Assembly: GCF_022012395.1 (NCBI RefSeq)
Contig: NZ_JAKLTQ010000001.1
Location: 496,001 to 560,000 of the forward strand
Source of the DNA: Arthrobacter hankyongi
Lineage (GTDB): Bacteria; Actinomycetota; Actinomycetes; Actinomycetales; Micrococcaceae
Direction of reading: 5' to 3'
DNA: 64,000 nt
In this document: piece by piece, positions 1 to 64,000 of the stretch
Layout of the letters: every line of letters starts with the position of its first letter
Position numbering within the stretch: the first letter of the stretch is position 1
The notes under the pieces: generated by a model
The model's input: only the letters and a program-made list of their open reading frames with translations
Databases searched by the model: none
What the model was told of the DNA's origin: nothing
Position numbers and translations under genes: made by a program

Positions 1-200
1 GCCGACGCCTTGTCCTGGTTGTTGAACAGCTGGCCGGCGAAGAACGGGGCGAAGGTCGCGTAGACCGCCCAGTCGTACCATTCGACGGCGTTGCCCATGC
101 CGGTGCCGATGATGGTCCGGCGCTGGCTGACCGGCGGGGCCTGCGGTGCGTGTTTGGCCGGGTGTCCGGGATGGACCGAGGCTTCGGGTTTGGTCTTCAT
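1..200 (-). CDS. MFS transporter, metabolite:H+ symporter type (5' part only)
   Basis: The first 66 codons of a major facilitator transporter that runs off the left edge. After a hydrophilic Pro/His-rich N-terminus the first membrane helix carries GTGMGNAVEWYDWAVYA, the usual signature of MHS-family members (shikimate, alpha-ketoglutarate and proline/betaine carriers). The ATG at 200 has an AGGAG ribosome site. It starts 35 bases after the stop of the M20 amidohydrolase on the same strand, so the two are probably cotranscribed and the carrier may import the amidohydrolase substrate or a related compound. The substrate cannot be read from this fragment. Confidence 0.85.
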   Translation of the reverse strand, partial: MKTKPEASVHPGHPAKHAPQAPPVSQRRTIIGTGMGNAVEWYDWAVYATFAPFFAGQLFNNQDKAS

Positions 201-235
201 CGGGTAGCTCCTGGGGCGAATGGGGGTCGGCAGGT

Positions 236-1456
236 TCAGCCGGCGGCCAGCTCGGCGATGCGGGTCAGGGCCAGCTGGGTGTAGAGGGCGGTGCCGTCGG
301 CCAGGACGTTGTCGTCGAAGGTGGCGAACGGCGAGTGGTTGAATGGCGCGGTCCGGTAGTCGGCCGCCGGATCCGTTGCGGAAAGGCAGATAAAGCTGCC
401 GGGCACCGCGTCAAGGATCCGGGAGAAATCCTCGGATCCGCTCAGCGGCCGGGCCATGCGGACGTACCGGTGGCCGCCAAAGAGTTCGGTGATGATCCGT
501 TCCGCCTTCTCCGTCTCCGCCGCGTCGGTCACGGTCAGCGGATACTCGGCCTGGTAGTCGACCGTGACCTTCAGTCCGTGGGCGGCGGCGATGCCTTCGA
601 GCAGCCGCGGCACGGCCAGCATCATCTTGTCCCGGTTGGCTTCGGAGAAGGTGCGCACCGTGGCCTCGAACCGGGCAGAGTCCGGGATGATGTTGCGCTT
701 GGTGCCGGCCTGGAGCAGGCCCACGGTCAGCACCACCGGATCGAACATGTTGAACTGGCGGGTGATCATCACCTGCAGCGCGGTGACCATTTCGGCGGCG
801 GTCGTGACCGGGTCCTGGGCCGAGTGCGGCGCGGAGCCGTGTCCGCCGGCCCCGTGCACGGTGACGAACAGGCCGTCCGAGGCGGACATCAGGATGTCCG
901 GCTTGGTGAAGAACCGGGCGTTCGGCTCCAGTCCGGACATGACGTGCAGGGCGTAGGCGGCGTCCGGACGCCGGCCCGCGGCCTGCAGCACGCCCTCGCG
1001 CAGCATCACGCCGGCGCCGTCGCACCCCTCCTCGCCGGGCTGGAACATCAGGACGACGTCGCCGGCCAGCTGGTGCCGGCGCTCGGCCAGCAGCGTGGCG
1101 GCCCCGGCAAGCATCGCGGTGTGCAGGTCGTGGCCGCAGGCATCATGCATGGCCCCATCAATCCGGGAACTGTAGGGGACGCCGGTGGCTTCCTGGACCG
1201 GCAGGCCGTCCATGTCCCCGCGCAGCAGCACCACCGGTCTGTCAGCGGCATTGCCGGCGGCGGTGCCGCGCAGCACCGCCGTGACCGAGGTGGTCTCCCG
1301 GCCAAGGATGATCTCGTACGGCAGCCCGTCCAGCGCCTCGAGGACCTTTTCCTGCGTGCGCGGCAGCACCAGCCCGATCTCCGGCTCCTGATGCAGCCGG
1401 TGGCGCAGCCGGACGATGTCGTCCTGGAGTTCGTGCGCATCGGCAATAACCGTCAT
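236..1456 (-). CDS. M20 family metallopeptidase / amidohydrolase (hippurate hydrolase-like)
   Basis: 406 aa, normal length for the M20D group (hippurate hydrolase, N-acyl-amino-acid amidohydrolase, IAA-amino-acid hydrolase), cytosolic enzymes that hydrolyse an amide bond with two metal ions. Visible motifs: DACGHDLHTAML, which supplies the metal-binding Cys and His, and FQPGEEGCDGA with the catalytic Glu pair; a bacterial dimerization domain follows. I chose the ATG at 1456 because CAGGAG lies 8 bases upstream; an in-frame upstream start has no such site. It is divergent from an Lrp/AsnC regulator, which probably controls it and the following transporter. The acyl or aryl group removed is unknown. 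Confidence 0.88.
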   Translation of the reverse strand: MTVIADAHELQDDIVRLRHRLHQEPEIGLVLPRTQEKVLEALDGLPYEIILGRETTSVTAVLRGTAAGNAADRPVVLLRGDMDGLPVQEATGVPYSSRIDGAMHDACGHDLHTAMLAGAATLLAERRHQLAGDVVLMFQPGEEGCDGAGVMLREGVLQAAGRRPDAAYALHVMSGLEPNARFFTKPDILMSASDGLFVTVHGAGGHGSAPHSAQDPVTTAAEMVTALQVMITRQFNMFDPVVLTVGLLQAGTKRNIIPDSARFEATVRTFSEANRDKMMLAVPRLLEGIAAAHGLKVTVDYQAEYPLTVTDAAETEKAERIITELFGGHRYVRMARPLSGSEDFSRILDAVPGSFICLSATDPAADYRTAPFNHSPFATFDDNVLADGTALYTQLALTRIAELAAG

Positions 1457-1541
1457 GGGCTGGCTCCTGGGGAAAAGCGGTCCAGACAATTATTGAGTGA
1501 CCTGACTCACATTCGACTAAAATCCAGAAAAGAAACAACTA

Positions 1542-2600
1542 ATGGATCGGAAACCGAAAAACCGATCAGGGATGGTCATGGATCTCACCGACGACGACCG
1601 CGCGCTGGTCAACGTCCTGCAGTTGGCGCCGCGGATCAGCTGGCAGGATGCCGGCGACGTGCTGGAGCGGCATCCGACCACCCTGGCCGCCCGCTGGGAC
1701 CGGCTCCGGGCCACCGGCGTGGCCTGGGTGACCGCGCACCTGCTTGGCGACCCGGCGAAGATGACCCTGAGCTTCGTGGATGTGGACTGCGAACTGCGCG
1801 GCCGGGACGCCGTGGAGGCGGCCCTGTGCACCATCCCCGAGGTGGTCTCGGTGGAGGAATCGGCACGGAACCGCGACCTGGTCCTCACCGTGGTGACTCC
1901 GGGCTGGGAGGAGTTGACCCGGGGAATCCTGCCCCGGTTCGCCCGGATCCCGGGCATCATCAAGTACCAGAGCGCCATGTGCACGGCCCTGCACGCCGGA
2001 GCCGACAGCTGGAACCTCGAGGCGCTCAGCGCGCCGCAGCGCGCACGGCTGCGCGGCGTCGCGGGACAGCGGCCTGCCGGCTATACCGGGCCACCGCCGG
2101 CGTCCTACTGGCCGATCGTCCAGGCCCTGAGCCGCAACGGACGGGCGACGGCGGCGGAGATCGCCGCGGCCACGGGGCTGCATCCGGCCACCGCCCGCCG
2201 GCAACTGAACCGCGTGCTGGCCGGCGGCACCCTTGCCTTCCGCTGCGAAGTGGCCCAGGACTACAGCGGCTATCCGGTCAGCTGCCAGTGGTTCGCCAGC
2301 CTGCCGCCGGACGAGCGGGACCGCGCGGTCGAGGTGCTGCGCGGCTTCCGGAGCCTGCGGCTCTGCGCCTCGACCACGGGCACCAGCAACTTCACCTTCA
2401 TCATGTGGATGCGCACCGCGGCGGAGGTGCTGGAAATCGAGGACCGCTTCCTCGCAGCGGTCCCCCGCGCACGGATCATCGAAAGCTCGCTCACGGTGAA
2501 ATTCCTCAAGCGCGTGGGCTGGATGCTGAACCCGGATACGACGGCGACCGGCGAAGTGGTCGTGCCGGCCCCGCCCACGGAAGAAGCCGCGTCCCTTTGA
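1542..2600 (+). CDS. Lrp/AsnC family transcriptional regulator, two-module form
   Basis: 352 aa, about twice a classic Lrp. It starts with a helix-turn-helix (LTDDDRALVNVLQLAPRIS onwards), continues with an AsnC-type ligand domain, then repeats the pattern: a second HTH near residue 185 (ATAAEIAAATGLHPATARR) and a second ligand domain. This double HTH-AsnC layout is common in actinobacteria, often beside amino acid or acyl-amino-acid catabolic genes. It is divergent from the M20 amidohydrolase/MFS pair and is the likely regulator of that pair. The start could also be the ATG at 1572, since neither has a strong ribosome site. The stop codon lies inside the terminator hairpin. Confidence 0.85.
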   Translation: MDRKPKNRSGMVMDLTDDDRALVNVLQLAPRISWQDAGDVLERHPTTLAARWDRLRATGVAWVTAHLLGDPAKMTLSFVDVDCELRGRDAVEAALCTIPEVVSVEESARNRDLVLTVVTPGWEELTRGILPRFARIPGIIKYQSAMCTALHAGADSWNLEALSAPQRARLRGVAGQRPAGYTGPPPASYWPIVQALSRNGRATAAEIAAATGLHPATARRQLNRVLAGGTLAFRCEVAQDYSGYPVSCQWFASLPPDERDRAVEVLRGFRSLRLCASTTGTSNFTFIMWMRTAAEVLEIEDRFLAAVPRARIIESSLTVKFLKRVGWMLNPDTTATGEVVVPAPPTEEAASL

Positions 2601-2622
2601 CTGCCCAAAGGGACGCGGCTTC
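2583..2622. terminator. Bidirectional terminator hairpin
   Basis: A perfect 16-bp inverted repeat (arms 2583-2598 and 2607-2622, 8-base loop) lies between the convergent ends of the Lrp-type regulator and the CitMHS gene. The left arm contains the last codons of the regulator. Confidence 0.8.
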
Positions 2623-2640
2623 ATCAGCCCAAGCGGAGGG

Positions 2641-4116
2641 TCAGCCCCAGGGGATCGCCCCGAGCAGGACGCCGACCACGAGCATTACCAGCGCGACGAC
2701 GGCGGAGCGCCACAGCACCTTCTTGTGGTGGTCACCCAGTTCCACGTTGGCCAGCGAGACCAGCAGCAGGATCGCCGGCACCAGCGGGCTCTGCATGTGC
2801 ACCGGCTGGCCGGTGATGGAGGCCCGGGCCATTTCCGCCGGGTCGATGCCGAAGTGGGCGGCGGTTTCGCTCAGCACCGGCAGGACGCCGAAGTAGAACG
2901 CATCGTTGCTCATGAAGAAGGTCATCGGAATGCTCAGCAGGCCGGTAATCACCGCCATGAACGGGCCCAACGATTCGGGAATGATTCCGACCAGCCACTT
3001 GGACATCGCGTCCACCATGCCCGTGCCGTTGAGCACGCCGGTGAGGACGCCGGCGGCCATCACCATCGAGACCACCGCCACGACGCTCTTGCCATGGGCC
3101 ACCAGCTGGGCGGCCTGGTCCTTCACGTGCGGGAAGTTGACCACCAGGGCCAGGGCCGCGCCGATCATGAACACGAACGCCAGCGGAATGATGTCCAGCA
3201 CCAGCACTGTCATGACGGCGACAGTCAGGGCCAGGTTGAACCAGAACAGCTTCGGCCGCAGGGTCGGGCGGTCCGGGTCCAGCGCGGAACCGGCCATACC
3301 CGGGGCGGCATCGCCCCCTGCCGCCGGGGCATCCAACACTGCGACGGAGCCGGAACCGCCGGCGCGGGAGCCTGCGCTGGTCGAGCCGTTGCCCGCGGCA
3401 CGGCGGCCGCCGGCCGCTGCTACGCTGCCGCCCCCGGCCAGGACGGTGCCGCCGTCGACCGCGACAGCGTTGCTGCCGGCGGCCCAGAACTCCGGCTTGG
3501 CGCCGGCCAGGCGCTTGCGCTCGCGCAGGCCCAGGGTCCAGGCGAAGACCAACACGACCAGCATGCCGGCCAGCAGCGACGGGATCATCGGGACAAAGAC
3601 ATCCGACGGCGAAACCTTCAGAGCCGCGGCGGCGCGGGCGGTGGGCCCGCCCCACGGCACGATGTTCATGGTGCCGTTGGCCAGGCCGGCCACGCAGGTG
3701 AGCACCACCGGGCTCAGGCCCAGGCGCAGGTAGATCGGCAGCATCGCCGCGGTGGTGAGAATGAAGGTGGTCGAGCCATCCCCGTCCAGCGAGACGACGG
3801 CGGCCAGCAGTGCGGTGCCCAGGACCACCTTCGCCGGGTCGTTGCCCAGGGTGCGCAGGATGAAGCGCACCAGCGGGTCGAACAGGCCGACGTCGATCAT
3901 CAGGCCGAAGAAGATGATCGCGAACATCAGCAGCGCCGCGGTCGAGGTCAGGGACTTCATCGAGTCCAGGACCATGTCGCCCAGCCCGAGGCCGGCTCCG
4001 GCGAACAGGCCGAAGATGGTGGGCACCAGGATCAGTGCCAGCACCGGCGTGAGCTTCTTGGTCATGATCAGCGCCATAAAGACCGCGATCATCGCAAATC
4101 CGAGGAGAACCAGCAC
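2641..4116 (-). CDS. CitMHS family citrate-metal:proton symporter
   Basis: 491 aa membrane carrier of the CitMHS family, which brings in citrate complexed with Mg2+ or Ca2+ with protons. The N-terminus LVLLGFAMIAVFMALIM followed by a Lys-rich turn is typical. Other helices carry DGDGSTTFILTTAAMLPI and the conserved DAFYFGVLPVL near the end. Between the two helical bundles, roughly residues 210-290, lies a long Gly/Ala/Ser-rich loop that most homologues have in shorter form. Two adjacent GTG codons can start it; the second (4116) is 5 bases from AAGGAG and is preferred. The divergent sensor kinase/regulator pair points to induction by external citrate or a similar di- or tricarboxylate. Confidence 0.9.
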   Translation of the reverse strand: MLVLLGFAMIAVFMALIMTKKLTPVLALILVPTIFGLFAGAGLGLGDMVLDSMKSLTSTAALLMFAIIFFGLMIDVGLFDPLVRFILRTLGNDPAKVVLGTALLAAVVSLDGDGSTTFILTTAAMLPIYLRLGLSPVVLTCVAGLANGTMNIVPWGGPTARAAAALKVSPSDVFVPMIPSLLAGMLVVLVFAWTLGLRERKRLAGAKPEFWAAGSNAVAVDGGTVLAGGGSVAAAGGRRAAGNGSTSAGSRAGGSGSVAVLDAPAAGGDAAPGMAGSALDPDRPTLRPKLFWFNLALTVAVMTVLVLDIIPLAFVFMIGAALALVVNFPHVKDQAAQLVAHGKSVVAVVSMVMAAGVLTGVLNGTGMVDAMSKWLVGIIPESLGPFMAVITGLLSIPMTFFMSNDAFYFGVLPVLSETAAHFGIDPAEMARASITGQPVHMQSPLVPAILLLVSLANVELGDHHKKVLWRSAVVALVMLVVGVLLGAIPWG

Positions 4117-4167
4117 CACGGCTCCTTAATTTCTCTAGAATCATCCAGGCTGGCCTTGTGACCGGCA

Positions 4168-4251
4168 CTACAGACTGTAGGGTGGCGCAAGTCACGTCTG
4201 GCGGTTTCGCCCGGTTGAAGTGCATACTGCTTATTGCGCACCTTTTGCGCA
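4168..4251. promoter_or_regulatory. Divergent control region of the citrate carrier and its two-component system
   Basis: Two elements stand out. A perfect palindrome CTACAGACTGTAG lies at 4168-4180, nearer the carrier gene. TTGCGCA occurs twice in direct orientation, at 4234-4240 and 4245-4251, 11 bases apart, about one helical turn, just ahead of the kinase gene. Phased direct repeats are a common binding mode for response regulators. Assignment to the CitB-type protein is an inference. Confidence 0.45.
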
Positions 4252-4282
4252 TTTAGCTCACCCCCCGATCCTCTGGAGCACC

Positions 4283-6124
4283 ATGGACCCCACCGGCCGA
4301 CGGCCGGCCCGCCTGGGATTTTCGGCGCGGATGCTGCTCCTCCAGCTGGCGGCCATGTCGCTGGTGGTGCTGCTGTGCGCCGCCGTCTTCGGCTGGCTGA
4401 CCTACCAGCGCCTCGGCGAGGGCGCCGAAGCCCGGGCGCTGGCCGTGGCCCGTTCCGTGGCTGCCTCCTCCGATGTGCGCAGCGAAGTGGCCGCCTTGGC
4501 CAGCGCCGGACCCGACAGGCTCTCCCGCACGGCCCTGTCCGGCGGCCCGCTGCAGCCGCTGGCGGAGGACGTCCGGGCCCGTACCGGCGCGCTGTTCGTG
4601 GTCATCACCGACGACGCCGGCCTGCGCCTGGCCCACCCCAACCCGGCGCTGCTGGGGCAGCGGGTGAGCACCGATCCGTCCGAGGCCCTGGCCGGACGCG
4701 AAGTCACCACGCAGGAACAAGGCACGCTGGGACATTCGGCCCGGGCCAAGGTGCCGGTCTACGCACCCGGCATCCCCGGCCGGATCGCCGGCGAGGTCAG
4801 CGTGGGCTTCTCCAGCCAGGACGTGCTCGAAAGCCTGGGCGGGAACATCCTGCCGGTGGCGGTGACCGCGGCCGGCGCGCTGGGCCTGGGTGCGCTCGCC
4901 GCGTGGTTCCTCGGCCGGCGGCTGAAGCGGCTGACGCTGGACCTGGAGCCGGAGGAGATAGCCGCCCTGGTCCAGGACCAGGAGGCCGTGCTGCGCGGAG
5001 TGGACGACGGCGTGGTCGGTATATCCGCGGACGGGCGGATCACCGTCTTCAACCGCAAGGCCAAGCAGCTGCTGGGCCTGGACATCGCCGCGGACCTGGT
5101 GGGGCTGCCGTTGGAACAGGCCGGGCTGCCGCCGGCCGCCGGAACACTGCTGGCCGAGGCTGCCCCGGAATCGGCGCCGCTGGAACTGGTGGCAGGCCAG
5201 CGCGTGCTGATCCTCACCGCCCGCGCCGTCCAGTCCAGCCGCACCCCAGGCCGGCGCGGCTACCGTCCGGACGCCGCCACTGCAGCGGCCCCCGAGCTGG
5301 GCTGGGTGCTGATGCTGCGCGACCGCACCGAACTGCAGTCGCTGACCCGCCAACTGGACGCCGTCGGGGCGATGAGCACCGCGCTGCGGGCGCAGCGGCA
5401 CGAATTCGCCAATCGGCTGCACACCATCTCCGGGCTGCTGGGCCTGGGCGAGCACGAACAGGCCTGGCGCTACCTGGGCGAGATCATGGCCGCCGGCCCG
5501 CTGAAGTACCCGGTGGAACAGGCGGAGCTGCTCAGCGACACGTACCTGCAGGCCTTCATCGGCGCCAAGGGGGTGGAGGCAGCCGAGCGCGGGGTCAGCC
5601 TGCGGATCGGTCCCGAGACCTTGGTCCGCGGACAGGTCTCGGACCCGCAGGATGTCACCACCGTGATCGGCAACCTGATCGACAACGCGGTGCGGGCGGC
5701 GGTGCAGGGCAGCAATCCGGACCGTTGGGTGGAGATCGAGCTGTTGGACGAGCCGGGAACCGGCACCTTGCATCTGGTGGTCGCCGATTCCGGCGACGGC
5801 ATCCGGCCCGGTCCTGCGGGGGACCCCACCGGCCGCGACGACGTCGAGCAATTGTTCGCCGAAGGCTTTTCGACAGCCCAGGCCGTGCGGCCGGACGGTC
5901 CGCAGTCCCTGGCGTCGGCCGGAATCCCGGCGCAGTCCCTGCCGGACATCCATGGCCAGGGCTTCGGCCTGCCGCTGAGCCGGCAGCTGGCCCGGCGGCG
6001 CGGCGGGGATGTCTGGGTGGCCGGCTGCGGCCGCCCGGGCGGACCCGGCGCAGTGTTCTGTGCGAAACTGCCCGGGACCGTGGCACCGGCGGCCGGTGCC
6101 AGAGAGGAGGAAAACCAACGATGA
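4283..6124 (+). CDS. CitA/DctB-type sensor histidine kinase
   Basis: 613 aa membrane kinase. An N-terminal helix (residues about 14-38) and a second near 190-215 flank an extracytoplasmic single-Cache domain of the kind that binds citrate, malate or other di/tricarboxylates. A cytoplasmic PAS domain follows (about 230-330), then the H-box LRAQRHEFANRLHTISGL with the phospho-accepting His373, and an HATPase domain with N-box NLIDNAVRA, G1 DSGDGI and G2 GQGFGLPLS. The ATG at 4283 follows CTGGAG; an upstream ATG at 4220 lacks a ribosome site. The stop overlaps the regulator start (ATGA), so the two are translationally coupled. It should sense the substrate of the divergent CitMHS carrier. Confidence 0.9.
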   Translation: MDPTGRRPARLGFSARMLLLQLAAMSLVVLLCAAVFGWLTYQRLGEGAEARALAVARSVAASSDVRSEVAALASAGPDRLSRTALSGGPLQPLAEDVRARTGALFVVITDDAGLRLAHPNPALLGQRVSTDPSEALAGREVTTQEQGTLGHSARAKVPVYAPGIPGRIAGEVSVGFSSQDVLESLGGNILPVAVTAAGALGLGALAAWFLGRRLKRLTLDLEPEEIAALVQDQEAVLRGVDDGVVGISADGRITVFNRKAKQLLGLDIAADLVGLPLEQAGLPPAAGTLLAEAAPESAPLELVAGQRVLILTARAVQSSRTPGRRGYRPDAATAAAPELGWVLMLRDRTELQSLTRQLDAVGAMSTALRAQRHEFANRLHTISGLLGLGEHEQAWRYLGEIMAAGPLKYPVEQAELLSDTYLQAFIGAKGVEAAERGVSLRIGPETLVRGQVSDPQDVTTVIGNLIDNAVRAAVQGSNPDRWVEIELLDEPGTGTLHLVVADSGDGIRPGPAGDPTGRDDVEQLFAEGFSTAQAVRPDGPQSLASAGIPAQSLPDIHGQGFGLPLSRQLARRRGGDVWVAGCGRPGGPGAVFCAKLPGTVAPAAGAREEENQR

Positions 6125-6783
6125 GCGGGGAACTGCAGGTGCTCATTGTCGACGACGACTTCCATGTGGGCCGGCTGCACGCCGGCTACGTCGACGCCGT
6201 ACCCGGCTTCCGGGCGCTCCCGCCGGTAGGTTCGGCCGAGCAGGCACTGCGGGTGGTGCACGGCTCCGGCCCGGATCTGGTCCTGCTGGACGTCTACCTG
6301 CCCGACGCCCTGGGCCTGGAGCTGTTGCGCAGCCTGGACGTGGACGTGATCATGCTGACCGCGGCCGCGGACTCGGCCTCCGTCCGCAAGGCCCTGCGGC
6401 GCGGCGCCCTGGGCTACCTGATCAAGCCGTTCGACGCCGGACAGCTGGCACGGAAGCTGCGCGCCTATGCCCGCTACCGAAGGCTGCTGGCGGAGAAGCC
6501 GGTGCTGGACCAGGACACGCTGGAACGCGCCCTGCACGCCCTGCATCCGGGCGACGGCGGCGGACCGGGCCGGGCACGTTCGGCCACCGAAACCTCGGTG
6601 CTCGAGGCACTGGATCCCGGCGAGGCCCTGTCCGCCAGCGAGGTGGCCAGCCGGGTAGGCATCTCCCGCGCCACGGCCCAGCGCTACCTCTCGGCCCTGG
6701 CCGACGACGGCGCCGTCGACATCCAACTGCGCTACGGCAGCACCGGACGGCCCGAGCATCGCTACGGCAGGGCGCCGCGGTAG
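6121..6783 (+). CDS. CitB/DcuR-type response regulator
   Basis: 220 aa. The receiver domain occupies residues 1-120, with the acidic pair in LIVDDDFHVG, the phosphorylated Asp57 in LLDVYLPD, Thr in VIMLTAA and Lys102 in LGYLIKPF. The C-terminal helix-turn-helix (about 165-215, LSASEVASRVGISRATAQRYL) is of the type found in CitB/DpiA/DctR regulators. It overlaps the kinase gene by four bases. The divergent CitMHS gene is the obvious target; the direct TTGCGCA repeats upstream of the kinase are a candidate site. Confidence 0.9.
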   Translation: MSGELQVLIVDDDFHVGRLHAGYVDAVPGFRALPPVGSAEQALRVVHGSGPDLVLLDVYLPDALGLELLRSLDVDVIMLTAAADSASVRKALRRGALGYLIKPFDAGQLARKLRAYARYRRLLAEKPVLDQDTLERALHALHPGDGGGPGRARSATETSVLEALDPGEALSASEVASRVGISRATAQRYLSALADDGAVDIQLRYGSTGRPEHRYGRAPR

Positions 6784-6916
6784 CCGCGGCACCGTTGACC
6801 GCGGGCCGGTCAGGACGTATGTATGGGAAGACCCGATCTTTTCAGCGGCGGGCGGCGCGGCTCCTGCCACACCGCTGGACGCCTGCCGATGAGCCGGCAC
6901 AGACAGGAGCAGCATA

Positions 6917-7138
6917 ATGGAATTTGCCCAGGACGACGCCGGGGATCTGGTCGTCGGCGATGTCGCCCATGTGCGCGGCAAGGCGCTGACGGTCGGGATT
7001 TCGGGAATCACCGGCGACGAGGTGCTCAGCATCGGCTGGGTGGAGACCGGCGAGACGATCAACCTCACCCTGCGCGAGGCCATCACGCTGCGGAACGAGA
7101 TCGACAAAATCATCCGGGACCGGCACACGGACCAGTAG
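6917..7138 (+). CDS. Small conserved hypothetical protein
   Basis: 73 aa, acidic, with no membrane segment or signal. AGGAG lies 7 bases before the ATG. The composition (DLVVGDVAHVRGKALTVGISG, then LREAITLRNEIDKIIRD) suggests a small beta-rich domain followed by one amphipathic helix. I recognise no family. It follows the response regulator by 133 bases and may be an independent unit. Confidence 0.6.
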   Translation: MEFAQDDAGDLVVGDVAHVRGKALTVGISGITGDEVLSIGWVETGETINLTLREAITLRNEIDKIIRDRHTDQ

Positions 7139-7162
7139 CTTTCCCTCCGGCAGGGATCCGGT

Positions 7163-7522
7163 TTAGCCCTTCGCCAGCCGCCGGCCGCGGGCCCGCTCCC
7201 GCGCGGTCGGTGCGGCGGCCTTGCTCCCCCGCAGGCGCCAGGTGCTGGTTACGCCCTGCGGGTCCGTCAGCGTCCCGGCGGACAACGCCTCGTCCACGAG
7301 CCGCCGCACCCGCAGTTCCTGCTCCGGCTCGGCGGTGAAGACCACGCGGGTGCGGGCCACGGGGCCGCGGAGCCGGGTGCGGCAATGGTGGGCGGCCAGC
7401 GGGCACGGTGGTACGTGGTCCCAGGCGCCGCAAAGTGCCAGCGTCACGGCACCGCCCGGTGCCCGCAGGTCCGCCCCGGGATCCATGGCCAGGACGGCCT
7501 CGTGGACAAAATATTCACGCAT
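7163..7522 (-). CDS. Hypothetical protein, 119 aa
   Basis: A short protein with three Cys residues (CGAWDHVPPCPLAAHHC) in the first half and an Arg/Lys/Ala-rich tail. The spacing could form a metal or nucleic-acid binding element, but I recognise no family. It converges on the small gene at 6917-7138. The ribosome site is weak. Codon use is consistent with a real gene. Confidence 0.55.
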   Translation of the reverse strand: MREYFVHEAVLAMDPGADLRAPGGAVTLALCGAWDHVPPCPLAAHHCRTRLRGPVARTRVVFTAEPEQELRVRRLVDEALSAGTLTDPQGVTSTWRLRGSKAAAPTARERARGRRLAKG

Positions 7523-7641
7523 GCCGTCATTCTTGCAGCCGACGGAGGCTTCTTGCAGAGCAGCCTGTCCGGCGCTGCGTCTGCACGCGGCGGCGGGGCC
7601 TTGGTCGACGGGCGGGTCCGGCCTGGCCGGCGGGCGGACCG

Positions 7642-9357
7642 CTACATCCGGACGACGCCGCGTTCGGCGGCGTGCTGGGCGATGTCGCGGCCGGCACGGT
7701 AGCCGAAGACCAGCGCCGGGCCAATGTGCGAACCGTAGCCGGGGTAGCCGCCGCCGAAGACGGACACCGCGGCCGCCCCGACGGCGTACAGGCCGGGGAC
7801 CGCCGCACCCTCCGCAGTAATGACTTCGGAGCGTTCGTTGACGGCCAGGCCGGCGAAGGTGCCCAAGTCCCCCATCCGGATCTGCGCCGCGTAGAACGCG
7901 CCGTCGTCCAGCGGCGCCAGGTTCGGGTTGGGCTTGTGCTCCAGGTCGCCGCGGAAGTGGTTGTACAGCGTCGAACCGCGGCCGAAGGCCGGATCCTCGC
8001 CCACTTCGGCACCCTTGTTGAACTCCCGGACGGTCAGCGCCAGGATATCCGGGTCGACGCCGATCTTCCCGGCCAAATCCGCCAGCGAGTCCCCCCTGAC
8101 CAGATAGCCGGTCTTATGGAAATAGCCGCGCGGCATCGGCCAGGGCTTGGCGTAGCCGATGCCGTACTTGTGCATGGTCTTCGCGTCGGCGATCACCCAG
8201 CCGAAGGTATCCGGCTGACCGGCGTTGTGGGCGAGCATTTGGCCGCCGAAATCGTGGTAGCTCAGCGCTTCGTTGCCGAAGCGCCGGCCGCCGCGGTCCA
8301 CGGCGATCAGGCCGGGCAGCCCGATGGCGCGCAGATGCGGGAAGAGTCGTTGGGCGCCGGTGCGCAGGTATTTGAAGACGGTCACCGGCGCCCAGGAACC
8401 CACCGAGTACACGCCGTCATCGACGTAACCGCCGACCTGCCGGGCCAGGTTCACCGCGTCGCCGCCGTGGCCGATGGTCGGGGTGAAGTGGTTGTCCCCG
8501 TTCGGATCGTGCGGGAAGAACTCCTTGCGCAGCTCGATGTTGCCGGAGAATCCGCCGGCGGCCAGGATCACGCCGAGCCTGGCATGGACCATGCCGGCGT
8601 GCTCGCCGCCGAGCACCGCCCCGGTCACTGTCCCCGTGCCATCCTTCGCCAGCGACAGCACCGGAGTCGAGGTCCACAGCCGCACCCCGGCGTCCAGCGC
8701 GCTCCTGACCATCCGGGTCATCAGCGCGTTGCCGTTGGTACGCAGCACCGCGCGCTTGTACAAGACTGTGTCGAGCCAGGTGCGCAGCAGCTTCTTCGCC
8801 ACGTAGACGAAGGACTTCACCGACTGGTTGACATGGAAGAACTCATTGATGTCCGGCCCCACCTGCGGCATATAGCCGAAGACTGTGTAGGAGCTCAGGT
8901 ACGGCTGCAGCTTCAGCCGCATGTCCCCCAGCATCCGCGCGTCCGCGTCCTGCGGGATGATGGCCCGGCCGGACATCCTCGCTCCGGGCAGATCCATCTG
9001 GTAGTCCGGGGCCTTCTCCGGATAGATGAACTTCACCTCGGTCTCGTCCTCGAAGAACTCCAGCGTCTCCGGCACCGTGTCCAGGAACGCCTGCACCCCG
9101 GCCGCATTGTAGGTGTCCGGCGCCAGGTTCTCCAGGTAGGCCTCCGCTTCCTGGCGGGTATCGCCGGCGGCCGTTCCCTGCTTGTTCCCGGGCACCCAGG
9201 CCCAGCCTGCGGAAATGGCAGTGGTGCCGCCGAGATACTGCTCCTTTTCCGCCACCACCACGCTCAGGCCCTGCTTCGCCGCCTTGATCGCCGCGGCCAG
9301 GCCGGCCACCCCGGATCCGACCACCAGGACATCGCACTGAACCGGCTTGCTGCTCAT
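7642..9357 (-). CDS. FAD-binding dehydrogenase, 3-ketosteroid delta1-dehydrogenase-like
   Basis: 571 aa. The Rossmann FAD site VGSGVAGLAAAIKAAKQG with a downstream Glu starts at residue 12, followed by GGTTAISAGWAWVPGN. The C-terminus GGYPGYGSHIGPALVFGYRAG is the second FAD contact typical of the KstD/fumarate reductase flavoprotein superfamily. Members remove two hydrogens next to a keto group, as in 3-ketosteroid 1-dehydrogenation or 4-oxocyclohexanecarboxylate desaturation. The gene is divergent from the IclR regulator, with a 16-bp putative operator between them, and a second paralogue lies at 11376-13058. Two desaturases in one cluster suggest stepwise desaturation of an alicyclic ketone. 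The substrate is not determined by the sequence. Confidence 0.85.
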   Translation of the reverse strand: MSSKPVQCDVLVVGSGVAGLAAAIKAAKQGLSVVVAEKEQYLGGTTAISAGWAWVPGNKQGTAAGDTRQEAEAYLENLAPDTYNAAGVQAFLDTVPETLEFFEDETEVKFIYPEKAPDYQMDLPGARMSGRAIIPQDADARMLGDMRLKLQPYLSSYTVFGYMPQVGPDINEFFHVNQSVKSFVYVAKKLLRTWLDTVLYKRAVLRTNGNALMTRMVRSALDAGVRLWTSTPVLSLAKDGTGTVTGAVLGGEHAGMVHARLGVILAAGGFSGNIELRKEFFPHDPNGDNHFTPTIGHGGDAVNLARQVGGYVDDGVYSVGSWAPVTVFKYLRTGAQRLFPHLRAIGLPGLIAVDRGGRRFGNEALSYHDFGGQMLAHNAGQPDTFGWVIADAKTMHKYGIGYAKPWPMPRGYFHKTGYLVRGDSLADLAGKIGVDPDILALTVREFNKGAEVGEDPAFGRGSTLYNHFRGDLEHKPNPNLAPLDDGAFYAAQIRMGDLGTFAGLAVNERSEVITAEGAAVPGLYAVGAAAVSVFGGGYPGYGSHIGPALVFGYRAGRDIAQHAAERGVVRM

Positions 9358-9475
9358 CTACCGTACTCCCATCATGTGGACCAACGGCCGGCTCAAGGAG
9401 CCGCGGCCGCCGATACCACGCTGCAAACTGTGACCACCCCACAGAACCCGACGGGGCGATGTGACGTGAGCCCTA

Positions 9476-9491
9476 TTACCGATGAACGGGA
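9476..9491. promoter_or_regulatory. Putative IclR operator, copy 1
   Basis: TTACCGATGAACGGGA stands between the divergent flavoprotein and IclR genes, 47 bases before the GTG chosen for the regulator. The same 16 bases occur, inverted, at 10329-10344 at the other end of the regulator gene. A 16-base exact match is very unlikely by chance in this window. Binding by the IclR protein is inferred. Confidence 0.6.
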
Positions 9492-9537
9492 TAAGCTGAA
9501 GCAATCCGCAGTTTACCGGCACGTTTTCGGAGGCGCA

Positions 9538-10344
9538 GTGGCCAACTCCCCCTCGGGCGAGTCCGTCATCCGGCGGCTGATCAAAATCATCAGCGCCTTC
9601 GACGCCGCCCACACCTCGATGCCGGTGGCCGGCCTGGCGCGCCGCACCGGCCTGCCGGTGACCACCACCTACCGCCTCGTCGACGAAATGCTCGACGAGG
9701 GGCTGCTCGAGCGCGACAACCGCGGCCAAGTGCGCATCGGGGTGCGGATGTGGGAGCTGGTCTCGCGCAGTTCCACGATGCTGGGCCTGCGCGAGGCGGC
9801 CTTCCCGTTCTGCGAGGACGTGCACTCCGTGGTGCAGCACCACACCACGCTGGGGGTGCTGGACCAGGACGAGGTGCTGTACATCGAACGGCTCAGCGCC
9901 CGGTCCTCCGCGCTCAATATCGCCAAGATCGCCGGCCGGCTGCCCATCCATGCCTGCTCCTCCGGGCTGGTGCTGCTCGCCTACGGGCCGGCGGGGTACC
10001 AGGAGCGGATCCTGGGCGGTCCGCCTCTGACCAAGTACACGGACAACACCATCACGGATCCGGCCCAGCTGCGCCGGCATCTGGCGGAAATCCGGCAGCG
10101 CGGCTACGCGGCCATGCGCGGCATCATCGTGCCCGAATCCAGCGGCATCGCCGTTCCGGTCTTCGACGCGGAGAACAAAGCCGTGGCCGCCCTGAACGTG
10201 ATCGTCCCGGCCCACGAAGAGAACACCGCCGCCACGGTCCCGGTCCTGAAGGCCGCGGCCCGCGGCATCTCCCGGGCCCTGGGCTGGCGCGGCGAACTCA
10301 CCGGCACCGTGCACCAGACGATAAAAATTCCCGTTCATCGGTAA
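9538..10344 (+). CDS. IclR family transcriptional regulator
   Basis: 268 aa. The N-terminal winged helix (VIRRLIKIISAFDA through LARRTGLPVTTTYRLVDEML) is followed by the IclR effector domain with its conserved GxGxxxPI-type end (SSGIAVPVFDAENKAVAALNV). I chose the GTG at 9538 because GGAGG lies 4 bases before it; an in-frame GTG at 9466 would put the putative operator inside the coding region. It lies between a minus-strand flavoprotein and a plus-strand run of SDR, flavoprotein, Dabb and MFS genes, and probably controls both sides. Its last five codons coincide with the second operator copy. Confidence 0.88.
   Translation: MANSPSGESVIRRLIKIISAFDAAHTSMPVAGLARRTGLPVTTTYRLVDEMLDEGLLERDNRGQVRIGVRMWELVSRSSTMLGLREAAFPFCEDVHSVVQHHTTLGVLDQDEVLYIERLSARSSALNIAKIAGRLPIHACSSGLVLLAYGPAGYQERILGGPPLTKYTDNTITDPAQLRRHLAEIRQRGYAAMRGIIVPESSGIAVPVFDAENKAVAALNVIVPAHEENTAATVPVLKAAARGISRALGWRGELTGTVHQTIKIPVHR
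10329..10344. promoter_or_regulatory. Putative IclR operator, copy 2 (inverted)
   Basis: The exact reverse complement of the 16-base element at 9476-9491. It overlaps the 3' end and stop codon of the IclR gene and lies about 205 bases ahead of the SDR gene that opens the catabolic run, where it could act on that promoter. Confidence 0.6.
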
Positions 10345-10548
10345 CCACCCGCCCATTCCGGTGTGGCCTGCACCACGCTTGATGCAGGCGCGGACCCCTG
10401 ACGGACAGCACACCGCACCGGCCGCCGGCAGCATGCCGGATCCCTCGTGATGACAGGCCCTGTTTTGTGCTGCCCGCAGGCTGCCGCACGCGCCGCAGAG
10501 TATTGGCACCACCAACCAGCCGCATGACCGCGGCATAAGGAGCAGGAC

Positions 10549-11319
10549 ATGAACCAGACCACCCCAGGAGCGGGCCGGATGGCCGGCAAGACCGCCATCG
10601 TCACCGGCGGCCGTGGGGATCTGGGCAGCGCGACGGTGCGCCTGCTGGCCGAGCAGGGCGCCAAAGTCGCCAGCCTGGATGTGGCCGGAGCCCCGGCCGC
10701 CGTTGAACACCCCAGCGTCGCCGAGTACGACGTCGACGTCACCAGCGAAGCCAGTGTCGCCGGCACCGTCGCCTCCGTCTGCGCCGACTTGGGCACCCCG
10801 GACGTCCTGGTCAACGCCGCCGGCATCATCGGCCCGGCCGGCCCCTCGCACACCGCTGAGGAACAGGACTTCGACCTGCTCTTCAACGTCAACGTCAAGG
10901 GCGTGTGGCTGATGACCAAGCACACGGTCCCGGCCATGCTTCAGCAGCAGGCCGGCAGCATCATCAACTTCTCCTCGATCCACGGCATCACCGGCGGGAA
11001 GAACGTCCCGCTCTACCACGCCACCAAGGGCGCGGTCCGGCTGCTCACCAAGTCCGACGCCGCCGCCTACGGCGGGCACGGCATCCGGGTCAACTCCATC
11101 CATCCCGGTTCGATGAATACCCGGATGAGCCGCCGCTCGGCCGAACAATCACCCATCGGGGCCGCGGCCTACTACCAGCAACTGGTGGGCGGCAATCCGC
11201 TGCCACGCCAGGGCGAGCCGATCGAAATCGCCTATGCGGTGCTCTACCTGGCCTCCGATGAATCACGCTTCACCACCGGTGCCGAACTGGTGGTCGACGG
11301 CGGCTACACGGCCGTCTGA
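10549..11319 (+). CDS. SDR family NAD(P)-dependent oxidoreductase
   Basis: 256 aa classical short-chain dehydrogenase. The cofactor motif TGGRGDLGSA is at residue 21, NAAG at about 91, catalytic Ser in NFSSIHG and the YHATK catalytic pair near 158-162, with the usual C-terminal GAELVVDGGYTAV. AAGGAG precedes the ATG. It opens a plus-strand run with a KstD-like flavoprotein, Dabb protein, MHS transporter and a second SDR. The likely role is oxidation of a ring hydroxyl to the ketone on which the flavoproteins act, but this is inferred from context. Confidence 0.9.
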   Translation: MNQTTPGAGRMAGKTAIVTGGRGDLGSATVRLLAEQGAKVASLDVAGAPAAVEHPSVAEYDVDVTSEASVAGTVASVCADLGTPDVLVNAAGIIGPAGPSHTAEEQDFDLLFNVNVKGVWLMTKHTVPAMLQQQAGSIINFSSIHGITGGKNVPLYHATKGAVRLLTKSDAAAYGGHGIRVNSIHPGSMNTRMSRRSAEQSPIGAAAYYQQLVGGNPLPRQGEPIEIAYAVLYLASDESRFTTGAELVVDGGYTAV

Positions 11320-11375
11320 CCCCCTTCCGCCCCGGGCGCCCCGCGCCCGTCCCCCACGACAGCAAAGGAAAGACC

Positions 11376-13058
11376 ATGCAGTTCCTGAACGGGACCCCTT
11401 CGGACACCTACGACGTCGTCGTCGTCGGCTCCGGTGCCGGCGCGCTGACCGCTGCGGCCACCGCCGCCCGCGCCGGGAAGTCGGTCATTGTGCTGGAGAA
11501 GTCCGCCCTGCTCGGCGGCACCTCCGCCGTCTCCGGCGGCATGCTCTGGATCGCCGACAACCACCACGCCCGGGCCGCCGGCCTGGCCGACTCGAAGCAG
11601 GCCGCCGCCGAGTACGTCCGCGCGGTGGCCCGCGGCCGCGGGCGCGACGAACTCCTGCACGCCGCGCTGGACTACGGCGACACGATGCTGCGGTTCGCCG
11701 AGGACGAGCTTGGGGTGAAGTTCATCTTCCTGGACAACTTCCCCGACTACCGCCAGGACCTGCCCGGCGCCGTCGAGGGCGGCCGCACGGTCGAACCGCA
11801 ACTGTTCAACAGCACCGCGGCCCTGGGCGGGCTCAAACCGCACGTCCGTTCGGACGGCCGCGCTCCGTTCACCATGCAGGAATACGAAAACTGGGGCGCG
11901 TTCACCAAGTTCCCGTGGGATGAGCTGAACCAGCGCCAGACGGACGGTTTCGTGGCCAAGGGCCAGGCCCTGGTTTCCATGCTGCTGGCCGCCTGTGTCC
12001 GCGAGGGCGTCGCGCTGGCCGTGCAGGCGCGCGGCGAGCGCCTGCTGGTCGACGGCGGGCGCGTCACCGGCGTCGTGCTTGACTCCGGCGAGGCGATCGC
12101 TGCCGGCGACGGCGTGGTGCTGGCCACCGGCGGCTTCGAGTGGGACCGGAAGCTGGCCGATTCGATGCTGGCCTCCCGGCTCTACACCATGTGCTCCCCG
12201 CCCACGAACACCGGCGACGGGCTGAAGATGGCCCAGCGGATCGGTGCGCAGACCCGCGGCACCCGCGAGGCCTGGTGGGCCCCGATGTCCATCACCGGCG
12301 ACACCCGCGACGGCGAGGCCGTCGGCACGCTGCTGCGCTTCGAACGGCAGGGACCGGGTTCGATCATGGTGAACCGCCACGGCGAGCGCTTCGCGAACGA
12401 ATCGCAGAACTACAACGACCTAGCCCGTTGCCTCCAGTCCTGGGACTCGCCGAACAATCAGACGCTGAACACCCCGGCGCATGTGGTGTTCGACCACGCG
12501 TACCTGGAGCGCTACGGCATCCTCGCCCACCGCGCCGGGCTGCCGACGCCGGACTACCTGACCGAGGCGGACAGCTTGGAGGAGCTGGCGGCGAAGATCA
12601 ACGTTCCGTCCGACAAGCTCGCCGCCACCGTGGCCCGGTTCAACGAATACGCCGTCAAGGGCGAGGACCCGGACTTCGGCCGCGGGATGAGCGCGTACGA
12701 CAAATACTGGGGGGACGAGGACTGCCCGTGGCCCAACCCGTCCCTGGGGCCGCTGCAGACCGGACCGTTCTACGCCCTCGAGGTGGTCAACGGTGCCTTC
12801 GGCACCAACGGCGGCGTCGCCACGGACGGCTCCGCCCGCGTGCTGGACGTCGACGGCATCCCGGTCCCGGGCCTGTTCGCCGCCGGCAACACCACCGAAA
12901 ACGCCTACGCGGCCGGCTACCCCGGTGCCGGTGCCACGCTCGGGCCGATCATGACCATGGGCTACCTCGCCGGCCGGACGCTGGCCGGACAGGATCCGGA
13001 CTACCGACCGACGATGATCGAACCTGCCGGGACCGCCGAGACCCTGGTTGGAGCCTGA
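11376..13058 (+). CDS. FAD-binding dehydrogenase, 3-ketosteroid delta1-dehydrogenase-like (second paralogue)
   Basis: 560 aa. It has the FAD motif VVGSGAGALTAAATAARAG, then GGTSAVSGGMLWI, and a C-terminal AAGYPGAGATLGPIMTMGYLAG that matches KstD-type enzymes. It is related to, but clearly diverged from, the flavoprotein at 7642-9357, so the two probably act at different steps. The stop is followed 3 bases later by the Dabb gene. Successive desaturation of a cyclohexanone-type ring toward an aromatic product, as known for 4-oxocyclohexanecarboxylate desaturases of actinobacteria, would fit a two-flavoprotein/two-SDR cluster. Confidence 0.87.
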   Translation: MQFLNGTPSDTYDVVVVGSGAGALTAAATAARAGKSVIVLEKSALLGGTSAVSGGMLWIADNHHARAAGLADSKQAAAEYVRAVARGRGRDELLHAALDYGDTMLRFAEDELGVKFIFLDNFPDYRQDLPGAVEGGRTVEPQLFNSTAALGGLKPHVRSDGRAPFTMQEYENWGAFTKFPWDELNQRQTDGFVAKGQALVSMLLAACVREGVALAVQARGERLLVDGGRVTGVVLDSGEAIAAGDGVVLATGGFEWDRKLADSMLASRLYTMCSPPTNTGDGLKMAQRIGAQTRGTREAWWAPMSITGDTRDGEAVGTLLRFERQGPGSIMVNRHGERFANESQNYNDLARCLQSWDSPNNQTLNTPAHVVFDHAYLERYGILAHRAGLPTPDYLTEADSLEELAAKINVPSDKLAATVARFNEYAVKGEDPDFGRGMSAYDKYWGDEDCPWPNPSLGPLQTGPFYALEVVNGAFGTNGGVATDGSARVLDVDGIPVPGLFAAGNTTENAYAAGYPGAGATLGPIMTMGYLAGRTLAGQDPDYRPTMIEPAGTAETLVGA

Positions 13059-13061
13059 GCC

Positions 13062-13352
13062 ATGATCCGCCACACCGTGCTGTTCAAGTTCAAGCCAGAC
13101 TTCCCGCCCGCGGACAAGCAGACCTGGATCGAGGGCCTGGACCGGATGGCGGGCAACATTCCGGGCATGGCCAGCCTCACCCACGGCCCGGACGTGCTTG
13201 GCCAGGAACGCTCCTTCGACTATGCCATCGTGGCCGACTTCGAGCGGGTCGAGGACATTGCCGTTTACAACACCCACCCGCTGCACGAGCCACTGAAGGC
13301 GTACTCGTTCCCCAACAGCGAGCAGATCCTCGCGGTGGACTTCGAGCTGTAA
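13062..13352 (+). CDS. Dabb family protein (stress-responsive A/B barrel)
   Basis: 96 aa ferredoxin-like barrel. It starts IRHTVLFKFKPD, the canonical first strand of Dabb proteins, and has SFDYAIVADFERVEDIAVYNTHPLHE in the middle. Dabb proteins are dimeric and in some catabolic and polyketide clusters act as cyclases or product-stabilising proteins; many have no known reaction. It sits between the second flavoprotein (3-base gap) and the MFS transporter (12 bases), so it is part of the same transcript. An accessory role with a reactive ring intermediate is possible but unproven. Confidence 0.85.
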   Translation: MIRHTVLFKFKPDFPPADKQTWIEGLDRMAGNIPGMASLTHGPDVLGQERSFDYAIVADFERVEDIAVYNTHPLHEPLKAYSFPNSEQILAVDFEL

Positions 13353-13364
13353 AGGAGCATCATC

Positions 13365-14744
13365 ATGGAAACCACCTCCCACGGCGCCGTTGCCGTGCGC
13401 AAGACCCCCGGCAAGGCCGCCCTGGCCTCGTTCCTGGGCAGCACCCTCGAGTACTACGACTTCTTCATCTACGGCACGGCCGCGGCCCTGGTCTTCCCCG
13501 CCCTGTTCTTCCCCTCCGACAACCACGCGGTGGGCCTGATCGGCGCCTTCGCCACCTTCGGAGTGGCCTACATTGCCCGTCCGGTCGGCGGCCTGGTGAT
13601 GGGCCACTTCGGCGACAGGCTGGGCCGGAAGAAAATCCTGCTGATCACCTTGGGAGTGATGGGCGCGGCCTCGCTGGGCATCGGCCTGCTGCCCACCTAT
13701 GGACAGATCGGCATCTGGGCACCGGTCCTGCTCGTGGCGGCACGGCTGGCCCAGGGCTTCTCGGCCGGCGGCGAGTCGGCCGGTGCCTCCACGCTGACCC
13801 TGGAGCACTCGCCCGAGGGCCGGCGCGGCTTCTTCACCAGCTTCGTGATGACCGGCTATGCCTCCGGCATGGTGCTGGCCACTCTGGTCTTCATCCCCAT
13901 CTCCGCCCTGCCCGAAGACCAGCTGCTGACCTGGGGCTGGCGTGTTCCGTTCTGGTGCTCGATCGCGGTGCTGGCGGTCGCCTACTGGGTGCGGACGCAC
14001 CTGGATGAGACTCCGGTCTTCGAAGAGGCCCAGGAACACCACGAGGTCCAGCAACTGCCGCTGAAGGACGTGCTGAAGTACCAGGCCCCCGATGTCCTGC
14101 GCGTGATCGGGATGTCCATCATGTCCGTGATGCAGACCATCTTCACCGTTTTCGGACTCTCCTACGCCACCGGCACCGCCGGCTTCGAGCGGCCGCAGAT
14201 CCTCACGGTCAACGCGGTGGCCATCGGCTTGTCAATGCTCGTCATGCCGCTGACCGCGGCGCTCTCGGACCGGATCGGCCGCCGGCCGCTGCTGATCACC
14301 GCGGCGGCAGGCTGCTCGGCCACCATCTTCCTGTACTTCTGGACGTTGTCCAGCGGGAACCTGGGGCTGGTCTTCGCGGCGGCATTCCTGAATATGACCC
14401 TGCTGTACTCCTGCTTCAACGGGATCTGGCCGTCCTTTTTCGCCGAACAGTTCGCCGCCCCGGTCCGTTACTCGGGCATGGCACTGGGCAACCAGCTGGG
14501 CCTGCTGCTGGCCGGCTTCGGACCGCTGATCGGCGGCCTGCTGCTCACCGAGGGCACCAACGGCTGGGTGCCGGTGGCCGTCTTCGGCACGGCGTGCATG
14601 GTCATCGCGGGCATCGCCGCGTTCTCCTCGCGGGAAACAGCCTCGACGCCGATCGACGAGCTTGGCGAACCCTACCTTCGGGCCATGGAACGCAGGCGGA
14701 CCGCTGCTGCCGCGCCGGACAGCCGCGCCGCGGCCCGCCCCTGA
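13365..14744 (+). CDS. MFS transporter, metabolite:H+ symporter type
   Basis: 459 aa with 12 predicted helices. The MHS signature LGSTLEYYDFFIYGTAAALVFP opens the first helix, followed by GHFGDRLGRKKILL between helices 2 and 3 and RLAQGFSAGGESAGA in helix 4. Family members import shikimate, alpha-ketoglutarate, and aromatic or alicyclic acids. AAAGGAG precedes the ATG. The position inside the flavoprotein/SDR cluster suggests that it imports the cluster's growth substrate, probably an organic acid. Confidence 0.9.
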   Translation: METTSHGAVAVRKTPGKAALASFLGSTLEYYDFFIYGTAAALVFPALFFPSDNHAVGLIGAFATFGVAYIARPVGGLVMGHFGDRLGRKKILLITLGVMGAASLGIGLLPTYGQIGIWAPVLLVAARLAQGFSAGGESAGASTLTLEHSPEGRRGFFTSFVMTGYASGMVLATLVFIPISALPEDQLLTWGWRVPFWCSIAVLAVAYWVRTHLDETPVFEEAQEHHEVQQLPLKDVLKYQAPDVLRVIGMSIMSVMQTIFTVFGLSYATGTAGFERPQILTVNAVAIGLSMLVMPLTAALSDRIGRRPLLITAAAGCSATIFLYFWTLSSGNLGLVFAAAFLNMTLLYSCFNGIWPSFFAEQFAAPVRYSGMALGNQLGLLLAGFGPLIGGLLLTEGTNGWVPVAVFGTACMVIAGIAAFSSRETASTPIDELGEPYLRAMERRRTAAAAPDSRAAARP

Positions 14745-14764
14745 CTGTACCGCGCCAGGCCAAC

Positions 14765-14803
14765 GGCGGCGGGCGGGCCCCTTTCCGGGGCCGCCCGCCG
14801 CCG
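14765..14803 (+). terminator. Hairpin between MFS and SDR genes
   Basis: A GC-rich inverted repeat (arms about 14765-14781 and 14787-14803, with a one-base bulge and a TTTCC loop) follows the MFS stop. It is not followed by a T run. It may terminate or reduce transcription into the second SDR gene. Confidence 0.55.
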
Positions 14804-14840
14804 CAACCAAAAATTCAAGACACACGAAGGGACGGAAACC

Positions 14841-15596
14841 ATGCCTGCAGGACAGCTGCTCGAGGGCAGGGTCACCGTCATCACGGGGGCTGGATCCGGC
14901 ATCGGCGAGGCAGTCGCCGGCACCATGGCGGCCGAGGGAGCCGCCGTCGTGATGGGCGACGTGGACCCGCGCGCCGGCGCAGTGGCGCAGCGGATTAACG
15001 ACGGCGGCGGACGGGCGCTCTACCTTCGCACCGACGTCACCGACGAAACCTCCGTCGAAGCCCTGATGCGTACCGCCGTCGAACGCTTCGGGAGCCTGGA
15101 CATCCTGGTGGCCAACGCAGGCATCCCCGAGGTGAAGGCTCCCGTGCACGAACTGGACCTGGCCCGGTGGCAGCGGGTGCTGGATATCAACCTGACCGGC
15201 GTGGCCCTGTGCAACAAGTTCGCGGCCGCCTACATGGTCCGAGCCGGCTCCGGGTCCGTGATCAACATGGCCTCGATCCTGGCCCATGTGGGTCAGGCCA
15301 ACAGCACCGCCTACTCCGCCGCCAAAGCCGGGGTGGTCAACTTCACCCGCTCCGCCGCGCTGACCTATGCACGGCAGGGCATCCGCTTCAACGCCGTCTC
15401 CCCCGGCTACGTGGACACTCCCCTGCTGGCCGAGCTGCCAGCGGAAACCCGCGCGCAGATGCTCGCACGGCAGCCGATCGGCAGGCTCGCCCGGGCGCAG
15501 GAAATCGCCGATGTGGTGGTGTTCCTGGCCAGCGACAAGGCCTCGATCATCACCGGTGCCTGCATCAATGCCGACGGCGGGTATACGGCGATCTGA
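14841..15596 (+). CDS. SDR family NAD(P)-dependent oxidoreductase (second of the cluster)
   Basis: 251 aa classical SDR with TGAGSGIGEAVAG at residue 14, NAG in LVANAGIPE, Ser in NMASILAH, the YSAAK catalytic pair and C-terminal INADGGYTAI. GAAGGGACGG precedes the ATG. The ending resembles that of the SDR at 10549 (GGYTA), but the internal sequence differs. It closes the plus-strand catabolic run, separated from the MFS gene by a hairpin, and converges on the DUF3237 gene 7 bases away. Probably it oxidises a hydroxylated intermediate of the same pathway. Confidence 0.88.
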   Translation: MPAGQLLEGRVTVITGAGSGIGEAVAGTMAAEGAAVVMGDVDPRAGAVAQRINDGGGRALYLRTDVTDETSVEALMRTAVERFGSLDILVANAGIPEVKAPVHELDLARWQRVLDINLTGVALCNKFAAAYMVRAGSGSVINMASILAHVGQANSTAYSAAKAGVVNFTRSAALTYARQGIRFNAVSPGYVDTPLLAELPAETRAQMLARQPIGRLARAQEIADVVVFLASDKASIITGACINADGGYTAI

Positions 15597-15603
15597 ACCG
15601 GCG

Positions 15604-16068
15604 TCAGTTGACCACGAAAACGTTGACCACCACGCTGCCCGGATGCCGCTCGCCGGTGCCGACCAGGATCTTTGAATTCAGCCATTCCCACTTGCCCGAG
15701 GCCGTGAACTTCGGCGCGCAGCGGAAGTAGATCCTCGCCGGGTCCACGCTCTCGCCCCGGACCAGGCGCTCGATGTCTTCGGCGGACCCGGAGCGCAGGC
15801 CGTAGTTCTCCACGTAGATCCGCTCGCCGCCGTCGGTTTCGATGGCGTACTTCGCCTCCAGCTCGGTCAGCGTATCGCTCTTGAGCAGCTGGAAGTCCGC
15901 CCCGTGCGGCAGGATCTTGCCCTTCAGTCCCGGCCCGTCCACGGTGCCGCCCAGGATCGGGATGATCCGCCGGTAGCCGGACGGAGTGGGGCCGATATCG
16001 GCCGGGGTGCCGACCAGGACCGTGAGCGTTGCGAGGTAGTCCAGCTGCGGAGTGATCATGACCCCCAT
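15604..16068 (-). CDS. DUF3237 (UPF0311) family protein
   Basis: 154 aa. The pattern from TPSGYRRIIPILGGTVDGPGLKG through PHGADFQLLKSDTLTELEAKYAIETDGGERIYVENYG is diagnostic of DUF3237, a beta-barrel family found near catabolic genes and of no established reaction. The start is either the ATG at 16068 or that at 16059. It converges on the second SDR and probably follows the gene at 16070-16594 in one transcript, with which it is nearly contiguous. Confidence 0.8.
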   Translation of the reverse strand: MGVMITPQLDYLATLTVLVGTPADIGPTPSGYRRIIPILGGTVDGPGLKGKILPHGADFQLLKSDTLTELEAKYAIETDGGERIYVENYGLRSGSAEDIERLVRGESVDPARIYFRCAPKFTASGKWEWLNSKILVGTGERHPGSVVVNVFVVN

Positions 16069-16069
16069 C

Positions 16070-16594
16070 TTAGGCTCGCCGGGGCCGCAGCTGGCCGGCG
16101 AGGATGATCCGCCCCCGGTGGAGGATCTCCCTGACAGCGTCCTTTTCCGCATCGTTGAAGGCCGGCCGGAACTGTGTCCCCGCAGGCGTGATGCTGTCCA
16201 GGTTGTTGCCGAAGAAGAGCTTGTCGTAGCAGGTCCGGGCGATTGCGCTGCGGTCATCGAGCGAGCAGTCCACGCTGCGGGCGACGTCATCGTACAGGTT
16301 CCAGGCATTGAGCAGCCGGGTGCAGATTTCCTCGGACGGCGGCAGCTCCAGCAGGTCCTCGAGCCCGTCCAGCTCCCAGAGATCATCGTCGTCGTCTTCA
16401 AGGCTGATACCGAGGCGGAGACCCAAAGCCTGAAGTTCGGCAGCAGTACCGGCCGACGCCACCGTGCCCTGTTCGACAACGACCGCGTCCTTCTGATCGA
16501 CCGGACCCTCGCCGTCGCCGATCTGCCAGACCAGTGCCAGCCGCCGGCCTTGGAAGCGGATCCACAGGGGGTAGTAAACCATCACCCCTGACAC
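16070..16594 (-). CDS. Acidic hypothetical protein coupled to the P-II gene
   Basis: Up to 174 aa from the GTG at 16594, or 170 aa from the ATG at 16582. A run of Asp residues (EDDDDDLWELDGLEDLLEL) in the middle is followed by an alpha-helical C-terminal half ending with basic residues. It has no signal or membrane segment and I recognise no characterised family. The start lies immediately behind the stop of the P-II gene, so translation is probably coupled; such pairing makes a P-II partner role worth testing but does not show it. Confidence 0.65.
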   Translation of the reverse strand: MSGVMVYYPLWIRFQGRRLALVWQIGDGEGPVDQKDAVVVEQGTVASAGTAAELQALGLRLGISLEDDDDDLWELDGLEDLLELPPSEEICTRLLNAWNLYDDVARSVDCSLDDRSAIARTCYDKLFFGNNLDSITPAGTQFRPAFNDAEKDAVREILHRGRIILAGQLRPRRA

Positions 16595-16595
16595 T

Positions 16596-16940
16596 CTAGG
16601 GCCGGATGGCGTCCACGCCCTTTTCCCCCGTGCTGACCCGGATCACCTGCGTGGCCGGAACCACCCAGATCTTGCCGTCGCCGATATGGCCGGTCCGCGC
16701 CGCGGCGACGATCTCGTTGATGATCCAGTCCACGTCCTCGTCCGTGGCCAGCAGCTCCAGGCGCACCTTGGGCACGGTTTCCACCTTGATCACCGCCCCG
16801 CGGTAGGTTTCCGTGTGCCCGCCCTGGCGGCCGATGCCGGAGACCGTGGTGATGGTCATCCCCGCCACCCCGAGCCCCTTCAGCGCCGCCTTGACGTCCT
16901 CGAGCTTCCCGGGCTGGATGACTGCGGTAATCAATTGCAT
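16596..16940 (-). CDS. P-II family signalling protein lacking the modification tyrosine
   Basis: 114 aa, standard GlnB/GlnK length. The start QLITAVIQPGKLEDVKAAL, the T-loop GRQGGHTETYRGA, and TGHIGDGKIWVVP with Lys58, Gly87 and Lys90 keep the ATP and 2-oxoglutarate fold. The usual Tyr51, target of uridylylation or adenylylation, is Ile (AVIKV), and the second C-terminal Arg (position 103) is Ser, so covalent control by GlnD is not expected. No amtB, glnD or glnA lies nearby; instead the gene is followed by an acidic protein of unknown function. It belongs with the divergent P-II relatives that regulate non-canonical partners. Confidence 0.88.
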   Translation of the reverse strand: MQLITAVIQPGKLEDVKAALKGLGVAGMTITTVSGIGRQGGHTETYRGAVIKVETVPKVRLELLATDEDVDWIINEIVAAARTGHIGDGKIWVVPATQVIRVSTGEKGVDAIRP

Positions 16941-17077
16941 GGCATGGTCCTCCGATCGGCGGCGAAACGGGCTGCCGCCAGCGTACGCGCATTCGTTCCG
17001 GACCAGTACGCCGGTTCCCTGCCATCGGGTGAATGGATACGATCAAGGGCATCAAGCACTGCTATCAGGGGCTAGTC

Positions 17078-17449
17078 ATGAAACCGCTCTTCGATTTGTC
17101 CTTCACCCGGTTCGTAGCGCCGAGGATGGCAAAATTCGTCTACATTCTGGTCATGGTGCTGGTATTCCTGGGCTACCTCGGCCTGGTCTTTGCAGGTTTC
17201 CAGCACAGCGTGGCCTTCGGACTCTTCGTCCTGGTCCTGTTCGGCCCGCTGGTTTCGCTCATCTACCTGGTGTTGGCCCGCATCGGCCTGGAGGCGCTGG
17301 TCGCCATCATCCGGACGGCCGAGAACACCAGTACCCTCATGCGGTTGGTCGATGCCCTGCCGGGCGCCGCCGATCCGCCGCGCCCGCGGTCACCGTACCG
17401 CAGCTACCCACCGGCGCCGCCGGCACCGCCGGCCGTAACCGGGCTGTAG
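17078..17449 (+). CDS. DUF4282 family membrane protein
   Basis: 123 aa. It begins KPLFDLSFTRFVAPRMAKF, the typical start of DUF4282 proteins, followed by two hydrophobic helices (about residues 20-45 and 50-75), a helix resembling EALVAIIRTAENTSTL, and a Pro-rich tail. The family has no assigned function. AGGGG lies 8 bases before the ATG at 17078; an in-frame ATG at 17033 lacks a ribosome site. It converges on the PEP-utilizing enzyme. Confidence 0.8.
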   Translation: MKPLFDLSFTRFVAPRMAKFVYILVMVLVFLGYLGLVFAGFQHSVAFGLFVLVLFGPLVSLIYLVLARIGLEALVAIIRTAENTSTLMRLVDALPGAADPPRPRSPYRSYPPAPPAPPAVTGL

Positions 17450-17461
17450 CGGCGCGGCCGC

Positions 17462-20107
17462 TCAACGCCCAGGCCCGCCGGCGGCGTCGTCGACGGCCAC
17501 GGTGCCGGCGGCGCCGTCCACGGTGATGGTCTGGCCGGTTTCCAGCCGCAGCGTGGCATCCGGCACCCCGACCACCGCCGGGATGCCATATTCGCGGGCC
17601 ACCACGGCACCGTGCGAGATGGATCCGCCCATCTCCATCACCAGGGCCCCCGCGGTCATGAACAGCGGGGTCCAGCCAGGGTCGGTGGACGGAGCCACCA
17701 GGATTTCGCCCGGTTCAAGGCGGGCCCCCACCGGGTCCAGGATGACGCGGGCCTTGCCGGTCACGGTGCCTGCCGACGCCGGACTTCCGGTCAGGACCCC
17801 GGCGTCCGGCCCGGCGCCCGGTGCCGTACCGGCTGCCGCAGCAGCCGCCGCCTCGACGTCGGTGCCGTCCGAGAGCAGCAGCCGCGGCACATACCGCCGT
17901 TGCAGTTCGCGGTCATATTCGCGCCGGCGGCGCGCTACCAGGTCCTTCAGGTCCACCCCGCGCAGGCCCACCCTGGCCTCGTCCAGAGCCAGGAAGTAGA
18001 TATCCCCGGGGCTGCCGATCCGGCCGTCCCCGGCCAGCACCTCGCCCACCGCGTTAAGCTGGCGGCGCAGGGCGGCAAAGGCCTGGATGATGTAGAACTT
18101 GGGCTGCTCGCGCAGTCCGGCCTCCTGCCGGGTACGCCGCAGGCAGAAGCCGACGGCGGCGGCCCGCAGCCGGCCGCCCGGCCGCCGGAGCCGGGCCCGG
18201 GCGGTCAAATCCCGGACCTTGTCTTCGGCCTGCGCGGCGGCCTGGGCGAACTGGACATCCGGGGTCGGCTGGCCGCTGTCCACTCGCAGATAGTTGGCGA
18301 TGACCCCGAGCAGGTGGGCCGGGTCCTCGAACCAGCGCGGAAGGCCCAGGTCGATCTCGGCGACCGCCCGGTGCCCGTAGCGCACCAGGAAGGAGGCCAG
18401 ACGTTCCTGCAGCGCTGTGGGCAGTGTGCCGGCCAGGTAGCGGCGGGACAGCTCCGCCGCGGATTCGGCGGCCAGGACCCGGACCGACTCGGGATCCTGC
18501 CGGACTTCGGTGGACAGCTGCCACAGCTGCAGGTCCATTTCGGTGGTGACGTTGTGCGGCAGCCCGCGCAGCACCACCTGCAGCTCACCCGGTTCGGCGA
18601 TCCCGCGCAGCAGCCAGCGGGCCAGGCCCAACATGGCGAACCCGGTGGCCGGTGCCGGCAGAACCGACGGCACCAAGGTGGTGAAGGCAGCGGTCAGGTT
18701 CCGCGCCACGAAGTCCAACCGCTCTGCCGGGGTGGCAGGTTCAGCCAGCTGCAGCCGCTGCTCCAGCTGCCGTCCCACATCCTGGACCCGGCGCAGTGCC
18801 GCCTCCGGACTGACGGCAGCCTCGAGGATCCGCAGCAGGATCGGCACAATCTGCCGCGCGCCGGTGCCGGTGAGGATATTCGGGGACCGGCTGCCTTCTA
18901 TGGTGGCAAACCGCGGATCCGCATAAAGCCCCTGCAGCAGGGCGGCCGACCTCGCCTCGGCGAGGCGGAACATCCTGAGCATGGTCCGCCGGCCGCTCCT
19001 GCTGCGCACCACCGGGGTCAGGTCCACGAACGGCCGCAGGCCGGCCTCGGCCATCCGCCAGCCGGTGCTGGCATTGCGCACATTGCCGATCGCTGCCATA
19101 CCCATCGGGGTCAAGGGGCGCATGAGTCCCTGGGCCAGGCTGACACACAGGTAGACGCGGTGTCCCTTGGCCGGTGTCCAGCCCTCCGGCACCGGATATA
19201 GCGTGGTGATACCCCGCGACTGGGTGAGCCAGAGAGTGCCGTCCCCGTCAACGGCCCATTCCAGGTCCTGCGGGGAGCCGAAAGCATCCTCCGCCTTGGC
19301 GCCCAATGCGGTCAGCTCGCGCAGCTGCGCATCGGTCAGGCAGCCCTGCCCGTTTCCTCCGGCCCGGTCTGCCAGCCTCCGCTGCAGCACCCTGCCGGTG
19401 GCGGTATCCACCACGTAGTGGTCCGGATTGACCGCACCGGAGACCACCGCATCGCCCAGCCCGGGGCCGGCGTCGACCACGGCCTGGTGTCGGGTGCCGG
19501 TCACCGGGTTGGCGGTGAACAGCACGCCCGCAGCGGCCGCGGGCACCATTTCCTGCACAACGACGGCGATGCTGACCTGGTGCTGGCCGATCCCGTGCGC
19601 GGCACGGTAGGCCACCGCACGGTCCGTCCACAGCGAGGCCCAGCAGCGGCGTACGGCATCCAGCACGGCCTCGGCGCCGGAGACATTCAGGAAGGTGTCC
19701 TGCTGGCCGGCGAAGCTGGCCTCGGGCAGGTCTTCGGCGGTCGCGGAAGACCTGACCGCTACCGGCACGTCCGGGCCCAGCTCCGCATAGGCCGCGCGCA
19801 CCTCCCGGGCCACCCGGTCCGGCAGGACGGCGGCCAGGACGGCCTCGCGCACGTGCCCGGCCGCGTCGGCCAGACCGGGCAGGTCTGCGGCGTCCAACTG
19901 CTCAACCGCCTCGACCGGCCCCTCCAGGCCGATGGCCTCGGCCATGCTGCGGTAGGCCGCCGTCGTCAGGCAGAAGCCTCCGGGCACGGGCAGCCCCGAC
20001 GCCATCAGAATGCCCAGGTTCAATGACTTGCCGCCGACCTCCGGCAGCATCCCGGCACCGATCCGGGACAGTTCGATGACGAGTTGATCATGGCTCGGCA
20101 CGTCCAT
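17462..20107 (-). CDS. PEP/pyruvate-binding and PEP-utilizing enzyme (PEP synthase / rifampin phosphotransferase-like)
   Basis: 881 aa with the three-part layout of dikinase-type phosphotransferases. The N-terminal ATP-grasp domain (about 15-330) has VGGKSLNLG, PVAVRSSATAEDLPEASFAGQQDT and NPVTG. A central variable region includes LMRPLTPMG. A C-terminal swivelling domain carries the phosphohistidine His832 in GGSISHGAVVAREYG and ends before any PEP-binding TIM barrel. That architecture fits rifampin phosphotransferase and related ATP-dependent dikinases rather than true PPDK. These enzymes split ATP to AMP and Pi and move the beta phosphate to a substrate; which substrate is unknown. It is divergent from a flavin reductase-like gene. 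Confidence 0.82.
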   Translation of the reverse strand: MDVPSHDQLVIELSRIGAGMLPEVGGKSLNLGILMASGLPVPGGFCLTTAAYRSMAEAIGLEGPVEAVEQLDAADLPGLADAAGHVREAVLAAVLPDRVAREVRAAYAELGPDVPVAVRSSATAEDLPEASFAGQQDTFLNVSGAEAVLDAVRRCWASLWTDRAVAYRAAHGIGQHQVSIAVVVQEMVPAAAAGVLFTANPVTGTRHQAVVDAGPGLGDAVVSGAVNPDHYVVDTATGRVLQRRLADRAGGNGQGCLTDAQLRELTALGAKAEDAFGSPQDLEWAVDGDGTLWLTQSRGITTLYPVPEGWTPAKGHRVYLCVSLAQGLMRPLTPMGMAAIGNVRNASTGWRMAEAGLRPFVDLTPVVRSRSGRRTMLRMFRLAEARSAALLQGLYADPRFATIEGSRSPNILTGTGARQIVPILLRILEAAVSPEAALRRVQDVGRQLEQRLQLAEPATPAERLDFVARNLTAAFTTLVPSVLPAPATGFAMLGLARWLLRGIAEPGELQVVLRGLPHNVTTEMDLQLWQLSTEVRQDPESVRVLAAESAAELSRRYLAGTLPTALQERLASFLVRYGHRAVAEIDLGLPRWFEDPAHLLGVIANYLRVDSGQPTPDVQFAQAAAQAEDKVRDLTARARLRRPGGRLRAAAVGFCLRRTRQEAGLREQPKFYIIQAFAALRRQLNAVGEVLAGDGRIGSPGDIYFLALDEARVGLRGVDLKDLVARRRREYDRELQRRYVPRLLLSDGTDVEAAAAAAAGTAPGAGPDAGVLTGSPASAGTVTGKARVILDPVGARLEPGEILVAPSTDPGWTPLFMTAGALVMEMGGSISHGAVVAREYGIPAVVGVPDATLRLETGQTITVDGAAGTVAVDDAAGGPGR

Positions 20108-20276
20108 AGCCTCCCCCGGCCTTCGCCCCCGCGGATGGTACGTGCTGCCGACTATATGCCCGCAGCGGCCCCGGCTCAATGGCCGCGTTTGGCCGGGTGT
20201 TCGGAGTACGGTGGAAACCGGGGCGTCCGGACCGGCCGGCGCCCCACGGCGGAGCGGAGCAGCAGTGGAGGTCAGG

Positions 20277-20765
20277 ATGCTCGACGGGTTCGTGGACGGG
20301 CTCGACTATCCCATGTTCATCGTCACGGCGGCTGCGGCCGGGGCCGGCGGCCAGGTCGACAGGTCCGGATGCCTGGTCGGTTTCGCCACCCAGTGCAGCA
20401 TCGAGCCGGAACGGCTGCTGGTGTGCCTCTCCAAAAAGAACCACACCTACCGGGTGGCGCGCACGGCGGCGGCGCTGGGCGTGCATGTGCCCGGCGTCCG
20501 GCAGCGGGGGCTGGCCGCGCTGTTCGGCGCCACCACCGGCGACGCCCTGGACAAGTTCGCGGAGGTCCGGTGGCGGGACGGACCGGCCGGGGTGCCCATC
20601 CTCGCCGACTGTCCGCGCTGGCTGGCCGGCCAGGTGCTGGAGCAGATCGACTTGGGCGACCATGTGGGCTTCGTCCTGGCACCGCTGGCCGCAGGCTCGG
20701 CAGGCGGGACGGACGCGCTGCCCTTTTCGGCGGTGGCGGATCTGGAGGCCGGACACGAGGCGTAG
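20277..20765 (+). CDS. Flavin reductase-like FMN-binding domain protein
   Basis: 162 aa. The features are a first strand with FVDGLDYPMFIVTA, GCLVGFATQCSIEPERLLVCLSKKNHTYRVAR, and the latter half CPRWLAGQVLEQIDLGDHVGFVLAPLAAG. This is the split-barrel FMN-binding fold of flavin:NAD(P)H reductases and actinobacterial flavoredoxin-like proteins. The ATG at 20277 follows GGAGG by 5 bases. It is divergent from the PEP-utilizing enzyme. It could supply reduced flavin to a monooxygenase such as the DszC-like enzyme at 26183, though the distance gives little support. Confidence 0.78.
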   Translation: MLDGFVDGLDYPMFIVTAAAAGAGGQVDRSGCLVGFATQCSIEPERLLVCLSKKNHTYRVARTAAALGVHVPGVRQRGLAALFGATTGDALDKFAEVRWRDGPAGVPILADCPRWLAGQVLEQIDLGDHVGFVLAPLAAGSAGGTDALPFSAVADLEAGHEA

Positions 20766-20995
20766 AGCGCGTCTCCCCACCGGTGCAGCCAGACGGTGAT
20801 GGCGTGGATGACGGCACCTGCGCGGCAGGCCAAGGCGGGTCCAGGCGCCGGCGGCCTCTCCAGACGGCCGGCCACAGGGTCCGGCTTCGGTAGGCAGCTC
20901 CGGACCTGCTGCCCAGCCGTAACGGGTTCGGTGCGGGACACAGGTCAAGGCTCCCGGGTCCAGCCGCGACGATCAGACGATCAGTGGGACACGAT

Positions 20996-21424
20996 CTAGG
21001 TGCCGCCCTTGTCTGGACCTCCACGCTTCCCGGGCCTGAAGGTACTAACGCCGCCGAGACGCAGCTTCATCAAGGATTCGCCGTCTTTTGCTGTCAGTGC
21101 GGCCTCCCACACGTGAACCGCAAAAAGGCTCAGCGGGGCGACGCCAACCTCAGCGGCACTCCGGACGTAGCCGACCGTGATGCGTTCCTCTATCACGCTC
21201 CACGGCTCGATGAACTCGAAGGCATGGTCATAGGGTGGGTCCAACTGGTACCGGAGACGGGTTGCCGCGCCTGAACCCGCCACCTCGAAATGGCCGTCCC
21301 CGTCGCTGAGGCCGTCGATCTGTTCCCGAAGTCTTGCCACGTTTTCCATCCTGCGGCAAAGAACGCCCAGATCGGTTGTCCCGCCGCGCAGGAACATAAG
21401 GTTTGTCTCCGGCCCATGAGACAT
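20996..21424 (-). CDS. Hypothetical protein, 142 aa
   Basis: Starts MSHGPETNLMFLRGG and contains a hydrophilic alpha-helical stretch (GVLCRRMENVARLREQIDGL), then a probable beta-rich domain with FEFIEPWSVIEERITVGYVRSAAEVG and ends with a basic Gly-rich tail. I recognise no family. The ribosome site is weak. It is separated from the next upstream gene by a strong hairpin and likely has its own promoter. Confidence 0.55.
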   Translation of the reverse strand: MSHGPETNLMFLRGGTTDLGVLCRRMENVARLREQIDGLSDGDGHFEVAGSGAATRLRYQLDPPYDHAFEFIEPWSVIEERITVGYVRSAAEVGVAPLSLFAVHVWEAALTAKDGESLMKLRLGGVSTFRPGKRGGPDKGGT

Positions 21425-21456
21425 GCCTAGCCGGATTGCGCCGGAGGCCCAGCCGG

Positions 21457-21505
21457 ACGACGGCGGCCGGTGCCATTCGCAATGAATGGCACCGGCCGCC
21501 GTCGT
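21457..21505 (-). terminator. Strong terminator hairpin
   Basis: A perfect 21-bp inverted repeat (arms 21457-21477 and 21485-21505, 7-base loop) just behind the stop of the 100-aa gene at 21519-21821 and ahead of the 142-aa gene. It lacks a T run on either strand. Confidence 0.75.
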
Positions 21506-21518
21506 TCCCTCCGGGCGC

Positions 21519-21821
21519 CTAAGCAGTCGGCAGCAGCACCATGGCGTCCTCGTCGGCCCCGGCGCCGAGCACATGCGAGCGCGCCGCCCGTACTTCATCT
21601 TCGGGTCCGGCCAGCAGCAGCCGGTAGCCCGTCCCGGCGCCGCCGATGATCGTCTGCAGCTTGGCCAGCGTCTCCCCATTGGCCTGCAGCGCCACCACAT
21701 GGCGTTTCGGGCAGAATGCGTCCGTCCCGTTCAGCCACGCCGCTGCGGCCTTGTATCCCTCGTTGCCGAAGGACATCGCGATATGGGCGGTTCCGGCTTC
21801 CACGGCGGTCAGGGTCTCCAC
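21519..21821 (-). CDS. Hypothetical protein, 100 aa
   Basis: The GTG at 21821 has an excellent AGGAGG site 4 bases upstream, which decides the start. The protein reads METLTAVEAGTAHIAMSFG at its N-terminus and has an Ala-rich helix (GYKAAAAWLNG), a strand-rich middle (KRHVVALQANGETLAK) and EDEVRAARSHVLGAG near the end. No family is recognised. It is divergent from the aldehyde dehydrogenase gene. Confidence 0.6.
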   Translation of the reverse strand: METLTAVEAGTAHIAMSFGNEGYKAAAAWLNGTDAFCPKRHVVALQANGETLAKLQTIIGGAGTGYRLLLAGPEDEVRAARSHVLGAGADEDAMVLLPTA

Positions 21822-22050
21822 AATGCCTCCTCGTACGGACTTCAACAGGAGACCAGTCTTTCCGGCCAAGGAACCGGGTGGGTTACTTCCCTGTATACGC
21901 CGCATGTCCTCCCCGGCAAAACATGGTCGCTGGATTCCGGCGGATCCATAAAGTGCGCTGAGGACCGGCCGGTGCGCTACCGTGGGATGCACCCGTGCCA
22001 CCGGCATGAGGAACGTCACAGCACGCCGAGCAATCCAGGAGACAGTTTTC

Positions 22051-23457
22051 GTGACTGAAACCATTAGCCGTACCGCCGCAGATACCACCCTCTACCGCGT
22101 CCTGAACCCGGCCACCGGCGAGGTGGTGGAGGAATTCCCCACCGCCACCGACGGGCAGATCCAGGACGCCCTGGCCGCGGCCCACGAGGCGTACCTGGCC
22201 TGGCGCCAGGTGCCGATCGCCGAACGCGCCCGCGTGGTGGCCCGGATCGGCGAACTGTTCGCCGAACGTGCCGAGGAGCTCGGTGCCATCATCACCGAGG
22301 AAATGGGCAAGCTGCCCCGCGAGGCCCAGGGCGAACTCGGCATGGTCACGGATATCTTCGGCTACTACGCGGCCGAAGGTCCTCAGCTGGCTGCGGACCA
22401 GCCGATCAAGCCCATCGGCGGCGGCAAGGCCGTGATCCAGAAGCGCCCGGTCGGCGCGCTGCTGGGCATCATGCCGTGGAACTACCCCTACTACCAGGTG
22501 GCCCGCTTCGCCGCCCCCAACCTGGTGCTGGGCAACACGATCATCCTCAAGCACGCCCCCAGCTGCCCGCGCTCAGCGCTGGCCATGCAGCAGATCTTCG
22601 ACGACGCCGGACTGCCCGCGGGTGCATACGTGAACGTTTTCGCCACCAATGAGCAGGTCGCGGACATCATCGCCGACCCGCGGATCCAGGGCGTCTCGCT
22701 GACCGGTTCCGAGCGCGCCGGCGCCGCGGTGGCCGAGATCGCCGGGCGCAACCTGAAGAAGGTGGTGCTGGAGCTCGGCGGGTCGGATCCCTACATCGTG
22801 CTGGACACGGACGATGTTGCCCGCGCTGCCAAGACCGCGTTCCGGGCCCGGATGAGCAACTCCGGGCAGGCCTGCAACTCGCCCAAGCGCATGATCGTGA
22901 TGGCGGACATCTACGACGAGTTCGTTGCCGAACTCACCGCCCACGCGCAGAAGCTGCGGCCCGGCAACCCGGCGGATCCGGAGACCACCTTCGCCCCGCT
23001 GTCCTCCCAGCCGGCCGCCGACACCCTGGTCGAGCAGATCCGCGACGCCGTGGACAAGGGTGCCGTGCTGCACGCCGGCGGTTCCCCGGTCGCCGGCCCC
23101 GGCTCCTTCGTGGCGCCGACGGTGCTCACCGGCATCACCAAAGACATGCGTGCCTACAGCGAGGAGCTCTTCGGACCGGCTGCCATGGTCTACAAGGTCT
23201 CCAACGAGGACGAGGCCGTCGAGCTGGCCAACGACACCGCGTTCGGCCTGGGCGCGGCCGTGTTCAGCACCGACGTTGAGCGCGCCCAGCGGGTGGCGGA
23301 CCGGCTGGAGGCGGGCATGGTCTCGGTCAACCGCCCCGGCGGGTCCGCCGCCGAACTGCCCTTCGGCGGCATCAAGCGCTCCGGCGTCGGCCGCGAACTC
23401 GGCCCGCTGGGCATGGACGAATTCGTCAACAAGCGCCTGCTCTACATCGCCGAGTAA
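22051..23457 (+). CDS. Succinate-semialdehyde dehydrogenase-type aldehyde dehydrogenase
   Basis: 468 aa NAD(P)-dependent aldehyde dehydrogenase. [17 protein letters not shown] and LKHAP form the cofactor cleft. The catalytic Glu241 is in [13 protein letters not shown] and the nucleophile Cys275 in [13 protein letters not shown]. The KHAP-SG(R)AGAA pattern places it with the Sad/GabD1 type, which oxidises succinic semialdehyde to succinate, rather than betaine aldehyde dehydrogenases. The GTG at 22051 follows AGGAG; longer in-frame starts lack a site. It stands alone between convergent and divergent neighbours, so a role in the GABA shunt or in aromatic or nicotine-like catabolism cannot be told from context. 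Confidence 0.87.
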
Positions 23458-23463
23458 CACCTG

Positions 23464-23504
23464 GCGGCCCGTGTCCTGTCCGTGGCGGGCAGGACACGGG
23501 CCGC
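23464..23504. terminator. Bidirectional terminator hairpin
   Basis: A perfect 15-bp inverted repeat (arms 23464-23478 and 23490-23504, 11-base loop) lies between the convergent aldehyde dehydrogenase and disulfide reductase genes. Confidence 0.8.
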
Positions 23505-23510
23505 GCCGGC

Positions 23511-24911
23511 TCAGTCCTCGAGGTAGGCGGGGGTGAAGAGCAGCGTCAGCCCCTCCGCCATGGTCGGATGGGTGATGACCGCGTCCCGGACCGCCGGGTA
23601 CTCCAAGCCGCCCAGCATGGCCAGCTGGACGACGGCGATGACCTCGCTGGCCTCGTGGCCGAGCATCGCCGCGCCGAGGATCTTGTCCGTGCGGCGGTCC
23701 AGCACCGCTTTCCAGACGCCTTCCAGGTGCCCCACGGTCCGCGCCCGGGGAATCGCGCTGACCGGCATCTTCGCAATCCGCACGTCATGGCCGGCCTCGC
23801 GCGCCTGCCGCTCGGTGAGTCCGACACGGCCGAGTTCGGGGGTGGTGAACACGCAGTACGGAACCAGCCGGTCCGTGGTGTTCCGTGGTAGCGCGCCATC
23901 GCGGGGCGCCGCGAGGTTCGCCTTGAGCACCCGGTAGTCGTCATAGGAGACGTGCGTGAACTGAGCCGACCCGGCGGCGTCCCCGGCCGCCCAGACGCCA
24001 CCGGCGGTGGTGCGCAGGTACGCGTCCGTCTTGATGAAGCCGCGCTCGGTCAGCTCGACACCGATCCCCTCCAGGCCCAGCCCGCCGGTCACCGGCGTCC
24101 GGCCCAGTGCCACAAGGACCTCGTCCGCGGACACCTGCCCACCGGTGGACAGCGCCACCGACACGGTTCCATCCGCGGCCCGGGAAATCCGTTCGGCCGT
24201 GGCGCCGGTGCGCAGCTGGATCCCGGCGTCGTCGAAGCCCTTTTCGACGGCGACGGCAATGTCGTCATCCTCGCGCGAGAGCAGGTGGGAACCGTGGTGG
24301 ACGATCGTCACCTCGACGCCGAGGGTGTTCAGCAGGTCGGCGAACTCGCAGCCCACATAGCCGCCGCCGAGGATGATGATGCTGCGCGGCAGGGACGCCA
24401 ACTGCAGCAGTGTGTTGCTGGTGAGCACGTTGGCTTCGGCCAGGCCCGCGATCGCCGGCAGCGCCGGCTCGGTGCCCAGGTTGACGACGACGTCGGCACC
24501 GCGCAGGGTGCGCACGCCGCCGTCGTTCAGGGTCACTTCGACGGTGCGCGGCGCCACGAACTTCGCCTCGCCAAGGATGAAGTCCATCCCCGAGCCGGTG
24601 AAGGACGCCAGCTGGCCCTTGACCATGGTGCCGACCACGTCTTCCTTGCGGTGGCGCAGCAGGCCGAGGTCCACCCGCGGCTGCTCCACACCGCCGACGC
24701 CGAACTCAGCCGACCGGCGGGCAGTCTCCAGCACCCGGCCGCTGTGGATGATCGTCTTGGTGGGGATGCAGGCTACATTGATGCAGGTCCCGCCGATCAT
24801 GCCCCGCTCGACCATCGCGACCTTCCGGCCCTCCCGGGCCAGGTCCATGGCCAGGGTCTTGCCAGCCTTGCCGCCGCCGACCACCAGCAGGTCGACATCC
24901 TCCACGTGCAT
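23511..24911 (-). CDS. Class I pyridine nucleotide-disulfide oxidoreductase, RclA/mercuric reductase-like
   Basis: 466 aa. The N-terminal FAD motif VVGGGKAGKTLAMDLAREG contains the GKAGKTLA variant characteristic of RclA-type proteins. The redox pair is Cys43/Cys48 in GGTCINVACIPTKT. The NAD(P)H motif LGGGYVGCEFADLL is near residue 180, AAGDAAG near 300, and the dimer-interface HPTMAEGL near the C-terminus keeps the acid-base His. RclA reduces Cu(II) and protects against reactive chlorine; mercuric and mycothione reductases are relatives. No mer genes lie nearby. AAGGAGG precedes the ATG. A redox-stress role is the best guess. Confidence 0.83.
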   Translation of the reverse strand: MHVEDVDLLVVGGGKAGKTLAMDLAREGRKVAMVERGMIGGTCINVACIPTKTIIHSGRVLETARRSAEFGVGGVEQPRVDLGLLRHRKEDVVGTMVKGQLASFTGSGMDFILGEAKFVAPRTVEVTLNDGGVRTLRGADVVVNLGTEPALPAIAGLAEANVLTSNTLLQLASLPRSIIILGGGYVGCEFADLLNTLGVEVTIVHHGSHLLSREDDDIAVAVEKGFDDAGIQLRTGATAERISRAADGTVSVALSTGGQVSADEVLVALGRTPVTGGLGLEGIGVELTERGFIKTDAYLRTTAGGVWAAGDAAGSAQFTHVSYDDYRVLKANLAAPRDGALPRNTTDRLVPYCVFTTPELGRVGLTERQAREAGHDVRIAKMPVSAIPRARTVGHLEGVWKAVLDRRTDKILGAAMLGHEASEVIAVVQLAMLGGLEYPAVRDAVITHPTMAEGLTLLFTPAYLED

Positions 24912-24946
24912 AGCGCCTCCTTGTAGCCTGTCACTACCGCAGGAAT

Positions 24947-25945
24947 TCAGACCTCGTCGTCCTCGAACAGCGACGGCTCGTCCGGGGTGGAGAGCGTGAA
25001 GACCGCCTCCTCGATCAGCTCGTCCTCCTCGAGCCGGCGCTCGATGCCGCGCAGGGCGACGGCGACATGACGTTCGGTATCGTTGCCCACCAGGTCCACC
25101 GCCGCGACCAGGTACAGCCGGCCCGGGCCGACGAATTCCATGTGCAGGTAGGTCACCCGTTCGATCTGCGGCTGCTGCAGCAGCATCCTGGCGGTCAGCC
25201 GGCGGATCTCGGGTGTCACGGACTGGCCGACGAGGAACCTGCGGTTGCGGTCGATCAGCACGACGGCGATCACGCCCAGCAGCACGCCGATCAGGATCGA
25301 GCCGACGGCGTCGGGCACCGCCGAGCCGGTGAGCTCATGCAGCAGGATGCCGGCGAAGGCGATGAGGATGCCGACCAGCGCCGCGGAGTCCTCGGCGAAG
25401 ACCGCACGCAGCGTGGGATTGGAGCTGTTGACCACGTGCTCCAGCGTGTGGCGCCGGTACCGGGCGGCGCTGCTGCGGGCCTGCCGGTAGGCCTGCAGGA
25501 AGGAGACGCCCTCGAGCACAAAGGAGATGGCCAGCACGATGTAGGCGATAACGAAGTCCGCCGCGGGTTCCGGCTCGATCAACTGCTGGATCCCGTGCAT
25601 GATCGAGAACACCGCACCGGCGGTGAACAGCCCGAACGCGGCGAACATGGACCACACGTAGGCTTCCCGGCCAAATCCCATCGGGTGGGTCTGGTCCCGG
25701 CCCTTCTTCGATTTCTTCTCGGCCACCAGCAGGAACACCTGGTTGCCGGTGTCGGCCCAGGAATGCGCCGCCTCGGCGGTCATCGAGGCCGAGCCGGTGA
25801 CCACCGCCGCCGCCGACTTCGCGGCCGCGACCAGCAGGTTCGCGCCGAAGGCGATGATGACGGTCAGCGTGCTGGAACCGCCTCCCTGCCGCTGCTGCGG
25901 GGCGTCCTCGGTCCTGGGGACGGCTATCCCGGGTCTGCGGGTCAT
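24947..25945 (-). CDS. Cation diffusion facilitator (CDF) family metal transporter
   Basis: 332 aa. Six helices begin near residue 25 with TLTVIIAFGANLLVAAAKS, followed by the metal site in helix 2 (MTAEAAHSWADTGNQ, HxxxD) and its partner in helix 5 (AVFAEDSAALVGILIA). The cytoplasmic C-terminal domain is short, acidic and ends EPSLFEDDEV. CDF proteins export Zn2+, Co2+, Fe2+ or Mn2+ in exchange for protons. The HPMGFGREAYVWSM loop resembles the SLC30A9-like bacterial branch. The ATG at 25945 overlaps the stop of a 48-codon ORF (ATGA) and has only a weak ribosome site of its own, which suggests translation by coupling. Confidence 0.85.
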   Translation of the reverse strand: MTRRPGIAVPRTEDAPQQRQGGGSSTLTVIIAFGANLLVAAAKSAAAVVTGSASMTAEAAHSWADTGNQVFLLVAEKKSKKGRDQTHPMGFGREAYVWSMFAAFGLFTAGAVFSIMHGIQQLIEPEPAADFVIAYIVLAISFVLEGVSFLQAYRQARSSAARYRRHTLEHVVNSSNPTLRAVFAEDSAALVGILIAFAGILLHELTGSAVPDAVGSILIGVLLGVIAVVLIDRNRRFLVGQSVTPEIRRLTARMLLQQPQIERVTYLHMEFVGPGRLYLVAAVDLVGNDTERHVAVALRGIERRLEEDELIEEAVFTLSTPDEPSLFEDDEV

Positions 25946-26088
25946 GAGGCCGCGGTCAGTCCCTGCGGCGCGGCCTGCTTCATCCGCACCCTGAGCCGGC
26001 CCGGCCAAGGCGCGGTCCCGCCGTCGCCCCGGGCGAACGGGGTGCGGGTGCCCCAGATATCCGCAATTCGATCAACTCGATCAATCAC
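25942..26088 (-). CDS. 48-aa leader ORF coupled to the CDF gene; molybdopterin-oxidoreductase N-terminal remnant
   Basis: The GTG at 26088 follows CAGGAG by 6 bases, and the ORF ends exactly in the ATGA that starts the CDF transporter. The peptide contains DRIADIWGTRTPF followed by a WP-containing stretch; this is how the N-termini of actinobacterial formate dehydrogenase/nitrate reductase-like molybdopterin oxidoreductases begin. The rest of such an enzyme is absent here. It may be the surviving 5' end of a lost gene now used as a leader, or a true small regulatory ORF. The similarity is from memory and should be checked by search. Confidence 0.5.
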   Translation of the reverse strand: MIDRVDRIADIWGTRTPFARGDGGTAPWPGRLRVRMKQAAPQGLTAAS

Positions 26089-26182
26089 TGAAAACTCCTG
26101 ATCGCCGCTGGCCGGAGCCGGATGCGTTCTCAGGCTATACCTGCCCCGCCGGGCGGGCCAGCGCCCGCCCGGCACCCCCGCC

Positions 26183-27403
26183 TCAGGTGTACAGCGACAC
26201 CGGCTGCACGGTGCCGTTGAGGAAATTCGCCCCGACCTCGATCTTCTTGTAGTCCACCGGATCGTGCAGGCTGTGGGTGCGGATGTTACGCCAGTACACG
26301 TCCAGGCCCACCGCGTTCGCCGTGGACGAGGCTCCGGTGGCCTCGAACACCCTGGAGGCGACCTCGAGCCCCACCTCGGTGGAAACCACCTTCAGCCCCG
26401 CCACAGCCACCTCGAGGCCGGCCCGGTCCGCAGCGGTGACGGCGGCACCGAGGCCGGCGACGTCGTCGTACCGGCGGTTCAGCTGATCCGCGAGCGCGCG
26501 GACCGCCTGCGTTTTGGCTACCAGCCCGCCGTAGAGCCGGTGCACCACCGGGTCCTGCGCATAGGTCTCGACGCCGGAGAGGAACCAGGAATTCTTCCGG
26601 GCCAGGGTCAGTCCGCGGGCCCGGGCGAGCGCGCCTTCGGCGATGGCCAGGTAGATGTTGCCGAAGAGCAGCTGCACGCCGGGGGTGACCACCGAGGAGA
26701 ACGGTTCGCCGGTATCGACGCCGATGATGTCCGCCGCCGCGACGGCCACCTCGGTGAAGCGCACTGCCCCGGAGGCCGAGGCGCGCTGGCCCAGATGGTC
26801 CCAGTTGTCCAGATGCTCCACGCCGGCACCGCGGGCGTCCAGCGCGAAGACCACCAGCTCGCCGTCGTGCTCGCCGCCGGTGGCCACTGCGGCGGAGATC
26901 AGGCGGTCCGCGGCCGCGGCCCCGGTGGCGAAGTGCTTGGTGCCGGAGAGCCGGTAGCCCTCCCCGTCCGCCACCAGCTGCAGGTCCGGGTCCACCGGGT
27001 TGAACGCGTCCGCCCAGACCCAGCGGCTGGCGGCACTGGCCCGGTACCAGGCCTCCTGGTCCGCCTGCGCGCCATAGAACGTGATGCAGGCCGAGTTCAG
27101 GAAGTGGTACCCGAGGATCTGCCCGATGGAGGCATCGGCCCGGGCGACGGCGCGCACCGCGGCGAAGGCCGTTTCCCAGTGCCCGCCTTCACCACCGGCA
27201 CTGCGCGGAATCAGGAGGTTGACCAGGCCGGAGCTGCGCAGCAGCTCCAGTTCGGCCACCGGGGCCGCGCCGGCACGGTCGCGGTCGACGGCGTCGCGCG
27301 CCAGCTCGGCGGCGACGGTCTCGGCGACGGCGGTCCAGCGTTCCAGTTCGGCGGCGTCGGCGTGCCCGGCCCAGGGGCTGCGGAGAACGGTTTGGGTGGT
27401 CAT
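26183..27403 (-). CDS. Acyl-CoA-dehydrogenase-fold flavin monooxygenase, DszC/SfnB-like
   Basis: 406 aa. It has the acyl-CoA dehydrogenase fold: an N-terminal helical domain, a central beta domain with YRLSGTKHFATGA, and a C-terminal helical domain with VFEATGASSTANAVGLDVYWRNIRTHSLHDPV. The RNxRTHxLHDP element marks the DszC (dibenzothiophene monooxygenase), SfnB (dimethylsulfone) and related FMNH2-dependent group rather than true acyl-CoA dehydrogenases. It would need a separate flavin reductase. AAAGGAA precedes the ATG. It lies 35 bases downstream of an APC permease on the same strand. A role in release of sulfur or nitrogen from an imported amine or organosulfur compound is plausible. Confidence 0.8.
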   Translation of the reverse strand: MTTQTVLRSPWAGHADAAELERWTAVAETVAAELARDAVDRDRAGAAPVAELELLRSSGLVNLLIPRSAGGEGGHWETAFAAVRAVARADASIGQILGYHFLNSACITFYGAQADQEAWYRASAASRWVWADAFNPVDPDLQLVADGEGYRLSGTKHFATGAAAADRLISAAVATGGEHDGELVVFALDARGAGVEHLDNWDHLGQRASASGAVRFTEVAVAAADIIGVDTGEPFSSVVTPGVQLLFGNIYLAIAEGALARARGLTLARKNSWFLSGVETYAQDPVVHRLYGGLVAKTQAVRALADQLNRRYDDVAGLGAAVTAADRAGLEVAVAGLKVVSTEVGLEVASRVFEATGASSTANAVGLDVYWRNIRTHSLHDPVDYKKIEVGANFLNGTVQPVSLYT

Positions 27404-27438
27404 GGCGTTCCTTTCCAAAGTCGGCTGCTGCCGGTAGG

Positions 27439-28878
27439 TCAATGCAGCACCACGGTGCGCTTGCGGCGGGCCACCAGCGGTCCGGCGGCAAAGGCCAGCA
27501 CCAGCAGCGCCAGCACGCCGAAGGAGAACGGGCCGTACTCCGGCTCGCCGACCAGGGTGGGCAGGTTCTGCAGGATGATGGCCAGGAACAGCAGCAGGCC
27601 GGCCAGGCCCAGGGCCGGGGCGGTGCGCCGCCGCCAGCGGCTGCCGCCGCGCTCCTGCCGGGTGAAGAAGGCCAGGACGGCCACGGAGGTGAGCACCAGC
27701 AGGAGCACGATGCCGACCGACGAGATCCCGCCAAGCCAGGTGTAGAACTGCACAATCGGGTCCAGGCCCAGCAGCACGGCGGCGGTGACCAGCACGCCGA
27801 CCACGCCGGCCGCCGCCAGCGAGGCAAATGCCGGGGAGCCGTGCCGCTCGTGCGGGACGGACAGCCGGCGGGCGAAGACGTCCCGGGCCCCGAGCTGGAA
27901 AAGGTACCGCGAGGAAATGTTGTGGAAGGACAGGATGCAGGCGAACAGGCTGGTGACGAACAGCAGCGCGATGATGTGTCCGCCGACCGCGCCCAGGTAG
28001 GTCTCCGTCGTCGTCTGCAGGATGGTGCCCGGGTTTTCGGTGGCCTCGGCCACCACGCCGGACTGCCCCACGCCGCTGATCAGCAGCCAGCTGGAGAGGG
28101 TGTAGAAGCCGCCGATGGCCAGCAGCGAGATGTAGGTGGCCTTCGGCACGGTCCGGTCCGGATCCCGGGCCTCGTCGCGGAACACCGCGGTGGCTTCGAA
28201 GCCGATAAAGCTCAGGATCGCGAACAGGATGCCGAAGCCGGGGGCGCCGGAGAGGATGTCGGACGGGCTGACAATGCCGGTGGAGAAGCCTTCCGGGCCG
28301 CCGCCGGAGAAGACGACCGCGGCGTCGAGGGCCAGCACGATGGCCACTTCCGCCAACAGCAGCACCGCGAGCAGCTTGCCGGAGAGTTCGATGTTGCGGT
28401 AGCCGAACAGCACGACGACGGCGAAGCCGGCCGCCGCCCACACCCACCAGGGCAGGGCCGGGCCGCCGTAGGACTCCACCAGCGAGGAAAGTGCCGGGCC
28501 GAACAGGCCGAACACCCCCGCTTCCAGGGCCAGGTAGGCCAGCAGCGCCACGAAGGCCGCGCCCAGCCCGGCGCTGCGGCCCAGTCCCTTGTCGACGTAG
28601 GAGTAGAAGGCACCGGCCGTGGGCACAAAGCGGGTCATGGTCGTGAAGCCGACGGAGAACAGCAGCAGCACCGCGGTGGCGATAACGAAGGCGAACGGGA
28701 AGCCGGCGCCGTTGCCGAAGGCGATGCCCAACGGCACCGGTCCGCCGATCACGCCAAGCGGCGAGGCGGCGGCGACCACGATGAAGACGATGCCGGCGAC
28801 GCCGAGGGAACCGCGGAGCCGGCGGTCCGGGGCGCCGGTGCCGGCCGGCGGCGCGGCCGTGGTGGAGTTTGCGGTCAT
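27439..28878 (-). CDS. APC family amino acid/amine permease
   Basis: 479 aa with about 12 helices and short hydrophilic ends. The first helix pair GVAGIVFIVVAAASPLGVIGG with the following helix, and TRFVPTAGAFYSYVDKGLGR in the loop after helix 3, are typical of the APC superfamily (amino acid/polyamine/organocation exchangers and proton symporters). GAGGA lies upstream of the ATG. It is the first gene of a probable two-gene unit with the DszC-like monooxygenase, so its substrate is probably what that enzyme attacks. The specific amine or amino acid is unknown. Confidence 0.87.
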   Translation of the reverse strand: MTANSTTAAPPAGTGAPDRRLRGSLGVAGIVFIVVAAASPLGVIGGPVPLGIAFGNGAGFPFAFVIATAVLLLFSVGFTTMTRFVPTAGAFYSYVDKGLGRSAGLGAAFVALLAYLALEAGVFGLFGPALSSLVESYGGPALPWWVWAAAGFAVVVLFGYRNIELSGKLLAVLLLAEVAIVLALDAAVVFSGGGPEGFSTGIVSPSDILSGAPGFGILFAILSFIGFEATAVFRDEARDPDRTVPKATYISLLAIGGFYTLSSWLLISGVGQSGVVAEATENPGTILQTTTETYLGAVGGHIIALLFVTSLFACILSFHNISSRYLFQLGARDVFARRLSVPHERHGSPAFASLAAAGVVGVLVTAAVLLGLDPIVQFYTWLGGISSVGIVLLLVLTSVAVLAFFTRQERGGSRWRRRTAPALGLAGLLLFLAIILQNLPTLVGEPEYGPFSFGVLALLVLAFAAGPLVARRKRTVVLH

Positions 28879-29059
28879 GGGAGGTCCTCACAGGGGACGG
28901 CCCGCGGATGCGGGATCGGGAAGATTGACCGTTAATCTAGTGCGGCCTCCGCACTGTCCCCCGCTTCGTGACCGCCCATGTGCCCCGGTGACGCCCTGTG
29001 ATCCCCTATGACGCCCCGTTACCCGCTTCCTGCGCCCCACCCGCAAAATTTGGTCATTA

Positions 29060-29395
29060 TCTGCTCCCTCCACTCACAACCACCGCCGGCGCGATCCGCC
29101 CCGCCGAATCGCGCGGCAACGACTGCTACAGCAGCACGGTGCGCAGCCGGCCTCCATCGATCCGGCCTTCGCCGAGACGGTCATACCAGGCCCCCTACCC
29201 GCACCGGTGCCCGCCGCCCAGCCAGAGGGACACCGGGGCGGCCGCCGGCCCGTCCGTGCCCAGCACGGCGTCGCACAGCTCGAACTGCTTATCAGGCCGG
29301 CGGGTCAGGCAGCCGTGGCAGACGTCGCGGAACCGCTCCAGATCGTCCTGCCCGCCGCCATCCAAGCCCCTGCGCACACCGGCCCCAGTAACCAT
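29060..29395 (-). pseudogene. Transposase remnant (N-terminal part, with stop codons)
   Basis: Reading the minus strand, FRDVCHGCLTRRPDKQFEL followed by CDAVLGTDGP, then GAWYDRLGEGRIDGGRLRTVL and LPRDSAGRIAPAVVVSGGSR, aligns in order with the N-terminal 100 or so residues of a common actinobacterial DDE transposase group (typical patterns FxxCLTxRxDALFELxDALL, HGALYDxLNxGRID, LPRxADGRLVLAVDVS). In-frame stops occur after HRCG and after TVLL, and the catalytic C-terminal two thirds are missing. Terminal repeats are not evident. The family match is from memory. Confidence 0.6.
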
Positions 29396-29475
29396 ACTGG
29401 CAGTGGACCGCCAATACCGGTGGCAAGACCATCACCCGCACCCTCCAGACGATCCTGCAGCAAATGCGGCGCAGC
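29395..29475 (+). pseudogene. Remnant resembling a DUF6788-type element-associated protein
   Basis: The plus strand from 29395 reads YWQWTANTGGKTITRTL followed by QTILQQMRRSS. YWQWTAxxxGKTVTRxL is the core of small DUF6788 proteins that often accompany transposases in actinobacteria. No start codon or upstream part is present and the frame soon loses similarity. It is probably part of the same decayed mobile element as the neighbouring transposase remnant. Confidence 0.35.
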
Positions 29476-29691
29476 TCCGAAAAGGACCGTCCTGTGCAGC
29501 GACATGGCTTCTCCTGCGAAGTGAGGAAGGCTGTGACTGTTGATTCAGGATGGCGGTATTTTCGAAGCTCGGTTTGGCCTTCTTGGTCCGATCGCATCAC
29601 CTCTTAACGGACGGTCTTGCCGGGCATTACAGTGGTGTTTTACTGCCCGAACGAGAGACCTGGCTGACCACCCTTTGTCCATCGAGGTGTC

Positions 29692-29724
29692 GAAGGCTGT
29701 CCGGTCCGGAATCGGACAGCCTTC
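29692..29724. terminator. Hairpin in the intergenic debris
   Basis: A 12-bp inverted repeat with a 9-base loop (arms 29692-29703 and 29713-29724). Its gene of origin is not clear. Confidence 0.45.
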
Positions 29725-29797
29725 AACAGCCTTGGCAGTTGAAGAGCCCTTCGCCAGGCAGGTTCTTCCCCGGCCGGGTACGCCACGCCGTGACGTG

Positions 29798-29848
29798 ATC
29801 CGCCCGGCGGCAGTTCCCTGGGGACCAGGGAACTGCCGCCGGGCGGAT
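29798..29848 (-). terminator. Very stable terminator hairpin of the MFS gene
   Basis: A perfect 24-bp inverted repeat (arms 29798-29821 and 29825-29848) with only three loop bases, placed 28 bases behind the stop of the MFS transporter. There is no T run. Confidence 0.78.
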
Positions 29849-29876
29849 GGTCTGTGTGGTTCGGGATCCGGGGCTG

Positions 29877-31241
29877 TCAGTCCGTGCGGACCGTGCGGGG
29901 GTCGACGTTCCGGGCGGCGAAGATCAGCAGGCCGGAGGCCAGGATCGGCAGGACGCCCCACCATAGGGTGGCGTTGATCCAGCCGCCGCCGGCGGCGAGG
30001 GTGGCGGTGATCAGCAGGCCGCCGAGGATTGCCCCGACCTGGCCGGAGGCGTTGATGATGGAACTGCCCGTGGCCCGGGTGTGGACGGGGAAGCTCTCGC
30101 CGGTGAAGAACAGCAGGGCGGAGAAGGGGCCGATGAGGAAGAACAGCCCGGCGCTGTAGAGCCCGACGATGAGCGGGAAGTTCCCGTTCGGCGCCTGGAG
30201 CATGATGAAGAAGGAGACGGCACACAGGATCCAGCCGATCCCGATCGCGTTGCGGCGTCCGATCCGGTCCCCCAGCCAGCCGTGGAACAGGTAGCCGGCG
30301 AAGGCCGTGGCATTGGAAACGACGAGGATCAGCAGCGCGTTGGTGAACTCGATGTTCTTGCCGTCGGGGGCCGACAGCAGTGACGTGCCGAGGATCGCGA
30401 AGGCCAGGACGCCCAGCCAGTTCAGGAGGAAGGCCCCGCCGATCGTCAGGGTGGAGCGCAGCGACTCCCCGCGGAAGACCGAGACGAGCGGGGCGGCCTT
30501 CTCCGAGACGTCGATTCCGTACTTGTTACCGAGCTGCTGCGCCTCCTGTACCCGGCCGTCCTTGATCATCTCGTCGATCTGGTGACGGTGGGTGAACTGG
30601 GGGCTCTCCTTGAGCCAGCGTCCGGCGATGATGATGAAGACGGCGGGGATGGCGGCCACGACGAAGCAGAGCGCCCACCCGCCGATGGGGAAGAGCAGGT
30701 AGACGGACCCGGCAGCCAGCACGGAACCGACCGGCCAGCCGGACTGGACGAGCGAGTAGATCAGACCGCGGCGGCGGGCCTTGGCCGGATCGCTGTTGTG
30801 GGCGAACATCTCGTTGAGGTAGGCCGCGTTGATGGCCTGCTCGGCGTAGCCCAGGCCGGCCAGGGAACGCACCAGGACCAGGAACACGAGTCCGAGTCCG
30901 GCGGCGATGCCGACGACCCAGCCGACCGTGGCGGTCAGCAGTGAGGCGACGGCGGCACCGGCGACGGCGATCAGGATGCCCTTGCGGCGGCCGATCCGGT
31001 CCACGATCGGGCCGATCGCGAAGGCCACGAGCGCGGTGCCGGCGGTCACCCAGGTGTTGATCTCGGTGGACTGGGCCGGACCCAATCCGAGGTCTGCGGC
31101 CAGCTTTGGCAGGAGGTTGCCGAAGAGGACGAAGTCATAGACGGCAAAGGTCCAGGCGAAGAAGCAGATCCAGGTGGCCAGCCGGACGTCCTTGGGCCTG
31201 ACATCAGACTCGACAAATTGGGACATTGGGGCAGTGGACAT
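29877..31241 (-). CDS. MFS transporter, probable hydantoin/creatinine-related compound uptake
   Basis: 454 aa with 12 helices. It has FFAWTFAVYDFVLFGNLLPK in helix 1, DRIGRRKGIL between helices 2 and 3, RSLAGLGYAEQAINAAYLNEMF in helix 4 and GDRIGRRNAIG in the second half. It belongs with the aromatic-acid/sugar porter-like MFS members. AGGAA precedes the ATG. It is transcribed in the same direction as the fused hydantoinase, 124 bases downstream of it with a hairpin between. Uptake of N-methylhydantoin, creatinine or a similar ring amide is inferred from position only. Confidence 0.85.
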   Translation of the reverse strand: MSTAPMSQFVESDVRPKDVRLATWICFFAWTFAVYDFVLFGNLLPKLAADLGLGPAQSTEINTWVTAGTALVAFAIGPIVDRIGRRKGILIAVAGAAVASLLTATVGWVVGIAAGLGLVFLVLVRSLAGLGYAEQAINAAYLNEMFAHNSDPAKARRRGLIYSLVQSGWPVGSVLAAGSVYLLFPIGGWALCFVVAAIPAVFIIIAGRWLKESPQFTHRHQIDEMIKDGRVQEAQQLGNKYGIDVSEKAAPLVSVFRGESLRSTLTIGGAFLLNWLGVLAFAILGTSLLSAPDGKNIEFTNALLILVVSNATAFAGYLFHGWLGDRIGRRNAIGIGWILCAVSFFIMLQAPNGNFPLIVGLYSAGLFFLIGPFSALLFFTGESFPVHTRATGSSIINASGQVGAILGGLLITATLAAGGGWINATLWWGVLPILASGLLIFAARNVDPRTVRTD

Positions 31242-31298
31242 GACGGTTCCTAAGTCATAGGGATGAGAGGGGCGGGATGATGAGTCCGGAACGACAGG

Positions 31299-31343
31299 GG
31301 GCGGCCCGGAGGCTGGTCTGGCTGACTGGCCTCCGGGCCGCCC
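31299..31343 (-). terminator. Terminator hairpin behind the hydantoinase gene
   Basis: A perfect 15-bp inverted repeat (arms 31299-31313 and 31329-31343, 15-base loop) between the hydantoinase stop and the MFS start. It may reduce rather than abolish readthrough into the transporter gene. Confidence 0.7.
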
Positions 31344-31365
31344 TCTCACTGCTGCAGTTCCCCGG

Positions 31366-34300
31366 TCAGCTGGTGGGGCTGAGCTCGGAGGCCGAATGCT
31401 CGCGGCGTTCGGCGGTGGCCTCCAGGTCGACCGTGAGCTGGCCGTCGACCTCCTTGAGGACCACTCCGTAGTCGCGGGCGGCCGCCTCGGCGGTCGTAAA
31501 ACCGTCCAGCACGTCCTCCAGGACCTTCAGCGGGTCCCGCCGGTACGGATCCCCGAAGCCGCCGCCGCTGGGCACGGTGATCTGGAGGGAGTCACCGGCC
31601 AGCAGTTGGCGGCCGGTAACCTTGGAGGGCCAGGACTCCTCGCCCGCGCGGCCCGGGTTCTTCACAAGCGAGCCGTTGAGGCCCTCGTGGCCGCCGAAGG
31701 CCCCCCACGGCACGTCCGACTCGTGGCGTTCACCCTCGCAGGTGATCGCGGTGTCGGTCAGGAAGGTGTTCTCCCGCACGATGCCGATGCCGCCGCGGAA
31801 CTCCCCGGCCGCCGCCGGCTCGGAACGCAGCTCGTAGCGGTCGGTGCGCATCGGGAACCGCCACTCGAGTTCCTCGATCGGGTTGTTGCGGGTGTTGGCG
31901 ATGAGGTTGTCCACGGAGTCCGGCCCGTCGCTGGTGGCGCGGGCGCCGTAGGAGCCCTCGTTGACCTCCAGGTAGACCCAGTACTCGCCCTGCTTCTCGT
32001 CCCATCCCGAGTAGGAGATGAAGTGGATGTGGGCCGAGTTGCCGGCGGTGACCCGGTCGGGGATGACCGGGGCGAGGGCGCGCAGGGCCAGGTCCACGGC
32101 GCGCTGCACCTGGGAGAACCGCGAGAACGTGGCCGCCGGGTACTTCGGGTTGAAGATGGTGCCCTCCGGGGCGATCACCTTCAGCGGCTTGAGCATCCCC
32201 TCGTTCTGCGGCACGAACACCGGGAACGCGACCTCGTCGAGGAACATCATCCGGGTGATGAACGTGAACGCCGAGACCGTGGTGCCCTCGAAGGCGCAGT
32301 TGTACGCGGTGGGCACCTGCGGGCTCGAACCGGTGAGATCGTAGGTGATCTCGTCCCCCTCGACGATCACCTTCACGACGATCGGCAGCTTCTTGCCGTA
32401 GTTGCGGCCGTCGTCGTCCAGGTAGCCGACCTCCGTCTCGTAGACGCCGTCCGGGATCTTGGCGATCTCCTGGCGCAGCATCCGCTCCGAGTAGTCGATC
32501 CAGCTCTGGCCGGCGTCGCGGACCGCGTCCATGCCGTACCGGTCGACGAGGGCCAGGTAGCGGGACTTGGCCAGCTCGCAGGCGGCGATCATCGCCTGGA
32601 AGTCGCCCTCGTTGGAGGTTGGTGTCCGGGTGTTGTTGAGGATGTGCCGGATCAGCGATTCCTGGCGGACACCCTTCTCGTAGACCTTCACCGCCCGGAA
32701 GATGGTGCCTTCGGACTGGATGTCCTGGATGTCCACCATCAGCCCGGAGAACGCACCGCCGTTATCGATCAGCTGGCCCGAGGCGCCGGCGAAGCCGACG
32801 AGTTCCCCGGCGTGGAAGATCGGTTCGATGATCGCCACGTCCGGGGAGTGGGTGGCCCCCAGGTACGGGTCGTTGTGCAGGATGACATCGCCCTCATGGA
32901 TGTCATCGCCAAGGACCGAGATCACGCCCTTGACGATCTTGGGCATGGAGCCCATGAACATCGGCGTGGAGTCGGACTCGGCCAGCACGTTGCCGTCCTT
33001 GTCGAACAGGCCCGCACCGAGGTCCTCGGACTCGCGGATGATCGAGGAGTAGGCCATGCGGAACAGCACCGAGGCCATCTCCTTGGCTGCGGAGTTCAGG
33101 GCGCCGCCGATCACGCGCATCAGGATCGGGGTGGCCAGCTTCTCGGCGGTCTGGGTGGCGGCCGGGCAGTCGATGACCAGGTTGCCGGCGGCGTCCACCG
33201 TTCCGGAGAAGCCCGGGGGAATGACAACGGTGGAGTCGTACTGCTCGATGATCGCCGGACCGGCGAAGGCGGTGCCCACGCCCATCCTGTCGCGGTCGTA
33301 GAAGCCGGTGTCCACGGTGACCGGTTTGCCGTCCTGTTCGAAGGTCACCGGGCGGGTCTCCACCAGGGCTTCGTCGAGGGAACCGGACTTCGTCGCCTCC
33401 GGCGTGGGCAGCTCGTCCATCACGGCGCTGGCCTCGACGCGGATGTTGATGACTTCCACGGTGCCGTTCTTGAAGCGGTGGCCGTACTCCTCGAAGTGGG
33501 CGTCGTGGAAGGCGGCCTCGGCCTTTTCCAGCCAGGCCTGGTTGACCGGCCCCTCGGGGGCATTGAAGCGGATCTCGTAGCCCTGGCCCTCGTAGCGCGC
33601 GTCGGCCAGCCAGACGAGCCTGCGGCGTTCGGCCGGCACGTCCTCGGCATCCAGCAGGGCGTTGGCCTCGCGCTCCAGCTGCTCGTAGGAGCCCTGGATG
33701 GCGGCGGGGTCGGCGCTGGCGAAGGTGAACCGTCGGGTGGCGACGAATTCGTACTTCTCGTCGGTGGCCAGCAGGCCGGTGGCGGCGATGATGCCGGGGT
33801 GGGCCGGGATCAGCACCTTCGGGACCTCCAGCTCCGCGGCGATCTCGCAGGCGAACAGTGCGCCGGCACCGCCGGCGGCGACGAGGGTGAAGTCGCGCGG
33901 GTCGTAGCCGCGGCGCACGGAGTTCTGCTCGATCGCCTGGGTCATGCCGAACTTCTGGATCTGCAGGGCGCCGAGGGCGGCCTGGTCCACCGACATGTTG
34001 AGCTTTTCGGCGAGACCTTCCATGGCCTTTCGGGCGCCGTCGAGATCCAGATCCATACCCGAGCCTGCCAGGACGCGGTGCGGGCGCATGCGGCCCAGCA
34101 GCATCTGGGCGTCGGTCGATGTCGGCTCCGTCCCGCCGCGGCCGTAGCAGACCGGGCCCGGGTCGGCGCCGGCCGACTGGGGGCCGACGCGGAAGACCCC
34201 GCCGGCGTCGACGTAGGCGATGGAGCCGCCGCCGGCGCCGATGGTGTCGATATCCACCATGGGGACCATGGCCTGGTGGTCGCCGATCTTGGTGTCCAGC

Positions 34301-35232
34301 AGGTGACGCATGCGCAGTTCACCCTGGTAGGCCACACCGATGTCCGCCGAGGTGCCGCCGATGTCCAGGGTGACGACGTTCTCGAAGCCGGACTGGCGGC
34401 CGGCCCACATGCCGCCGATCAGGCCGCCGACCGGTCCGGACATCATCAGGGTGACGGGCCGCTTGGCCGCCTCCTTGATCGGGACCATGCCGCCGGAGGA
34501 CTGCATCAGCAGGATCTCGCGCTGGTAGCCCAGGGCCTCGGCCTGCTCCTGCAAGCGGTACAGGTAACGCGAGACCCGGGGCCCGACATAGGCATTCAGT
34601 GCGGTGGTGGAGAACCGCTCATACTCCCGGTACAGCGGCACGATGTCGCTGGACAGGGACAGGTAGGCCTCGGGGAACTCTTCGGCGACGATCTGCCCGA
34701 TCCGCTGCTCGTGGGCGGGGTTCAGGTAGGAGTGCAGCAGGCAGACGGCGATGGCCTCGACGCCGGCCGCCTTCAGCTCGCGCACCCGCTCACGGACCTC
34801 GTCCTCGTCCAGGGGAACCAGGACGTCCCCGTTCGGGGCGGTGATGCGCTCCTTGACGGTGAGCCGGTGACGGCGCTTGACCAGGGGCTTGGTCTGCCAC
34901 GGCAGGTCCTGCTGCAGCGAGAAGTTGTGCGGCTTCTTGTGGCGGGCGATGTGCAGGATGTCCCGGAAACCCTCGGTGGTGATCATCCCGACCTCCGCAC
35001 CGGTGTGCGTCAGCGCGGTGTTGGTGGCCACCGTGGTTCCGTGCACCAGCTGGTCGATCTCCGACAGTGCTACTCCGGCCTTCTCACAGAGCTTTTTGAT
35101 GCCGTTGATCACGGCCTCGGACGGGTCGTGCGGGGTGGAGGGAACCTTCTCGACCACGGCGATGCGCTGCTCGTCGTTCGAGAAATACAGGTCGGTGAAG
35201 GTACCGCCGACGTCTACTCCGATGCGCTTCAT
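31366..35232 (-). CDS. Fused hydantoinase A/B (ATP-dependent N-methylhydantoinase / oxoprolinase family)
   Basis: 1288 aa. Residues 1 to about 690 are HyuA: the actin-like ATPase motif GVDVGGTFTD at the start and LDIGGTSADIG near 287. From about 702 HyuB begins (ILMRVIGGALNSAAKEMAS) and continues through GDVILHNDPYLGATHSPD to the C-terminus. Family members cleave cyclic amides with ATP: 5-oxoprolinase, acetone carboxylase, and N-methylhydantoinase (N-methylhydantoin + ATP + water to N-carbamoylsarcosine). The divergent neighbour and its second copy at 43733 are N-carbamoylsarcosine amidohydrolases, so N-methylhydantoinase is the best assignment. Known N-methylhydantoinases are usually two polypeptides; here they are fused as in 5-oxoprolinase. 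Confidence 0.85.
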   Translation of the reverse strand: MKRIGVDVGGTFTDLYFSNDEQRIAVVEKVPSTPHDPSEAVINGIKKLCEKAGVALSEIDQLVHGTTVATNTALTHTGAEVGMITTEGFRDILHIARHKKPHNFSLQQDLPWQTKPLVKRRHRLTVKERITAPNGDVLVPLDEDEVRERVRELKAAGVEAIAVCLLHSYLNPAHEQRIGQIVAEEFPEAYLSLSSDIVPLYREYERFSTTALNAYVGPRVSRYLYRLQEQAEALGYQREILLMQSSGGMVPIKEAAKRPVTLMMSGPVGGLIGGMWAGRQSGFENVVTLDIGGTSADIGVAYQGELRMRHLLDTKIGDHQAMVPMVDIDTIGAGGGSIAYVDAGGVFRVGPQSAGADPGPVCYGRGGTEPTSTDAQMLLGRMRPHRVLAGSGMDLDLDGARKAMEGLAEKLNMSVDQAALGALQIQKFGMTQAIEQNSVRRGYDPRDFTLVAAGGAGALFACEIAAELEVPKVLIPAHPGIIAATGLLATDEKYEFVATRRFTFASADPAAIQGSYEQLEREANALLDAEDVPAERRRLVWLADARYEGQGYEIRFNAPEGPVNQAWLEKAEAAFHDAHFEEYGHRFKNGTVEVINIRVEASAVMDELPTPEATKSGSLDEALVETRPVTFEQDGKPVTVDTGFYDRDRMGVGTAFAGPAIIEQYDSTVVIPPGFSGTVDAAGNLVIDCPAATQTAEKLATPILMRVIGGALNSAAKEMASVLFRMAYSSIIRESEDLGAGLFDKDGNVLAESDSTPMFMGSMPKIVKGVISVLGDDIHEGDVILHNDPYLGATHSPDVAIIEPIFHAGELVGFAGASGQLIDNGGAFSGLMVDIQDIQSEGTIFRAVKVYEKGVRQESLIRHILNNTRTPTSNEGDFQAMIAACELAKSRYLALVDRYGMDAVRDAGQSWIDYSERMLRQEIAKIPDGVYETEVGYLDDDGRNYGKKLPIVVKVIVEGDEITYDLTGSSPQVPTAYNCAFEGTTVSAFTFITRMMFLDEVAFPVFVPQNEGMLKPLKVIAPEGTIFNPKYPAATFSRFSQVQRAVDLALRALAPVIPDRVTAGNSAHIHFISYSGWDEKQGEYWVYLEVNEGSYGARATSDGPDSVDNLIANTRNNPIEELEWRFPMRTDRYELRSEPAAAGEFRGGIGIVRENTFLTDTAITCEGERHESDVPWGAFGGHEGLNGSLVKNPGRAGEESWPSKVTGRQLLAGDSLQITVPSGGGFGDPYRRDPLKVLEDVLDGFTTAEAAARDYGVVLKEVDGQLTVDLEATAERREHSASELSPTS

Positions 35233-35425
35233 GAGGGATCCTTTCGGAAGTGAGGCTCAGGACTGCGTTGATGGGGGAATGGGTTGATGGGGAACTGGGT
35301 GATGGGAAACCCGGGGGCCTCCCGGCCGGTTCGCCCTGCCCCGGACGGACCGTCCAGTGAGTAGGGCCCTCGTCCGGCAGCACGCTGTGACTCCGGTCAC
35401 AACTTGTTGCTTACCCAGAAATATA

Positions 35426-35442
35426 GTTCCCTTCCAAGCAAC
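35426..35442. promoter_or_regulatory. Candidate operator, hydantoinase side (9 of 10 positions)
   Basis: GTTCC-N7-GCAAC, one mismatch from the GTTGC-N7-GCAAC palindrome found upstream of both amidohydrolase genes. It lies 194 bases ahead of the hydantoinase start. Confidence 0.4.
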
Positions 35443-35671
35443 ACGCAATGGTTTTAGGACTTTTTCTTCTGCTGCCGGGTGGGATGCGGCGGGCGGGGCA
35501 GCCCCGCCCGCTTCAGCAAAAGCCCCCTGCCGGCCCGGTGCGGCGGATCCAGGATTTCGGCAGGCTTCGGCTGCAGGCATCCGCGGCCGGACGGGGGGCG
35601 GTACGGGATTTTTTCCCGGATCCGCGGAGCGCCGGAAGTGCGGGAAGCGGGGGAAAAATTGGGGGTTACTT

Positions 35672-35688
35672 GTTGCGGAAGTAGCAAC
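35672..35688. promoter_or_regulatory. Candidate operator, amidohydrolase copy 1 (perfect)
   Basis: GTTGCGGAAGTAGCAAC, a perfect GTTGC-N7-GCAAC palindrome about 95 bases ahead of the amidohydrolase start. The same arms with the same spacing occur at 43690-43706 before the second copy. An IclR protein from one of the adjacent genes is the likely ligand. Confidence 0.6.
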
Positions 35689-35736
35689 TACAGTGATGGC
35701 ACAGCAACAAGGAGGAGCAAGGAGCTACCGACCCCC

Positions 35737-35753
35737 GTTGCCCAATCGACAAC
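35737..35753. promoter_or_regulatory. Candidate operator, amidohydrolase copy 1 (9 of 10 positions)
   Basis: GTTGCCCAATCGACAAC, one mismatch from the palindrome, centred 65 bases downstream of the perfect site and just before the amidohydrolase ribosome site. The spacing is close to six helical turns, which would suit cooperative binding or looping. Confidence 0.4.
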
Positions 35754-35783
35754 ATTGCCTCGTCGGCAGAGGGAGTCACGATC

Positions 35784-36539
35784 ATGTGGGAGAACAACCA
35801 CCAGAAGCTGGAAGCCGAACTCGAAAGCCTGCTGCAGAAGGTCTTCGAAGTCGACACCGAGGAGTACCACAAGCGCGGCTTCAAGCGCCGCGTCGGCTAC
35901 GGCACCCGGCCGGCCGTCATCCACATCGACATGGCCAACGCCTGGACCCGCCCGGGCCACCTGTTCTCCTGCAAGAACATGGAGACCATCATCCCGGCCT
36001 GCCAGGACCTCAACACAGCGGCCCGCGCCAAGGGCGTGCCGGTGATCTTCACGACCACCGCCTACGACGTCCTCGACATGAACCTGCCCTCCGACATGAG
36101 CCTGTGGTCCCAGAAGATCCCGGTCGAGACCCTGGACCCCAACTCGGATGCCGTGAAGATCGACGACCGCATCGCCCCGCAGCCGGGCGAGCTGGTGATC
36201 ACCAAGAAGCGCGCCAGCGCCTTCCCCGGCACGAACCTGCAGCAGTTCCTGACCGTGAACCGGATCGACACCGTCATCATCACCGGTGTCACCGCCGCCG
36301 GCTGTGTCCGCCACACCGTGGAGGACGCGATTGCCGAGGGCTTCCGCCCGATCATCGTCAAGGAGGCCGTGGGCGACCGCGTCCCCGGCGTGGTGTCCTG
36401 GAACCTGTTCGACATGGACTCCAAGTTCGTCGACGTCGAGCCGCTGGAGAACGTCATCCAGTACCTGAACAACCTGCCCGATTTCGCCGACACCGTCCCG
36501 ACCCCGGCGATCCCGGTCGCCAAGGCCCCCGTTGCCTGA
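35784..36539 (+). CDS. N-carbamoylsarcosine amidohydrolase-like cysteine hydrolase (copy 1)
   Basis: 251 aa isochorismatase-fold hydrolase. The catalytic triad is intact: Asp49 in IHIDMANAW, Lys141 in VITKKRASAF and Cys174 in TAAGCVRHTVEDA. It is closely related along its length to the second copy (43733), which matches the Arthrobacter enzyme, but differs enough (N-terminus WENNHQKLEAE, middle TTAYDVLDMNLPSDMSLWS) that substrate preference could differ. The reaction expected is N-carbamoylsarcosine to sarcosine, CO2 and ammonia. It is divergent from the fused hydantoinase that would make its substrate and is followed by an IclR gene. Confidence 0.88.
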   Translation: MWENNHQKLEAELESLLQKVFEVDTEEYHKRGFKRRVGYGTRPAVIHIDMANAWTRPGHLFSCKNMETIIPACQDLNTAARAKGVPVIFTTTAYDVLDMNLPSDMSLWSQKIPVETLDPNSDAVKIDDRIAPQPGELVITKKRASAFPGTNLQQFLTVNRIDTVIITGVTAAGCVRHTVEDAIAEGFRPIIVKEAVGDRVPGVVSWNLFDMDSKFVDVEPLENVIQYLNNLPDFADTVPTPAIPVAKAPVA

Positions 36540-36612
36540 CCGGAACCCCACGCCACGGCGCGGCTCCGGATCTCCGGGGCCCCGCCCGGCGTGCAATGGC
36601 GAGGGAGAACCC

Positions 36613-37491
36613 ATGCTGGACTCAGACATCACCACCGGCAAGCCGCAGGGCGCGGCAGCATCGCTGCTTAACGGCCTTACGGTCCTCGAGGCCTTTTCCG
36701 TGGCCCAACGTTCCCTCCTGGGCGTCACGGAGATTTCCGAGCTGGTCGGACTGCACAAGAGCACCGTCTCCCGGATGCTCACCGGCCTGACCGAAGCCGG
36801 CTACGTCCAGCGCGACGACGACACCGGACGGTACCGCCTCGGACTCGGGATGATCGGACTGGCCGGACCGCTGCTGGCCGAACTGGACGTCCGCCGTGCC
36901 GCACTGCCGCATCTGGAAGAACTGACGCAGACCACCGGGGAGACGGCCGCGATCGCCGTCTGGAACGGCATCAACGCGGTGGTCGTGGAACAGACGGCCA
37001 GCCCGCACCAGGTCAAGCACAGCGCATCGATCGGCACGCGCTACAACAGGTTCGCCAGCTCCTCCGTCCGCATCTTCCTCGCCGAACTGCCGACCGAGGA
37101 AGCCGCCCGCCTCCTGTCGGCAGGGATCATCCTGCGGGACAGCTACCGAGGACTCGACGACCCGGCCCACGAACACCTGGCCGGCATCCGGGAACTGGGA
37201 TTCGCCGTCAACGACGGCGAGACCACCTTCGAGGAATATGGCGTCTCCGCCCCCGTGCGGGGCTACCGGGGCGCGGCCGTCGGCTGCATCACCGCCAGCG
37301 CGCCACGGTCGAGGGTGCAGTTCCAGGCCAGCCAGCCGATCCTGCGCGATGCGGTGCTTCAGGCAGCCGAACGCGTGTCGGCCCGGCTGGGCAGCCGGCC
37401 GGCGGAAAACAAATCCAGTGCGCCGACCGTCATTGTGGCTCCTTTAGGGAAGCAAATCGCGCCATTGCGCCCGGCAGCCGGCGTGCGGTGA
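36613..37491 (+). CDS. IclR family regulator of the hydantoin/creatinine genes (paralogue 1)
   Basis: 292 aa. The winged helix (ASLLNGLTVLEAFS to VGLHKSTVSRMLTGL) and effector domain (YGVSAPVRGYRGAAVGCIT) are complete. GAGGGAGA precedes the ATG at 36613. It follows the first amidohydrolase by 73 bases in the same direction and is the best candidate to bind the GTTGC-N7-GCAAC sites. The last 15 or so residues (VIVAPLGKQIAPLRPAAGVR) are read from the antisense strand of the soxG remnant, so the natural C-terminus was replaced at a recombination junction near 37440. It is strongly similar to the IclR genes at 37914 and 44679. Confidence 0.87.
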   Translation: MLDSDITTGKPQGAAASLLNGLTVLEAFSVAQRSLLGVTEISELVGLHKSTVSRMLTGLTEAGYVQRDDDTGRYRLGLGMIGLAGPLLAELDVRRAALPHLEELTQTTGETAAIAVWNGINAVVVEQTASPHQVKHSASIGTRYNRFASSSVRIFLAELPTEEAARLLSAGIILRDSYRGLDDPAHEHLAGIRELGFAVNDGETTFEEYGVSAPVRGYRGAAVGCITASAPRSRVQFQASQPILRDAVLQAAERVSARLGSRPAENKSSAPTVIVAPLGKQIAPLRPAAGVR

Positions 37492-37779
37492 AATCCGCGA
37501 ACGACGACAGGGCAGGATCCGGTAGGTCTGCGTGCGGCTTTCCCCGGCGGTCCGCCGGAGCAGGACCAGCACCGGCCCGAACGACTTCGGCCACGGTCTT
37601 GCCGGGGCCGAAGACGCGGGGGGTGCAAGTCCGCCGGGCTGCCCTTCTCCAGCACTGTGCGGGCCGAGGGACCGGTCAGTTCCAGCGCGGTAAGGCACTC
37701 CGGCCACGGCTCGCTCGCGGAATACGTTTTCCAAGCAGGTCAGCGGGCTGCGGCGCAGTTGGGAAATGTCATATATCAC
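37444..37779 (-). pseudogene. soxG: Sarcosine oxidase gamma subunit remnant (soxG), deleted and frameshifted
   Basis: A GTG at 37779 with GGAGGA upstream opens a frame reading QLRRSPLTCLENVFRERAVAG, the N-terminus of SoxG. The sequence then jumps, in another frame, to ELTGPSARTVLEKGSPADLHP, the conserved central motif of SoxG. Two further frame changes recover VFGPGKTVAEVV, GPVLVLLRRTAGESRTQTYRI and SSFADFTARRL, all expected SoxG C-terminal elements. About half of the gene is missing. SoxG is part of heterotetrameric sarcosine oxidase (soxBDAG), which converts sarcosine, the product of the amidohydrolase, to glycine. The other sox genes are not in the window. Confidence 0.7.
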
Positions 37780-37913
37780 CTGTTCCTCCCGATCTGAAAG
37801 AATGCCGTCGGTTACACGGTGCTGCTGACGTTCGCCCAAGAAGCGCGGGTGAACCAGCCCGGCAGGGAAGGTCCTTGCGCCTGACCCGCCGGATTGGCCG
37901 CAGAGGCGGACTC

Positions 37914-38735
37914 TCAGGCTTGGTTCCTTCCCGTGTCCCGGCCCGCGGCCGACCAGCCCAGGCGGATGGATACTTCCAAGGCAGCATGCTGCACGGCTTG
38001 AACCAGAGCGTCCCCGGCGGCGTGCTCATGCACGCGGGAACGGGGAGCGGATGCGGTGATGCAGCCAACCACCCTGCCCCGGTAATCGCGGACCGGAGCG
38101 GAGACCCCGAACTCCTCCCCGGTTGTCGAACCGTCATTGACGGCGTATGCCCGACGGGCGACATCCTGCAGGTGGGCCGTGTGATCCACCGGCAGGCCAT
38201 CTCCTGCCGTGCGCAGTATCCGCCCGGATTCAATCAGTTCGGTCGCGAGGCCCGGGGCCAGCTCCGCCAGGAAAACCCGCACCGAGGAGCTCTCGAACTT
38301 GTTGTACCGGGTTCCGATGGCGGCAGTGTGTTTGACCTGGTACGGGCTGGCCACCTGCTCCACGACGATGGCCTCATGACCGTTCCAGACCGAGATGGCG
38401 CTGGTCTCCCGGGTACTTTCGGTCAGCTGCTCCAAATACGGAACCGCGGCACGGCGGACATCCAGGTCCGCTAGCAATGGCCCGGACAGCGCAATGAGGC
38501 CCAGCCCGAGCCGGTACCGGCCCGTCTCCTCATCCCGCTGGACATACCCGGCTTCTGTCAGACCGCCGAGAATGCGCGACACCGTGCTCTTGTGGAGGCC
38601 CACGCGCTGGGCAATCTCGGTCACACCGAGAACCGGCTTTTGAACGGAAAAGGCTTCCAGCACGGCAAGACCGTTCAACAGCGAGGCCGCAGCTCCCTGG
38701 ACCTGCCCGTTGTCCTGCCTCGGCCTGCCTGCCAT
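37914..38735 (-). CDS. IclR family regulator (paralogue 2)
   Basis: 273 aa, full length. Its winged helix (SLLNGLAVLEAFSVQKPVLG, VGLHKSTVSRILGGL) and effector domain (FGVSAPVRDYRGRVVGCITAS) are close to those of the IclR protein at 36613, so the two arose by duplication. AAAGGA lies 5 bases before the ATG at 38735; the ATG at 38741 would overlap it. It is divergent from the molybdate regulator/modABC operon and 135 bases from the soxG remnant. It may once have controlled the sarcosine oxidase genes. Confidence 0.87.
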   Translation of the reverse strand: MAGRPRQDNGQVQGAAASLLNGLAVLEAFSVQKPVLGVTEIAQRVGLHKSTVSRILGGLTEAGYVQRDEETGRYRLGLGLIALSGPLLADLDVRRAAVPYLEQLTESTRETSAISVWNGHEAIVVEQVASPYQVKHTAAIGTRYNKFESSSVRVFLAELAPGLATELIESGRILRTAGDGLPVDHTAHLQDVARRAYAVNDGSTTGEEFGVSAPVRDYRGRVVGCITASAPRSRVHEHAAGDALVQAVQHAALEVSIRLGWSAAGRDTGRNQA

Positions 38736-38899
38736 CTGCATCCTTTCGCGCGGCGTGACCTCCCGCCCCTCTCATGGCCATCATAAGCCGCAGCCCGGGG
38801 GCAGATGCGGACGATGCGTCCCTCCGCCGGTGCGGAACAGATAGCGACCAAGACTTTGGCGAATGAGGAATTTGCAGATGCGTCTGAAATAATAGTTTT

Positions 38900-39310
38900 A
38901 TGCCGCAGATACGGATTTCGGATGCCGCGCGCTTCCTGGGGGTCAGCGACGACACGGTCCGCCGCTGGATCGATTCCGGCAACCTGGCCGGCTCCAAGGA
39001 CGCCTCCGGCTACGCCGCCGTCGACGGGCTGGAACTGGCCCAGCTCGCCCGGAAGCAGGCCGTGCTGCCGGAGGATCCCACGGGCATCGGCAGCTCGGCA
39101 CGCAACCGCTTCGTGGGCCTGGTGACGGACATCATCATCGACAAGGTCATGGCCCAGGTAGAGCTGCAATGCGGCCCGCACCGGGTGGTATCGCTGATGA
39201 GCGCCGAGGCCGTCAGGGAATTGGGGCTGGAACCCGGTTCGGTCGCCACCGCCGTCGTCAAGGCCACCACCGTCATCGTCGAAACCCCACAGGGAAAAGG
39301 CACCGTATGA
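38900..39310 (+). CDS. Molybdate-responsive regulator: MerR-like HTH plus Mop domain
   Basis: 136 aa. Residues 1-60 form an excisionase/MerR-type winged helix (ISDAARFLGVSDDTVRRWIDSG). Residues 68-133 form a Mop/TOBE domain (SARNRFVGLVTDIIIDKVMAQVELQ) that binds molybdate or tungstate. This short HTH-Mop protein replaces E. coli-type ModE in many actinobacteria. No ribosome site precedes the ATG and the 20 bases upstream are AT-rich (AAATAATAGTTTT), so the mRNA may be leaderless. The stop overlaps modA (ATGA), so it is the first gene of the molybdate operon and probably represses it when molybdate is bound. Confidence 0.85.
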   Translation: MPQIRISDAARFLGVSDDTVRRWIDSGNLAGSKDASGYAAVDGLELAQLARKQAVLPEDPTGIGSSARNRFVGLVTDIIIDKVMAQVELQCGPHRVVSLMSAEAVRELGLEPGSVATAVVKATTVIVETPQGKGTV

Positions 39311-40101
39311 AACTCTTCCGACCTGTCGGATCACTGCTGCTTGGCGGCACGCTCGCGGCCTCGCTGGCCGCCTGCGGTTCCGGCACCCAGAATGCCGCGC
39401 CCGCGTCGTCGGCCTCCGGTGCCGAGGACGGCACACTCACGGTCTTCGCCGCCGCCTCGCTCAAGCAGACCTTCACCGAGCTCGCCAAAACGTTCGAACA
39501 GCAGCATCCGGGAACCAAGGTGGCGTTGAACTTCGCCGGGTCCTCGGACCTGGCCACGCAGATAACCGAAGGCGCGCCTGCGGATGTCTTCGCCTCCGCC
39601 GACACCAAGAACATGGACAAGCTGGCCGCCGCTTCGCTGGTGGCAGGCAAGCCGGAAAACTTTGCCACCAATGTGCTGACCATCGCCACCCCGCCGGATA
39701 ACCCGGCCGGCATCACCTCCTTCGCAGATCTGGCCAAGCCAGGCGTCACCGTGGTGGTCTGCGCTCCCCAGGTACCCTGCGGCGCCGCCGCTCAGAAGGT
39801 CGAGGCTGCCAGCGGAACCACGCTCAAGCCGGCCAGCGAGGAATCCGCCGTCACGGACGTGCTCGGCAAGGTCGTCTCCGGCGAGGCTGATGCGGGCCTG
39901 GTCTACGTCACAGATGCCAAGGGCGCCGCCGGCAAGGTGAAGGAGGTCCCCTTCCCCGAAGCCAAGGACGCGGTGAATACCTATCCGATCGCCGCCGTCG
40001 GCACCAGCGCACAGAAGGAATTGGGAGCGGAGTTCATTGACCTGGTCACCGGTGAAGAAGGACGCAAGGTCCTCGGTGCGGCCGGCTTCGGCCGGCCCTG
40101 A
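39307..40101 (+). CDS. modA: Molybdate ABC transporter substrate-binding lipoprotein
   Basis: 264 aa. A lipoprotein signal ends LAASLAAC with lipidated Cys23. The mature protein starts [18 protein letters not shown] and contains [12 protein letters not shown] and [11 protein letters not shown], the oxyanion contacts of ModA. It is anchored on the outer face of the membrane and delivers molybdate (or tungstate) to ModBC. The ATG at 39307 overlaps the stop of the Mop-domain regulator; AAAGG lies six bases upstream. The operon serves molybdenum-cofactor enzymes, none of which is in the window. Confidence 0.92.
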
Positions 40102-40936
40102 CGGGCGGGCGGGCCGGCGCCGACGGCAATCCGCCGCGGGGTCCCCGGGCCTGCCGCGGTGGATCCTGCTGCCTGCCGCCCTGGGCTTCCTGGCCGTCCT
40201 GCTGCCGCTGGCTGCCATGGCCGCGCGGGTCAACTGGTCCGAGTTCCTTCCGCTGGTGACCTCCCCGGCTTCGCTTACCGCTTTGGGCCTGAGCCTGCGC
40301 ACCGCCGCGGCCAGCACCCTGCTGTGCGTGGTCCTGGGCACCCCGGCTGCGCTGGTTCTGGCGCGCACGCGGTTCCCCGGGCAGCAACTGCTGCGGGCCC
40401 TGGTCCTGCTGCCGCTGGTGCTGCCGCCGGTAGTCGGCGGCATCGCGCTGCTCTACACCTTCGGCCGCCGCGGACTGCTCGGCCAGACCCTGGAGGTGCT
40501 GGGTATCCAGATCGCGTTTTCGACCACGGCGGTGGTGCTGGCGCAGACCTTTGTGGCCATGCCGTTTCTGGTGGTCAGCCTTGAGGGAACGCTGCGCACC
40601 GCCGGGAACCGGTACGAGGCGGTGGCCGCCACCCTGGGCGCCCGGCCGACGACGGTGCTCACCCGGGTCACCCTCCCGCTGATCCTGCCCGGACTGGCCT
40701 CGGGGGCGGTGCTCTCCTTCGCCCGCGCCCTGGGCGAATTCGGCGCCACGCTCACCTTTGCCGGCAGCCTCGAGGGCGTCACCCGGACGCTGCCGCTGGA
40801 GATCTACCTGCAGCGCGAGACGGATCCGGACGCCGCGGTGGCCCTGTCCCTGGTGCTGGTGGCCGTCGCCGCCGTCGTCGTCGCCGTGTCCTACCGCAAG
40901 ACCTTTACCGGCGCCTTGGACGCCGCGGCACGGTGA
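40076..40936 (+). CDS. modB: Molybdate ABC transporter permease
   Basis: 286 aa from the GTG at 40076, preceded by AAGG; the gene overlaps the end of modA by 26 bases. A basic N-terminus leads to six helices. The ABC coupling loop [27 protein letters not shown] contains the EAA motif. The rest ([15 protein letters not shown]) is typical of ModB/CysT permeases. A TTG at 40037 in the same frame would add 13 residues. The stop overlaps the GTG of modC. Confidence 0.88.
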
Positions 40937-41994
40937 GCTTCCAGTTGGAGGCCGAGGTCGCGGCGCGGGGATTCGGCGTCTCGCTGGCCCTGGCGCCGGG
41001 CGAAACCGTGGCCGTGCTCGGGCCCAACGGGGCGGGCAAATCCACGCTGCTCTCCGTGGCTGCCGGGCTGCTGCGTCCGGATGCCGGCCGGGCCGTGCTG
41101 GACGGCCGCACGCTGTTCGACCTGCCGGCCGGCCCTTGGCTGGCGCCGCACCTGCGCGGCACCGTGCTGCTGGCCCAGGAGCCGCTGCTCTTCCCGCACC
41201 TGAGCGTGCTGGACAACGTCGCCTTCGCCCCCCGCAGCGCCGGAGCCGGCCGGCGCAGCGCCCGGGAAGCCGCCCGCCGCTGGCTCGCCGAGGTCGACGC
41301 CCTTGAGCTGGCCGGCCGCCGGCCGGCCGAACTGTCCGGCGGCCAGGCCCAGCGGGTCGCCGTCGCCCGGGCGCTGGCGGCGGATCCGCAGCTGCTGCTG
41401 CTGGACGAGCCGCTGGCCGCGCTCGACGTGGCTGCCGCCCCGATGCTGCGGCGGCTGCTCAAGCGCGTCCTCGCCGGCCGGCGCGCGGTGATCGTCACCC
41501 ACGACGTGCTGGACGCGCTGATGCTCGCCGACCGGGCGGTCGTCCTCGAGGACGGCCGGATCACTGAAGACGGCCCCGTGCGCCGGATCCTGGAGCGTCC
41601 GCGCAGCCGCTTCGCGGCCGGGCTGGCCGGGCTGAACCTGGTCAGCGGCACCGTTGCCGGGGACGGCCTGCTGGCCGCCGACGGCGCCGGCGGACTGACC
41701 GGCACCACCGTGACCGGGACGCCGGACCCTGCGGCCGCCACCGGACAGCCCGGCATCGCGGTGTTCCGCCCGGCGGAGGTGTCGGTCTTCGCCGAGCCGG
41801 TCCACGGCAGCCCGCGGAACACCTTCGCGGTCACCGTCAGCGATGTAGAACCGCAGGGCAGCCACCTCCGGGTCCACGCCGGCGGGCTGTATGCGGACAT
41901 CACCGTCGCGGCGGCCGCGGACCTGGACGTGGCGCCGGGGATGGCCCTGTACTTTTCGGTCAAGGCCACCGCGGTGGAAATCTATCCCGCCTGA
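40933..41994 (+). CDS. modC: Molybdate ABC transporter ATP-binding protein
   Basis: 353 aa. Walker A is GPNGAGKST (about residues 33-41), the signature [15 protein letters not shown], Walker [13 protein letters not shown] and the switch His in IVTHD. A C-terminal TOBE/Mop domain (about 290-350) may sense molybdate. The GTG overlaps the modB stop (GTGA). The 3' end of the gene abuts, within a few bases, the truncated relaxase on the other strand, which marks a recombination junction. Confidence 0.9.
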
Positions 41995-41995
41995 T

Positions 41996-42906
41996 CGGCC
42001 CCCGCCGCCCCAGCCCGCCGGCGCGGTCCATGCAGCCACCGCCGCGGCCGCAGCCTGCGGGGTGTCCGCCCAGTGCTTCCGCAGCCGGGGCAGGGCCAAA
42101 TCCCGGGCCAGGGTATTGCCGCCGAACCAGACCGGCCGCTCCCCCGGCCGCGGGCGTTCGGCCACCGAGTAGCCGGTAACCACGTCGGTGCGCCCGGCCG
42201 CGAACCTGGGGCGCAGCAGCAGGTGCTCGGCACGGGCTCGGCGGATGAATTCGGCCTCGTCCGCGGCCGCCGCGGCACAGGCCCGCACCGTGTTCGCCAG
42301 GGAGTGGCGGCCGAGGTCGGCCCAGCCCTGCCGGGCGGCCTTGGCCTGCTCGGCCGGGGTGTAGCCGCGCCCGACGTACGCCGGGTCCAGCCCGGTCAGC
42401 CCGTACCTGGCCTCGAGGGCCCGGCAGACCTGCTGGGAACGGTACTTGGACTTCCACGCATTCCACTTCGTGCCGTCCTCGCGGACCATGGTGGCGACCA
42501 GGTGGATGTGGTCGTTGCCGTTCTTGCTCTCCCCGTGCCGGATGGCCGCCCAGCGGCACGGGGCCCTCCCGTCGTCCCCGGCGAAGCCCATCGCCCGGGC
42601 AAAGTCGTCGGCAATCCCGGCCCACTGCTGGTCGGCCAGCTGCCCGTCCCCGGCCGGCAGGCTCAGCGAGCAGTAGAACACGTACCCGCCGGCCACCTCC
42701 GTGCCGTGGAACCGGCGCGGCCGGTCCAGGTGGGCCGCGACCGCCAGGGCCGCGTCCCGGTCCAGCTCGGTATCGTCGTGCCAGGCCATCACCGCCGCAT
42801 CCCCGGCCACCAGGTGCGGATCCTCATGTTCGTTCGCCCGCCCCGGCCCCACCAGGTACACCCACAAACCGGCCATCCTGGCCCCCTGGGTGATGTTCGG
42901 GATCAC
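41996..42906 (-). pseudogene. Relaxase/mobilization nuclease, C-terminally truncated
   Basis: The N-terminal 300 or so residues of an actinobacterial plasmid relaxase: IPNITQGARMAGLWVYLVGPGRANEHE-like start, CSLSL, and the metal-binding HGESKNGNDHIHLVATMVRED (motif III). The GTG at 42906 overlaps the mobC stop. At about 41996 relaxase-like sequence ends and the frame continues antisense through modC without a stop until 40891, so the natural C-terminus is gone. A fused product of about 670 residues could be made but would carry a nonsense tail. This is debris of a mobilizable plasmid or integrative element. Confidence 0.75.
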
Positions 42907-43316
42907 GACCGCCCCGATTTAGGCCTCGCGGCCAGCCAGGCCAGCAGCCGGTCAATCCGGATGATCAGCCCGCGCGCGTGCGCGATCGAGGCCGCGGACT
43001 CGGCCGGCACCCGTCCGGTGGCCCCGGCATGCCCCGCCAACCGGTTGATGCTGTTCGACACCGTCCCGACCAACTGCTGCAGCCGCGCCAGTTCGGCAAT
43101 CAACTCCCGCCGGTGCGCCGGCACCTGCCCCTCGGCGCTCAGCGCCGCCTCGATCAACAGCCGCGGCACCGTCACCTGATGCCGCTCCGCCAAAGCCAGC
43201 AGCCTGGCTTCCTCCTCCGCGGAGACCTTCACCTCGTGCCGGTGCACCCGCCCGCCGCCGGCCACGTTCGCCCGCCGCCGCCGGCCCCGCCACACCGGAT
43301 GCTGGTTCCCGTCCAT
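42903..43316 (-). CDS. MobC-like plasmid mobilization relaxosome protein
   Basis: 137 aa. A basic N-terminus (WRGRRRRANVAGG) leads to HEVKVSAEEEARLLALAERHQVTVPRLLIEAAL, a ribbon-helix-helix-like region, and a helical C-terminal half with LQQLVGTVSNSINRLAGHAG and ARGLIIRIDRLLAWL, typical of MobC relaxosome accessory proteins. The overlap with the relaxase start (GTGA) is the usual mobC-mobA arrangement. It should bind the oriT region directly upstream. Apparently intact, although its partner is truncated. Confidence 0.82.
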   Translation of the reverse strand: MDGNQHPVWRGRRRRANVAGGGRVHRHEVKVSAEEEARLLALAERHQVTVPRLLIEAALSAEGQVPAHRRELIAELARLQQLVGTVSNSINRLAGHAGATGRVPAESAASIAHARGLIIRIDRLLAWLAARPKSGRS

Positions 43317-43412
43317 GCCCTCCGCTTCCCGCCTCGGCCAGCGCAGCGACCCCGCCCCCGGGGATCTCCTCCAGAGTGCACGCGCCCCGCGGCACACGTC
43401 GAGTACAAAGCA

Positions 43413-43521
43413 GACTTAGCCGCGCTAAGTCACCAGCTTGCTCCGCCCAAATATCGGCACCGGCCTGTGTGTTCCGGGTGCCTCCGACCGTCCGGCCACA
43501 GGGTGTTTTTTGGGACTTAGC
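43413..43521. other. oriT-like repeat region upstream of mobC
   Basis: The 415-base gap between mobC and the second amidohydrolase holds no gene I can support. It contains an inverted repeat with arms GACTTAGC (43413-43420) and GCTAAGTC (43424-43431), and GACTTAGC again at 43514-43521, each followed by a CG-rich step. Inverted repeats with a nearby direct copy upstream of mobC are the usual make-up of a transfer origin. The nick site cannot be assigned by eye. Confidence 0.45.
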
Positions 43522-43689
43522 GCGCAATTTCATGCCGTTACTACCAAGACCCCTCCCTTGCTGGGCTGCCGGAGTGACGCACCCGCCGATGCTCGCCCCG
43601 ACCGAGCAGTTGGTCCGAGGGGACACAGATTCGGCGAATCTCTGGTGCTGCGCAGATCCGTGCGCTACAGTAGTCAACACAGCAACCAA

Positions 43690-43706
43690 GTTGCTCGGTT
43701 AGCAAC
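43690..43706. promoter_or_regulatory. Candidate operator, amidohydrolase copy 2 (perfect)
   Basis: GTTGCTCGGTTAGCAAC, a perfect GTTGC-N7-GCAAC palindrome 27 bases before the start of the second amidohydrolase gene. The same arms and spacing occur before the first copy. Confidence 0.6.
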
Positions 43707-43732
43707 AAATTACCGTGAGAGTGGAGAGAGCA

Positions 43733-44512
43733 ATGACAGTTACGTCCAATACGTCCAACGACATCGAAGCCCGTCTTGCAGCAGTGCTGGAGGAGGCGTT
43801 CGAAGCCGGCACGGGCATCTACAACGAGCGCGGCTTCAAGCGTCGGATCGGCTACGGCAACCGCCCCGCCGTCATCCACATCGACCTCGCGAACGCCTGG
43901 ACCCGTCCGGGCCACCCGTTCAGCTGCCCGGGCATGGAGGAGATCATCCCGAACGTCCAGCGGATCAACGAGGCTGCGCGCGCCAAGGGGGTCCCGGTCT
44001 TCTACACCACGAACGTGTACCGCAACCGCGACGCCACCTCCGGCACGAACGACATGGGCCTGTGGTACTCGAAGATCCCCACGGAGACCCTTCCGGCGGA
44101 TTCCTACTGGGCGCAGATCGACGACCGCATCGCGCCCGCAGACGGAGAGGTCGTGATCGAGAAGAACCGTGCCTCGGCGTTCCCGGGGACGAACCTCGAG
44201 CTCTTCCTGACCTCCAACCGCATCGACACCCTGATCGTGACCGGTGCGACCGCGGCCGGGTGCGTGCGCCACACCGTCGAGGACGCGATCGCGAAGGGCT
44301 TCCGCCCGATCATCCCCAGGGAGACCATCGGCGACCGTGTCCCGGGCGTCGTGCAGTGGAACCTCTACGACATCGACAACAAGTTCGGTGACGTGGAGTC
44401 CACGGATTCGGTGGTGGCGTACCTGAACGGCCTCCCGCAGTTCGAGGACACGGTCCCGAAGACCCTCTCGGATCCCCAGCCCGAGGTCGAGTGCCCCGCG
44501 GATCCGGCCTGA
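43733..44512 (+). CDS. N-carbamoylsarcosine amidohydrolase (copy 2)
   Basis: 259 aa, EC 3.5.1.59 type: N-carbamoylsarcosine + water to sarcosine + CO2 + NH3, a step of creatinine breakdown through N-methylhydantoin. The sequence (NDIEARLAAVLEEAFEAG, GLWYSKIPTETLPADSYWAQ) is, as far as I recall, almost identical to the crystallised Arthrobacter enzyme, and the catalytic residues fall at the published numbers: Asp51, Lys144 and Cys177 in TAAGCVRHTV. GGAGAGAG precedes the ATG. Upstream are a GTTGC-N7-GCAAC site and, beyond it, plasmid mobilization genes; downstream is a damaged IclR gene. The paralogue is at 35784. Confidence 0.93.
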   Translation: MTVTSNTSNDIEARLAAVLEEAFEAGTGIYNERGFKRRIGYGNRPAVIHIDLANAWTRPGHPFSCPGMEEIIPNVQRINEAARAKGVPVFYTTNVYRNRDATSGTNDMGLWYSKIPTETLPADSYWAQIDDRIAPADGEVVIEKNRASAFPGTNLELFLTSNRIDTLIVTGATAAGCVRHTVEDAIAKGFRPIIPRETIGDRVPGVVQWNLYDIDNKFGDVESTDSVVAYLNGLPQFEDTVPKTLSDPQPEVECPADPA

Positions 44513-44564
44513 GCCACACCGTACTGTCGGAGTCCCGCGGGCCGGCATCCTCAGGCCGAACCGG

Positions 44565-44602
44565 CGTCAGCCCGGCACCCCTCAGTGGGTGCCGGGCTGA
44601 CG
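44565..44602 (+). terminator. Terminator hairpin behind amidohydrolase copy 2
   Basis: A perfect 16-bp inverted repeat (arms 44565-44580 and 44587-44602, 6-base loop) starting 53 bases after the stop. Confidence 0.78.
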
Positions 44603-44678
44603 CACATCTATGAGGACATGGACGTACCGGGCATCCGTACAGGGCGCCCGGCACACCCGTTCAGCCAGAAGAGGACCG

Positions 44679-45329
44679 ATGTTGGCAGGCGAGCGCAACG
44701 CCCCCCCCGGGAATCAGGGTGCCGCGGCATCGTTCCTCAACGGATTCACGATGCTCGAGGCATTCTCGACCTCTGATCGTCCGCTTCTCGGCAACATCGA
44801 GATCGCCTCGATCATGAGTCTGCACCGGGGCATGGTCTCCCGTATGCCCACCGGTCTGTCCGAAGCCGGATACGTGCAGCGTGACGAGCCTCCGGGGCAC
44901 TCTCGGCTGGGTCTGGGCATTAACACGATCACCGGCCCGCAACTGGCCGAGCTGGACGTGCGCCGCGAGGCCTTGCCGCACCTGGAGGAACTGCCGGCCG
45001 CCGAGGTGGATCGGTTGCTGTCCTCCGGGGCCGGGGCCGGGGACCCCGCGTTCCGGCACCTGGACGCGGTCCGGGAGTCCGGGGTTGCCGTCAACGACGG
45101 CGAGACGACGTTCGAGGAGTACGGCGTCTCGGCGCCCGTGCACGACTACCGGGGCGCGGTGGTCGGCTGCATCACCGTCAGCGCTCCCCGCGCCCGCGTG
45201 CAGTACCGCGGCAACCAGGCCGAACTGCGCGAGGCCGTGCAGAAGGCCGCCCGCCAGACCCCGGTCCGCCTCGGCGGCGCCCCGGCCGCATCGGTCGCGC
45301 CGGCTCCGGAGGTGGAAACGGTCTCCTGA
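44679..45329 (+). pseudogene. IclR family regulator with an internal in-frame deletion (paralogue 3)
   Basis: 216 aa, compared with 273-292 for its paralogues. The N-terminus aligns (GAAASFLNGFTMLEAFS), but the recognition helix is altered (MSLHRGMVSRMPTGLSEAG against VGLHKSTVSRMLTGLTEAG). After LPHLEEL the protein jumps directly to PAAEVDRLLSSG, losing about 55 residues that in the paralogues form the first part of the effector domain. The end (YGVSAPVHDYRGAVVGCIT) is intact. GAGGA precedes the ATG. The position behind an amidohydrolase gene repeats that of paralogue 1, so the pair was duplicated as a unit. The protein is probably inactive or has lost ligand response. Confidence 0.72.
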
Positions 45330-45342
45330 CCCCCCTCGGCGC

Positions 45343-45660
45343 TCAGGCCCCGGGGGCGCCCATACGGGTGGAGATGCGGCGGGCGGCGGCGCGGCACTCG
45401 GCGGCCAGCGCCGCGACGGACTCCGGGGGACGCAGTAGAACGGGGCGGCAACGAGGACGCTGGCGACCACCCGCCCGCGGTGGTCCCGCACGGGAGCGGC
45501 CACGCCGACCTCGTCCTCGGAGGTCTCGCAGTGGTTCACGGCGTAGCCCTGCTCGCGCACGGTCGCCAGGCGGGCCAGGTACTCCCGCGGTCCGGTGCTG
45601 GCCTCGAGCGTGACCCGGCCCTCCCGGAGGAGGCGACGGACGTCGTCGGGGTCCTCGTGG
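45343..45660 (-). pseudogene. IclR family regulator C-terminal remnant, frameshifted
   Basis: The minus strand reads DPDDVRRLLREGRVTLEAS, then VREQGYAVNHCETSEDEVGV, AAPVRDHRGRVVASVLVAAP, the C-terminal effector half of an IclR protein. After FYCVP the frame shifts, and PESVAALAAECRAAARRIST to a TGA at 45343-45345 completes the family ending. The DNA-binding half is missing; upstream sequence (to about 45765) is unrelated and unassigned. It is a fourth IclR-type relic in this island and converges on paralogue 3. Confidence 0.65.
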
Positions 45661-45773
45661 GCCGGTGGGCTCGAAGCCATCGGTTTCCCGCAGATCGCCC
45701 TGGCCGCGGCCGAGAGGATCCCCCGGACCGTCGGCTTCGCCGTCACCGCCTGAGCAGGCCGGTCCTCGCCTTC

Positions 45774-45814
45774 ACACCGAACCCCGCCCACCCCAGGTGG
45801 GCGGGGTTCGGTGT
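45774..45814. terminator. Strong terminator hairpin
   Basis: A perfect 19-bp inverted repeat (arms 45774-45792 and 45796-45814, 3-base loop) directly behind the SnoaL-like gene on the minus strand. Confidence 0.78.
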
Positions 45815-45824
45815 CGTGGTGTGC

Positions 45825-46172
45825 CTAGGACCAGATGTATTCCTCGGCGATTGCCCCGTCCTTCCATTTGGCCACCGTCACCATGCGGCTGCCGTCGGCG
45901 AACTCGCCGATCACACAGGCCCACTCGCCCGAGCCGAATCCGATGGGGTGCGAGGTGATCTGCGGCGGGGTGCCGCCAGCCGATTCGACGAAGGCCTTCA
46001 TCGCCTCGATGTGCTCGCCGACCCCGCGGGTGGATACCTGCCCCTTCCAGTCCACCAGCACGTCGTCGGTGTGGTGGTGGGCGAACACCCCGTCCCAGTC
46101 GGCCTTGTTCCATCCCTCGAAGTCCAGCTCGTCCATCCCCTGCAGGTTGCGGCCGGTCTGCCCGTCGGCCAT
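45825..46172 (-). CDS. SnoaL-like / NTF2-fold protein
   Basis: 115 aa. It has an NTF2-like pattern: ELDFEGWNKADWDGVFAHHHTDDVLVDWKG, HIEAMKAFVESAGG, and the closing strand pair MVTVAKWKDGAIAEEYIW. SnoaL-like proteins include polyketide cyclases, ester cyclases and many uncharacterised small-molecule binders. GGAG lies seven bases before the ATG at 46172. No neighbouring gene indicates its job. Confidence 0.78.
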   Translation of the reverse strand: MADGQTGRNLQGMDELDFEGWNKADWDGVFAHHHTDDVLVDWKGQVSTRGVGEHIEAMKAFVESAGGTPPQITSHPIGFGSGEWACVIGEFADGSRMVTVAKWKDGAIAEEYIWS

Positions 46173-46353
46173 GGTCCGCTCCGATTTCCGCCGGCCTTCG
46201 GCCGCGGGCCCCGATCGGCCCGCCGTGTCCACCCGGGGCATGGCCAGCCCAGCCTAGGCCGGCATCCCCCGGGGACCCAAGAGTTCCGCCGCGGCTACGG
46301 GAGTACCCTGCCTGAAAAGGGCATTATCCGGCAAGTGGATGGGGAGGGAGGGG

Positions 46354-47895
46354 TCAGGCTTTGAAGATGTCCTTCCGGACGCCCATGATGACCAGGTCCC
46401 CCTTCTGCGCCGTCTTCAGGTACTTCGTCACGTTCTTCAGATCCAGCGCAATGCAGCCGAAGGTCGGGACCGGCTTGGCGTGCAGGAAGATGGCGAAGCC
46501 CTGGCCCTGGCGGATCTTCTGCCCCGGCCCGCGGTTGTAGTTGATCACCACCGCCTGCCGGTAGTCGCCGCCGCGCATGATGTTCCACAGGTTCTCGTCC
46601 GGCCAGCGCTCGAAGAACGGCGAGGCGGCGTCGTAGTACTTGTTGTACGAACTGCCCGGAGTGCCGCTCCAGCGCGAGCGCGGGTTCAGCGTCCGGTAGC
46701 CCAGGCCGGTGCCCGGATTGCCCTCGCCGAAGGCCTCGGTCACGCTGTAGCTGCCCTGCGGCGACCACCGGTTGGCGGTGTGGCCGGAAGGTACGCCGGG
46801 CTTCTTGAAGCCCTTGAGCCCGACCGTCGCCGTCGGCGTCTCCCAGGCCTGCACGTAGACGGAACCGATCCGCCTGCAGTTGATGAAGTCCGCCTTATGG
46901 GTGCCGTATTTCTCCGCGATCGCGAAGGAGACTCGGCTGGCATAGCCGTGCTGGTACCGGGTCTTGCCGGCGCCCAGGGCCCAGCACTCGTTCTTCGGAT
47001 AGTAGGCGGCACCGGACTTGCGCGCGATCAGGCTGCCGCCTTGGAAGACCTGCGTGGTCTTGCCGTCCCGGCTCTTGGCATACTGCAGCGGGTAGCCGAG
47101 CGTGCCGTTCCGGCCGCCGCGCTTCGTCCATTCGGCCAGCACCTGCCCGGTGAGGGTCTGGGCGCCCGACGCCGGCGAGTAGGCAATCTGCCCCTTCTGG
47201 AAGCTCTGGATGGCGCCGTTCGCCTTGATCCCCGTCTTCATCTCCGAGGTCGGGTAGCCCAGCTTGCCGTAGACGGTGTCCGCGGCCCCGTACTTCCTGC
47301 CGACGGCGTGGCTGCGGTGCACGGCGTGGGCACCGGTTGCGGCGGTCCAGTAGATGCGCATGGTTTTGCTGCTGCTGCGGCTCGTGTAGGTGCGCGCGCA
47401 GCCCTGCTGCGGCAGGGCACACTTGAGGTTGCCGGCGGCCACCAGTTTGAGGGCCGTGGCTTTGGCGGCGATCGCCTTGCGGCCGGCGGTGATGTAGGCG
47501 GGCTCGTCGGGCTTCGACGCCGAGGGGGCCGACGGCGACGGCGCGGTCTCCGTCGGCGCCGGTGCCGGTGCGGTCTCCGCCGGGGTAGGAGCCGGGGTGG
47601 CGGACGAGACGCTGAAGGCGCCCGGGTCCTCGGACACCGGCGAGGGCGCGGCGGTGGCGGAGGGGGACGCAGCGGCCGGTGCTTCAGGGGCGGACGGCGA
47701 CGGCGTGGGAACGGGGCCGGGCGGTACCGTGGCTTCCGGTGCAGCCGTGGCCGACGGCGACGGCTGTTCCACCACCGGCGGCCCGGCCTCGCCGGCCTCC
47801 GCGGGCAGCGCCGAGGCCAGCACGGCGAAGACTGTGAAGGCGGCAGCGGCAGCCCGGACCCTTATGCGCGGTCCGGGCAGAATCGAAAATGGCAT
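46354..47895 (-). CDS. Secreted L,D-transpeptidase-like protein with LGFP repeats
   Basis: 513 aa. A signal peptide (to about residue 33, ending ALPAEAGEAG) is followed by a Pro/Ala/Ser/Thr-rich linker to about 140, then two LGFP-type units (YGKLGYPTSEM and GTLGYPLQYA, near 225 and 270). The first unit is preceded by a Cys-pair segment with RIYWTAATGAHAV. The C-terminal domain (about 350-513) ends with HAKPVPTFGCIALDLKNVTKYL, an L,D-transpeptidase-like H...GC active site with Cys near 480. It should act outside the membrane on peptidoglycan, the LGFP units anchoring it in the wall. The Cys-pair/LGFP composite recurs three times in the protein at 55105. Confidence 0.83.
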   Translation of the reverse strand: MPFSILPGPRIRVRAAAAAFTVFAVLASALPAEAGEAGPPVVEQPSPSATAAPEATVPPGPVPTPSPSAPEAPAAASPSATAAPSPVSEDPGAFSVSSATPAPTPAETAPAPAPTETAPSPSAPSASKPDEPAYITAGRKAIAAKATALKLVAAGNLKCALPQQGCARTYTSRSSSKTMRIYWTAATGAHAVHRSHAVGRKYGAADTVYGKLGYPTSEMKTGIKANGAIQSFQKGQIAYSPASGAQTLTGQVLAEWTKRGGRNGTLGYPLQYAKSRDGKTTQVFQGGSLIARKSGAAYYPKNECWALGAGKTRYQHGYASRVSFAIAEKYGTHKADFINCRRIGSVYVQAWETPTATVGLKGFKKPGVPSGHTANRWSPQGSYSVTEAFGEGNPGTGLGYRTLNPRSRWSGTPGSSYNKYYDAASPFFERWPDENLWNIMRGGDYRQAVVINYNRGPGQKIRQGQGFAIFLHAKPVPTFGCIALDLKNVTKYLKTAQKGDLVIMGVRKDIFKA

Positions 47896-48144
47896 GGTTC
47901 CCCCAGGTGAAGTGATCGGCTTAATCTGCACCCTAAATGCATTCGTGCCTCTGACTAGGCACTATCGGCAGTCTGGCGGAATATTTAACGGAAGTTTCAA
48001 ATCGATCTGCTGCCGGCGGTCCCACAGCCCGTGGACGCAGGCGCCGTCGACTAGGATGCTGTTAACCCACCGGACATTTTTCCGTGTCCGCGCGTTGCCT
48101 TTTTTGCCGGCTTGCTTGCCGGCCGCTTTGCCTAGGAGGAATCC

Positions 48145-49752
48145 ATCAGCAACACCGTTGTCCCGCAGGATGTCTACTACGGCGCGCCGGAAACGATCGA
48201 CGGAACCGATGTCGTCGAAGTCACCTCGCCTGCCGCCGTCGCCCGGCTCAGGGACCGCGAGGACGTGGTCCGGCTCAAGGGCCGCTATGCCCTGGTCAAC
48301 CGGACGCTGACCCCGCACGAGGCGATGGTGCAGGACCTGCTCTTCATCCGCGGCGTGCTCGACGACGCCGGGCTGTCCTACCTGCTGGTGCGCGGGAACG
48401 ATTCACGGCCGGTCATCGCCGTGGACTGGCAGCAGCGCAAGGAACTGGTCGCCGCGCTCGTGGCGGCATGCCAGGACGAACCGTTCTATTCGATGACCGT
48501 GGACGCCAAGAAAAAGACCGCGCTGCTGGTGGCCGACGGCAAACTGGCCGAAAGCACCCGGCCGCGGATGTTCCGCCTGTACCGCCCGCGGCTGGAACCC
48601 GAAGGCGGGCTGCTATACCGCGCCGGCGCCGGCGTGCAGCTGGAATTGTGGAAGTGGGACGAGGACCTGATCCGGCTGCCGATCGAGAACTCGCTGACCC
48701 GGCGCACCATCCCGGCCCGCGAAGCCACCCGCGGCACCGTCAACCGCTACGGGCTGGAGTGGCCGACCATCGAGAACATGTTCGCCGACCATGCCGCGGA
48801 CATCGATTTCGATATCGACATCGTGTTCTCCTGGGTGGACGGGAACAATCCGGAGTACCAGGCGTACCGGGCCAGCTTCATGGAGAACGTCGCCGTGGGC
48901 GAGGGCGACGACGCCGAGGCCCGCTTCCGCCAGATCAACGAACTCAAGTACGCCCTGCGCAGCGTGCACATGTTCGCACCGTGGATCCGGCACATCTTCA
49001 TCGCCACGGACTCCCCCGTGCCGGACTGGCTGGACACCTCGCATCCGAAGGTCAGCATCGTCCGCAGCGAGGAGCACTTCCAGGATCCCTCGGTGCTGCC
49101 GATCTTCAATTCCCAGGCGGTGGAGGCCCAGCTCCAGCACATCCCGGGACTGAGCGAATACTTCCTCTACTCCAACGACGACATGTTCTTCGGCCGCCCG
49201 GTGGCGCCGAACATGTTCTTCTCCCCCGGCGGCATCACCAAGTTCATCGAGGCCACCACGAGGATCGGCCTGGGCGACAACCATCTGGACCGCTCGGGGT
49301 TCGAGAACGCCGCGCGGGTCAACCGGCGGCTGCTGTGGGAACGGTTCGGCCGGATCACCACCCGCCATCTGGAGCACTGTGCCGCGCCGCTGCGCAAGAG
49401 CGTGCTGAAGGAAATGGAGCAGGAGTTCGCCGCCGAGTTCAAGGCCACCGCGGCCAGCCGGTTCCGGGCCAAGGACAACATCTCGGTGACCAACTCGCTG
49501 TACCACTACTACGCGCTGCTCACCGGCCGGGCGGTCACCAAGGTCGGGGCCAAGGTGAAGTACGTGGACACCACCATGCGCTCGGGCCTGCGGGAGCTGC
49601 AGCGGCTGCTGAAGAAGCGCAACCGGGATTTCTTCTGCCTCAATGACGGGAGCTTTCCGGAGGTCGGCGCCCAGGAACGCCAGCAGACAGTGACGGAGTT
49701 CCTGGAGCGGTACTTCCCCATCCCGGCGCCGTGGGAGAAACCGGACGGGTAG
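48145..49752 (+). CDS. Stealth family sugar-phosphate transferase, apparent ATC start
   Basis: 535 aa if started at 48145. It carries the Stealth conserved regions: DIDIVFSWVDGNNPEY (CR1, about residue 222), RFRQINELKYALRSVHMFAPW (CR2), SNDDMFFGRP with the CR3 core NRRLLWERFGRITTRHLEH, and a short CR4 near the end. Stealth proteins transfer hexose-1-phosphates in capsular and wall polysaccharide synthesis. AGGAGGAATCC stands directly before an ATC that opens the frame. The next canonical in-frame start is GTG 48265, with a poorer site, and would cut 40 residues that look coding (NTVVPQDVYYGAPETID). An in-frame TAG at 48133 excludes a longer start. Confidence 0.85.
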   Translation: MSNTVVPQDVYYGAPETIDGTDVVEVTSPAAVARLRDREDVVRLKGRYALVNRTLTPHEAMVQDLLFIRGVLDDAGLSYLLVRGNDSRPVIAVDWQQRKELVAALVAACQDEPFYSMTVDAKKKTALLVADGKLAESTRPRMFRLYRPRLEPEGGLLYRAGAGVQLELWKWDEDLIRLPIENSLTRRTIPAREATRGTVNRYGLEWPTIENMFADHAADIDFDIDIVFSWVDGNNPEYQAYRASFMENVAVGEGDDAEARFRQINELKYALRSVHMFAPWIRHIFIATDSPVPDWLDTSHPKVSIVRSEEHFQDPSVLPIFNSQAVEAQLQHIPGLSEYFLYSNDDMFFGRPVAPNMFFSPGGITKFIEATTRIGLGDNHLDRSGFENAARVNRRLLWERFGRITTRHLEHCAAPLRKSVLKEMEQEFAAEFKATAASRFRAKDNISVTNSLYHYYALLTGRAVTKVGAKVKYVDTTMRSGLRELQRLLKKRNRDFFCLNDGSFPEVGAQERQQTVTEFLERYFPIPAPWEKPDG

Positions 49753-49788
49753 GCATACCCCGGGCGCCGGGTGCCGGACGCAGCCGGG

Positions 49789-50193
49789 TCAGGCGACCTC
49801 GCGCCGCCGCAGGCTGGCACAGACGATGCAGAACCGTGCCTCGGGACGGGCTTCGAGCCGCTCGCGCGGGATCCTGCTGCCGCACCGCTCGCAGATCCCG
49901 TAGGTACCGCGCTCCATCCGTTGCATTGCTTCGAGCACTTCGGCGAGTTCGCCCTCGGTGCTGGCCAGCATGGCTTCTTCGCGGGCGCGTTCGAGGCTGA
50001 GTGTGGACCCCTCCGGGTCATGCTCGTCGTCGGCAGGGATGTCCCGGCCGGCGAGGGTTACCTCCCGGATATCGGCCGTCAACCGTTCGATCTGCCGGCG
50101 TGCCTCGGCGGCCTTGTCCTCGAGCAGTTGCCGAAAATAATCATTCGGCCGTTCGCCGGATTCGGCTCCGGCACCGGTCAGCGCTTCGCTCAT
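49789..50193 (-). CDS. DksA/TraR family zinc-finger protein
   Basis: 134 aa. A long coiled helix (YFRQLLEDKAAEARRQIERLTADIREV) and an acidic loop are followed by a C4 zinc finger, CERCGSRIPRERLEARPEARFCIVC. Proteins of this type bind RNA polymerase through the secondary channel or act as small regulators; actinobacteria have several without the DksA Asp-Asp tip. GGAGG lies seven bases or more before the ATG. It converges on the Stealth gene. Confidence 0.85.
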   Translation of the reverse strand: MSEALTGAGAESGERPNDYFRQLLEDKAAEARRQIERLTADIREVTLAGRDIPADDEHDPEGSTLSLERAREEAMLASTEGELAEVLEAMQRMERGTYGICERCGSRIPRERLEARPEARFCIVCASLRRREVA

Positions 50194-50272
50194 GAAGCAC
50201 CACCTCCAACTTCAGTGAAGCTAGATTACTCCCGTCCGGCGGCGGCGGCACCAGTTCCGGCCGGTTTGCCTC

Positions 50273-51190
50273 TCAGCGCGCGTCCACCGTGGAACGGCCC
50301 GGGTTGGTAGCTTCCGGAATGACGACGCCGGCCGCGGCCAGCAGCCGGCGCGATTCCTCCTGCGAGACCTGCCGACCCACCGCCGCGCCGCCGCCCACCG
50401 GCACCACGGAATGCACCACGGTGTCGTCGTAGACGTGGATCATGTTGTAGCCTTGGGCCCCGTCCCGGCCCCGGGTGGCGCCCTCGGGCCCGGACAGGTC
50501 CTGGGTGTAGCAGGTGGCCGAAGCCACCGACACCGGGATCCCGGCACAGGTCGCCGTCGTCGAGTAATGCAGGTGGCCGGCGATGATGGCCCGCACGTCG
50601 CTGCCCGCCAGTACCTCGGACAGCCGGGCCTGCCCGCGCAGTTCCACCAGGACGGCCAGCTCCTGCACACTGGGCACCGGCGGGTGGTGCAGCGCCAGGA
50701 TGGTCCCGTGCGGGGCCGGCTCCCGCAGTTCCTCGGCCAGCCAACGCAGCTGACCGTCCCCGAGTTCGCCGTGGTGGAACCCCGGCACCGTTGAGTCCAG
50801 CGCGATAACCCGCAGACCGTTGATGTCGTGCACCCGGTCCAGCGGCGCACCGTCGGCCGGCTCGCCGAGCAGGTGGGTCCGCATCGCCTCGCGGTTGTCA
50901 TGGTTGCCCATGGCCCAGACAACCTGGGCATTCAGCCGGGCCGCCGCGGGCTCCACGATGGAGCGGAGCTTGGTGTAAGCCTTGGCCTCACCCAGATCGG
51001 CCAGGTCGCCGGTGAACACGATCGCCTCCGGACGGACGCCCGAGGCCTCCAGGTCTTCGAAGATCCGCCGCAGCCGGGCCGTGCTGTCCACCACTCCGTA
51101 GAGTGGCTGGGGGCCGCCCAGCAGGTGGGTGTCGCTCATGTGCAGGATGAAATGGTTCGGCCGCGGATGCTCGGCCTGGATCGTCTCCAT
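50273..51190 (-). CDS. Metallophosphoesterase, CpdA-like (3',5'-cyclic-AMP phosphodiesterase type)
   Basis: 305 aa. The five metallophosphoesterase motifs are in order: [34 protein letters not shown] and AGHLHYS. This is the class III cyclic nucleotide phosphodiesterase pattern (CpdA/Rv0805-like), a cytosolic enzyme with two metal ions that opens cAMP or related phosphodiesters. The ATG at 51190 is five bases from AAGG; the ATGs at 51193 and 51205 have poorer spacing. It lies downstream of the sigma/anti-sigma pair on the same strand but 140 bases away, so cotranscription is uncertain. Confidence 0.85.
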
Positions 51191-51330
51191 CATTACCTTC
51201 TGCATGTGTGGAATCGGGCGTTTCGAATTCCTACTTAACCGTAACCACCCTAATGGTGCCTTAAATTTCCTTAAACATGACACGTCTCGGAAACATCCCG
51301 GTGATGACCCAGCGGCTGCGGCGGGCCGGC

Positions 51331-52203
51331 TCAGTCCGCCCAGCCGTCCCAGTTTCCGTCATCGCTGCTGCCCCAGTCGCGGTCGTCACCGCCGTCCTGG
51401 TCAGCGTCGTCCTGACCACCGCCGTCGTCATCCCCGCTGCCCTTCCGGAGCTCCTTCGCAGCGGACTTCTTCGAGCCGCCGTCGTCGTCGTCCGATACTC
51501 TTGCCCGGCTGCGCCGGTCACCGTCGCCAGCACCCGCGGACCGCCCGGACTCGGAACGGCCGTCGGCTTCGGGTGCCGTGCGGAGCAGCGCCTTCCATCC
51601 CGCATTGTCTTCAGACCAGCGTTTGCCATAACGTCCGGCCTCGCGCGGCTCGGTTTCCACCGGTTCGCGTTCCGTGCCAGCGTCATCCCCCGGCCGGTGC
51701 CGGCCGGCACCATCGCCGGTGGCTTGGCGGGCTGCGTCTTTTCCGGTGGTCACCGGAAGGACTGCTGCTGCCTCTTCCTCGGATGCTGCCCACTCGGTGG
51801 CAGCCGGCTGCGGCTCCTCGCGCCATTCTGCCGGCTGAAGGTCGGGACCTGGGTCGGTGCGCGGACCGGGTACCTGTCCTCCGGGAACGGCGATCGAGGA
51901 GACGAAAGTGTTCACCGTATGCTGCACCTGGGGATTCGCAGCCGCCACGGCCCCGGCACCCAAGGCCATGGCGCCGGCGACGGAGGCCGCAATGATGGCC
52001 GCACGGCGGCGGTTGGGCCTGCGCGGTGCGAGCGGCACGGTACCGGCCAGCAAGACCGCGAGTTCCGGCGACGGCTCCGGTGCGGCAGACTGCTGGTTCG
52101 TCAGTTCCCGAAGCACCATTTCCAAGCGGACCGAGTCTGTGTGGCCGGTCTCCTGCAGCAGGTTCCGCACAGTATCTGCCGGAACGCTGTAGTCCTGCTT
52201 CAC
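51331..52203 (-). CDS. Single-pass membrane protein coupled to an ECF-type sigma factor (probable anti-sigma factor)
   Basis: 290 aa. The cytoplasmic N-terminus (about 65 residues) contains [17 protein letters not shown]. One membrane helix follows RRPNRRR ([22 protein letters not shown], about 69-90). The outer part is long, low-complexity and highly charged: a basic/acidic repeat region and then an Asp/Gly/Ser-rich tail. The GTG start overlaps the stop of the sigma gene (GTGA), the usual sigma/anti-sigma arrangement. No zinc-binding HxxxCxxC motif is visible. The tail could bind cations or the wall. The regulatory role is inferred from coupling. Confidence 0.65.
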
Positions 52204-52883
52204 GGCATGTCCCCTTCAGCCGGTTCGAGCAGGCCCCGCAGGGCCTGCAGCCCGCGGCGCTGCAGCTCCTTCACTGCGCCGGAGGTCCGTTGCATCACTG
52301 CGGCCGTTTCTTCGATGGACAGCCCGGCCACGATCCGAAGCAGCACGACTTCGCGCTGGTCTCCGGCCAGTTCCTGCAACAGGTTCTCCACCCAGCTGCC
52401 CGTCCGGGCGGCGGCCCCTTCAGCCGGCGGGACGGGCCGGTGGTCCAACACCGGCGGGTACCCAGCTGCCCTCGGCGACGTGGCCCTGCGCTGGAACTGA
52501 TCCACCATCCGGGCATGGGCAACCCCAAAGAGTTGTGTCTTGAACGCCTGAATGCCCTTCGCCTTCCGGATGCGCGGAATGACATTCAGGAAGACGTCCT
52601 GGCAGCCGCGTTCAGGGTCATCCATCCCGCGGACGCGCAGATACTGCACCACAGCAGGCGCCAGCTCGCGGTACAGCGCCTGCAAAGATGCGGGATCTCC
52701 TGTCCGGGCACGCTCAAACGTGGCCTGGTCGATGCGCGGCGCCACTGGACGGCCACCCCAGACGAGTACTGCGGTGCGGCGCAGCGGTTGTGCCGGCCCG
52801 GGCACCAGGGACAGCGCGGGCTGCTCCCTGCGTGGCGCGACAGCGACCGGTCCGGACAACCTTCCCGGGTTCTGGGCAGTCAT
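52200..52883 (-). CDS. ECF-type RNA polymerase sigma factor
   Basis: 227 aa. Region 2 is near residues 65-130 (LQALYRELAPAVVQYLRVRGMDDPERGCQDVFLNVIPRI) and region 4 near 165-225 (LAGDQREVVLLRIVAGLSIEETAAVMQRTSGAVKELQRR). The N-terminal 50 residues are Pro/Arg-rich and unlike classic ECF factors. The ATG at 52883 is the likely start, although the AAGGA upstream is rather distant. It is coupled to the membrane protein at 51331, which probably holds it at the membrane until a signal arrives. Target genes are unknown; the envelope genes nearby are candidates. Confidence 0.8.
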   Translation of the reverse strand: MTAQNPGRLSGPVAVAPRREQPALSLVPGPAQPLRRTAVLVWGGRPVAPRIDQATFERARTGDPASLQALYRELAPAVVQYLRVRGMDDPERGCQDVFLNVIPRIRKAKGIQAFKTQLFGVAHARMVDQFQRRATSPRAAGYPPVLDHRPVPPAEGAAARTGSWVENLLQELAGDQREVVLLRIVAGLSIEETAAVMQRTSGAVKELQRRGLQALRGLLEPAEGDMP

Positions 52884-53315
52884 CACCGCCGTGGCGGTTC
52901 CTTGCCTGCTGGTGTCCGCCAGATACCTCGGCCGGCTCGCCGGCGGCCTGCCGGCGATCGTCCCGTTGCCTGATTTCGTTGTCAACCTCGTCCTCATGCT
53001 CAACTTCATGCCCGACTAGTGCTCCCCTTCATGTTCGACCCCGTCCCCGCCGCAACGCTGAACCGACACGCAGGGCCGTCACACGGCAGGGTGCCGTTCC
53101 CGGTTCCGATCCCGGACCAGCGCCGCGCCCGGCCTCGGCGTGGCGGGCGCTATTTGACCGGCAGCATTGGCATCGGCACCCTCACCGGGCGGCCCCGCAG
53201 GCAGCTTGCCCGGCCGCGCCGGCAGCCGAGGTGTTTGCCCAACATTCATCCGGCGCCCGCCGCGCTCTCCGACGCTGCTCCACGCACCGGACGGGCAGGA
53301 ACAGGCGGGCGGGTC
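52884..53315. other. 432-base gap without a supported gene
   Basis: Between the sigma gene and the GntR gene, both on the minus strand, I find no reading frame with convincing codon use or ribosome site. It should contain the sigma-factor promoter. No obvious hairpin or repeat. Confidence 0.5.
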
Positions 53316-53993
53316 TCAGGCGGTGGAGCGCCTCGTATCCGGTCCGGCAGCGGTGAAGCGCAGCGAGAGCCAGTTGTCCCGCACCGCCAACGCCGTGCCC
53401 TCGGCATCCGCGCGGCCGGCCAGCTCAATAATGCGCTCATGCTGGGCCACCGAGCCCCGGGCCTGGAGCGAGGCAAAGCGCAGCCGCTCCACCCGGCGCA
53501 GGACCGGGGTGGTCTGCTCCAGCACCTCGGCCACCAGCGGATTGCCGCAGGCAGCCACGAACACCCCATGGAAGGCGTCGTCGGCAGCCATCGCCGCCTC
53601 GACGTCGTTCGCCGCCAGCGCTGCGGCGAAACGCCGGTTGGCATCCGCGAGCGTGTGCAGCGCTCCGTCCGGAAGCAGCGGCACCGCCAGCCGCGCCGCC
53701 AGCTCGTGCATCGCCGCGGACACCTGCTGCGCGCTCAGCGTGGAGGCCGGATCGAATTCGGCCACGGTGGTGCTGTGTCCGGGCCGGGCCACCACCAGGC
53801 CCGCCCGTTCCAGCCGCAGCAGGGCCTCGCGGATCGGGGTCCGGCTCACGCCCAGCCAGCTGCCCAGTTCAGCATCCCGCAGCCGCTCCCCCGGTGCCAG
53901 CGTGCCGTCCACGATCGCGTCGCGCAGGGAAGCGTAGACGTCGTCGCGCAGCAGCGAGCGCTTGTGCACATCGTGGGCAGGGGGAACCGGCAT
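53316..53993 (-). CDS. GntR family transcriptional regulator (FadR subfamily)
   Basis: 225 aa. The winged helix (residues 15-75) has LRDAIVDGTLAPGERLRDAELGSWLGVSRTPIREALLRLERAGLV. The all-helical FCD effector domain follows, with HELAARLAVPLL, DDAFHGVFVAACGN and a closing His-containing helix (SVAQHERIIELA), the metal/ligand residues of FCD proteins. No ribosome site precedes the ATG at 53993; TATACG lies about 20 bases upstream, so the message may be leaderless. No adjacent catabolic operon reveals its target. Confidence 0.83.
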   Translation of the reverse strand: MPVPPAHDVHKRSLLRDDVYASLRDAIVDGTLAPGERLRDAELGSWLGVSRTPIREALLRLERAGLVVARPGHSTTVAEFDPASTLSAQQVSAAMHELAARLAVPLLPDGALHTLADANRRFAAALAANDVEAAMAADDAFHGVFVAACGNPLVAEVLEQTTPVLRRVERLRFASLQARGSVAQHERIIELAGRADAEGTALAVRDNWLSLRFTAAGPDTRRSTA

Positions 53994-54127
53994 GCAGATC
54001 ATCGTATAGCGCCCAAGTCCCGCGGGCCGCGGGACGCTGGGCTCCGCCTGGCACCACCGGTAGAGTGGGCGGCGCAAGGCCCGACGGCGCATCCGGCGCG
54101 GGCATCACCGGCACAAGGACGGCCAGC

Positions 54128-54601
54128 ATGAAAACCATCACGCCATGCCTGTGGTTCGACACCGACGCCGAAGAGGCGGCGGAGTTCTACACTTCGTTGT
54201 TCGGCAATTCGCGCATCCTCGACATCACCCGCTACGGGCCGGCCGGTCCGGGGCCGGAGGGCCGGGTAATGACGGTCAGCTTCGAACTGGACGGCCAGGA
54301 GTTCCTGGCCCTCAACGGCGGACCGCAGTTTACCTTTACCGAAGCCATATCCTTCCAGATTCCGTGCGCGGACCAGGACGAGGTGGACAGGTTCTGGAGC
54401 GCGCTCTCCGAGGGCGGTGAGGAAGGCCCGTGCGGCTGGGTCAAGGACAGGTTCGGCCTCTCCTGGCAGGTGGTCCCCAGCATCATGCCGGAGCTGCTCG
54501 GCAGCGGGGACGCGGCCAAGTCCCAGCGGGCCATGCAGGCCATGCTGCAGATGAAGAAGCTGGATATCGCCGCCCTGCAGCGGGCGTACGACGGCGCCTG
54601 A
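54128..54601 (+). CDS. VOC superfamily protein, PhnB / 3-demethylubiquinone methyltransferase-like
   Basis: 157 aa. It starts TITPCLWFDTDAEEAAEFYTSLF, the hallmark of this VOC group, followed by MTVSFELDGQEFLALNGGP, FWSALSEGGEEGPCGWVKDRFGLSWQVVP and a C-terminal MQAMLQMKKLDIAALQRAY. These proteins form paired beta-alpha-beta-beta-beta modules; the reaction is unknown for nearly all of them. AAGGA lies eight bases before the ATG. Divergent from the GntR gene, which could regulate it. Confidence 0.85.
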   Translation: MKTITPCLWFDTDAEEAAEFYTSLFGNSRILDITRYGPAGPGPEGRVMTVSFELDGQEFLALNGGPQFTFTEAISFQIPCADQDEVDRFWSALSEGGEEGPCGWVKDRFGLSWQVVPSIMPELLGSGDAAKSQRAMQAMLQMKKLDIAALQRAYDGA

Positions 54602-54742
54602 ACGGCTCGGCCGCAAAACAGCACCGGCGCCGGCGGGGCCGGCGCTGCCGCTGTTGTTGCCGCCGGAGGCAGGCGGTATTCTGGCCGCACCTGCCGCGGG
54701 ATGGAGTCCCGCAGGCCCAGCACAGTTCCGAGGTGCATTGCC

Positions 54743-54973
54743 GTGACCATTCCCCCGCCCCCGTGGGAACCCCACCCGGATCCCAGCGAGCCGCCGGCGC
54801 CCGAGCCCGGACCGGGCGAGCCGCCGCGGCCTAACCCGTTTCCAAATCCATTGCCCGGTCCCGAGCCGGAGCCGCCTTCCCCTCCGCTGCCGCCGGATCC
54901 GGGTCCTGTGCCCCGGCCGCAGCCAGGTCCGCCGCCGGATCCCGGGCCCACGCTCCCGCCGCGCCGGCCCTGA
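54743..54973 (+). CDS. Proline-rich small protein
   Basis: 76 aa from the GTG at 54743 (GAGG seven or more bases upstream). More than 40 percent Pro, with Pro-Gly, Pro-Glu and Pro-Pro-Asp repeats, and no hydrophobic segment. It could be a real disordered protein or a chance frame in GC-rich DNA; the ribosome site and the lack of any overlapping gene favour the first only slightly. Confidence 0.35.
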   Translation: MTIPPPPWEPHPDPSEPPAPEPGPGEPPRPNPFPNPLPGPEPEPPSPPLPPDPGPVPRPQPGPPPDPGPTLPPRRP

Positions 54974-55104
54974 CCCGCAAAACCGGACCGCAGCCGCACG
55001 CCGGTCACGGCCGCGGCGCGGCCGGGCGTTCCGACGTCGAACCAGGGCGGCCATAGCCCGGCCACATCCGAGCCAGGCAGGCAGCCCGCGCGCGGACCTT
55101 GCTG

Positions 55105-56250
55105 CTACCGGCCTGCCGGCAGGTTGATGGTGCCCTTCTGGAACATCTGCGTGCAGCCGTTTTCGCTGCACATCATTTCGGAGGTGGGATAGCCGTAGCG
55201 GCCGCCCTCCAACTCCGCCCGGCCGTACTCGCGGCCGATGCCGTGGGACATATCCACCGCGTGCGCCCCGGTGGTTTCGGACCAGTAGATGTCCACCTCC
55301 CGCTGCGCCTGGCCGGGCTTGGCCCCGGCGGCAGCATAGCTGCGCCGGCAGCCGTCGGCCGCCAGCCGGCACTCATAGCCGCCGGCAGGCTCGAGCTTCA
55401 GCGCGGCCGCCTTAGCGTCGAGGGCACGGACGCCGGCATCATCGAAGGTGAAGGTGATGGTGCCGTGCTGGAACTTCTGCCGGCACCCGCTGCCGGGTGC
55501 GCAGACCATGTCGGACACTGGGTAACCGTACCGGCCCCGCTCGTAGGTGGCAGCGGCGAAGGCCCGCCCGATGTCGTGGTTGAGGTCCACCGCCTGGGCC
55601 CCGGTGGCGGCGGACCAGTAGATGGCAATCCGCCGGCCGCCGGCCGTGGTGTAGCTGCGCACGCACCCGTCTGAGACCAGCGTGCAGTTGTAGCCATCCG
55701 CTGCGCTGACCTGCAGCCGGGCGGCCTTGGCAGCCAGCGCCTGATGGCCGGCGGTGATGTAAGCCTGGTCGATCTGCCCGTGCTCGAAGCGCTGCATGCA
55801 GCCGAAGCCCTCGATCCCGCATTCCAGGTCCGAGGTCGGAAAACCGTAGACCCCGCGCTCGTAGCCGGCGGCGACGAACTTCCGGCCGACCGGATGGCCC
55901 AGCTCCACCGCGTGCGCACCGGTGCCCGGGCTCCAGTAGAGCGCGATCACCCGGTCCGGGTCCGCCGCGGGCCGGTAGCTGCGAACGCACCCGCCGCCCG
56001 GCAGCACACAGCTGTAATCGTTGACAGGACCGAGGCCAAGTTCCTCGGCCTTGTGTTCCAGTGCCGTCCGGCCGGTGGCTGCGACACCATCGGCAGCGGC
56101 CCGGGCGAAGTTTCGGGCCGGCCCGTCCGCGGACCACGACGGCGGCGCGGCCGCCTGCGCCTGGGCCGTGCCAACGGGCAGCCCCAGAATCATCAGCCCG
56201 GCCAGGACCAGCCGCAGCACCAGGTGCCGGGACGGCCTCGATCCGCGCAT
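55105..56250 (-). CDS. Secreted LGFP-repeat protein
   Basis: 381 aa. A signal peptide (RHLVLRLVLAGLMILGLPVG, cleavage near AQAQA) is followed by three copies of a composite unit of about 100 residues. Each has C-x6-GC-x-RSY, an IYWSxxTGAHAV-like strand, a GRxxxxAxYE stretch, then YG(F/Y)P(T/V)S(D/E)M and GC-x-QxFxxGxI. The latter half of each unit is the LGFP repeat known in actinobacterial wall proteins. The Cys pairs probably form disulfides outside the cell. GAGGAGCAGGA precedes the ATG. No catalytic domain is present, so a structural or wall-binding role is likely. The L,D-transpeptidase-like protein at 46354 contains a related unit. Confidence 0.83.
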   Translation of the reverse strand: MRGSRPSRHLVLRLVLAGLMILGLPVGTAQAQAAAPPSWSADGPARNFARAAADGVAATGRTALEHKAEELGLGPVNDYSCVLPGGGCVRSYRPAADPDRVIALYWSPGTGAHAVELGHPVGRKFVAAGYERGVYGFPTSDLECGIEGFGCMQRFEHGQIDQAYITAGHQALAAKAARLQVSAADGYNCTLVSDGCVRSYTTAGGRRIAIYWSAATGAQAVDLNHDIGRAFAAATYERGRYGYPVSDMVCAPGSGCRQKFQHGTITFTFDDAGVRALDAKAAALKLEPAGGYECRLAADGCRRSYAAAGAKPGQAQREVDIYWSETTGAHAVDMSHGIGREYGRAELEGGRYGYPTSEMMCSENGCTQMFQKGTINLPAGR

Positions 56251-56674
56251 TCCTGCTCCTCATCCGCGCACGCTGGAACGCGCACCGCCTCAGGCGATGC
56301 GCGAAAGTCTTTCGACTCGCACTGTCGGCACACCGGAGCCGTTCGTTAACCGCTCCGGCAGGTCCGTTTCGACCGGCTCCACAACGGGTGAGACGCAAAT
56401 CACAAAACCGTGCCGAACCGCCGCCGTCGGTCGTATACGATTTCAACTCGGAAGCAGGGCAAAGGTACTGGTCAGACGATTCATCAGCGCTACAGCCACC
56501 CCGCAGACCCCCAACATCCCGACCGCCGAGGAATGGCCGATCTGTCAACCCCTGGCGTTATCAGAATGTGACAGGTTACAGAATCGTTATGTACTGTGAT
56601 TGACGCGCCGAACCCCACGGAGCGGCGTACTCGGATGGCTTTGCCTAACTCTGCCACCATCCTGAGGCCGTTTC

Positions 56675-56822
56675 GTATATGGCAGAGGCGGGGGAACCAC
56701 ATCTTCCCGGGCTTCCTGAGCGGAAGCCCTTGGGGTTAAGCCGCGTGACGGACCACGGTCCGTAGGTCCGCACGGCCGGGTGGCTCCCATCCGAATCCGA
56801 CAGCTAACCTCGCAGGCATTGG
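56675..56822 (+). promoter_or_regulatory. c-di-AMP riboswitch (ydaO-yuaA type)
   Basis: The leader of the NlpC/P60 gene carries the conserved blocks of this riboswitch in order: GGGGGAACCAC, a hairpin with complementary GGGCTTCC and GGAAGCCC, TTGGGGTTAAGCC, then GGTGGCTCCCATCCGAATCC and CGACAGCTAACCTCGCAGGC. In actinobacteria this element controls resuscitation-promoting factors and NlpC/P60 hydrolases and usually turns expression off when c-di-AMP is bound. It ends about 15 bases before the probable start codon. The boundaries are approximate. Confidence 0.85.
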
Positions 56823-56836
56823 GAGAGGTCATTCCT

Positions 56837-57637
56837 TTGTTCAAGAGCAATCGTGCGCGCCATCGTGCCGTCAAGTCCAGCAACTTCAACGCCATCACTG
56901 TGGGCCGCAGCGCCGCCGTCCTCACCGCCGCCTCGGGCATCGTGCTGACCGCCGGCATGCCGGCCCAGGCGTACGCCGGGTCCATCGACAGCGAGTCCTA
57001 CACCGCTCCGGCGTCCCAGACCGAGGTGGCCCCCGCCGCGGCCAAGGCTGCCACCAGCGCGCAGACCCACACCGTGCTGCCCGGCGACACCCTGGCCAAC
57101 ATTGCGGCCCAGTACGGCGTGAGCCTGGACGACGTCTTCGCCGCCAACGGCCTGGATGCCAGCTCGATCATCTACCCCGGCGACAGCATCAAGCTCTCCG
57201 GCGGTGCCGCAGCTGCTGCCCCGGCCGCCAAGGCCGCCCAGTCCGACACCAGCAGCTTCAGCGTCAGCGCCGCCAGCGTCAACATCAAGCCCGTCAGCGC
57301 CTCCAGCTCCAGCATCGCCTCGCTGGCCAAGTCCATGGTCGGCAGCCCGTACGTCTGGGGCGGCACCTCCACCTCGGGCTGGGACTGCTCGGGCTTCACC
57401 AAGTGGGTCTACGCCCAGCACGGCATCAGCCTGCCCCGCGTCACCACCGACCAGGCCGCTGCCCTGACCCCGACCGGCAACCCGCAGCCGGGCGACCTGG
57501 TCCTGCAGAACGGTGGAAGCCACATCGGCATCTACCTCGGCGGCGGCCAGATGGTCAGCGCGCTGAACCCGGCCGACGGCACGCAGATCCACTCGGTCAA
57601 CGCGATGCCGGTCGACGGCTACTACACCGCCCGCTAA
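56837..57637 (+). CDS. Secreted LysM-NlpC/P60 peptidoglycan hydrolase
   Basis: 266 aa from a TTG at 56837, placed nine bases or so after GGGAGAGG and directly behind the riboswitch. A basic N-terminus and hydrophobic segment (LTAASGIVLTAGMPAQAYA) form the signal. A LysM domain (about 75-120, HTVLPGDTLANIAAQYGVS) binds peptidoglycan. The NlpC/P60 domain (about 155-266) has the catalytic Cys184 in WDCSGFTKWVYAQHG and His229 in GGSHIGIYLGGG. It cleaves stem peptides during growth or reactivation. Regulation by c-di-AMP ties wall turnover to turgor/osmotic signalling. A perfect hairpin terminator follows. Confidence 0.9.
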   Translation: MFKSNRARHRAVKSSNFNAITVGRSAAVLTAASGIVLTAGMPAQAYAGSIDSESYTAPASQTEVAPAAAKAATSAQTHTVLPGDTLANIAAQYGVSLDDVFAANGLDASSIIYPGDSIKLSGGAAAAAPAAKAAQSDTSSFSVSAASVNIKPVSASSSSIASLAKSMVGSPYVWGGTSTSGWDCSGFTKWVYAQHGISLPRVTTDQAAALTPTGNPQPGDLVLQNGGSHIGIYLGGGQMVSALNPADGTQIHSVNAMPVDGYYTAR

Positions 57638-57658
57638 GTACAGCCGGTTCCGGTCACC

Positions 57659-57688
57659 CGGGAGGGCAGGGATTTCCCTGCCCTCCCG
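57659..57688 (+). terminator. Terminator hairpin behind the NlpC/P60 gene
   Basis: A perfect 14-bp inverted repeat (arms 57659-57672 and 57675-57688, 2-base nominal loop) starting 22 bases after the stop, followed by CGGTTGTTAAT. Confidence 0.8.
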
Positions 57689-57744
57689 CGGTTGTTAATC
57701 CCGGCCGCCGGCCCGGCGCGGCCCGCCCGTCCACCAGGAGACAG

Positions 57745-57894
57745 CTGTCAGCGCCGCCGGCGAACCGTCCGTGGATTGTGCTCGGTCTGGTTATAGCCAT
57801 CATCGTCACCGCCACCTCCACCTATCTTTGGATTGTCGATATCCAGCCGGTCATCGACCAGCTCCTGGACCAGGCGGCGGCACCGGCCGCATAG
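57745..57894 (+). CDS. Small single-pass membrane protein, possible CTG start
   Basis: A 49-codon frame reads SAPPANRPW then a helix IVLGLVIAIIVTATSTYLWIV and [23 protein letters not shown] (57736-57740) lies four bases before a CTG at 57745, and no ATG, GTG or TTG is available there; the first canonical start is the GTG at 57778, inside the membrane helix. The codon pattern is convincing for a small membrane protein with a cytoplasmic N-terminus. No family recognised. Confidence 0.45.
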   Translation: MSAPPANRPWIVLGLVIAIIVTATSTYLWIVDIQPVIDQLLDQAAAPAA

Positions 57895-58132
57895 CTGCCA
57901 GGCCCCCGGCGAAGTCCGCCTGCGTGGTGCGCGGCCGGTGCGCCGTCGTGAACGGCGTTGGCCCGGTTCGGGCGGACGGGCATGGCGGCGCCGGGCCGCA
58001 CCCTCCCGGCCTCTGCAATAACGCTGGATAGCTTCCCCGGCAGCGGCACACACCGGTAGATTTATATACAGGTTCACCGTGCCGGACCGCAGCGGGCGCC
58101 ACCGGCGGCACACCGAACCGCAGGAGGTTCCC

Positions 58133-58417
58133 ATGTCCTTGTCCGACGACGAGAGGCAACGGCTGGCGAAGCTGGGTCACGAATTGGAAGAGGATGATCC
58201 CCGCCTCGCCCGGACCCTTTCCGGCAAAGGCATATCCATCTTCGGCCACGGCCTCGGCGCCGGGGCGCTGCTGGTCGCCGCCGGCGTGCTGCTCCTGCTC
58301 GTCGGTCTGGCCGGCAACTCGCTGGTCCTGGTCATGTTGGGCACGATCGCCCTCGTCGGCGCCCTGGTGCGCTCAGGCATCGACTGGACGCGGCGGCACC
58401 TGCACCACCACCCCTGA
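58133..58417 (+). CDS. DUF3040 family membrane protein
   Basis: 94 aa. The start SLSDDERQRLAKLGHELEEDDPRLAR is the diagnostic opening of DUF3040, followed by two short hydrophobic helices (about 38-58 and 62-80) and a basic His-rich end. The family is limited to actinobacteria and has no assigned function. CAGGAGG precedes the ATG. Confidence 0.85.
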   Translation: MSLSDDERQRLAKLGHELEEDDPRLARTLSGKGISIFGHGLGAGALLVAAGVLLLLVGLAGNSLVLVMLGTIALVGALVRSGIDWTRRHLHHHP

Positions 58418-58479
58418 GCAGGCGAAGCGCTGCCTTACCTTGGTGGCAGCGCCCGCGGGTGTCGGTTAGGTTCTGGACC

Positions 58480-58986
58480 ATGGAACTGACAGGAAAACTC
58501 GCCGACGCGTTCAACAACCAAGTCACGCTCGAGATCCAGGCCTCGCATGTCTACCGGCAGCTGGCCATCGAAATGGACCTCCTGGACCTGCCCGGCATCA
58601 GCGGCTGGTTCCGGGCCCAGGCCGAGGAGGAACTCGTCCATGCCCACAAGTTCATCGACCACATGACCGACCGCGGCGCGCATCCGGTCCTCGGCGCCCT
58701 GCAGGCCCCCGGCGTCCGGGTGGACGGGGTGCTGGCTGGTTTCGAGGCCGCCCTGGTGCACGAACGGACGGTCTCGGACTCGATCCGCGATCTGTACCGG
58801 CTGGCCCAGCAGGAGGGAGACATCGATTCCATCCCGCTGCTGAACTGGTTCGTGACCGAGCAGCTCGAAGAGGAAGCGACCGTGGACGAAATCATCGGCC
58901 GCGTCCGGCTGATCAACAACGACGGTCCCGGGCTGCTGCGGCTGGACAGCGAGCTGGGGACCCGCTCCCCCGCTGCAACGGATTAA
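58480..58986 (+). CDS. Bacterial non-heme ferritin
   Basis: 168 aa four-helix protein. LADAFNNQVTLEIQASHVYRQLAIEMD starts helix A with the ferroxidase Glu; EEELVHAHKFIDHMTDRGA supplies Glu and His of helix B; FVTEQLEEEATVDEII supplies the C/D helix ligands. It stores iron as ferric mineral in a 24-subunit shell. The ATG at 58480 has no good ribosome site. TTAGGTT, half of an IdeR/DtxR box, lies 12 bases upstream, but the second half is missing. Confidence 0.9.
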   Translation: MELTGKLADAFNNQVTLEIQASHVYRQLAIEMDLLDLPGISGWFRAQAEEELVHAHKFIDHMTDRGAHPVLGALQAPGVRVDGVLAGFEAALVHERTVSDSIRDLYRLAQQEGDIDSIPLLNWFVTEQLEEEATVDEIIGRVRLINNDGPGLLRLDSELGTRSPAATD

Positions 58987-59003
58987 GACTGATTAAACGG
59001 AAC

Positions 59004-59042
59004 GGCCGCCGCAGCTCCCGGAAACCGGGTGCTGCGGCGGCC
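59004..59042. terminator. Bidirectional terminator hairpin
   Basis: A 12-bp stem (arms 59004-59015 and 59031-59042) continued after one mismatch by a 5-bp stem with an AAA loop, between the convergent ferritin and YciI genes. Confidence 0.78.
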
Positions 59043-59077
59043 GCCGGACCGGCGCCCACGGTCAGGCGCCGTGCCGG

Positions 59078-59374
59078 TCAGAGCATGTTCCGCCCGTCCA
59101 GGTAGGCCTTGCGCCACCGGCAGATGGCCACCTCGCCGAAGAGCCCGGCCTTGGCAAACGGATCGGCGGCGATGAACGCCTCCGCCTCGGCCCGGGTCTC
59201 GAGATCCACCAGGTAGATCCCGCCCGAGGCCGCCTCGCCGTCCTCGTCGAGCTTGGCCCCGCACGCCAGCAGCAGCTCCACCCGCGAATCCAGGTAGGCC
59301 AGATGCTCGTCCCGCACGGCCAGCCGCAGGGCGCCGCCGCCGGGACGGTCGAAGGTTTCGATCAGGTACGGCAC
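59078..59374 (-). CDS. YciI family protein
   Basis: 98 aa ferredoxin-like fold. PYLIETFDRPGGGALRLAVRDEHLAYLDSRVELLLACG and VDLETRAEAEAFIAADPFAKAGLF match YciI-related domains, with the family His (DEHLAYL) and Asp (ADPF). Related proteins include dehalogenase-like and muconolactone-isomerase-like enzymes. It is the last gene of the 59-64 kb operon, four bases after the CatC-like gene. It may act on a lactone or dienelactone intermediate, which is unproven. Confidence 0.83.
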   Translation of the reverse strand: MPYLIETFDRPGGGALRLAVRDEHLAYLDSRVELLLACGAKLDEDGEAASGGIYLVDLETRAEAEAFIAADPFAKAGLFGEVAICRWRKAYLDGRNML

Positions 59375-59378
59375 CGGC

Positions 59379-59657
59379 TCAGTGGATGTCGGAGGGGTGC
59401 TTGGCCAGCGGGATGACCTCGATGTCCATGTAGGGGAAGAGCGGCAGGCCCGAGAGCATCTCGTGCAGCTCGTCGTTGCTTTCCGCGTTGAACACCGAGT
59501 AGTTGGCGTACTCGCCGACCACGCGCCAGATGCTCACCCACTTGCCCTCGCGCTGCAGGTTCTGCGAGTACGCCTTCTCGGTGGCCTTGATCGCCGCGGC
59601 CTTTTCCTCCGGCATGTCGGCGGGGATGTTGACGTCCATACGGACCAGGAACAGCAT
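59379..59657 (-). CDS. Muconolactone delta-isomerase (CatC)-like protein
   Basis: 92 aa. LFLVRMDVNIPADMPEEKAAAIKATEKAYSQNLQREGKWVSIWRVVGEY and LPLFPYMDIEVIPLAKHPSD are characteristic of the CatC family, which shifts the double bond of muconolactone. No catechol-pathway genes lie in the window, so it probably acts on another lactone or unsaturated ring product. GAGGG lies six bases before the ATG at 59657. The gene sits between the AtoE transporter and the YciI protein. Confidence 0.83.
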   Translation of the reverse strand: MLFLVRMDVNIPADMPEEKAAAIKATEKAYSQNLQREGKWVSIWRVVGEYANYSVFNAESNDELHEMLSGLPLFPYMDIEVIPLAKHPSDIH

Positions 59658-59702
59658 GGTTTTCCCTCTTTCTGGTGGAACTTCCGATGACACCCGGGCG
59701 GA

Positions 59703-61103
59703 TCAGCCCAGGAAACCCCAGGACAGGATGGCAACGATGTAGATGATGCCGACCCAGAACATCATGATCACGGTGTAGCCCATGATGTCCTTGAGCTTGA
59801 GCTTGGACAGCGCCAGCGCCGGCAGGATCCAGAACGGCTGGACCAGGTCGTTCCAGGCATTGCCCAGCATCACGGACATGGAGGTCTGCGCGGTGGAGGC
59901 GCCCAGGGCGTTCGCGGCGTCGATCATGAACGGGCCCTGGACCACCCAGTGGCCGCCGCCGGAGGGGGCGAAGAAGTTGATCACGAACGAGCTGACCAGG
60001 CCCCAGAACGGCAGCGTTTCCGGCGTGGAGATGTTGGTGAACACCCCGGCAATGGTGACCACCAGGCCGGAGGCGGCCATGATCGCCATGATCCCGGCGT
60101 AGAACGGGAACTGCAGGATGATCCCGGAGATGGTCTTGATGCCCTCGTTGAGCTGGCGCAGGTACGCGTTGGGGGTGCCCAGCAGCAGGATGCCCAGGAA
60201 CAGGATGAAGAAGTTGATCAGGTTCAGGTCCACGGCGCCGCCGCGGATGAAGTGGACCACCACGTAGGCCATGCCGAGCACGCCGATGGCCATGGCCAGG
60301 ATGCGGCTGTTGTTCAGCTTCGAGGCCACGGTGTTGGCATCGGCGTCGACGACGGCGGCCTTGGGCGCGGTGCCCAGGTGCAGCGAGCGGTCGATTTCCT
60401 TCACCGGCTGGCCCGGCTTCGGGTGCAGCATCGCGTTCAGCAGCGGCAGGGTGACCAGCACGGCGGCGGCGGTGATCAGCATGGGCGCGGAGAAGATGGT
60501 CTCGGCCAACGGGATGATGCCCATCTGCTTTTCCATCGGGTGCCCGGGAGTGGAGATGACCATCGGAATGGTGGCCGAGAGGCCGAGTCCGTACATGGTG
60601 AAGCCGCTGTAGGCCGCGGCAATGATCAGCGGGTAGTGCACGTCCTTCACATGCAGCGCCAGCTTCTTGGCGACAATGCCGCCGATGACCAGGCCGAAGC
60701 CCCAGTTCAGGTAGGAGCCGATGGCGCCGACCAGGGTGGCGACGATGACGGCGGTGCGCGGCTTCTCGACACGGCTGACGATCGCGTCCAGCAGCCGGTC
60801 GACCACCGGGGCGTTGGCCAGCACGTAGCCCATGGCCAGGATGACGGCCATCTGGGTGGTGAACGCCAGCAGCGACCAGAAGCCCTCGCCCCAGGCGGCG
60901 GTCACGTCGGTGAAGCTCTGGCCCTCGATGACGATGGCCAGGATGACCGTCAGGATGGTCAGCACGATCGCGAAGACGAAGGGATCGGGCAGGTAGCGCC
61001 GCATCAGTTCGGTGAAGAAGCCGGCGATCTTCTGCATGACGCCGGCACGTTTGACGGCACCCGGCGGGGTCTGTGGCGGAGTCTCGGTCAGGGTCTTGGT
61101 CAT
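59703..61103 (-). CDS. AtoE-type short-chain fatty acid / hydroxy acid transporter
   Basis: 466 aa with about 11 helices. It begins AGFFTELMRRYLPDPFVFAIVLTIL, typical of the short-chain fatty acid transporter family (AtoE, TIGR00366), and has NWGFGLVIGGIVAKK, HYPLIIAAAYSGF, HPMEKQMG and FFAPSGGGHWVVQGPF. Family members move acetoacetate, butyrate or similar acids. The start overlaps the stop of the upstream dehydrogenase (ATGA). A carboxylate substrate or intermediate of the operon is therefore likely, perhaps a keto or hydroxy acid of about four carbons. Confidence 0.88.
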   Translation of the reverse strand: MTKTLTETPPQTPPGAVKRAGVMQKIAGFFTELMRRYLPDPFVFAIVLTILTVILAIVIEGQSFTDVTAAWGEGFWSLLAFTTQMAVILAMGYVLANAPVVDRLLDAIVSRVEKPRTAVIVATLVGAIGSYLNWGFGLVIGGIVAKKLALHVKDVHYPLIIAAAYSGFTMYGLGLSATIPMVISTPGHPMEKQMGIIPLAETIFSAPMLITAAAVLVTLPLLNAMLHPKPGQPVKEIDRSLHLGTAPKAAVVDADANTVASKLNNSRILAMAIGVLGMAYVVVHFIRGGAVDLNLINFFILFLGILLLGTPNAYLRQLNEGIKTISGIILQFPFYAGIMAIMAASGLVVTIAGVFTNISTPETLPFWGLVSSFVINFFAPSGGGHWVVQGPFMIDAANALGASTAQTSMSVMLGNAWNDLVQPFWILPALALSKLKLKDIMGYTVIMMFWVGIIYIVAILSWGFLG

Positions 61104-62050
61104 GGTGTTGTTTCCTCTTTGAAATGGATCAGTTTCATTAATTGCTCATCGCGCCAGGCCACCCGGGATTCCCAGCCGGCCAGCGGAAGTTGAGTCCGGC
61201 GCTCGGCGGCGACCGCCCGGACCAGGTCCTCGGTCCAGGGGTCGTGCTGGCCGCGCTGGGCGCCCATCAGGGCGTAGGCCGGGCCCATCTTGGCGGCGTG
61301 GGACTCGATGCCGCCGCGGGTGTTCAGGTCCACGGTCTCGAACGGGCCCATGAAGGACCAGCGCAGTCCCAGGCCCTGGCTGACCACCTTGTCCACGTCC
61401 GCGGCGCTGGCGATGCCGTCGCGGACCAGGCAGTAGGCTTCGCGCAGCACCGCGCCCTGCAGCCGGTTGAACAGGAATCCTTCGATTTCCTGGTTCAGCC
61501 GCACCGGGCTCAGGCCCGCGGACGTGTAGAGCCGTTCCGCCGCGTCGACGGCGGCAGGATCGGTGAACGGGGCCGGGACCAGTTCGATCACCGGGAGCAG
61601 GTAGGGCGGGTTGCCGGGATGTGCCACCAGCACACGGGCCCGGCCGGGCAGCTGGGCGGCGAACGCGGAGGCGGTCAGTGCCGAGCTGGAACTGGCCAGC
61701 ACGGTGCCGGGAGCCGCCAGCTCGTCCAGCTGGCTGAAGATCCCGCGCTTGAGGTCCACCCGTTCCGGCGCGCACTCCTGGACCAGCGCCGCGCCGGCCA
61801 CGGCGTCGGCCAGCGAACCCACCGGACGCACCCGGGCCAGGATCTCCGCCGGTTCTTCGGCCAGCAGGCCGTGGCGGGCCAGCTGTTCCAGCCGCACGCT
61901 GACCTCGTCCCGGACCAGGCCCAGCCGGCCGGCGTCCGGATCCGTGGCCTGGACGGTGAAGCCGGCACGGGCGAAGACCACGGCGAAGGCGACGCCGATG
62001 CTGCCCATGCCGGTGAGGGCGACGGTCTCCGGGCCGGCGTGCTCAGACAC
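61100..62050 (-). CDS. 3-hydroxyacyl-CoA dehydrogenase-family oxidoreductase
   Basis: 316 aa. The NAD site (LTGMGSIGVAFAVVFARAGF) is at residue 12 and the motif SSSSALTASAFAAQL precedes HPGNPPYLLPVIELV, the catalytic His region. The C-terminal domain (EIEGFLFNRLQGAVLREAYCLV to DLNTRGGI) resembles L-gulonate, L-carnitine and hydroxyacid dehydrogenases of the family more than true beta-oxidation enzymes. It should oxidise a 3-hydroxy acid with NAD. It overlaps both the upstream SDR gene and the AtoE gene by a few bases, so it is translated with them. Confidence 0.85.
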   Translation of the reverse strand: MSEHAGPETVALTGMGSIGVAFAVVFARAGFTVQATDPDAGRLGLVRDEVSVRLEQLARHGLLAEEPAEILARVRPVGSLADAVAGAALVQECAPERVDLKRGIFSQLDELAAPGTVLASSSSALTASAFAAQLPGRARVLVAHPGNPPYLLPVIELVPAPFTDPAAVDAAERLYTSAGLSPVRLNQEIEGFLFNRLQGAVLREAYCLVRDGIASAADVDKVVSQGLGLRWSFMGPFETVDLNTRGGIESHAAKMGPAYALMGAQRGQHDPWTEDLVRAVAAERRTQLPLAGWESRVAWRDEQLMKLIHFKEETTP

Positions 62051-62759
62051 GCGAAAGCCCCACCGTCACACCGCCGCACACGTAGTGCGTCTGGCCGGTG
62101 ACGAACCCGGACCGCTCGTCCAGCAGGTACGCGGCGGCGTGGGCCACATCCTCGGGCGTGCCGATCCGCTTGACCGGCACGCCGTCGATGATCGCCTGCG
62201 TGCGCGGGCTGTCCGCGGGGTTGGCCTTTGCGAAGAGCTCGGTGGCAATCGGGCCGGGGGCGACGGCGTTGGCGGTGATCCCGTACTGGCCCAGCTCCAG
62301 CGCCCAGACGCGCGTCAGCCCGAGCAGTCCGGCCTTGGTCGCCGCGTAGGCCGAGCGCAGCTCCTTGCCCAGCGCGGCGCGCGAGGAGATGGTCACGATG
62401 CGGCCGAAGCCGGCGTCCTTCATGGACGGCAGCAGCGCCTGGGTGCACTGCATTGCCGAGCGCAGGTTCAGTTCCCAGGCCGCGGCCAGTTCGGCCAGGC
62501 TCTGTTCTTCGGCCGCCGCGGGGAACACCGCGCCCACATTGTTCACGATGCTGGTGATCGGCCCGCCGGCGAGCGCCTGCTCGAGCGCGGCGGCGGTGGA
62601 GTCCACATTGCTCAGGTCGGCGATGATCCCGTCGCCGGCCCGGTCGATGACGACCGCTTCCATGCCCTCGTCCCGGCAGCGCCGCGCGATGGCCGCGCCG
62701 ATCCCGGCCGCTCCCCCGGTGACCAGGACGCGGCGGGCCGGAGTGGTTGTTTCAGTCAT
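62043..62759 (-). CDS. SDR family NAD(P)-dependent oxidoreductase
   Basis: 238 aa. TGGAAGIGAAIA is the cofactor site, NNVG near residue 84, Ser in TISSRAALG, and YAATK the catalytic pair; it ends VTGQTHYVCGG. The ATG overlaps the stop of the cyclase gene (TAATG) and the 3' end overlaps the next gene by eight bases. The reaction is probably oxidation of a secondary alcohol, or the reverse, in the same catabolic route. Confidence 0.88.
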   Translation of the reverse strand: MTETTTPARRVLVTGGAAGIGAAIARRCRDEGMEAVVIDRAGDGIIADLSNVDSTAAALEQALAGGPITSIVNNVGAVFPAAAEEQSLAELAAAWELNLRSAMQCTQALLPSMKDAGFGRIVTISSRAALGKELRSAYAATKAGLLGLTRVWALELGQYGITANAVAPGPIATELFAKANPADSPRTQAIIDGVPVKRIGTPEDVAHAAAYLLDERSGFVTGQTHYVCGGVTVGLSRV

Positions 62760-63841
62760 TACACAGTTCCTATGGGGGTAACCGGGGATCCTGTCGCCCC
62801 CGGAAGATTCAGCGGCGGCGCCGTGAGCAGGAAGCGGCTTCGGCCGGCGGCGCGCAGGTGGGCGGCCAGCGGGGCCAGCCGCCAGAGCTCGCCCAGATGG
62901 ATCCCGAGCTTGAACAGGCAATGTTCGTGCAGCGGCAGGATCGACGCCGGCGCGGGCGCCGGGGCCGCCGGGTACATTTCGACGGCGTAGTTGTCGGCGG
63001 CGATCGCAGCCAGCCCGGACCGGGTGATCCAGTCCAGCAGCGCAGGGTCGCGCCCGTCCAGCACCGCGCCGAAATGGTGCAGCACCTCGGGGTCCGGCGT
63101 GCCGCCCATGGCCAGCACCTTTTCGGCATAGCCGGTGTGGAAGCAGACGATGTCGCCCTCTTCGACCACCACGTTGTCCGCGGCCATGATGTGCCCGATA
63201 GTGTCGAAGCCGACGACGGTGTGGGCGTCGCCGAGGTGGGCGTGCAGGTCGATCATCACCGCGCGGCCCTGGACCGGTTTCCCGGCCATGTTGTTGATAC
63301 CCAAGGCGCCGGCCGAGGAGGTGCTGGTGCCGTGCAGCGTGGCGAACCCGGCGTCGTCGGTGGATTCCGGACCGTTCACCTCGATGCCGGCGCGGAAGCC
63401 GTTGTAGTAGACCGGTTCCGGCACGCCGTCGCCGTCGGCGTCGAAGAGCGAGCCGACGTGGGCCAGCGAGTCCCACTGGGTGGAGTACTGCAGGTGCAGC
63501 ACCGCCAGGTCGTCGTTCATCACGTCGCTGGAGCCGGGCTGGAGGCCGTCCAGCCGGCAATTGAAGTTCACCAGCCCGCTGCGCAGGTTCGGCCGCAGCA
63601 CCGGCGGCATGCGATTGGCGTTCAGCGCGCTGCCGCCCGGGTAGTCCAGCGGCAGGCTCAGCGCGAAGGCGCGTCCCTCGCGGACCTCGGCCATCCCCTG
63701 CAGGACCTTCTGCGGGGTCAGCAGGTTCAGCCGGCCGAGATTGTCGTCCGGACCGAAGTCTCCCCAGTTCGATCCTTCCGGGCGGTTGACCCAGCGGGCA
63801 GACCGTACCGGACGATCTGCCGATTCTGGCGCTGCCGGCAT
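62759..63841 (-). CDS. Cyclase family metal-dependent hydrolase
   Basis: 360 aa, long form of the cyclase family (kynurenine formamidase, isatin hydrolase and relatives). TQWDSLAHVG holds the divalent-metal site of the family. DTIGHIMAADNVVVEEGDIVCFHTGY and a C-terminal CLFKLGIHLGELW complete it. These enzymes open amides or lactams and some lactones with a metal-bound water. AAGGAGG precedes the ATG at 63841. It opens the minus-strand operon, so ring hydrolysis may be the entry reaction. The GSNWGDFGPDDNLGRLNLL start is common in this long subgroup. Confidence 0.85.
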   Translation of the reverse strand: MPAAPESADRPVRSARWVNRPEGSNWGDFGPDDNLGRLNLLTPQKVLQGMAEVREGRAFALSLPLDYPGGSALNANRMPPVLRPNLRSGLVNFNCRLDGLQPGSSDVMNDDLAVLHLQYSTQWDSLAHVGSLFDADGDGVPEPVYYNGFRAGIEVNGPESTDDAGFATLHGTSTSSAGALGINNMAGKPVQGRAVMIDLHAHLGDAHTVVGFDTIGHIMAADNVVVEEGDIVCFHTGYAEKVLAMGGTPDPEVLHHFGAVLDGRDPALLDWITRSGLAAIAADNYAVEMYPAAPAPAPASILPLHEHCLFKLGIHLGELWRLAPLAAHLRAAGRSRFLLTAPPLNLPGATGSPVTPIGTV

Positions 63842-64000
63842 GGGTGCCTCCTTCGGGATTCGCGGCCAGGTTCCTGCCACCACGGTTCCGACGGTGTGCC
63901 TGCGGGCACAGCCCTCCGTTACGTGGAGCACAATAAGGGTGCACCCGGAGTTCGATTAGCGTCCAATAAACAATCGGAACCAATTCAATATCGATTGGGA
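63842..64000 (-). promoter_or_regulatory. Promoter region of the cyclase-AtoE operon
   Basis: An AT-rich stretch at 63950-64000 contains an imperfect palindrome with arms CCAAT (63980-63984) and ATTGG (63994-63998) and a nearby CAATCGG/CGATTGG pair. It is a candidate operator, but the regulator lies outside the window. Confidence 0.35.

Follow-up and report, generated by a model that had tools for sequence, protein, structure and literature searches.

The locus at positions 29877–45329 of a 64-kb window of the genome of the soil bacterium Arthrobacter hankyongi (contig NZ_JAKLTQ010000001.1, positions 496,001–560,000; 'the window' denotes this whole stretch) raises the question of which compound its genes serve to degrade. 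A first-pass annotation had read it as a creatinine/N-methylhydantoin island built around a fused hydantoinase. The gene at 31366–35232 (minus strand) encodes a predicted ATP-dependent N-methylhydantoinase of 1288 aa, and the proposed HyuA-HyuB fusion is borne out: Pfam profiles place Hydant_A_N, Hydantoinase_A, Hydant_A_C and Hydantoinase_B, in this order, in one frame, and the protein matches PDB 7hk5, named 'N-methylhydantoinase', ungapped and end to end (residues 1–1287; 2687 bits). The chains in PDB 7hk5–7hka and 9h03 have the same fused 1288-residue layout and the same four metal residues, including a Gln, and differ by a minority of substitutions, such as the adenosine motif GAVPGP in place of the GADPGP of the window protein. 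Two subunits are usual for known enzymes (PMC4417704); those of the Pseudomonas putida 77 type cited there are also ATP-dependent with A and B parts, whereas the window enzyme is a single polypeptide. Pseudomonas jessenii has a caprolactamase, CapAB (PDB 6yra; PMC8453981), that shares the ATP-dependent two-part architecture, the ATP motifs and three of the four metal ligands, but consists of two separate subunits and is far less similar to the fusion (384 and 246 bits). All three ATP-binding motifs as defined in that paper (DxGGT, DxGGT, GxxPGP) are present in the fusion, as DVGGT(7), DIGGT(290) and GADPGP(355). Its metal positions D737, H795 and D798 match CapB, and the fourth is Gln820, where CapB has His124. 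Gln occupies this position in 30 of the 38 aligned sequences that have it, the window protein included, and His in the other eight, six of them alphaproteobacterial and two distant (the partial loci L032, L042 and L045 were excluded, and L041 is gapped there). The predicted MFS transporter is present 16 bp downstream of the fusion gene in the same direction (29877–31349, minus strand; Pfam MFS_1/Sugar_tr) and may take up N-methylhydantoin, which arises as a by-product of creatinine. By family clustering, an MFS homologue adjoins the fusion gene in 23 of the 40 loci fetched from relatives; in 22 of these it lies downstream, and L022 has it in divergent orientation.

The two N-carbamoylsarcosine amidohydrolases (CSH) named previously were also recovered, both members of the Isochorismatase family. 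CSH1 (43733–44512, plus strand) is 96% identical to PDB 1nba (247 of 258 residues, counted on the alignment), and CSH2 (35784–36539, plus strand) has 1nba as its best PDB match (338 bits) and is ∼64% identical to CSH1. Alignment confirmed Asp51, Lys144 and Cys177, which we take to be the catalytic residues, at their published positions in CSH1; the aligned residues of CSH2 are Asp49, Lys141 and Cys174. CSH1 and CSH2 represent separate groups, split in an unrooted 29-row tree by a branch whose support is 100/100. In all eight pairs chosen for comparison dN was lower than dS (0.09–0.21 versus 0.47–1.34 for CSH2; 0.02–0.06 versus 0.12–0.33 for CSH1), a second method, YN00, giving no values for the four CSH2 pairs.

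In order to see how the two groups are distributed, we compared the 40 loci and ten same-genus genomes. A CSH gene (open frame >200 codons) lies in the fetched stretch around the fusion in 26 of the 40 loci, of the CSH1 type in 19, of the CSH2 type in seven and of both types in none; among these loci and the ten genomes, only the A. hankyongi genome has both genes intact. Clear remains of CSH2 are kept in three loci of this combined set. CSH2-type fragments (90–93%) adjoin the hydantoinase gene in L018 and L026, and in the same-genus genome G009 they stand on both sides of a CSH1 cassette. Instead of being an older N-carbamoylsarcosine amidohydrolase, CSH2 might be specialised for some other N-carbamoyl amino acid. 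The identity of only 64%, its intact state beside an intact CSH1, dN below dS and residue 172, Val in CSH2 and Ala in CSH1, presumably near the substrate, would all fit such a role. However, in seven loci the CSH2 type is the sole amidohydrolase of this kind in the stretch around the hydantoinase, and CSH2 remains flanking CSH1, as in G009, are what replacement by an equivalent enzyme predicts; we regard specialisation as unlikely. From homology and gene context, CSH2 is predicted to act on N-carbamoylsarcosine.

The soxG relic reported in the island is real: a pseudogene fragment at 37403–37771 (minus strand) is 77–79% identical at the nucleotide level to the soxG/sdaA junction of the same genome, with ∼270 bp lost internally and stops in all three minus frames. 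The Pfam SoxG profile has no match in the window; it took a comparison with the sox operon of this genome to reveal the relic. The suggested genome search for soxBDA led to an intact soxBDAG operon outside the window on the same contig (C1, ∼770–776 kb), with all four subunits above cut-off; glyA, purU and sdaA are intact in the genome as well. In two Sinomonas loci a glyA-soxBDAG-purU cluster lies ∼2 kb from the hydantoinase gene, with two small genes between. Near-identity to two named, solved enzymes strongly supports the predicted conversion of N-methylhydantoin via N-carbamoylsarcosine to sarcosine. Taken jointly, ring opening by the hydantoinase, CSH cleavage to sarcosine and SoxBDAG conversion of sarcosine to glycine very probably form the pathway.

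Close to the sarcosine oxidase operon, at ∼793–796 kb of contig C1 and 250 kb from the island, are genes for a creatininase (336 bits with TIGR04448, whose cut-off is 235; best PDB match 1j2t) and a creatinase (best PDB match 1chm, 563 bits). By these matches the genome has another creatinine route. Among the 18 PF07969 and 17 PF01979 matches in the genome (several share a protein), no creatinine deiminase was recognised in a search that had no positive-control sequence. HutF, HutI, an allantoinase, two hydantoinases/dihydropyrimidinases and a dihydroorotase exceeded their family cut-offs; a NagA-like and a third hydantoinase-like protein fell below theirs, and ten proteins, namely L086 and nine with PF07969 matches (547–800 codons), passed none of the family cut-offs. 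The passage from N-methylhydantoin to glycine in the first-pass annotation is supported by the enzyme matches and the soxBDAG operon, but its 'creatinine' label is unsupported, and its own hedge, under which N-methylhydantoin may be the compound that naturally enters the pathway, fits better. Because the creatininase/creatinase route lies elsewhere and no creatinine deiminase was recognised, the island is best called an accessory catabolic module for N-methylhydantoin.

Several IclR genes had been noted, and the island region holds two intact ones and two relics. IclR1 (36604–37491, plus strand; alternative start 36532) runs with its last codons into the soxG relic, and IclR2 (37914–38741, minus strand) is 76% identical to an IclR protein of the creatininase region. 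A shortened, IclR1-like gene with an internal loss (44610–45329, plus strand) is probably a relic, and a C-terminal IclR fragment lies at about 45435–45680 (minus strand). The palindrome GTTGC-N7-GCAAC, a predicted IclR operator, occurs at 35672–35688, between the divergent fusion and CSH2 genes, and at 43690–43706, 26 bp before the CSH1 start codon; an imperfect operator-like site with one mismatch lies at 35407–35421, about 175–190 bp upstream of the fusion gene. The 5.19-Mb genome contains eight perfect sites, two of which had served to define the motif; two precede the CSH genes and four lie in the creatininase/creatinase/IclR region. The total is no higher than for a reversed control (ten sites), so that the placement alone is striking. 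The related palindrome TTGCT-N5-AGCAA has three genome sites against four for its reversed control; the third (C19:46729), by our reading between ABC-transporter-like and TetR-type genes, was not taken into the regulon.

The core TTGC-N7-GCAA is found at about −147 to −195 of the fusion gene in 21 of the 28 listed loci of relatives (L008 and L095 being the same record). It ranked first of 2304 tested palindromes, in 25 of 28 regions, and the other spacers tried reached at most two. Of 27 loci from relatives, 24 carry a relaxed form of the site in the 1.2 kb upstream of the fusion gene, and its density there is 1.14 sites per kb compared with 0.05 elsewhere in the loci; this count takes in the 26 loci with an intact CSH gene and L094, leaving out L095 and the 14 without one. 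Since the loci share ancestry, this conservation is not fully independent. The palindrome is missing from the two Sinomonas loci and from Pseudonocardia, and the 18-kb stretch that contains the sox operon showed no copy. GTTGC-N7-GCAAC is a probable operator of the paralogous IclR regulators. Searches of an open-access literature collection listed no paper recognisable, by title and abstract opening, as one on an IclR operator of creatinine or N-methylhydantoin genes.

Could the locus nevertheless be a creatinine island, a creatinine deiminase encoded elsewhere feeding N-methylhydantoin into it, so that the cell would have two creatinine routes? PMC8864220 describes Corynebacterium glutamicum ATCC 14067 with both a creatininase and a CodA-fed N-methylhydantoin branch, and the palindrome present in both A. 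hankyongi clusters may link them. Against this stand the lack of a recognised deiminase-like protein among the genome's PF07969 and PF01979 matches and the distribution in the genus, where creatininase occurs in nine of ten genomes and a hydantoinase of this type in three (not counting a 36% relative with two in-frame TGA in G007), which leaves the proposal rather improbable. Still less probable is a fusion acting mainly on hydantoin, dihydrouracil, 5-oxoproline or a lactam, with amidohydrolases for other N-carbamoyl amino acids: its superfamily includes proteins named 5-oxoprolinase and caprolactamase, and isochorismatase-family relatives have many substrates, but the fusion and CSH1 are near-identical end to end to a named N-methylhydantoinase and N-carbamoylsarcosine amidohydrolase, the caprolactamase scores are far under cut-off (561 and 291 bits, with 1000 required in each case), and CSH genes often accompany the fusion, which in Sinomonas is paired with sarcosine oxidase.

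Two features absent from the earlier annotation stand between CSH2 and CSH1. An operon for a molybdate-type ABC transporter (38900–41994, plus strand; Pfam profiles identify a TOBE/HTH protein, ModA, ModB and ModC), missing from the corresponding stretches of the same-genus genomes G009 and G005, is probably a passenger outside the pathway. It is followed by a plasmid mobilisation remnant, a relaxase fragment and a MobC/NikA-like gene (42079–43397, minus strand). A plasmid origin of the whole island was considered and rejected: among the best 15 of 23 plasmid records none covers 80% of the island, Arthrobacter-type plasmids match the relaxase/MobC stretch alone, and a few others match short pieces of the hydantoinase gene or molybdate operon.

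In the N-methylhydantoin module as we picture it, the MFS protein would import N-methylhydantoin. By analogy with the superfamily, the A half would activate the ring carbonyl with ATP and the metal site of the B half would open the ring to N-carbamoylsarcosine. The CSH cysteine hydrolases would then release sarcosine, CO2 and ammonia, as suggested for CSH1 by near-identity and for CSH2 by the conserved triad and context, and SoxBDAG, encoded elsewhere on the contig, would take sarcosine to glycine. The paralogous IclR proteins may bind GTTGC-N7-GCAAC and govern the N-methylhydantoin and creatininase/creatinase modules together, joint control being plausible since both end in sarcosine; we give this scheme roughly even chances. 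As to evolution, CSH2 may first have occupied the position next to the hydantoinase gene; a CSH1 cassette that brought its own operator along would then have arrived, and CSH2 would have decayed in some relatives; the A. hankyongi genome would represent a state keeping both, and G009 a stage with CSH1 between CSH2 remains.

The pathway is already known from Arthrobacter and is not new. In PMC8864220, which gives an Arthrobacter sp. as the source of 1nba, cshA and hyu genes of C. glutamicum ATCC 14067 and Arthrobacter sp. AQ5-05 (L027 in our comparison) are treated together with creatininase and sarcosine oxidase. A figure legend there calls the AQ5-05 hydantoinase a heterodimer, whereas the L027 sequence is one fused frame. 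The Corynebacterium regulator is AmtR, while the window instead has IclR genes and the palindrome; 'IclR' does not occur in the main text of that paper, and the 20-bp AmtR consensus quoted in it has no match in the window with up to three mismatches. What is new here is the presence of both CSH groups in one cluster and a palindrome common to the island and the separate creatinine-degrading cluster, which probably links the two.

Altogether the enzymes are ordinary, and the regulatory and evolutionary side is moderately interesting. Clinical creatinine assays employ enzymes of the N-methylhydantoinase/amidohydrolase kind, which gives some practical value to knowing their natural context. This context supplies a candidate transporter, an alternative enzyme in the CSH2 group and, in the palindrome, a candidate inducible operator. 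For the Micrococcaceae, the paralogous IclR proteins with one operator may constitute a sarcosine-source regulon joining two chromosomally separate routes, with CSH2 under displacement by a mobile CSH1 cassette, a combined reading that we hold to be evenly balanced. The locus also appears to document how one amidohydrolase takes over from another within a gene cluster, extant genomes showing the steps in between.

The enzymes of the island and the N-methylhydantoin pathway are already known, because near-identical solved relatives exist for both proteins and because PMC8864220 counts csh and hyu of Corynebacterium, together with genes of Arthrobacter sp. AQ5-05, among those for creatine/creatinine degradation. 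The window (contig C1, positions 496001–560000; genome size 5.19 Mb) carries within 29877–45329 an MFS transporter gene (29877–31349) and the gene for a 1288-residue HyuA-HyuB fusion (31366–35232), both on the minus strand. Divergent from the latter are the gene for CSH2, an isochorismatase-type amidohydrolase (35784–36539, plus strand), and the IclR gene IclR1 (36604–37491, plus strand), followed by a soxG relic, the convergent IclR2 (37914–38741, minus strand), a molybdate-type ABC operon, a relaxase/MobC remnant, the amidohydrolase gene CSH1 (43733–44512, plus strand) and IclR relics (44610–45329, plus strand, and 45435–45680, minus strand), the last of which falls slightly outside the interval.

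The fused protein, read as a hydantoinase in the first-pass annotation, matches without gaps (residues 1–1287, 2687 bits) PDB entry 7hk5, which is named as an N-methylhydantoinase. Both amidohydrolases, assigned there to N-carbamoylsarcosine, match the N-carbamoylsarcosine amidohydrolase 1nba: 247 of the 258 CSH1 residues are identical to those of 1nba (counted manually on the alignment) and Asp51, Lys144 and Cys177 are all present, while CSH2, 64% identical to CSH1, has the same best hit and keeps the three aligned residues. The ATP motifs of the hydantoinase superfamily, as defined in a section of PMC8453981, were found in the fusion at residues 7, 290 and 355. Three of the four metal ligands of the caprolactamase CapB are also present, whereas the fourth, His in CapB, corresponds to Gln820, as in 7hk5. 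Among the 38 aligned sequences that span this position (window included), 30 have Gln and eight His (six alphaproteobacterial and two distant proteins); the aligned fused hydantoinases of actinobacteria carry Gln, unlike caprolactamase and the alphaproteobacterial relatives, which carry His. In six alphaproteobacterial metagenome bins (L033, L034, L035, L040, L043 and L044) a fused hydantoinase, 66–67% identical and having His as its fourth metal-site residue, is followed by an amidase gene (classified in L040 only) in place of N-carbamoylsarcosine amidohydrolase, possibly a different second-step enzyme. Near the intact cluster of Paeniglutamicibacter gangotriensis lie pieces of a second, diverged hydantoinase (L013, 3092–3734; 50–74% identity).

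CSH1 and CSH2 are separated in an unrooted tree with a branch support of 100/100. Of 40 loci fetched with the fusion as query, 19 contained a CSH1-type and seven a CSH2-type open frame of more than 200 codons, 14 contained no such frame, and both types together were found in none within the flanks of up to 10 kb, some shortened by contig ends. CSH2-type fragments (90–93% identical) adjoin the hydantoinase in L018 and L026, and amidohydrolase fragments less clearly assignable to this type lie beside it in L011, L013 and L036. In the same-genus genome G009, a CSH1 cassette, 95% identical across 1.02 kb to window positions 43575–44597, lies between fragments of CSH2 that show 84% and 88% nucleotide identity; an IclR1-like relic is found to one side, and IclR1 and IclR2, both intact, to the other. 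Most simply, CSH2 was there at the start, the CSH1 cassette arrived later and CSH2 was then lost, the window's genome still keeping both. By the Nei-Gojobori method, which is rough at the G+C content of these genes, dN was lower than dS in all eight compared pairs, indicating that both groups have been kept functional; the weakest case is a Sinomonas pair (0.06 versus 0.12). In Arthrobacter sp. AQ5-05, two CSH1 genes 4 kb apart encode identical proteins (L027, 1534–2307 and 5550–6323).

In the window, the two amidohydrolase genes are kept apart by the molybdate-type operon (38900–41994), which includes a TOBE/helix-turn-helix protein, and by a relaxase fragment and MobC gene (42079–43397) beside CSH1. 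Positions 42079–43257 are similar to the relaxase and mobC genes carried by Arthrobacter plasmids (73–75% identity in the three best records), and the remnant is probably a leftover of plasmid integration. Neither element was found where expected from alignment with G009 or with G005, another genome of the genus; together they suggest an entry of foreign DNA, with no evident role in the pathway.

The proposed soxG relic was confirmed at 37403–37771 (minus strand), which matches the genome's own soxG/sdaA junction at 77–79% nucleotide identity, lacks ∼270 bp relative to it and carries stops in all three frames. That junction belongs to an intact sarcosine oxidase operon (glyA, soxB, soxD, soxA, soxG, sdaA, purU) at ∼769–777 kb of contig C1. 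DNA similarity extends into the relic in L011 and L024; two Sinomonas loci have glyA-soxBDAG-purU intact and separated from the hydantoinase by ∼2 kb that holds two small genes, including an IclR, and in a Citricoccus locus (L017) glyA and a partial soxB lie 8 kb off, where the fetched sequence ends. Given such proximity in relatives, the relic looks like a trace of earlier physical linkage.

A creatininase above the TIGR04448 cut-off and a creatinase (best PDB hit 1chm, 563 bits) are encoded at ∼793–796 kb of contig C1, so that the cell most likely handles creatinine through creatininase. Their neighbours are transporters, further IclR genes and a flavoprotein whose dimethylglycine-dehydrogenase-type label is an interpretation of NCBIfam matches. 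An NCS1-type symporter below the family cut-off (L089, 10185–11726), upstream of the creatininase genes, is a candidate creatinine transporter. No creatinine deiminase was recognised among 18 PF07969 and 17 PF01979 genome matches (partly the same proteins), compared without a positive-control sequence; nine PF07969 proteins and L086 were below every family cut-off. Across ten genomes of the genus, the window's included, creatininase is present in nine, a hydantoinase of the fusion kind in three, CSH1 in three and CSH2 only in the window's genome; with so patchy a distribution, the N-methylhydantoin island is an accessory trait.

The conserved palindrome GTTGC-N7-GCAAC has just two occurrences in the window, one at 35672 in the interval separating the fusion from CSH2 and the other at 43690, 26 bp upstream of CSH1 (0.11 sites expected from shuffles; 2 of 100 shuffles reached two). 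Among relatives, 24 of 27 loci have a relaxed form of it in the 1.2 kb preceding the fusion, at 1.14 sites per kb versus 0.05 elsewhere in the same loci. TTGC-N7-GCAA ranks first of 2304 palindromic patterns (25 of 28 upstream regions). TGCT-N5-AGCA, mostly the same site one step inward, ties on region count; the best unrelated pattern reaches 17 of 28. Of eight strict sites genome-wide, two are in the window, four at 788.4–794.5 kb, in the creatininase region, and two elsewhere. Since neither this total (8 versus 10) nor that of TTGCT-N5-AGCAA (3 versus 4) exceeds its genome-wide reversed control, the evidence lies in placement: with the two sites that helped define the motif set aside, four of six fall within ∼6 kb of the 5.19 Mb genome. 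Both G009 and G005 have the hydantoinase, and in them a strict site again precedes the transporter gene and another lies near the creatinase gene start. In stretches of four genus members without this hydantoinase (L100–L103, L103 cut off by a contig end near creatinase), neither a site nor the neighbouring IclR gene was seen; in G008, which lacks it too, a second creatininase set is accompanied by both. IclR2 shares 76% identity with an IclR gene from the creatininase region. To the known pathway are thus added a second amidohydrolase group, a replacement series and a putative operator, no earlier account of which was found in the open-access literature searched (most subscription journals and patents lay outside it). 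From the placement of the predicted IclR operator we infer that the N-methylhydantoin and creatininase routes, both of which yield sarcosine, would form one regulon.
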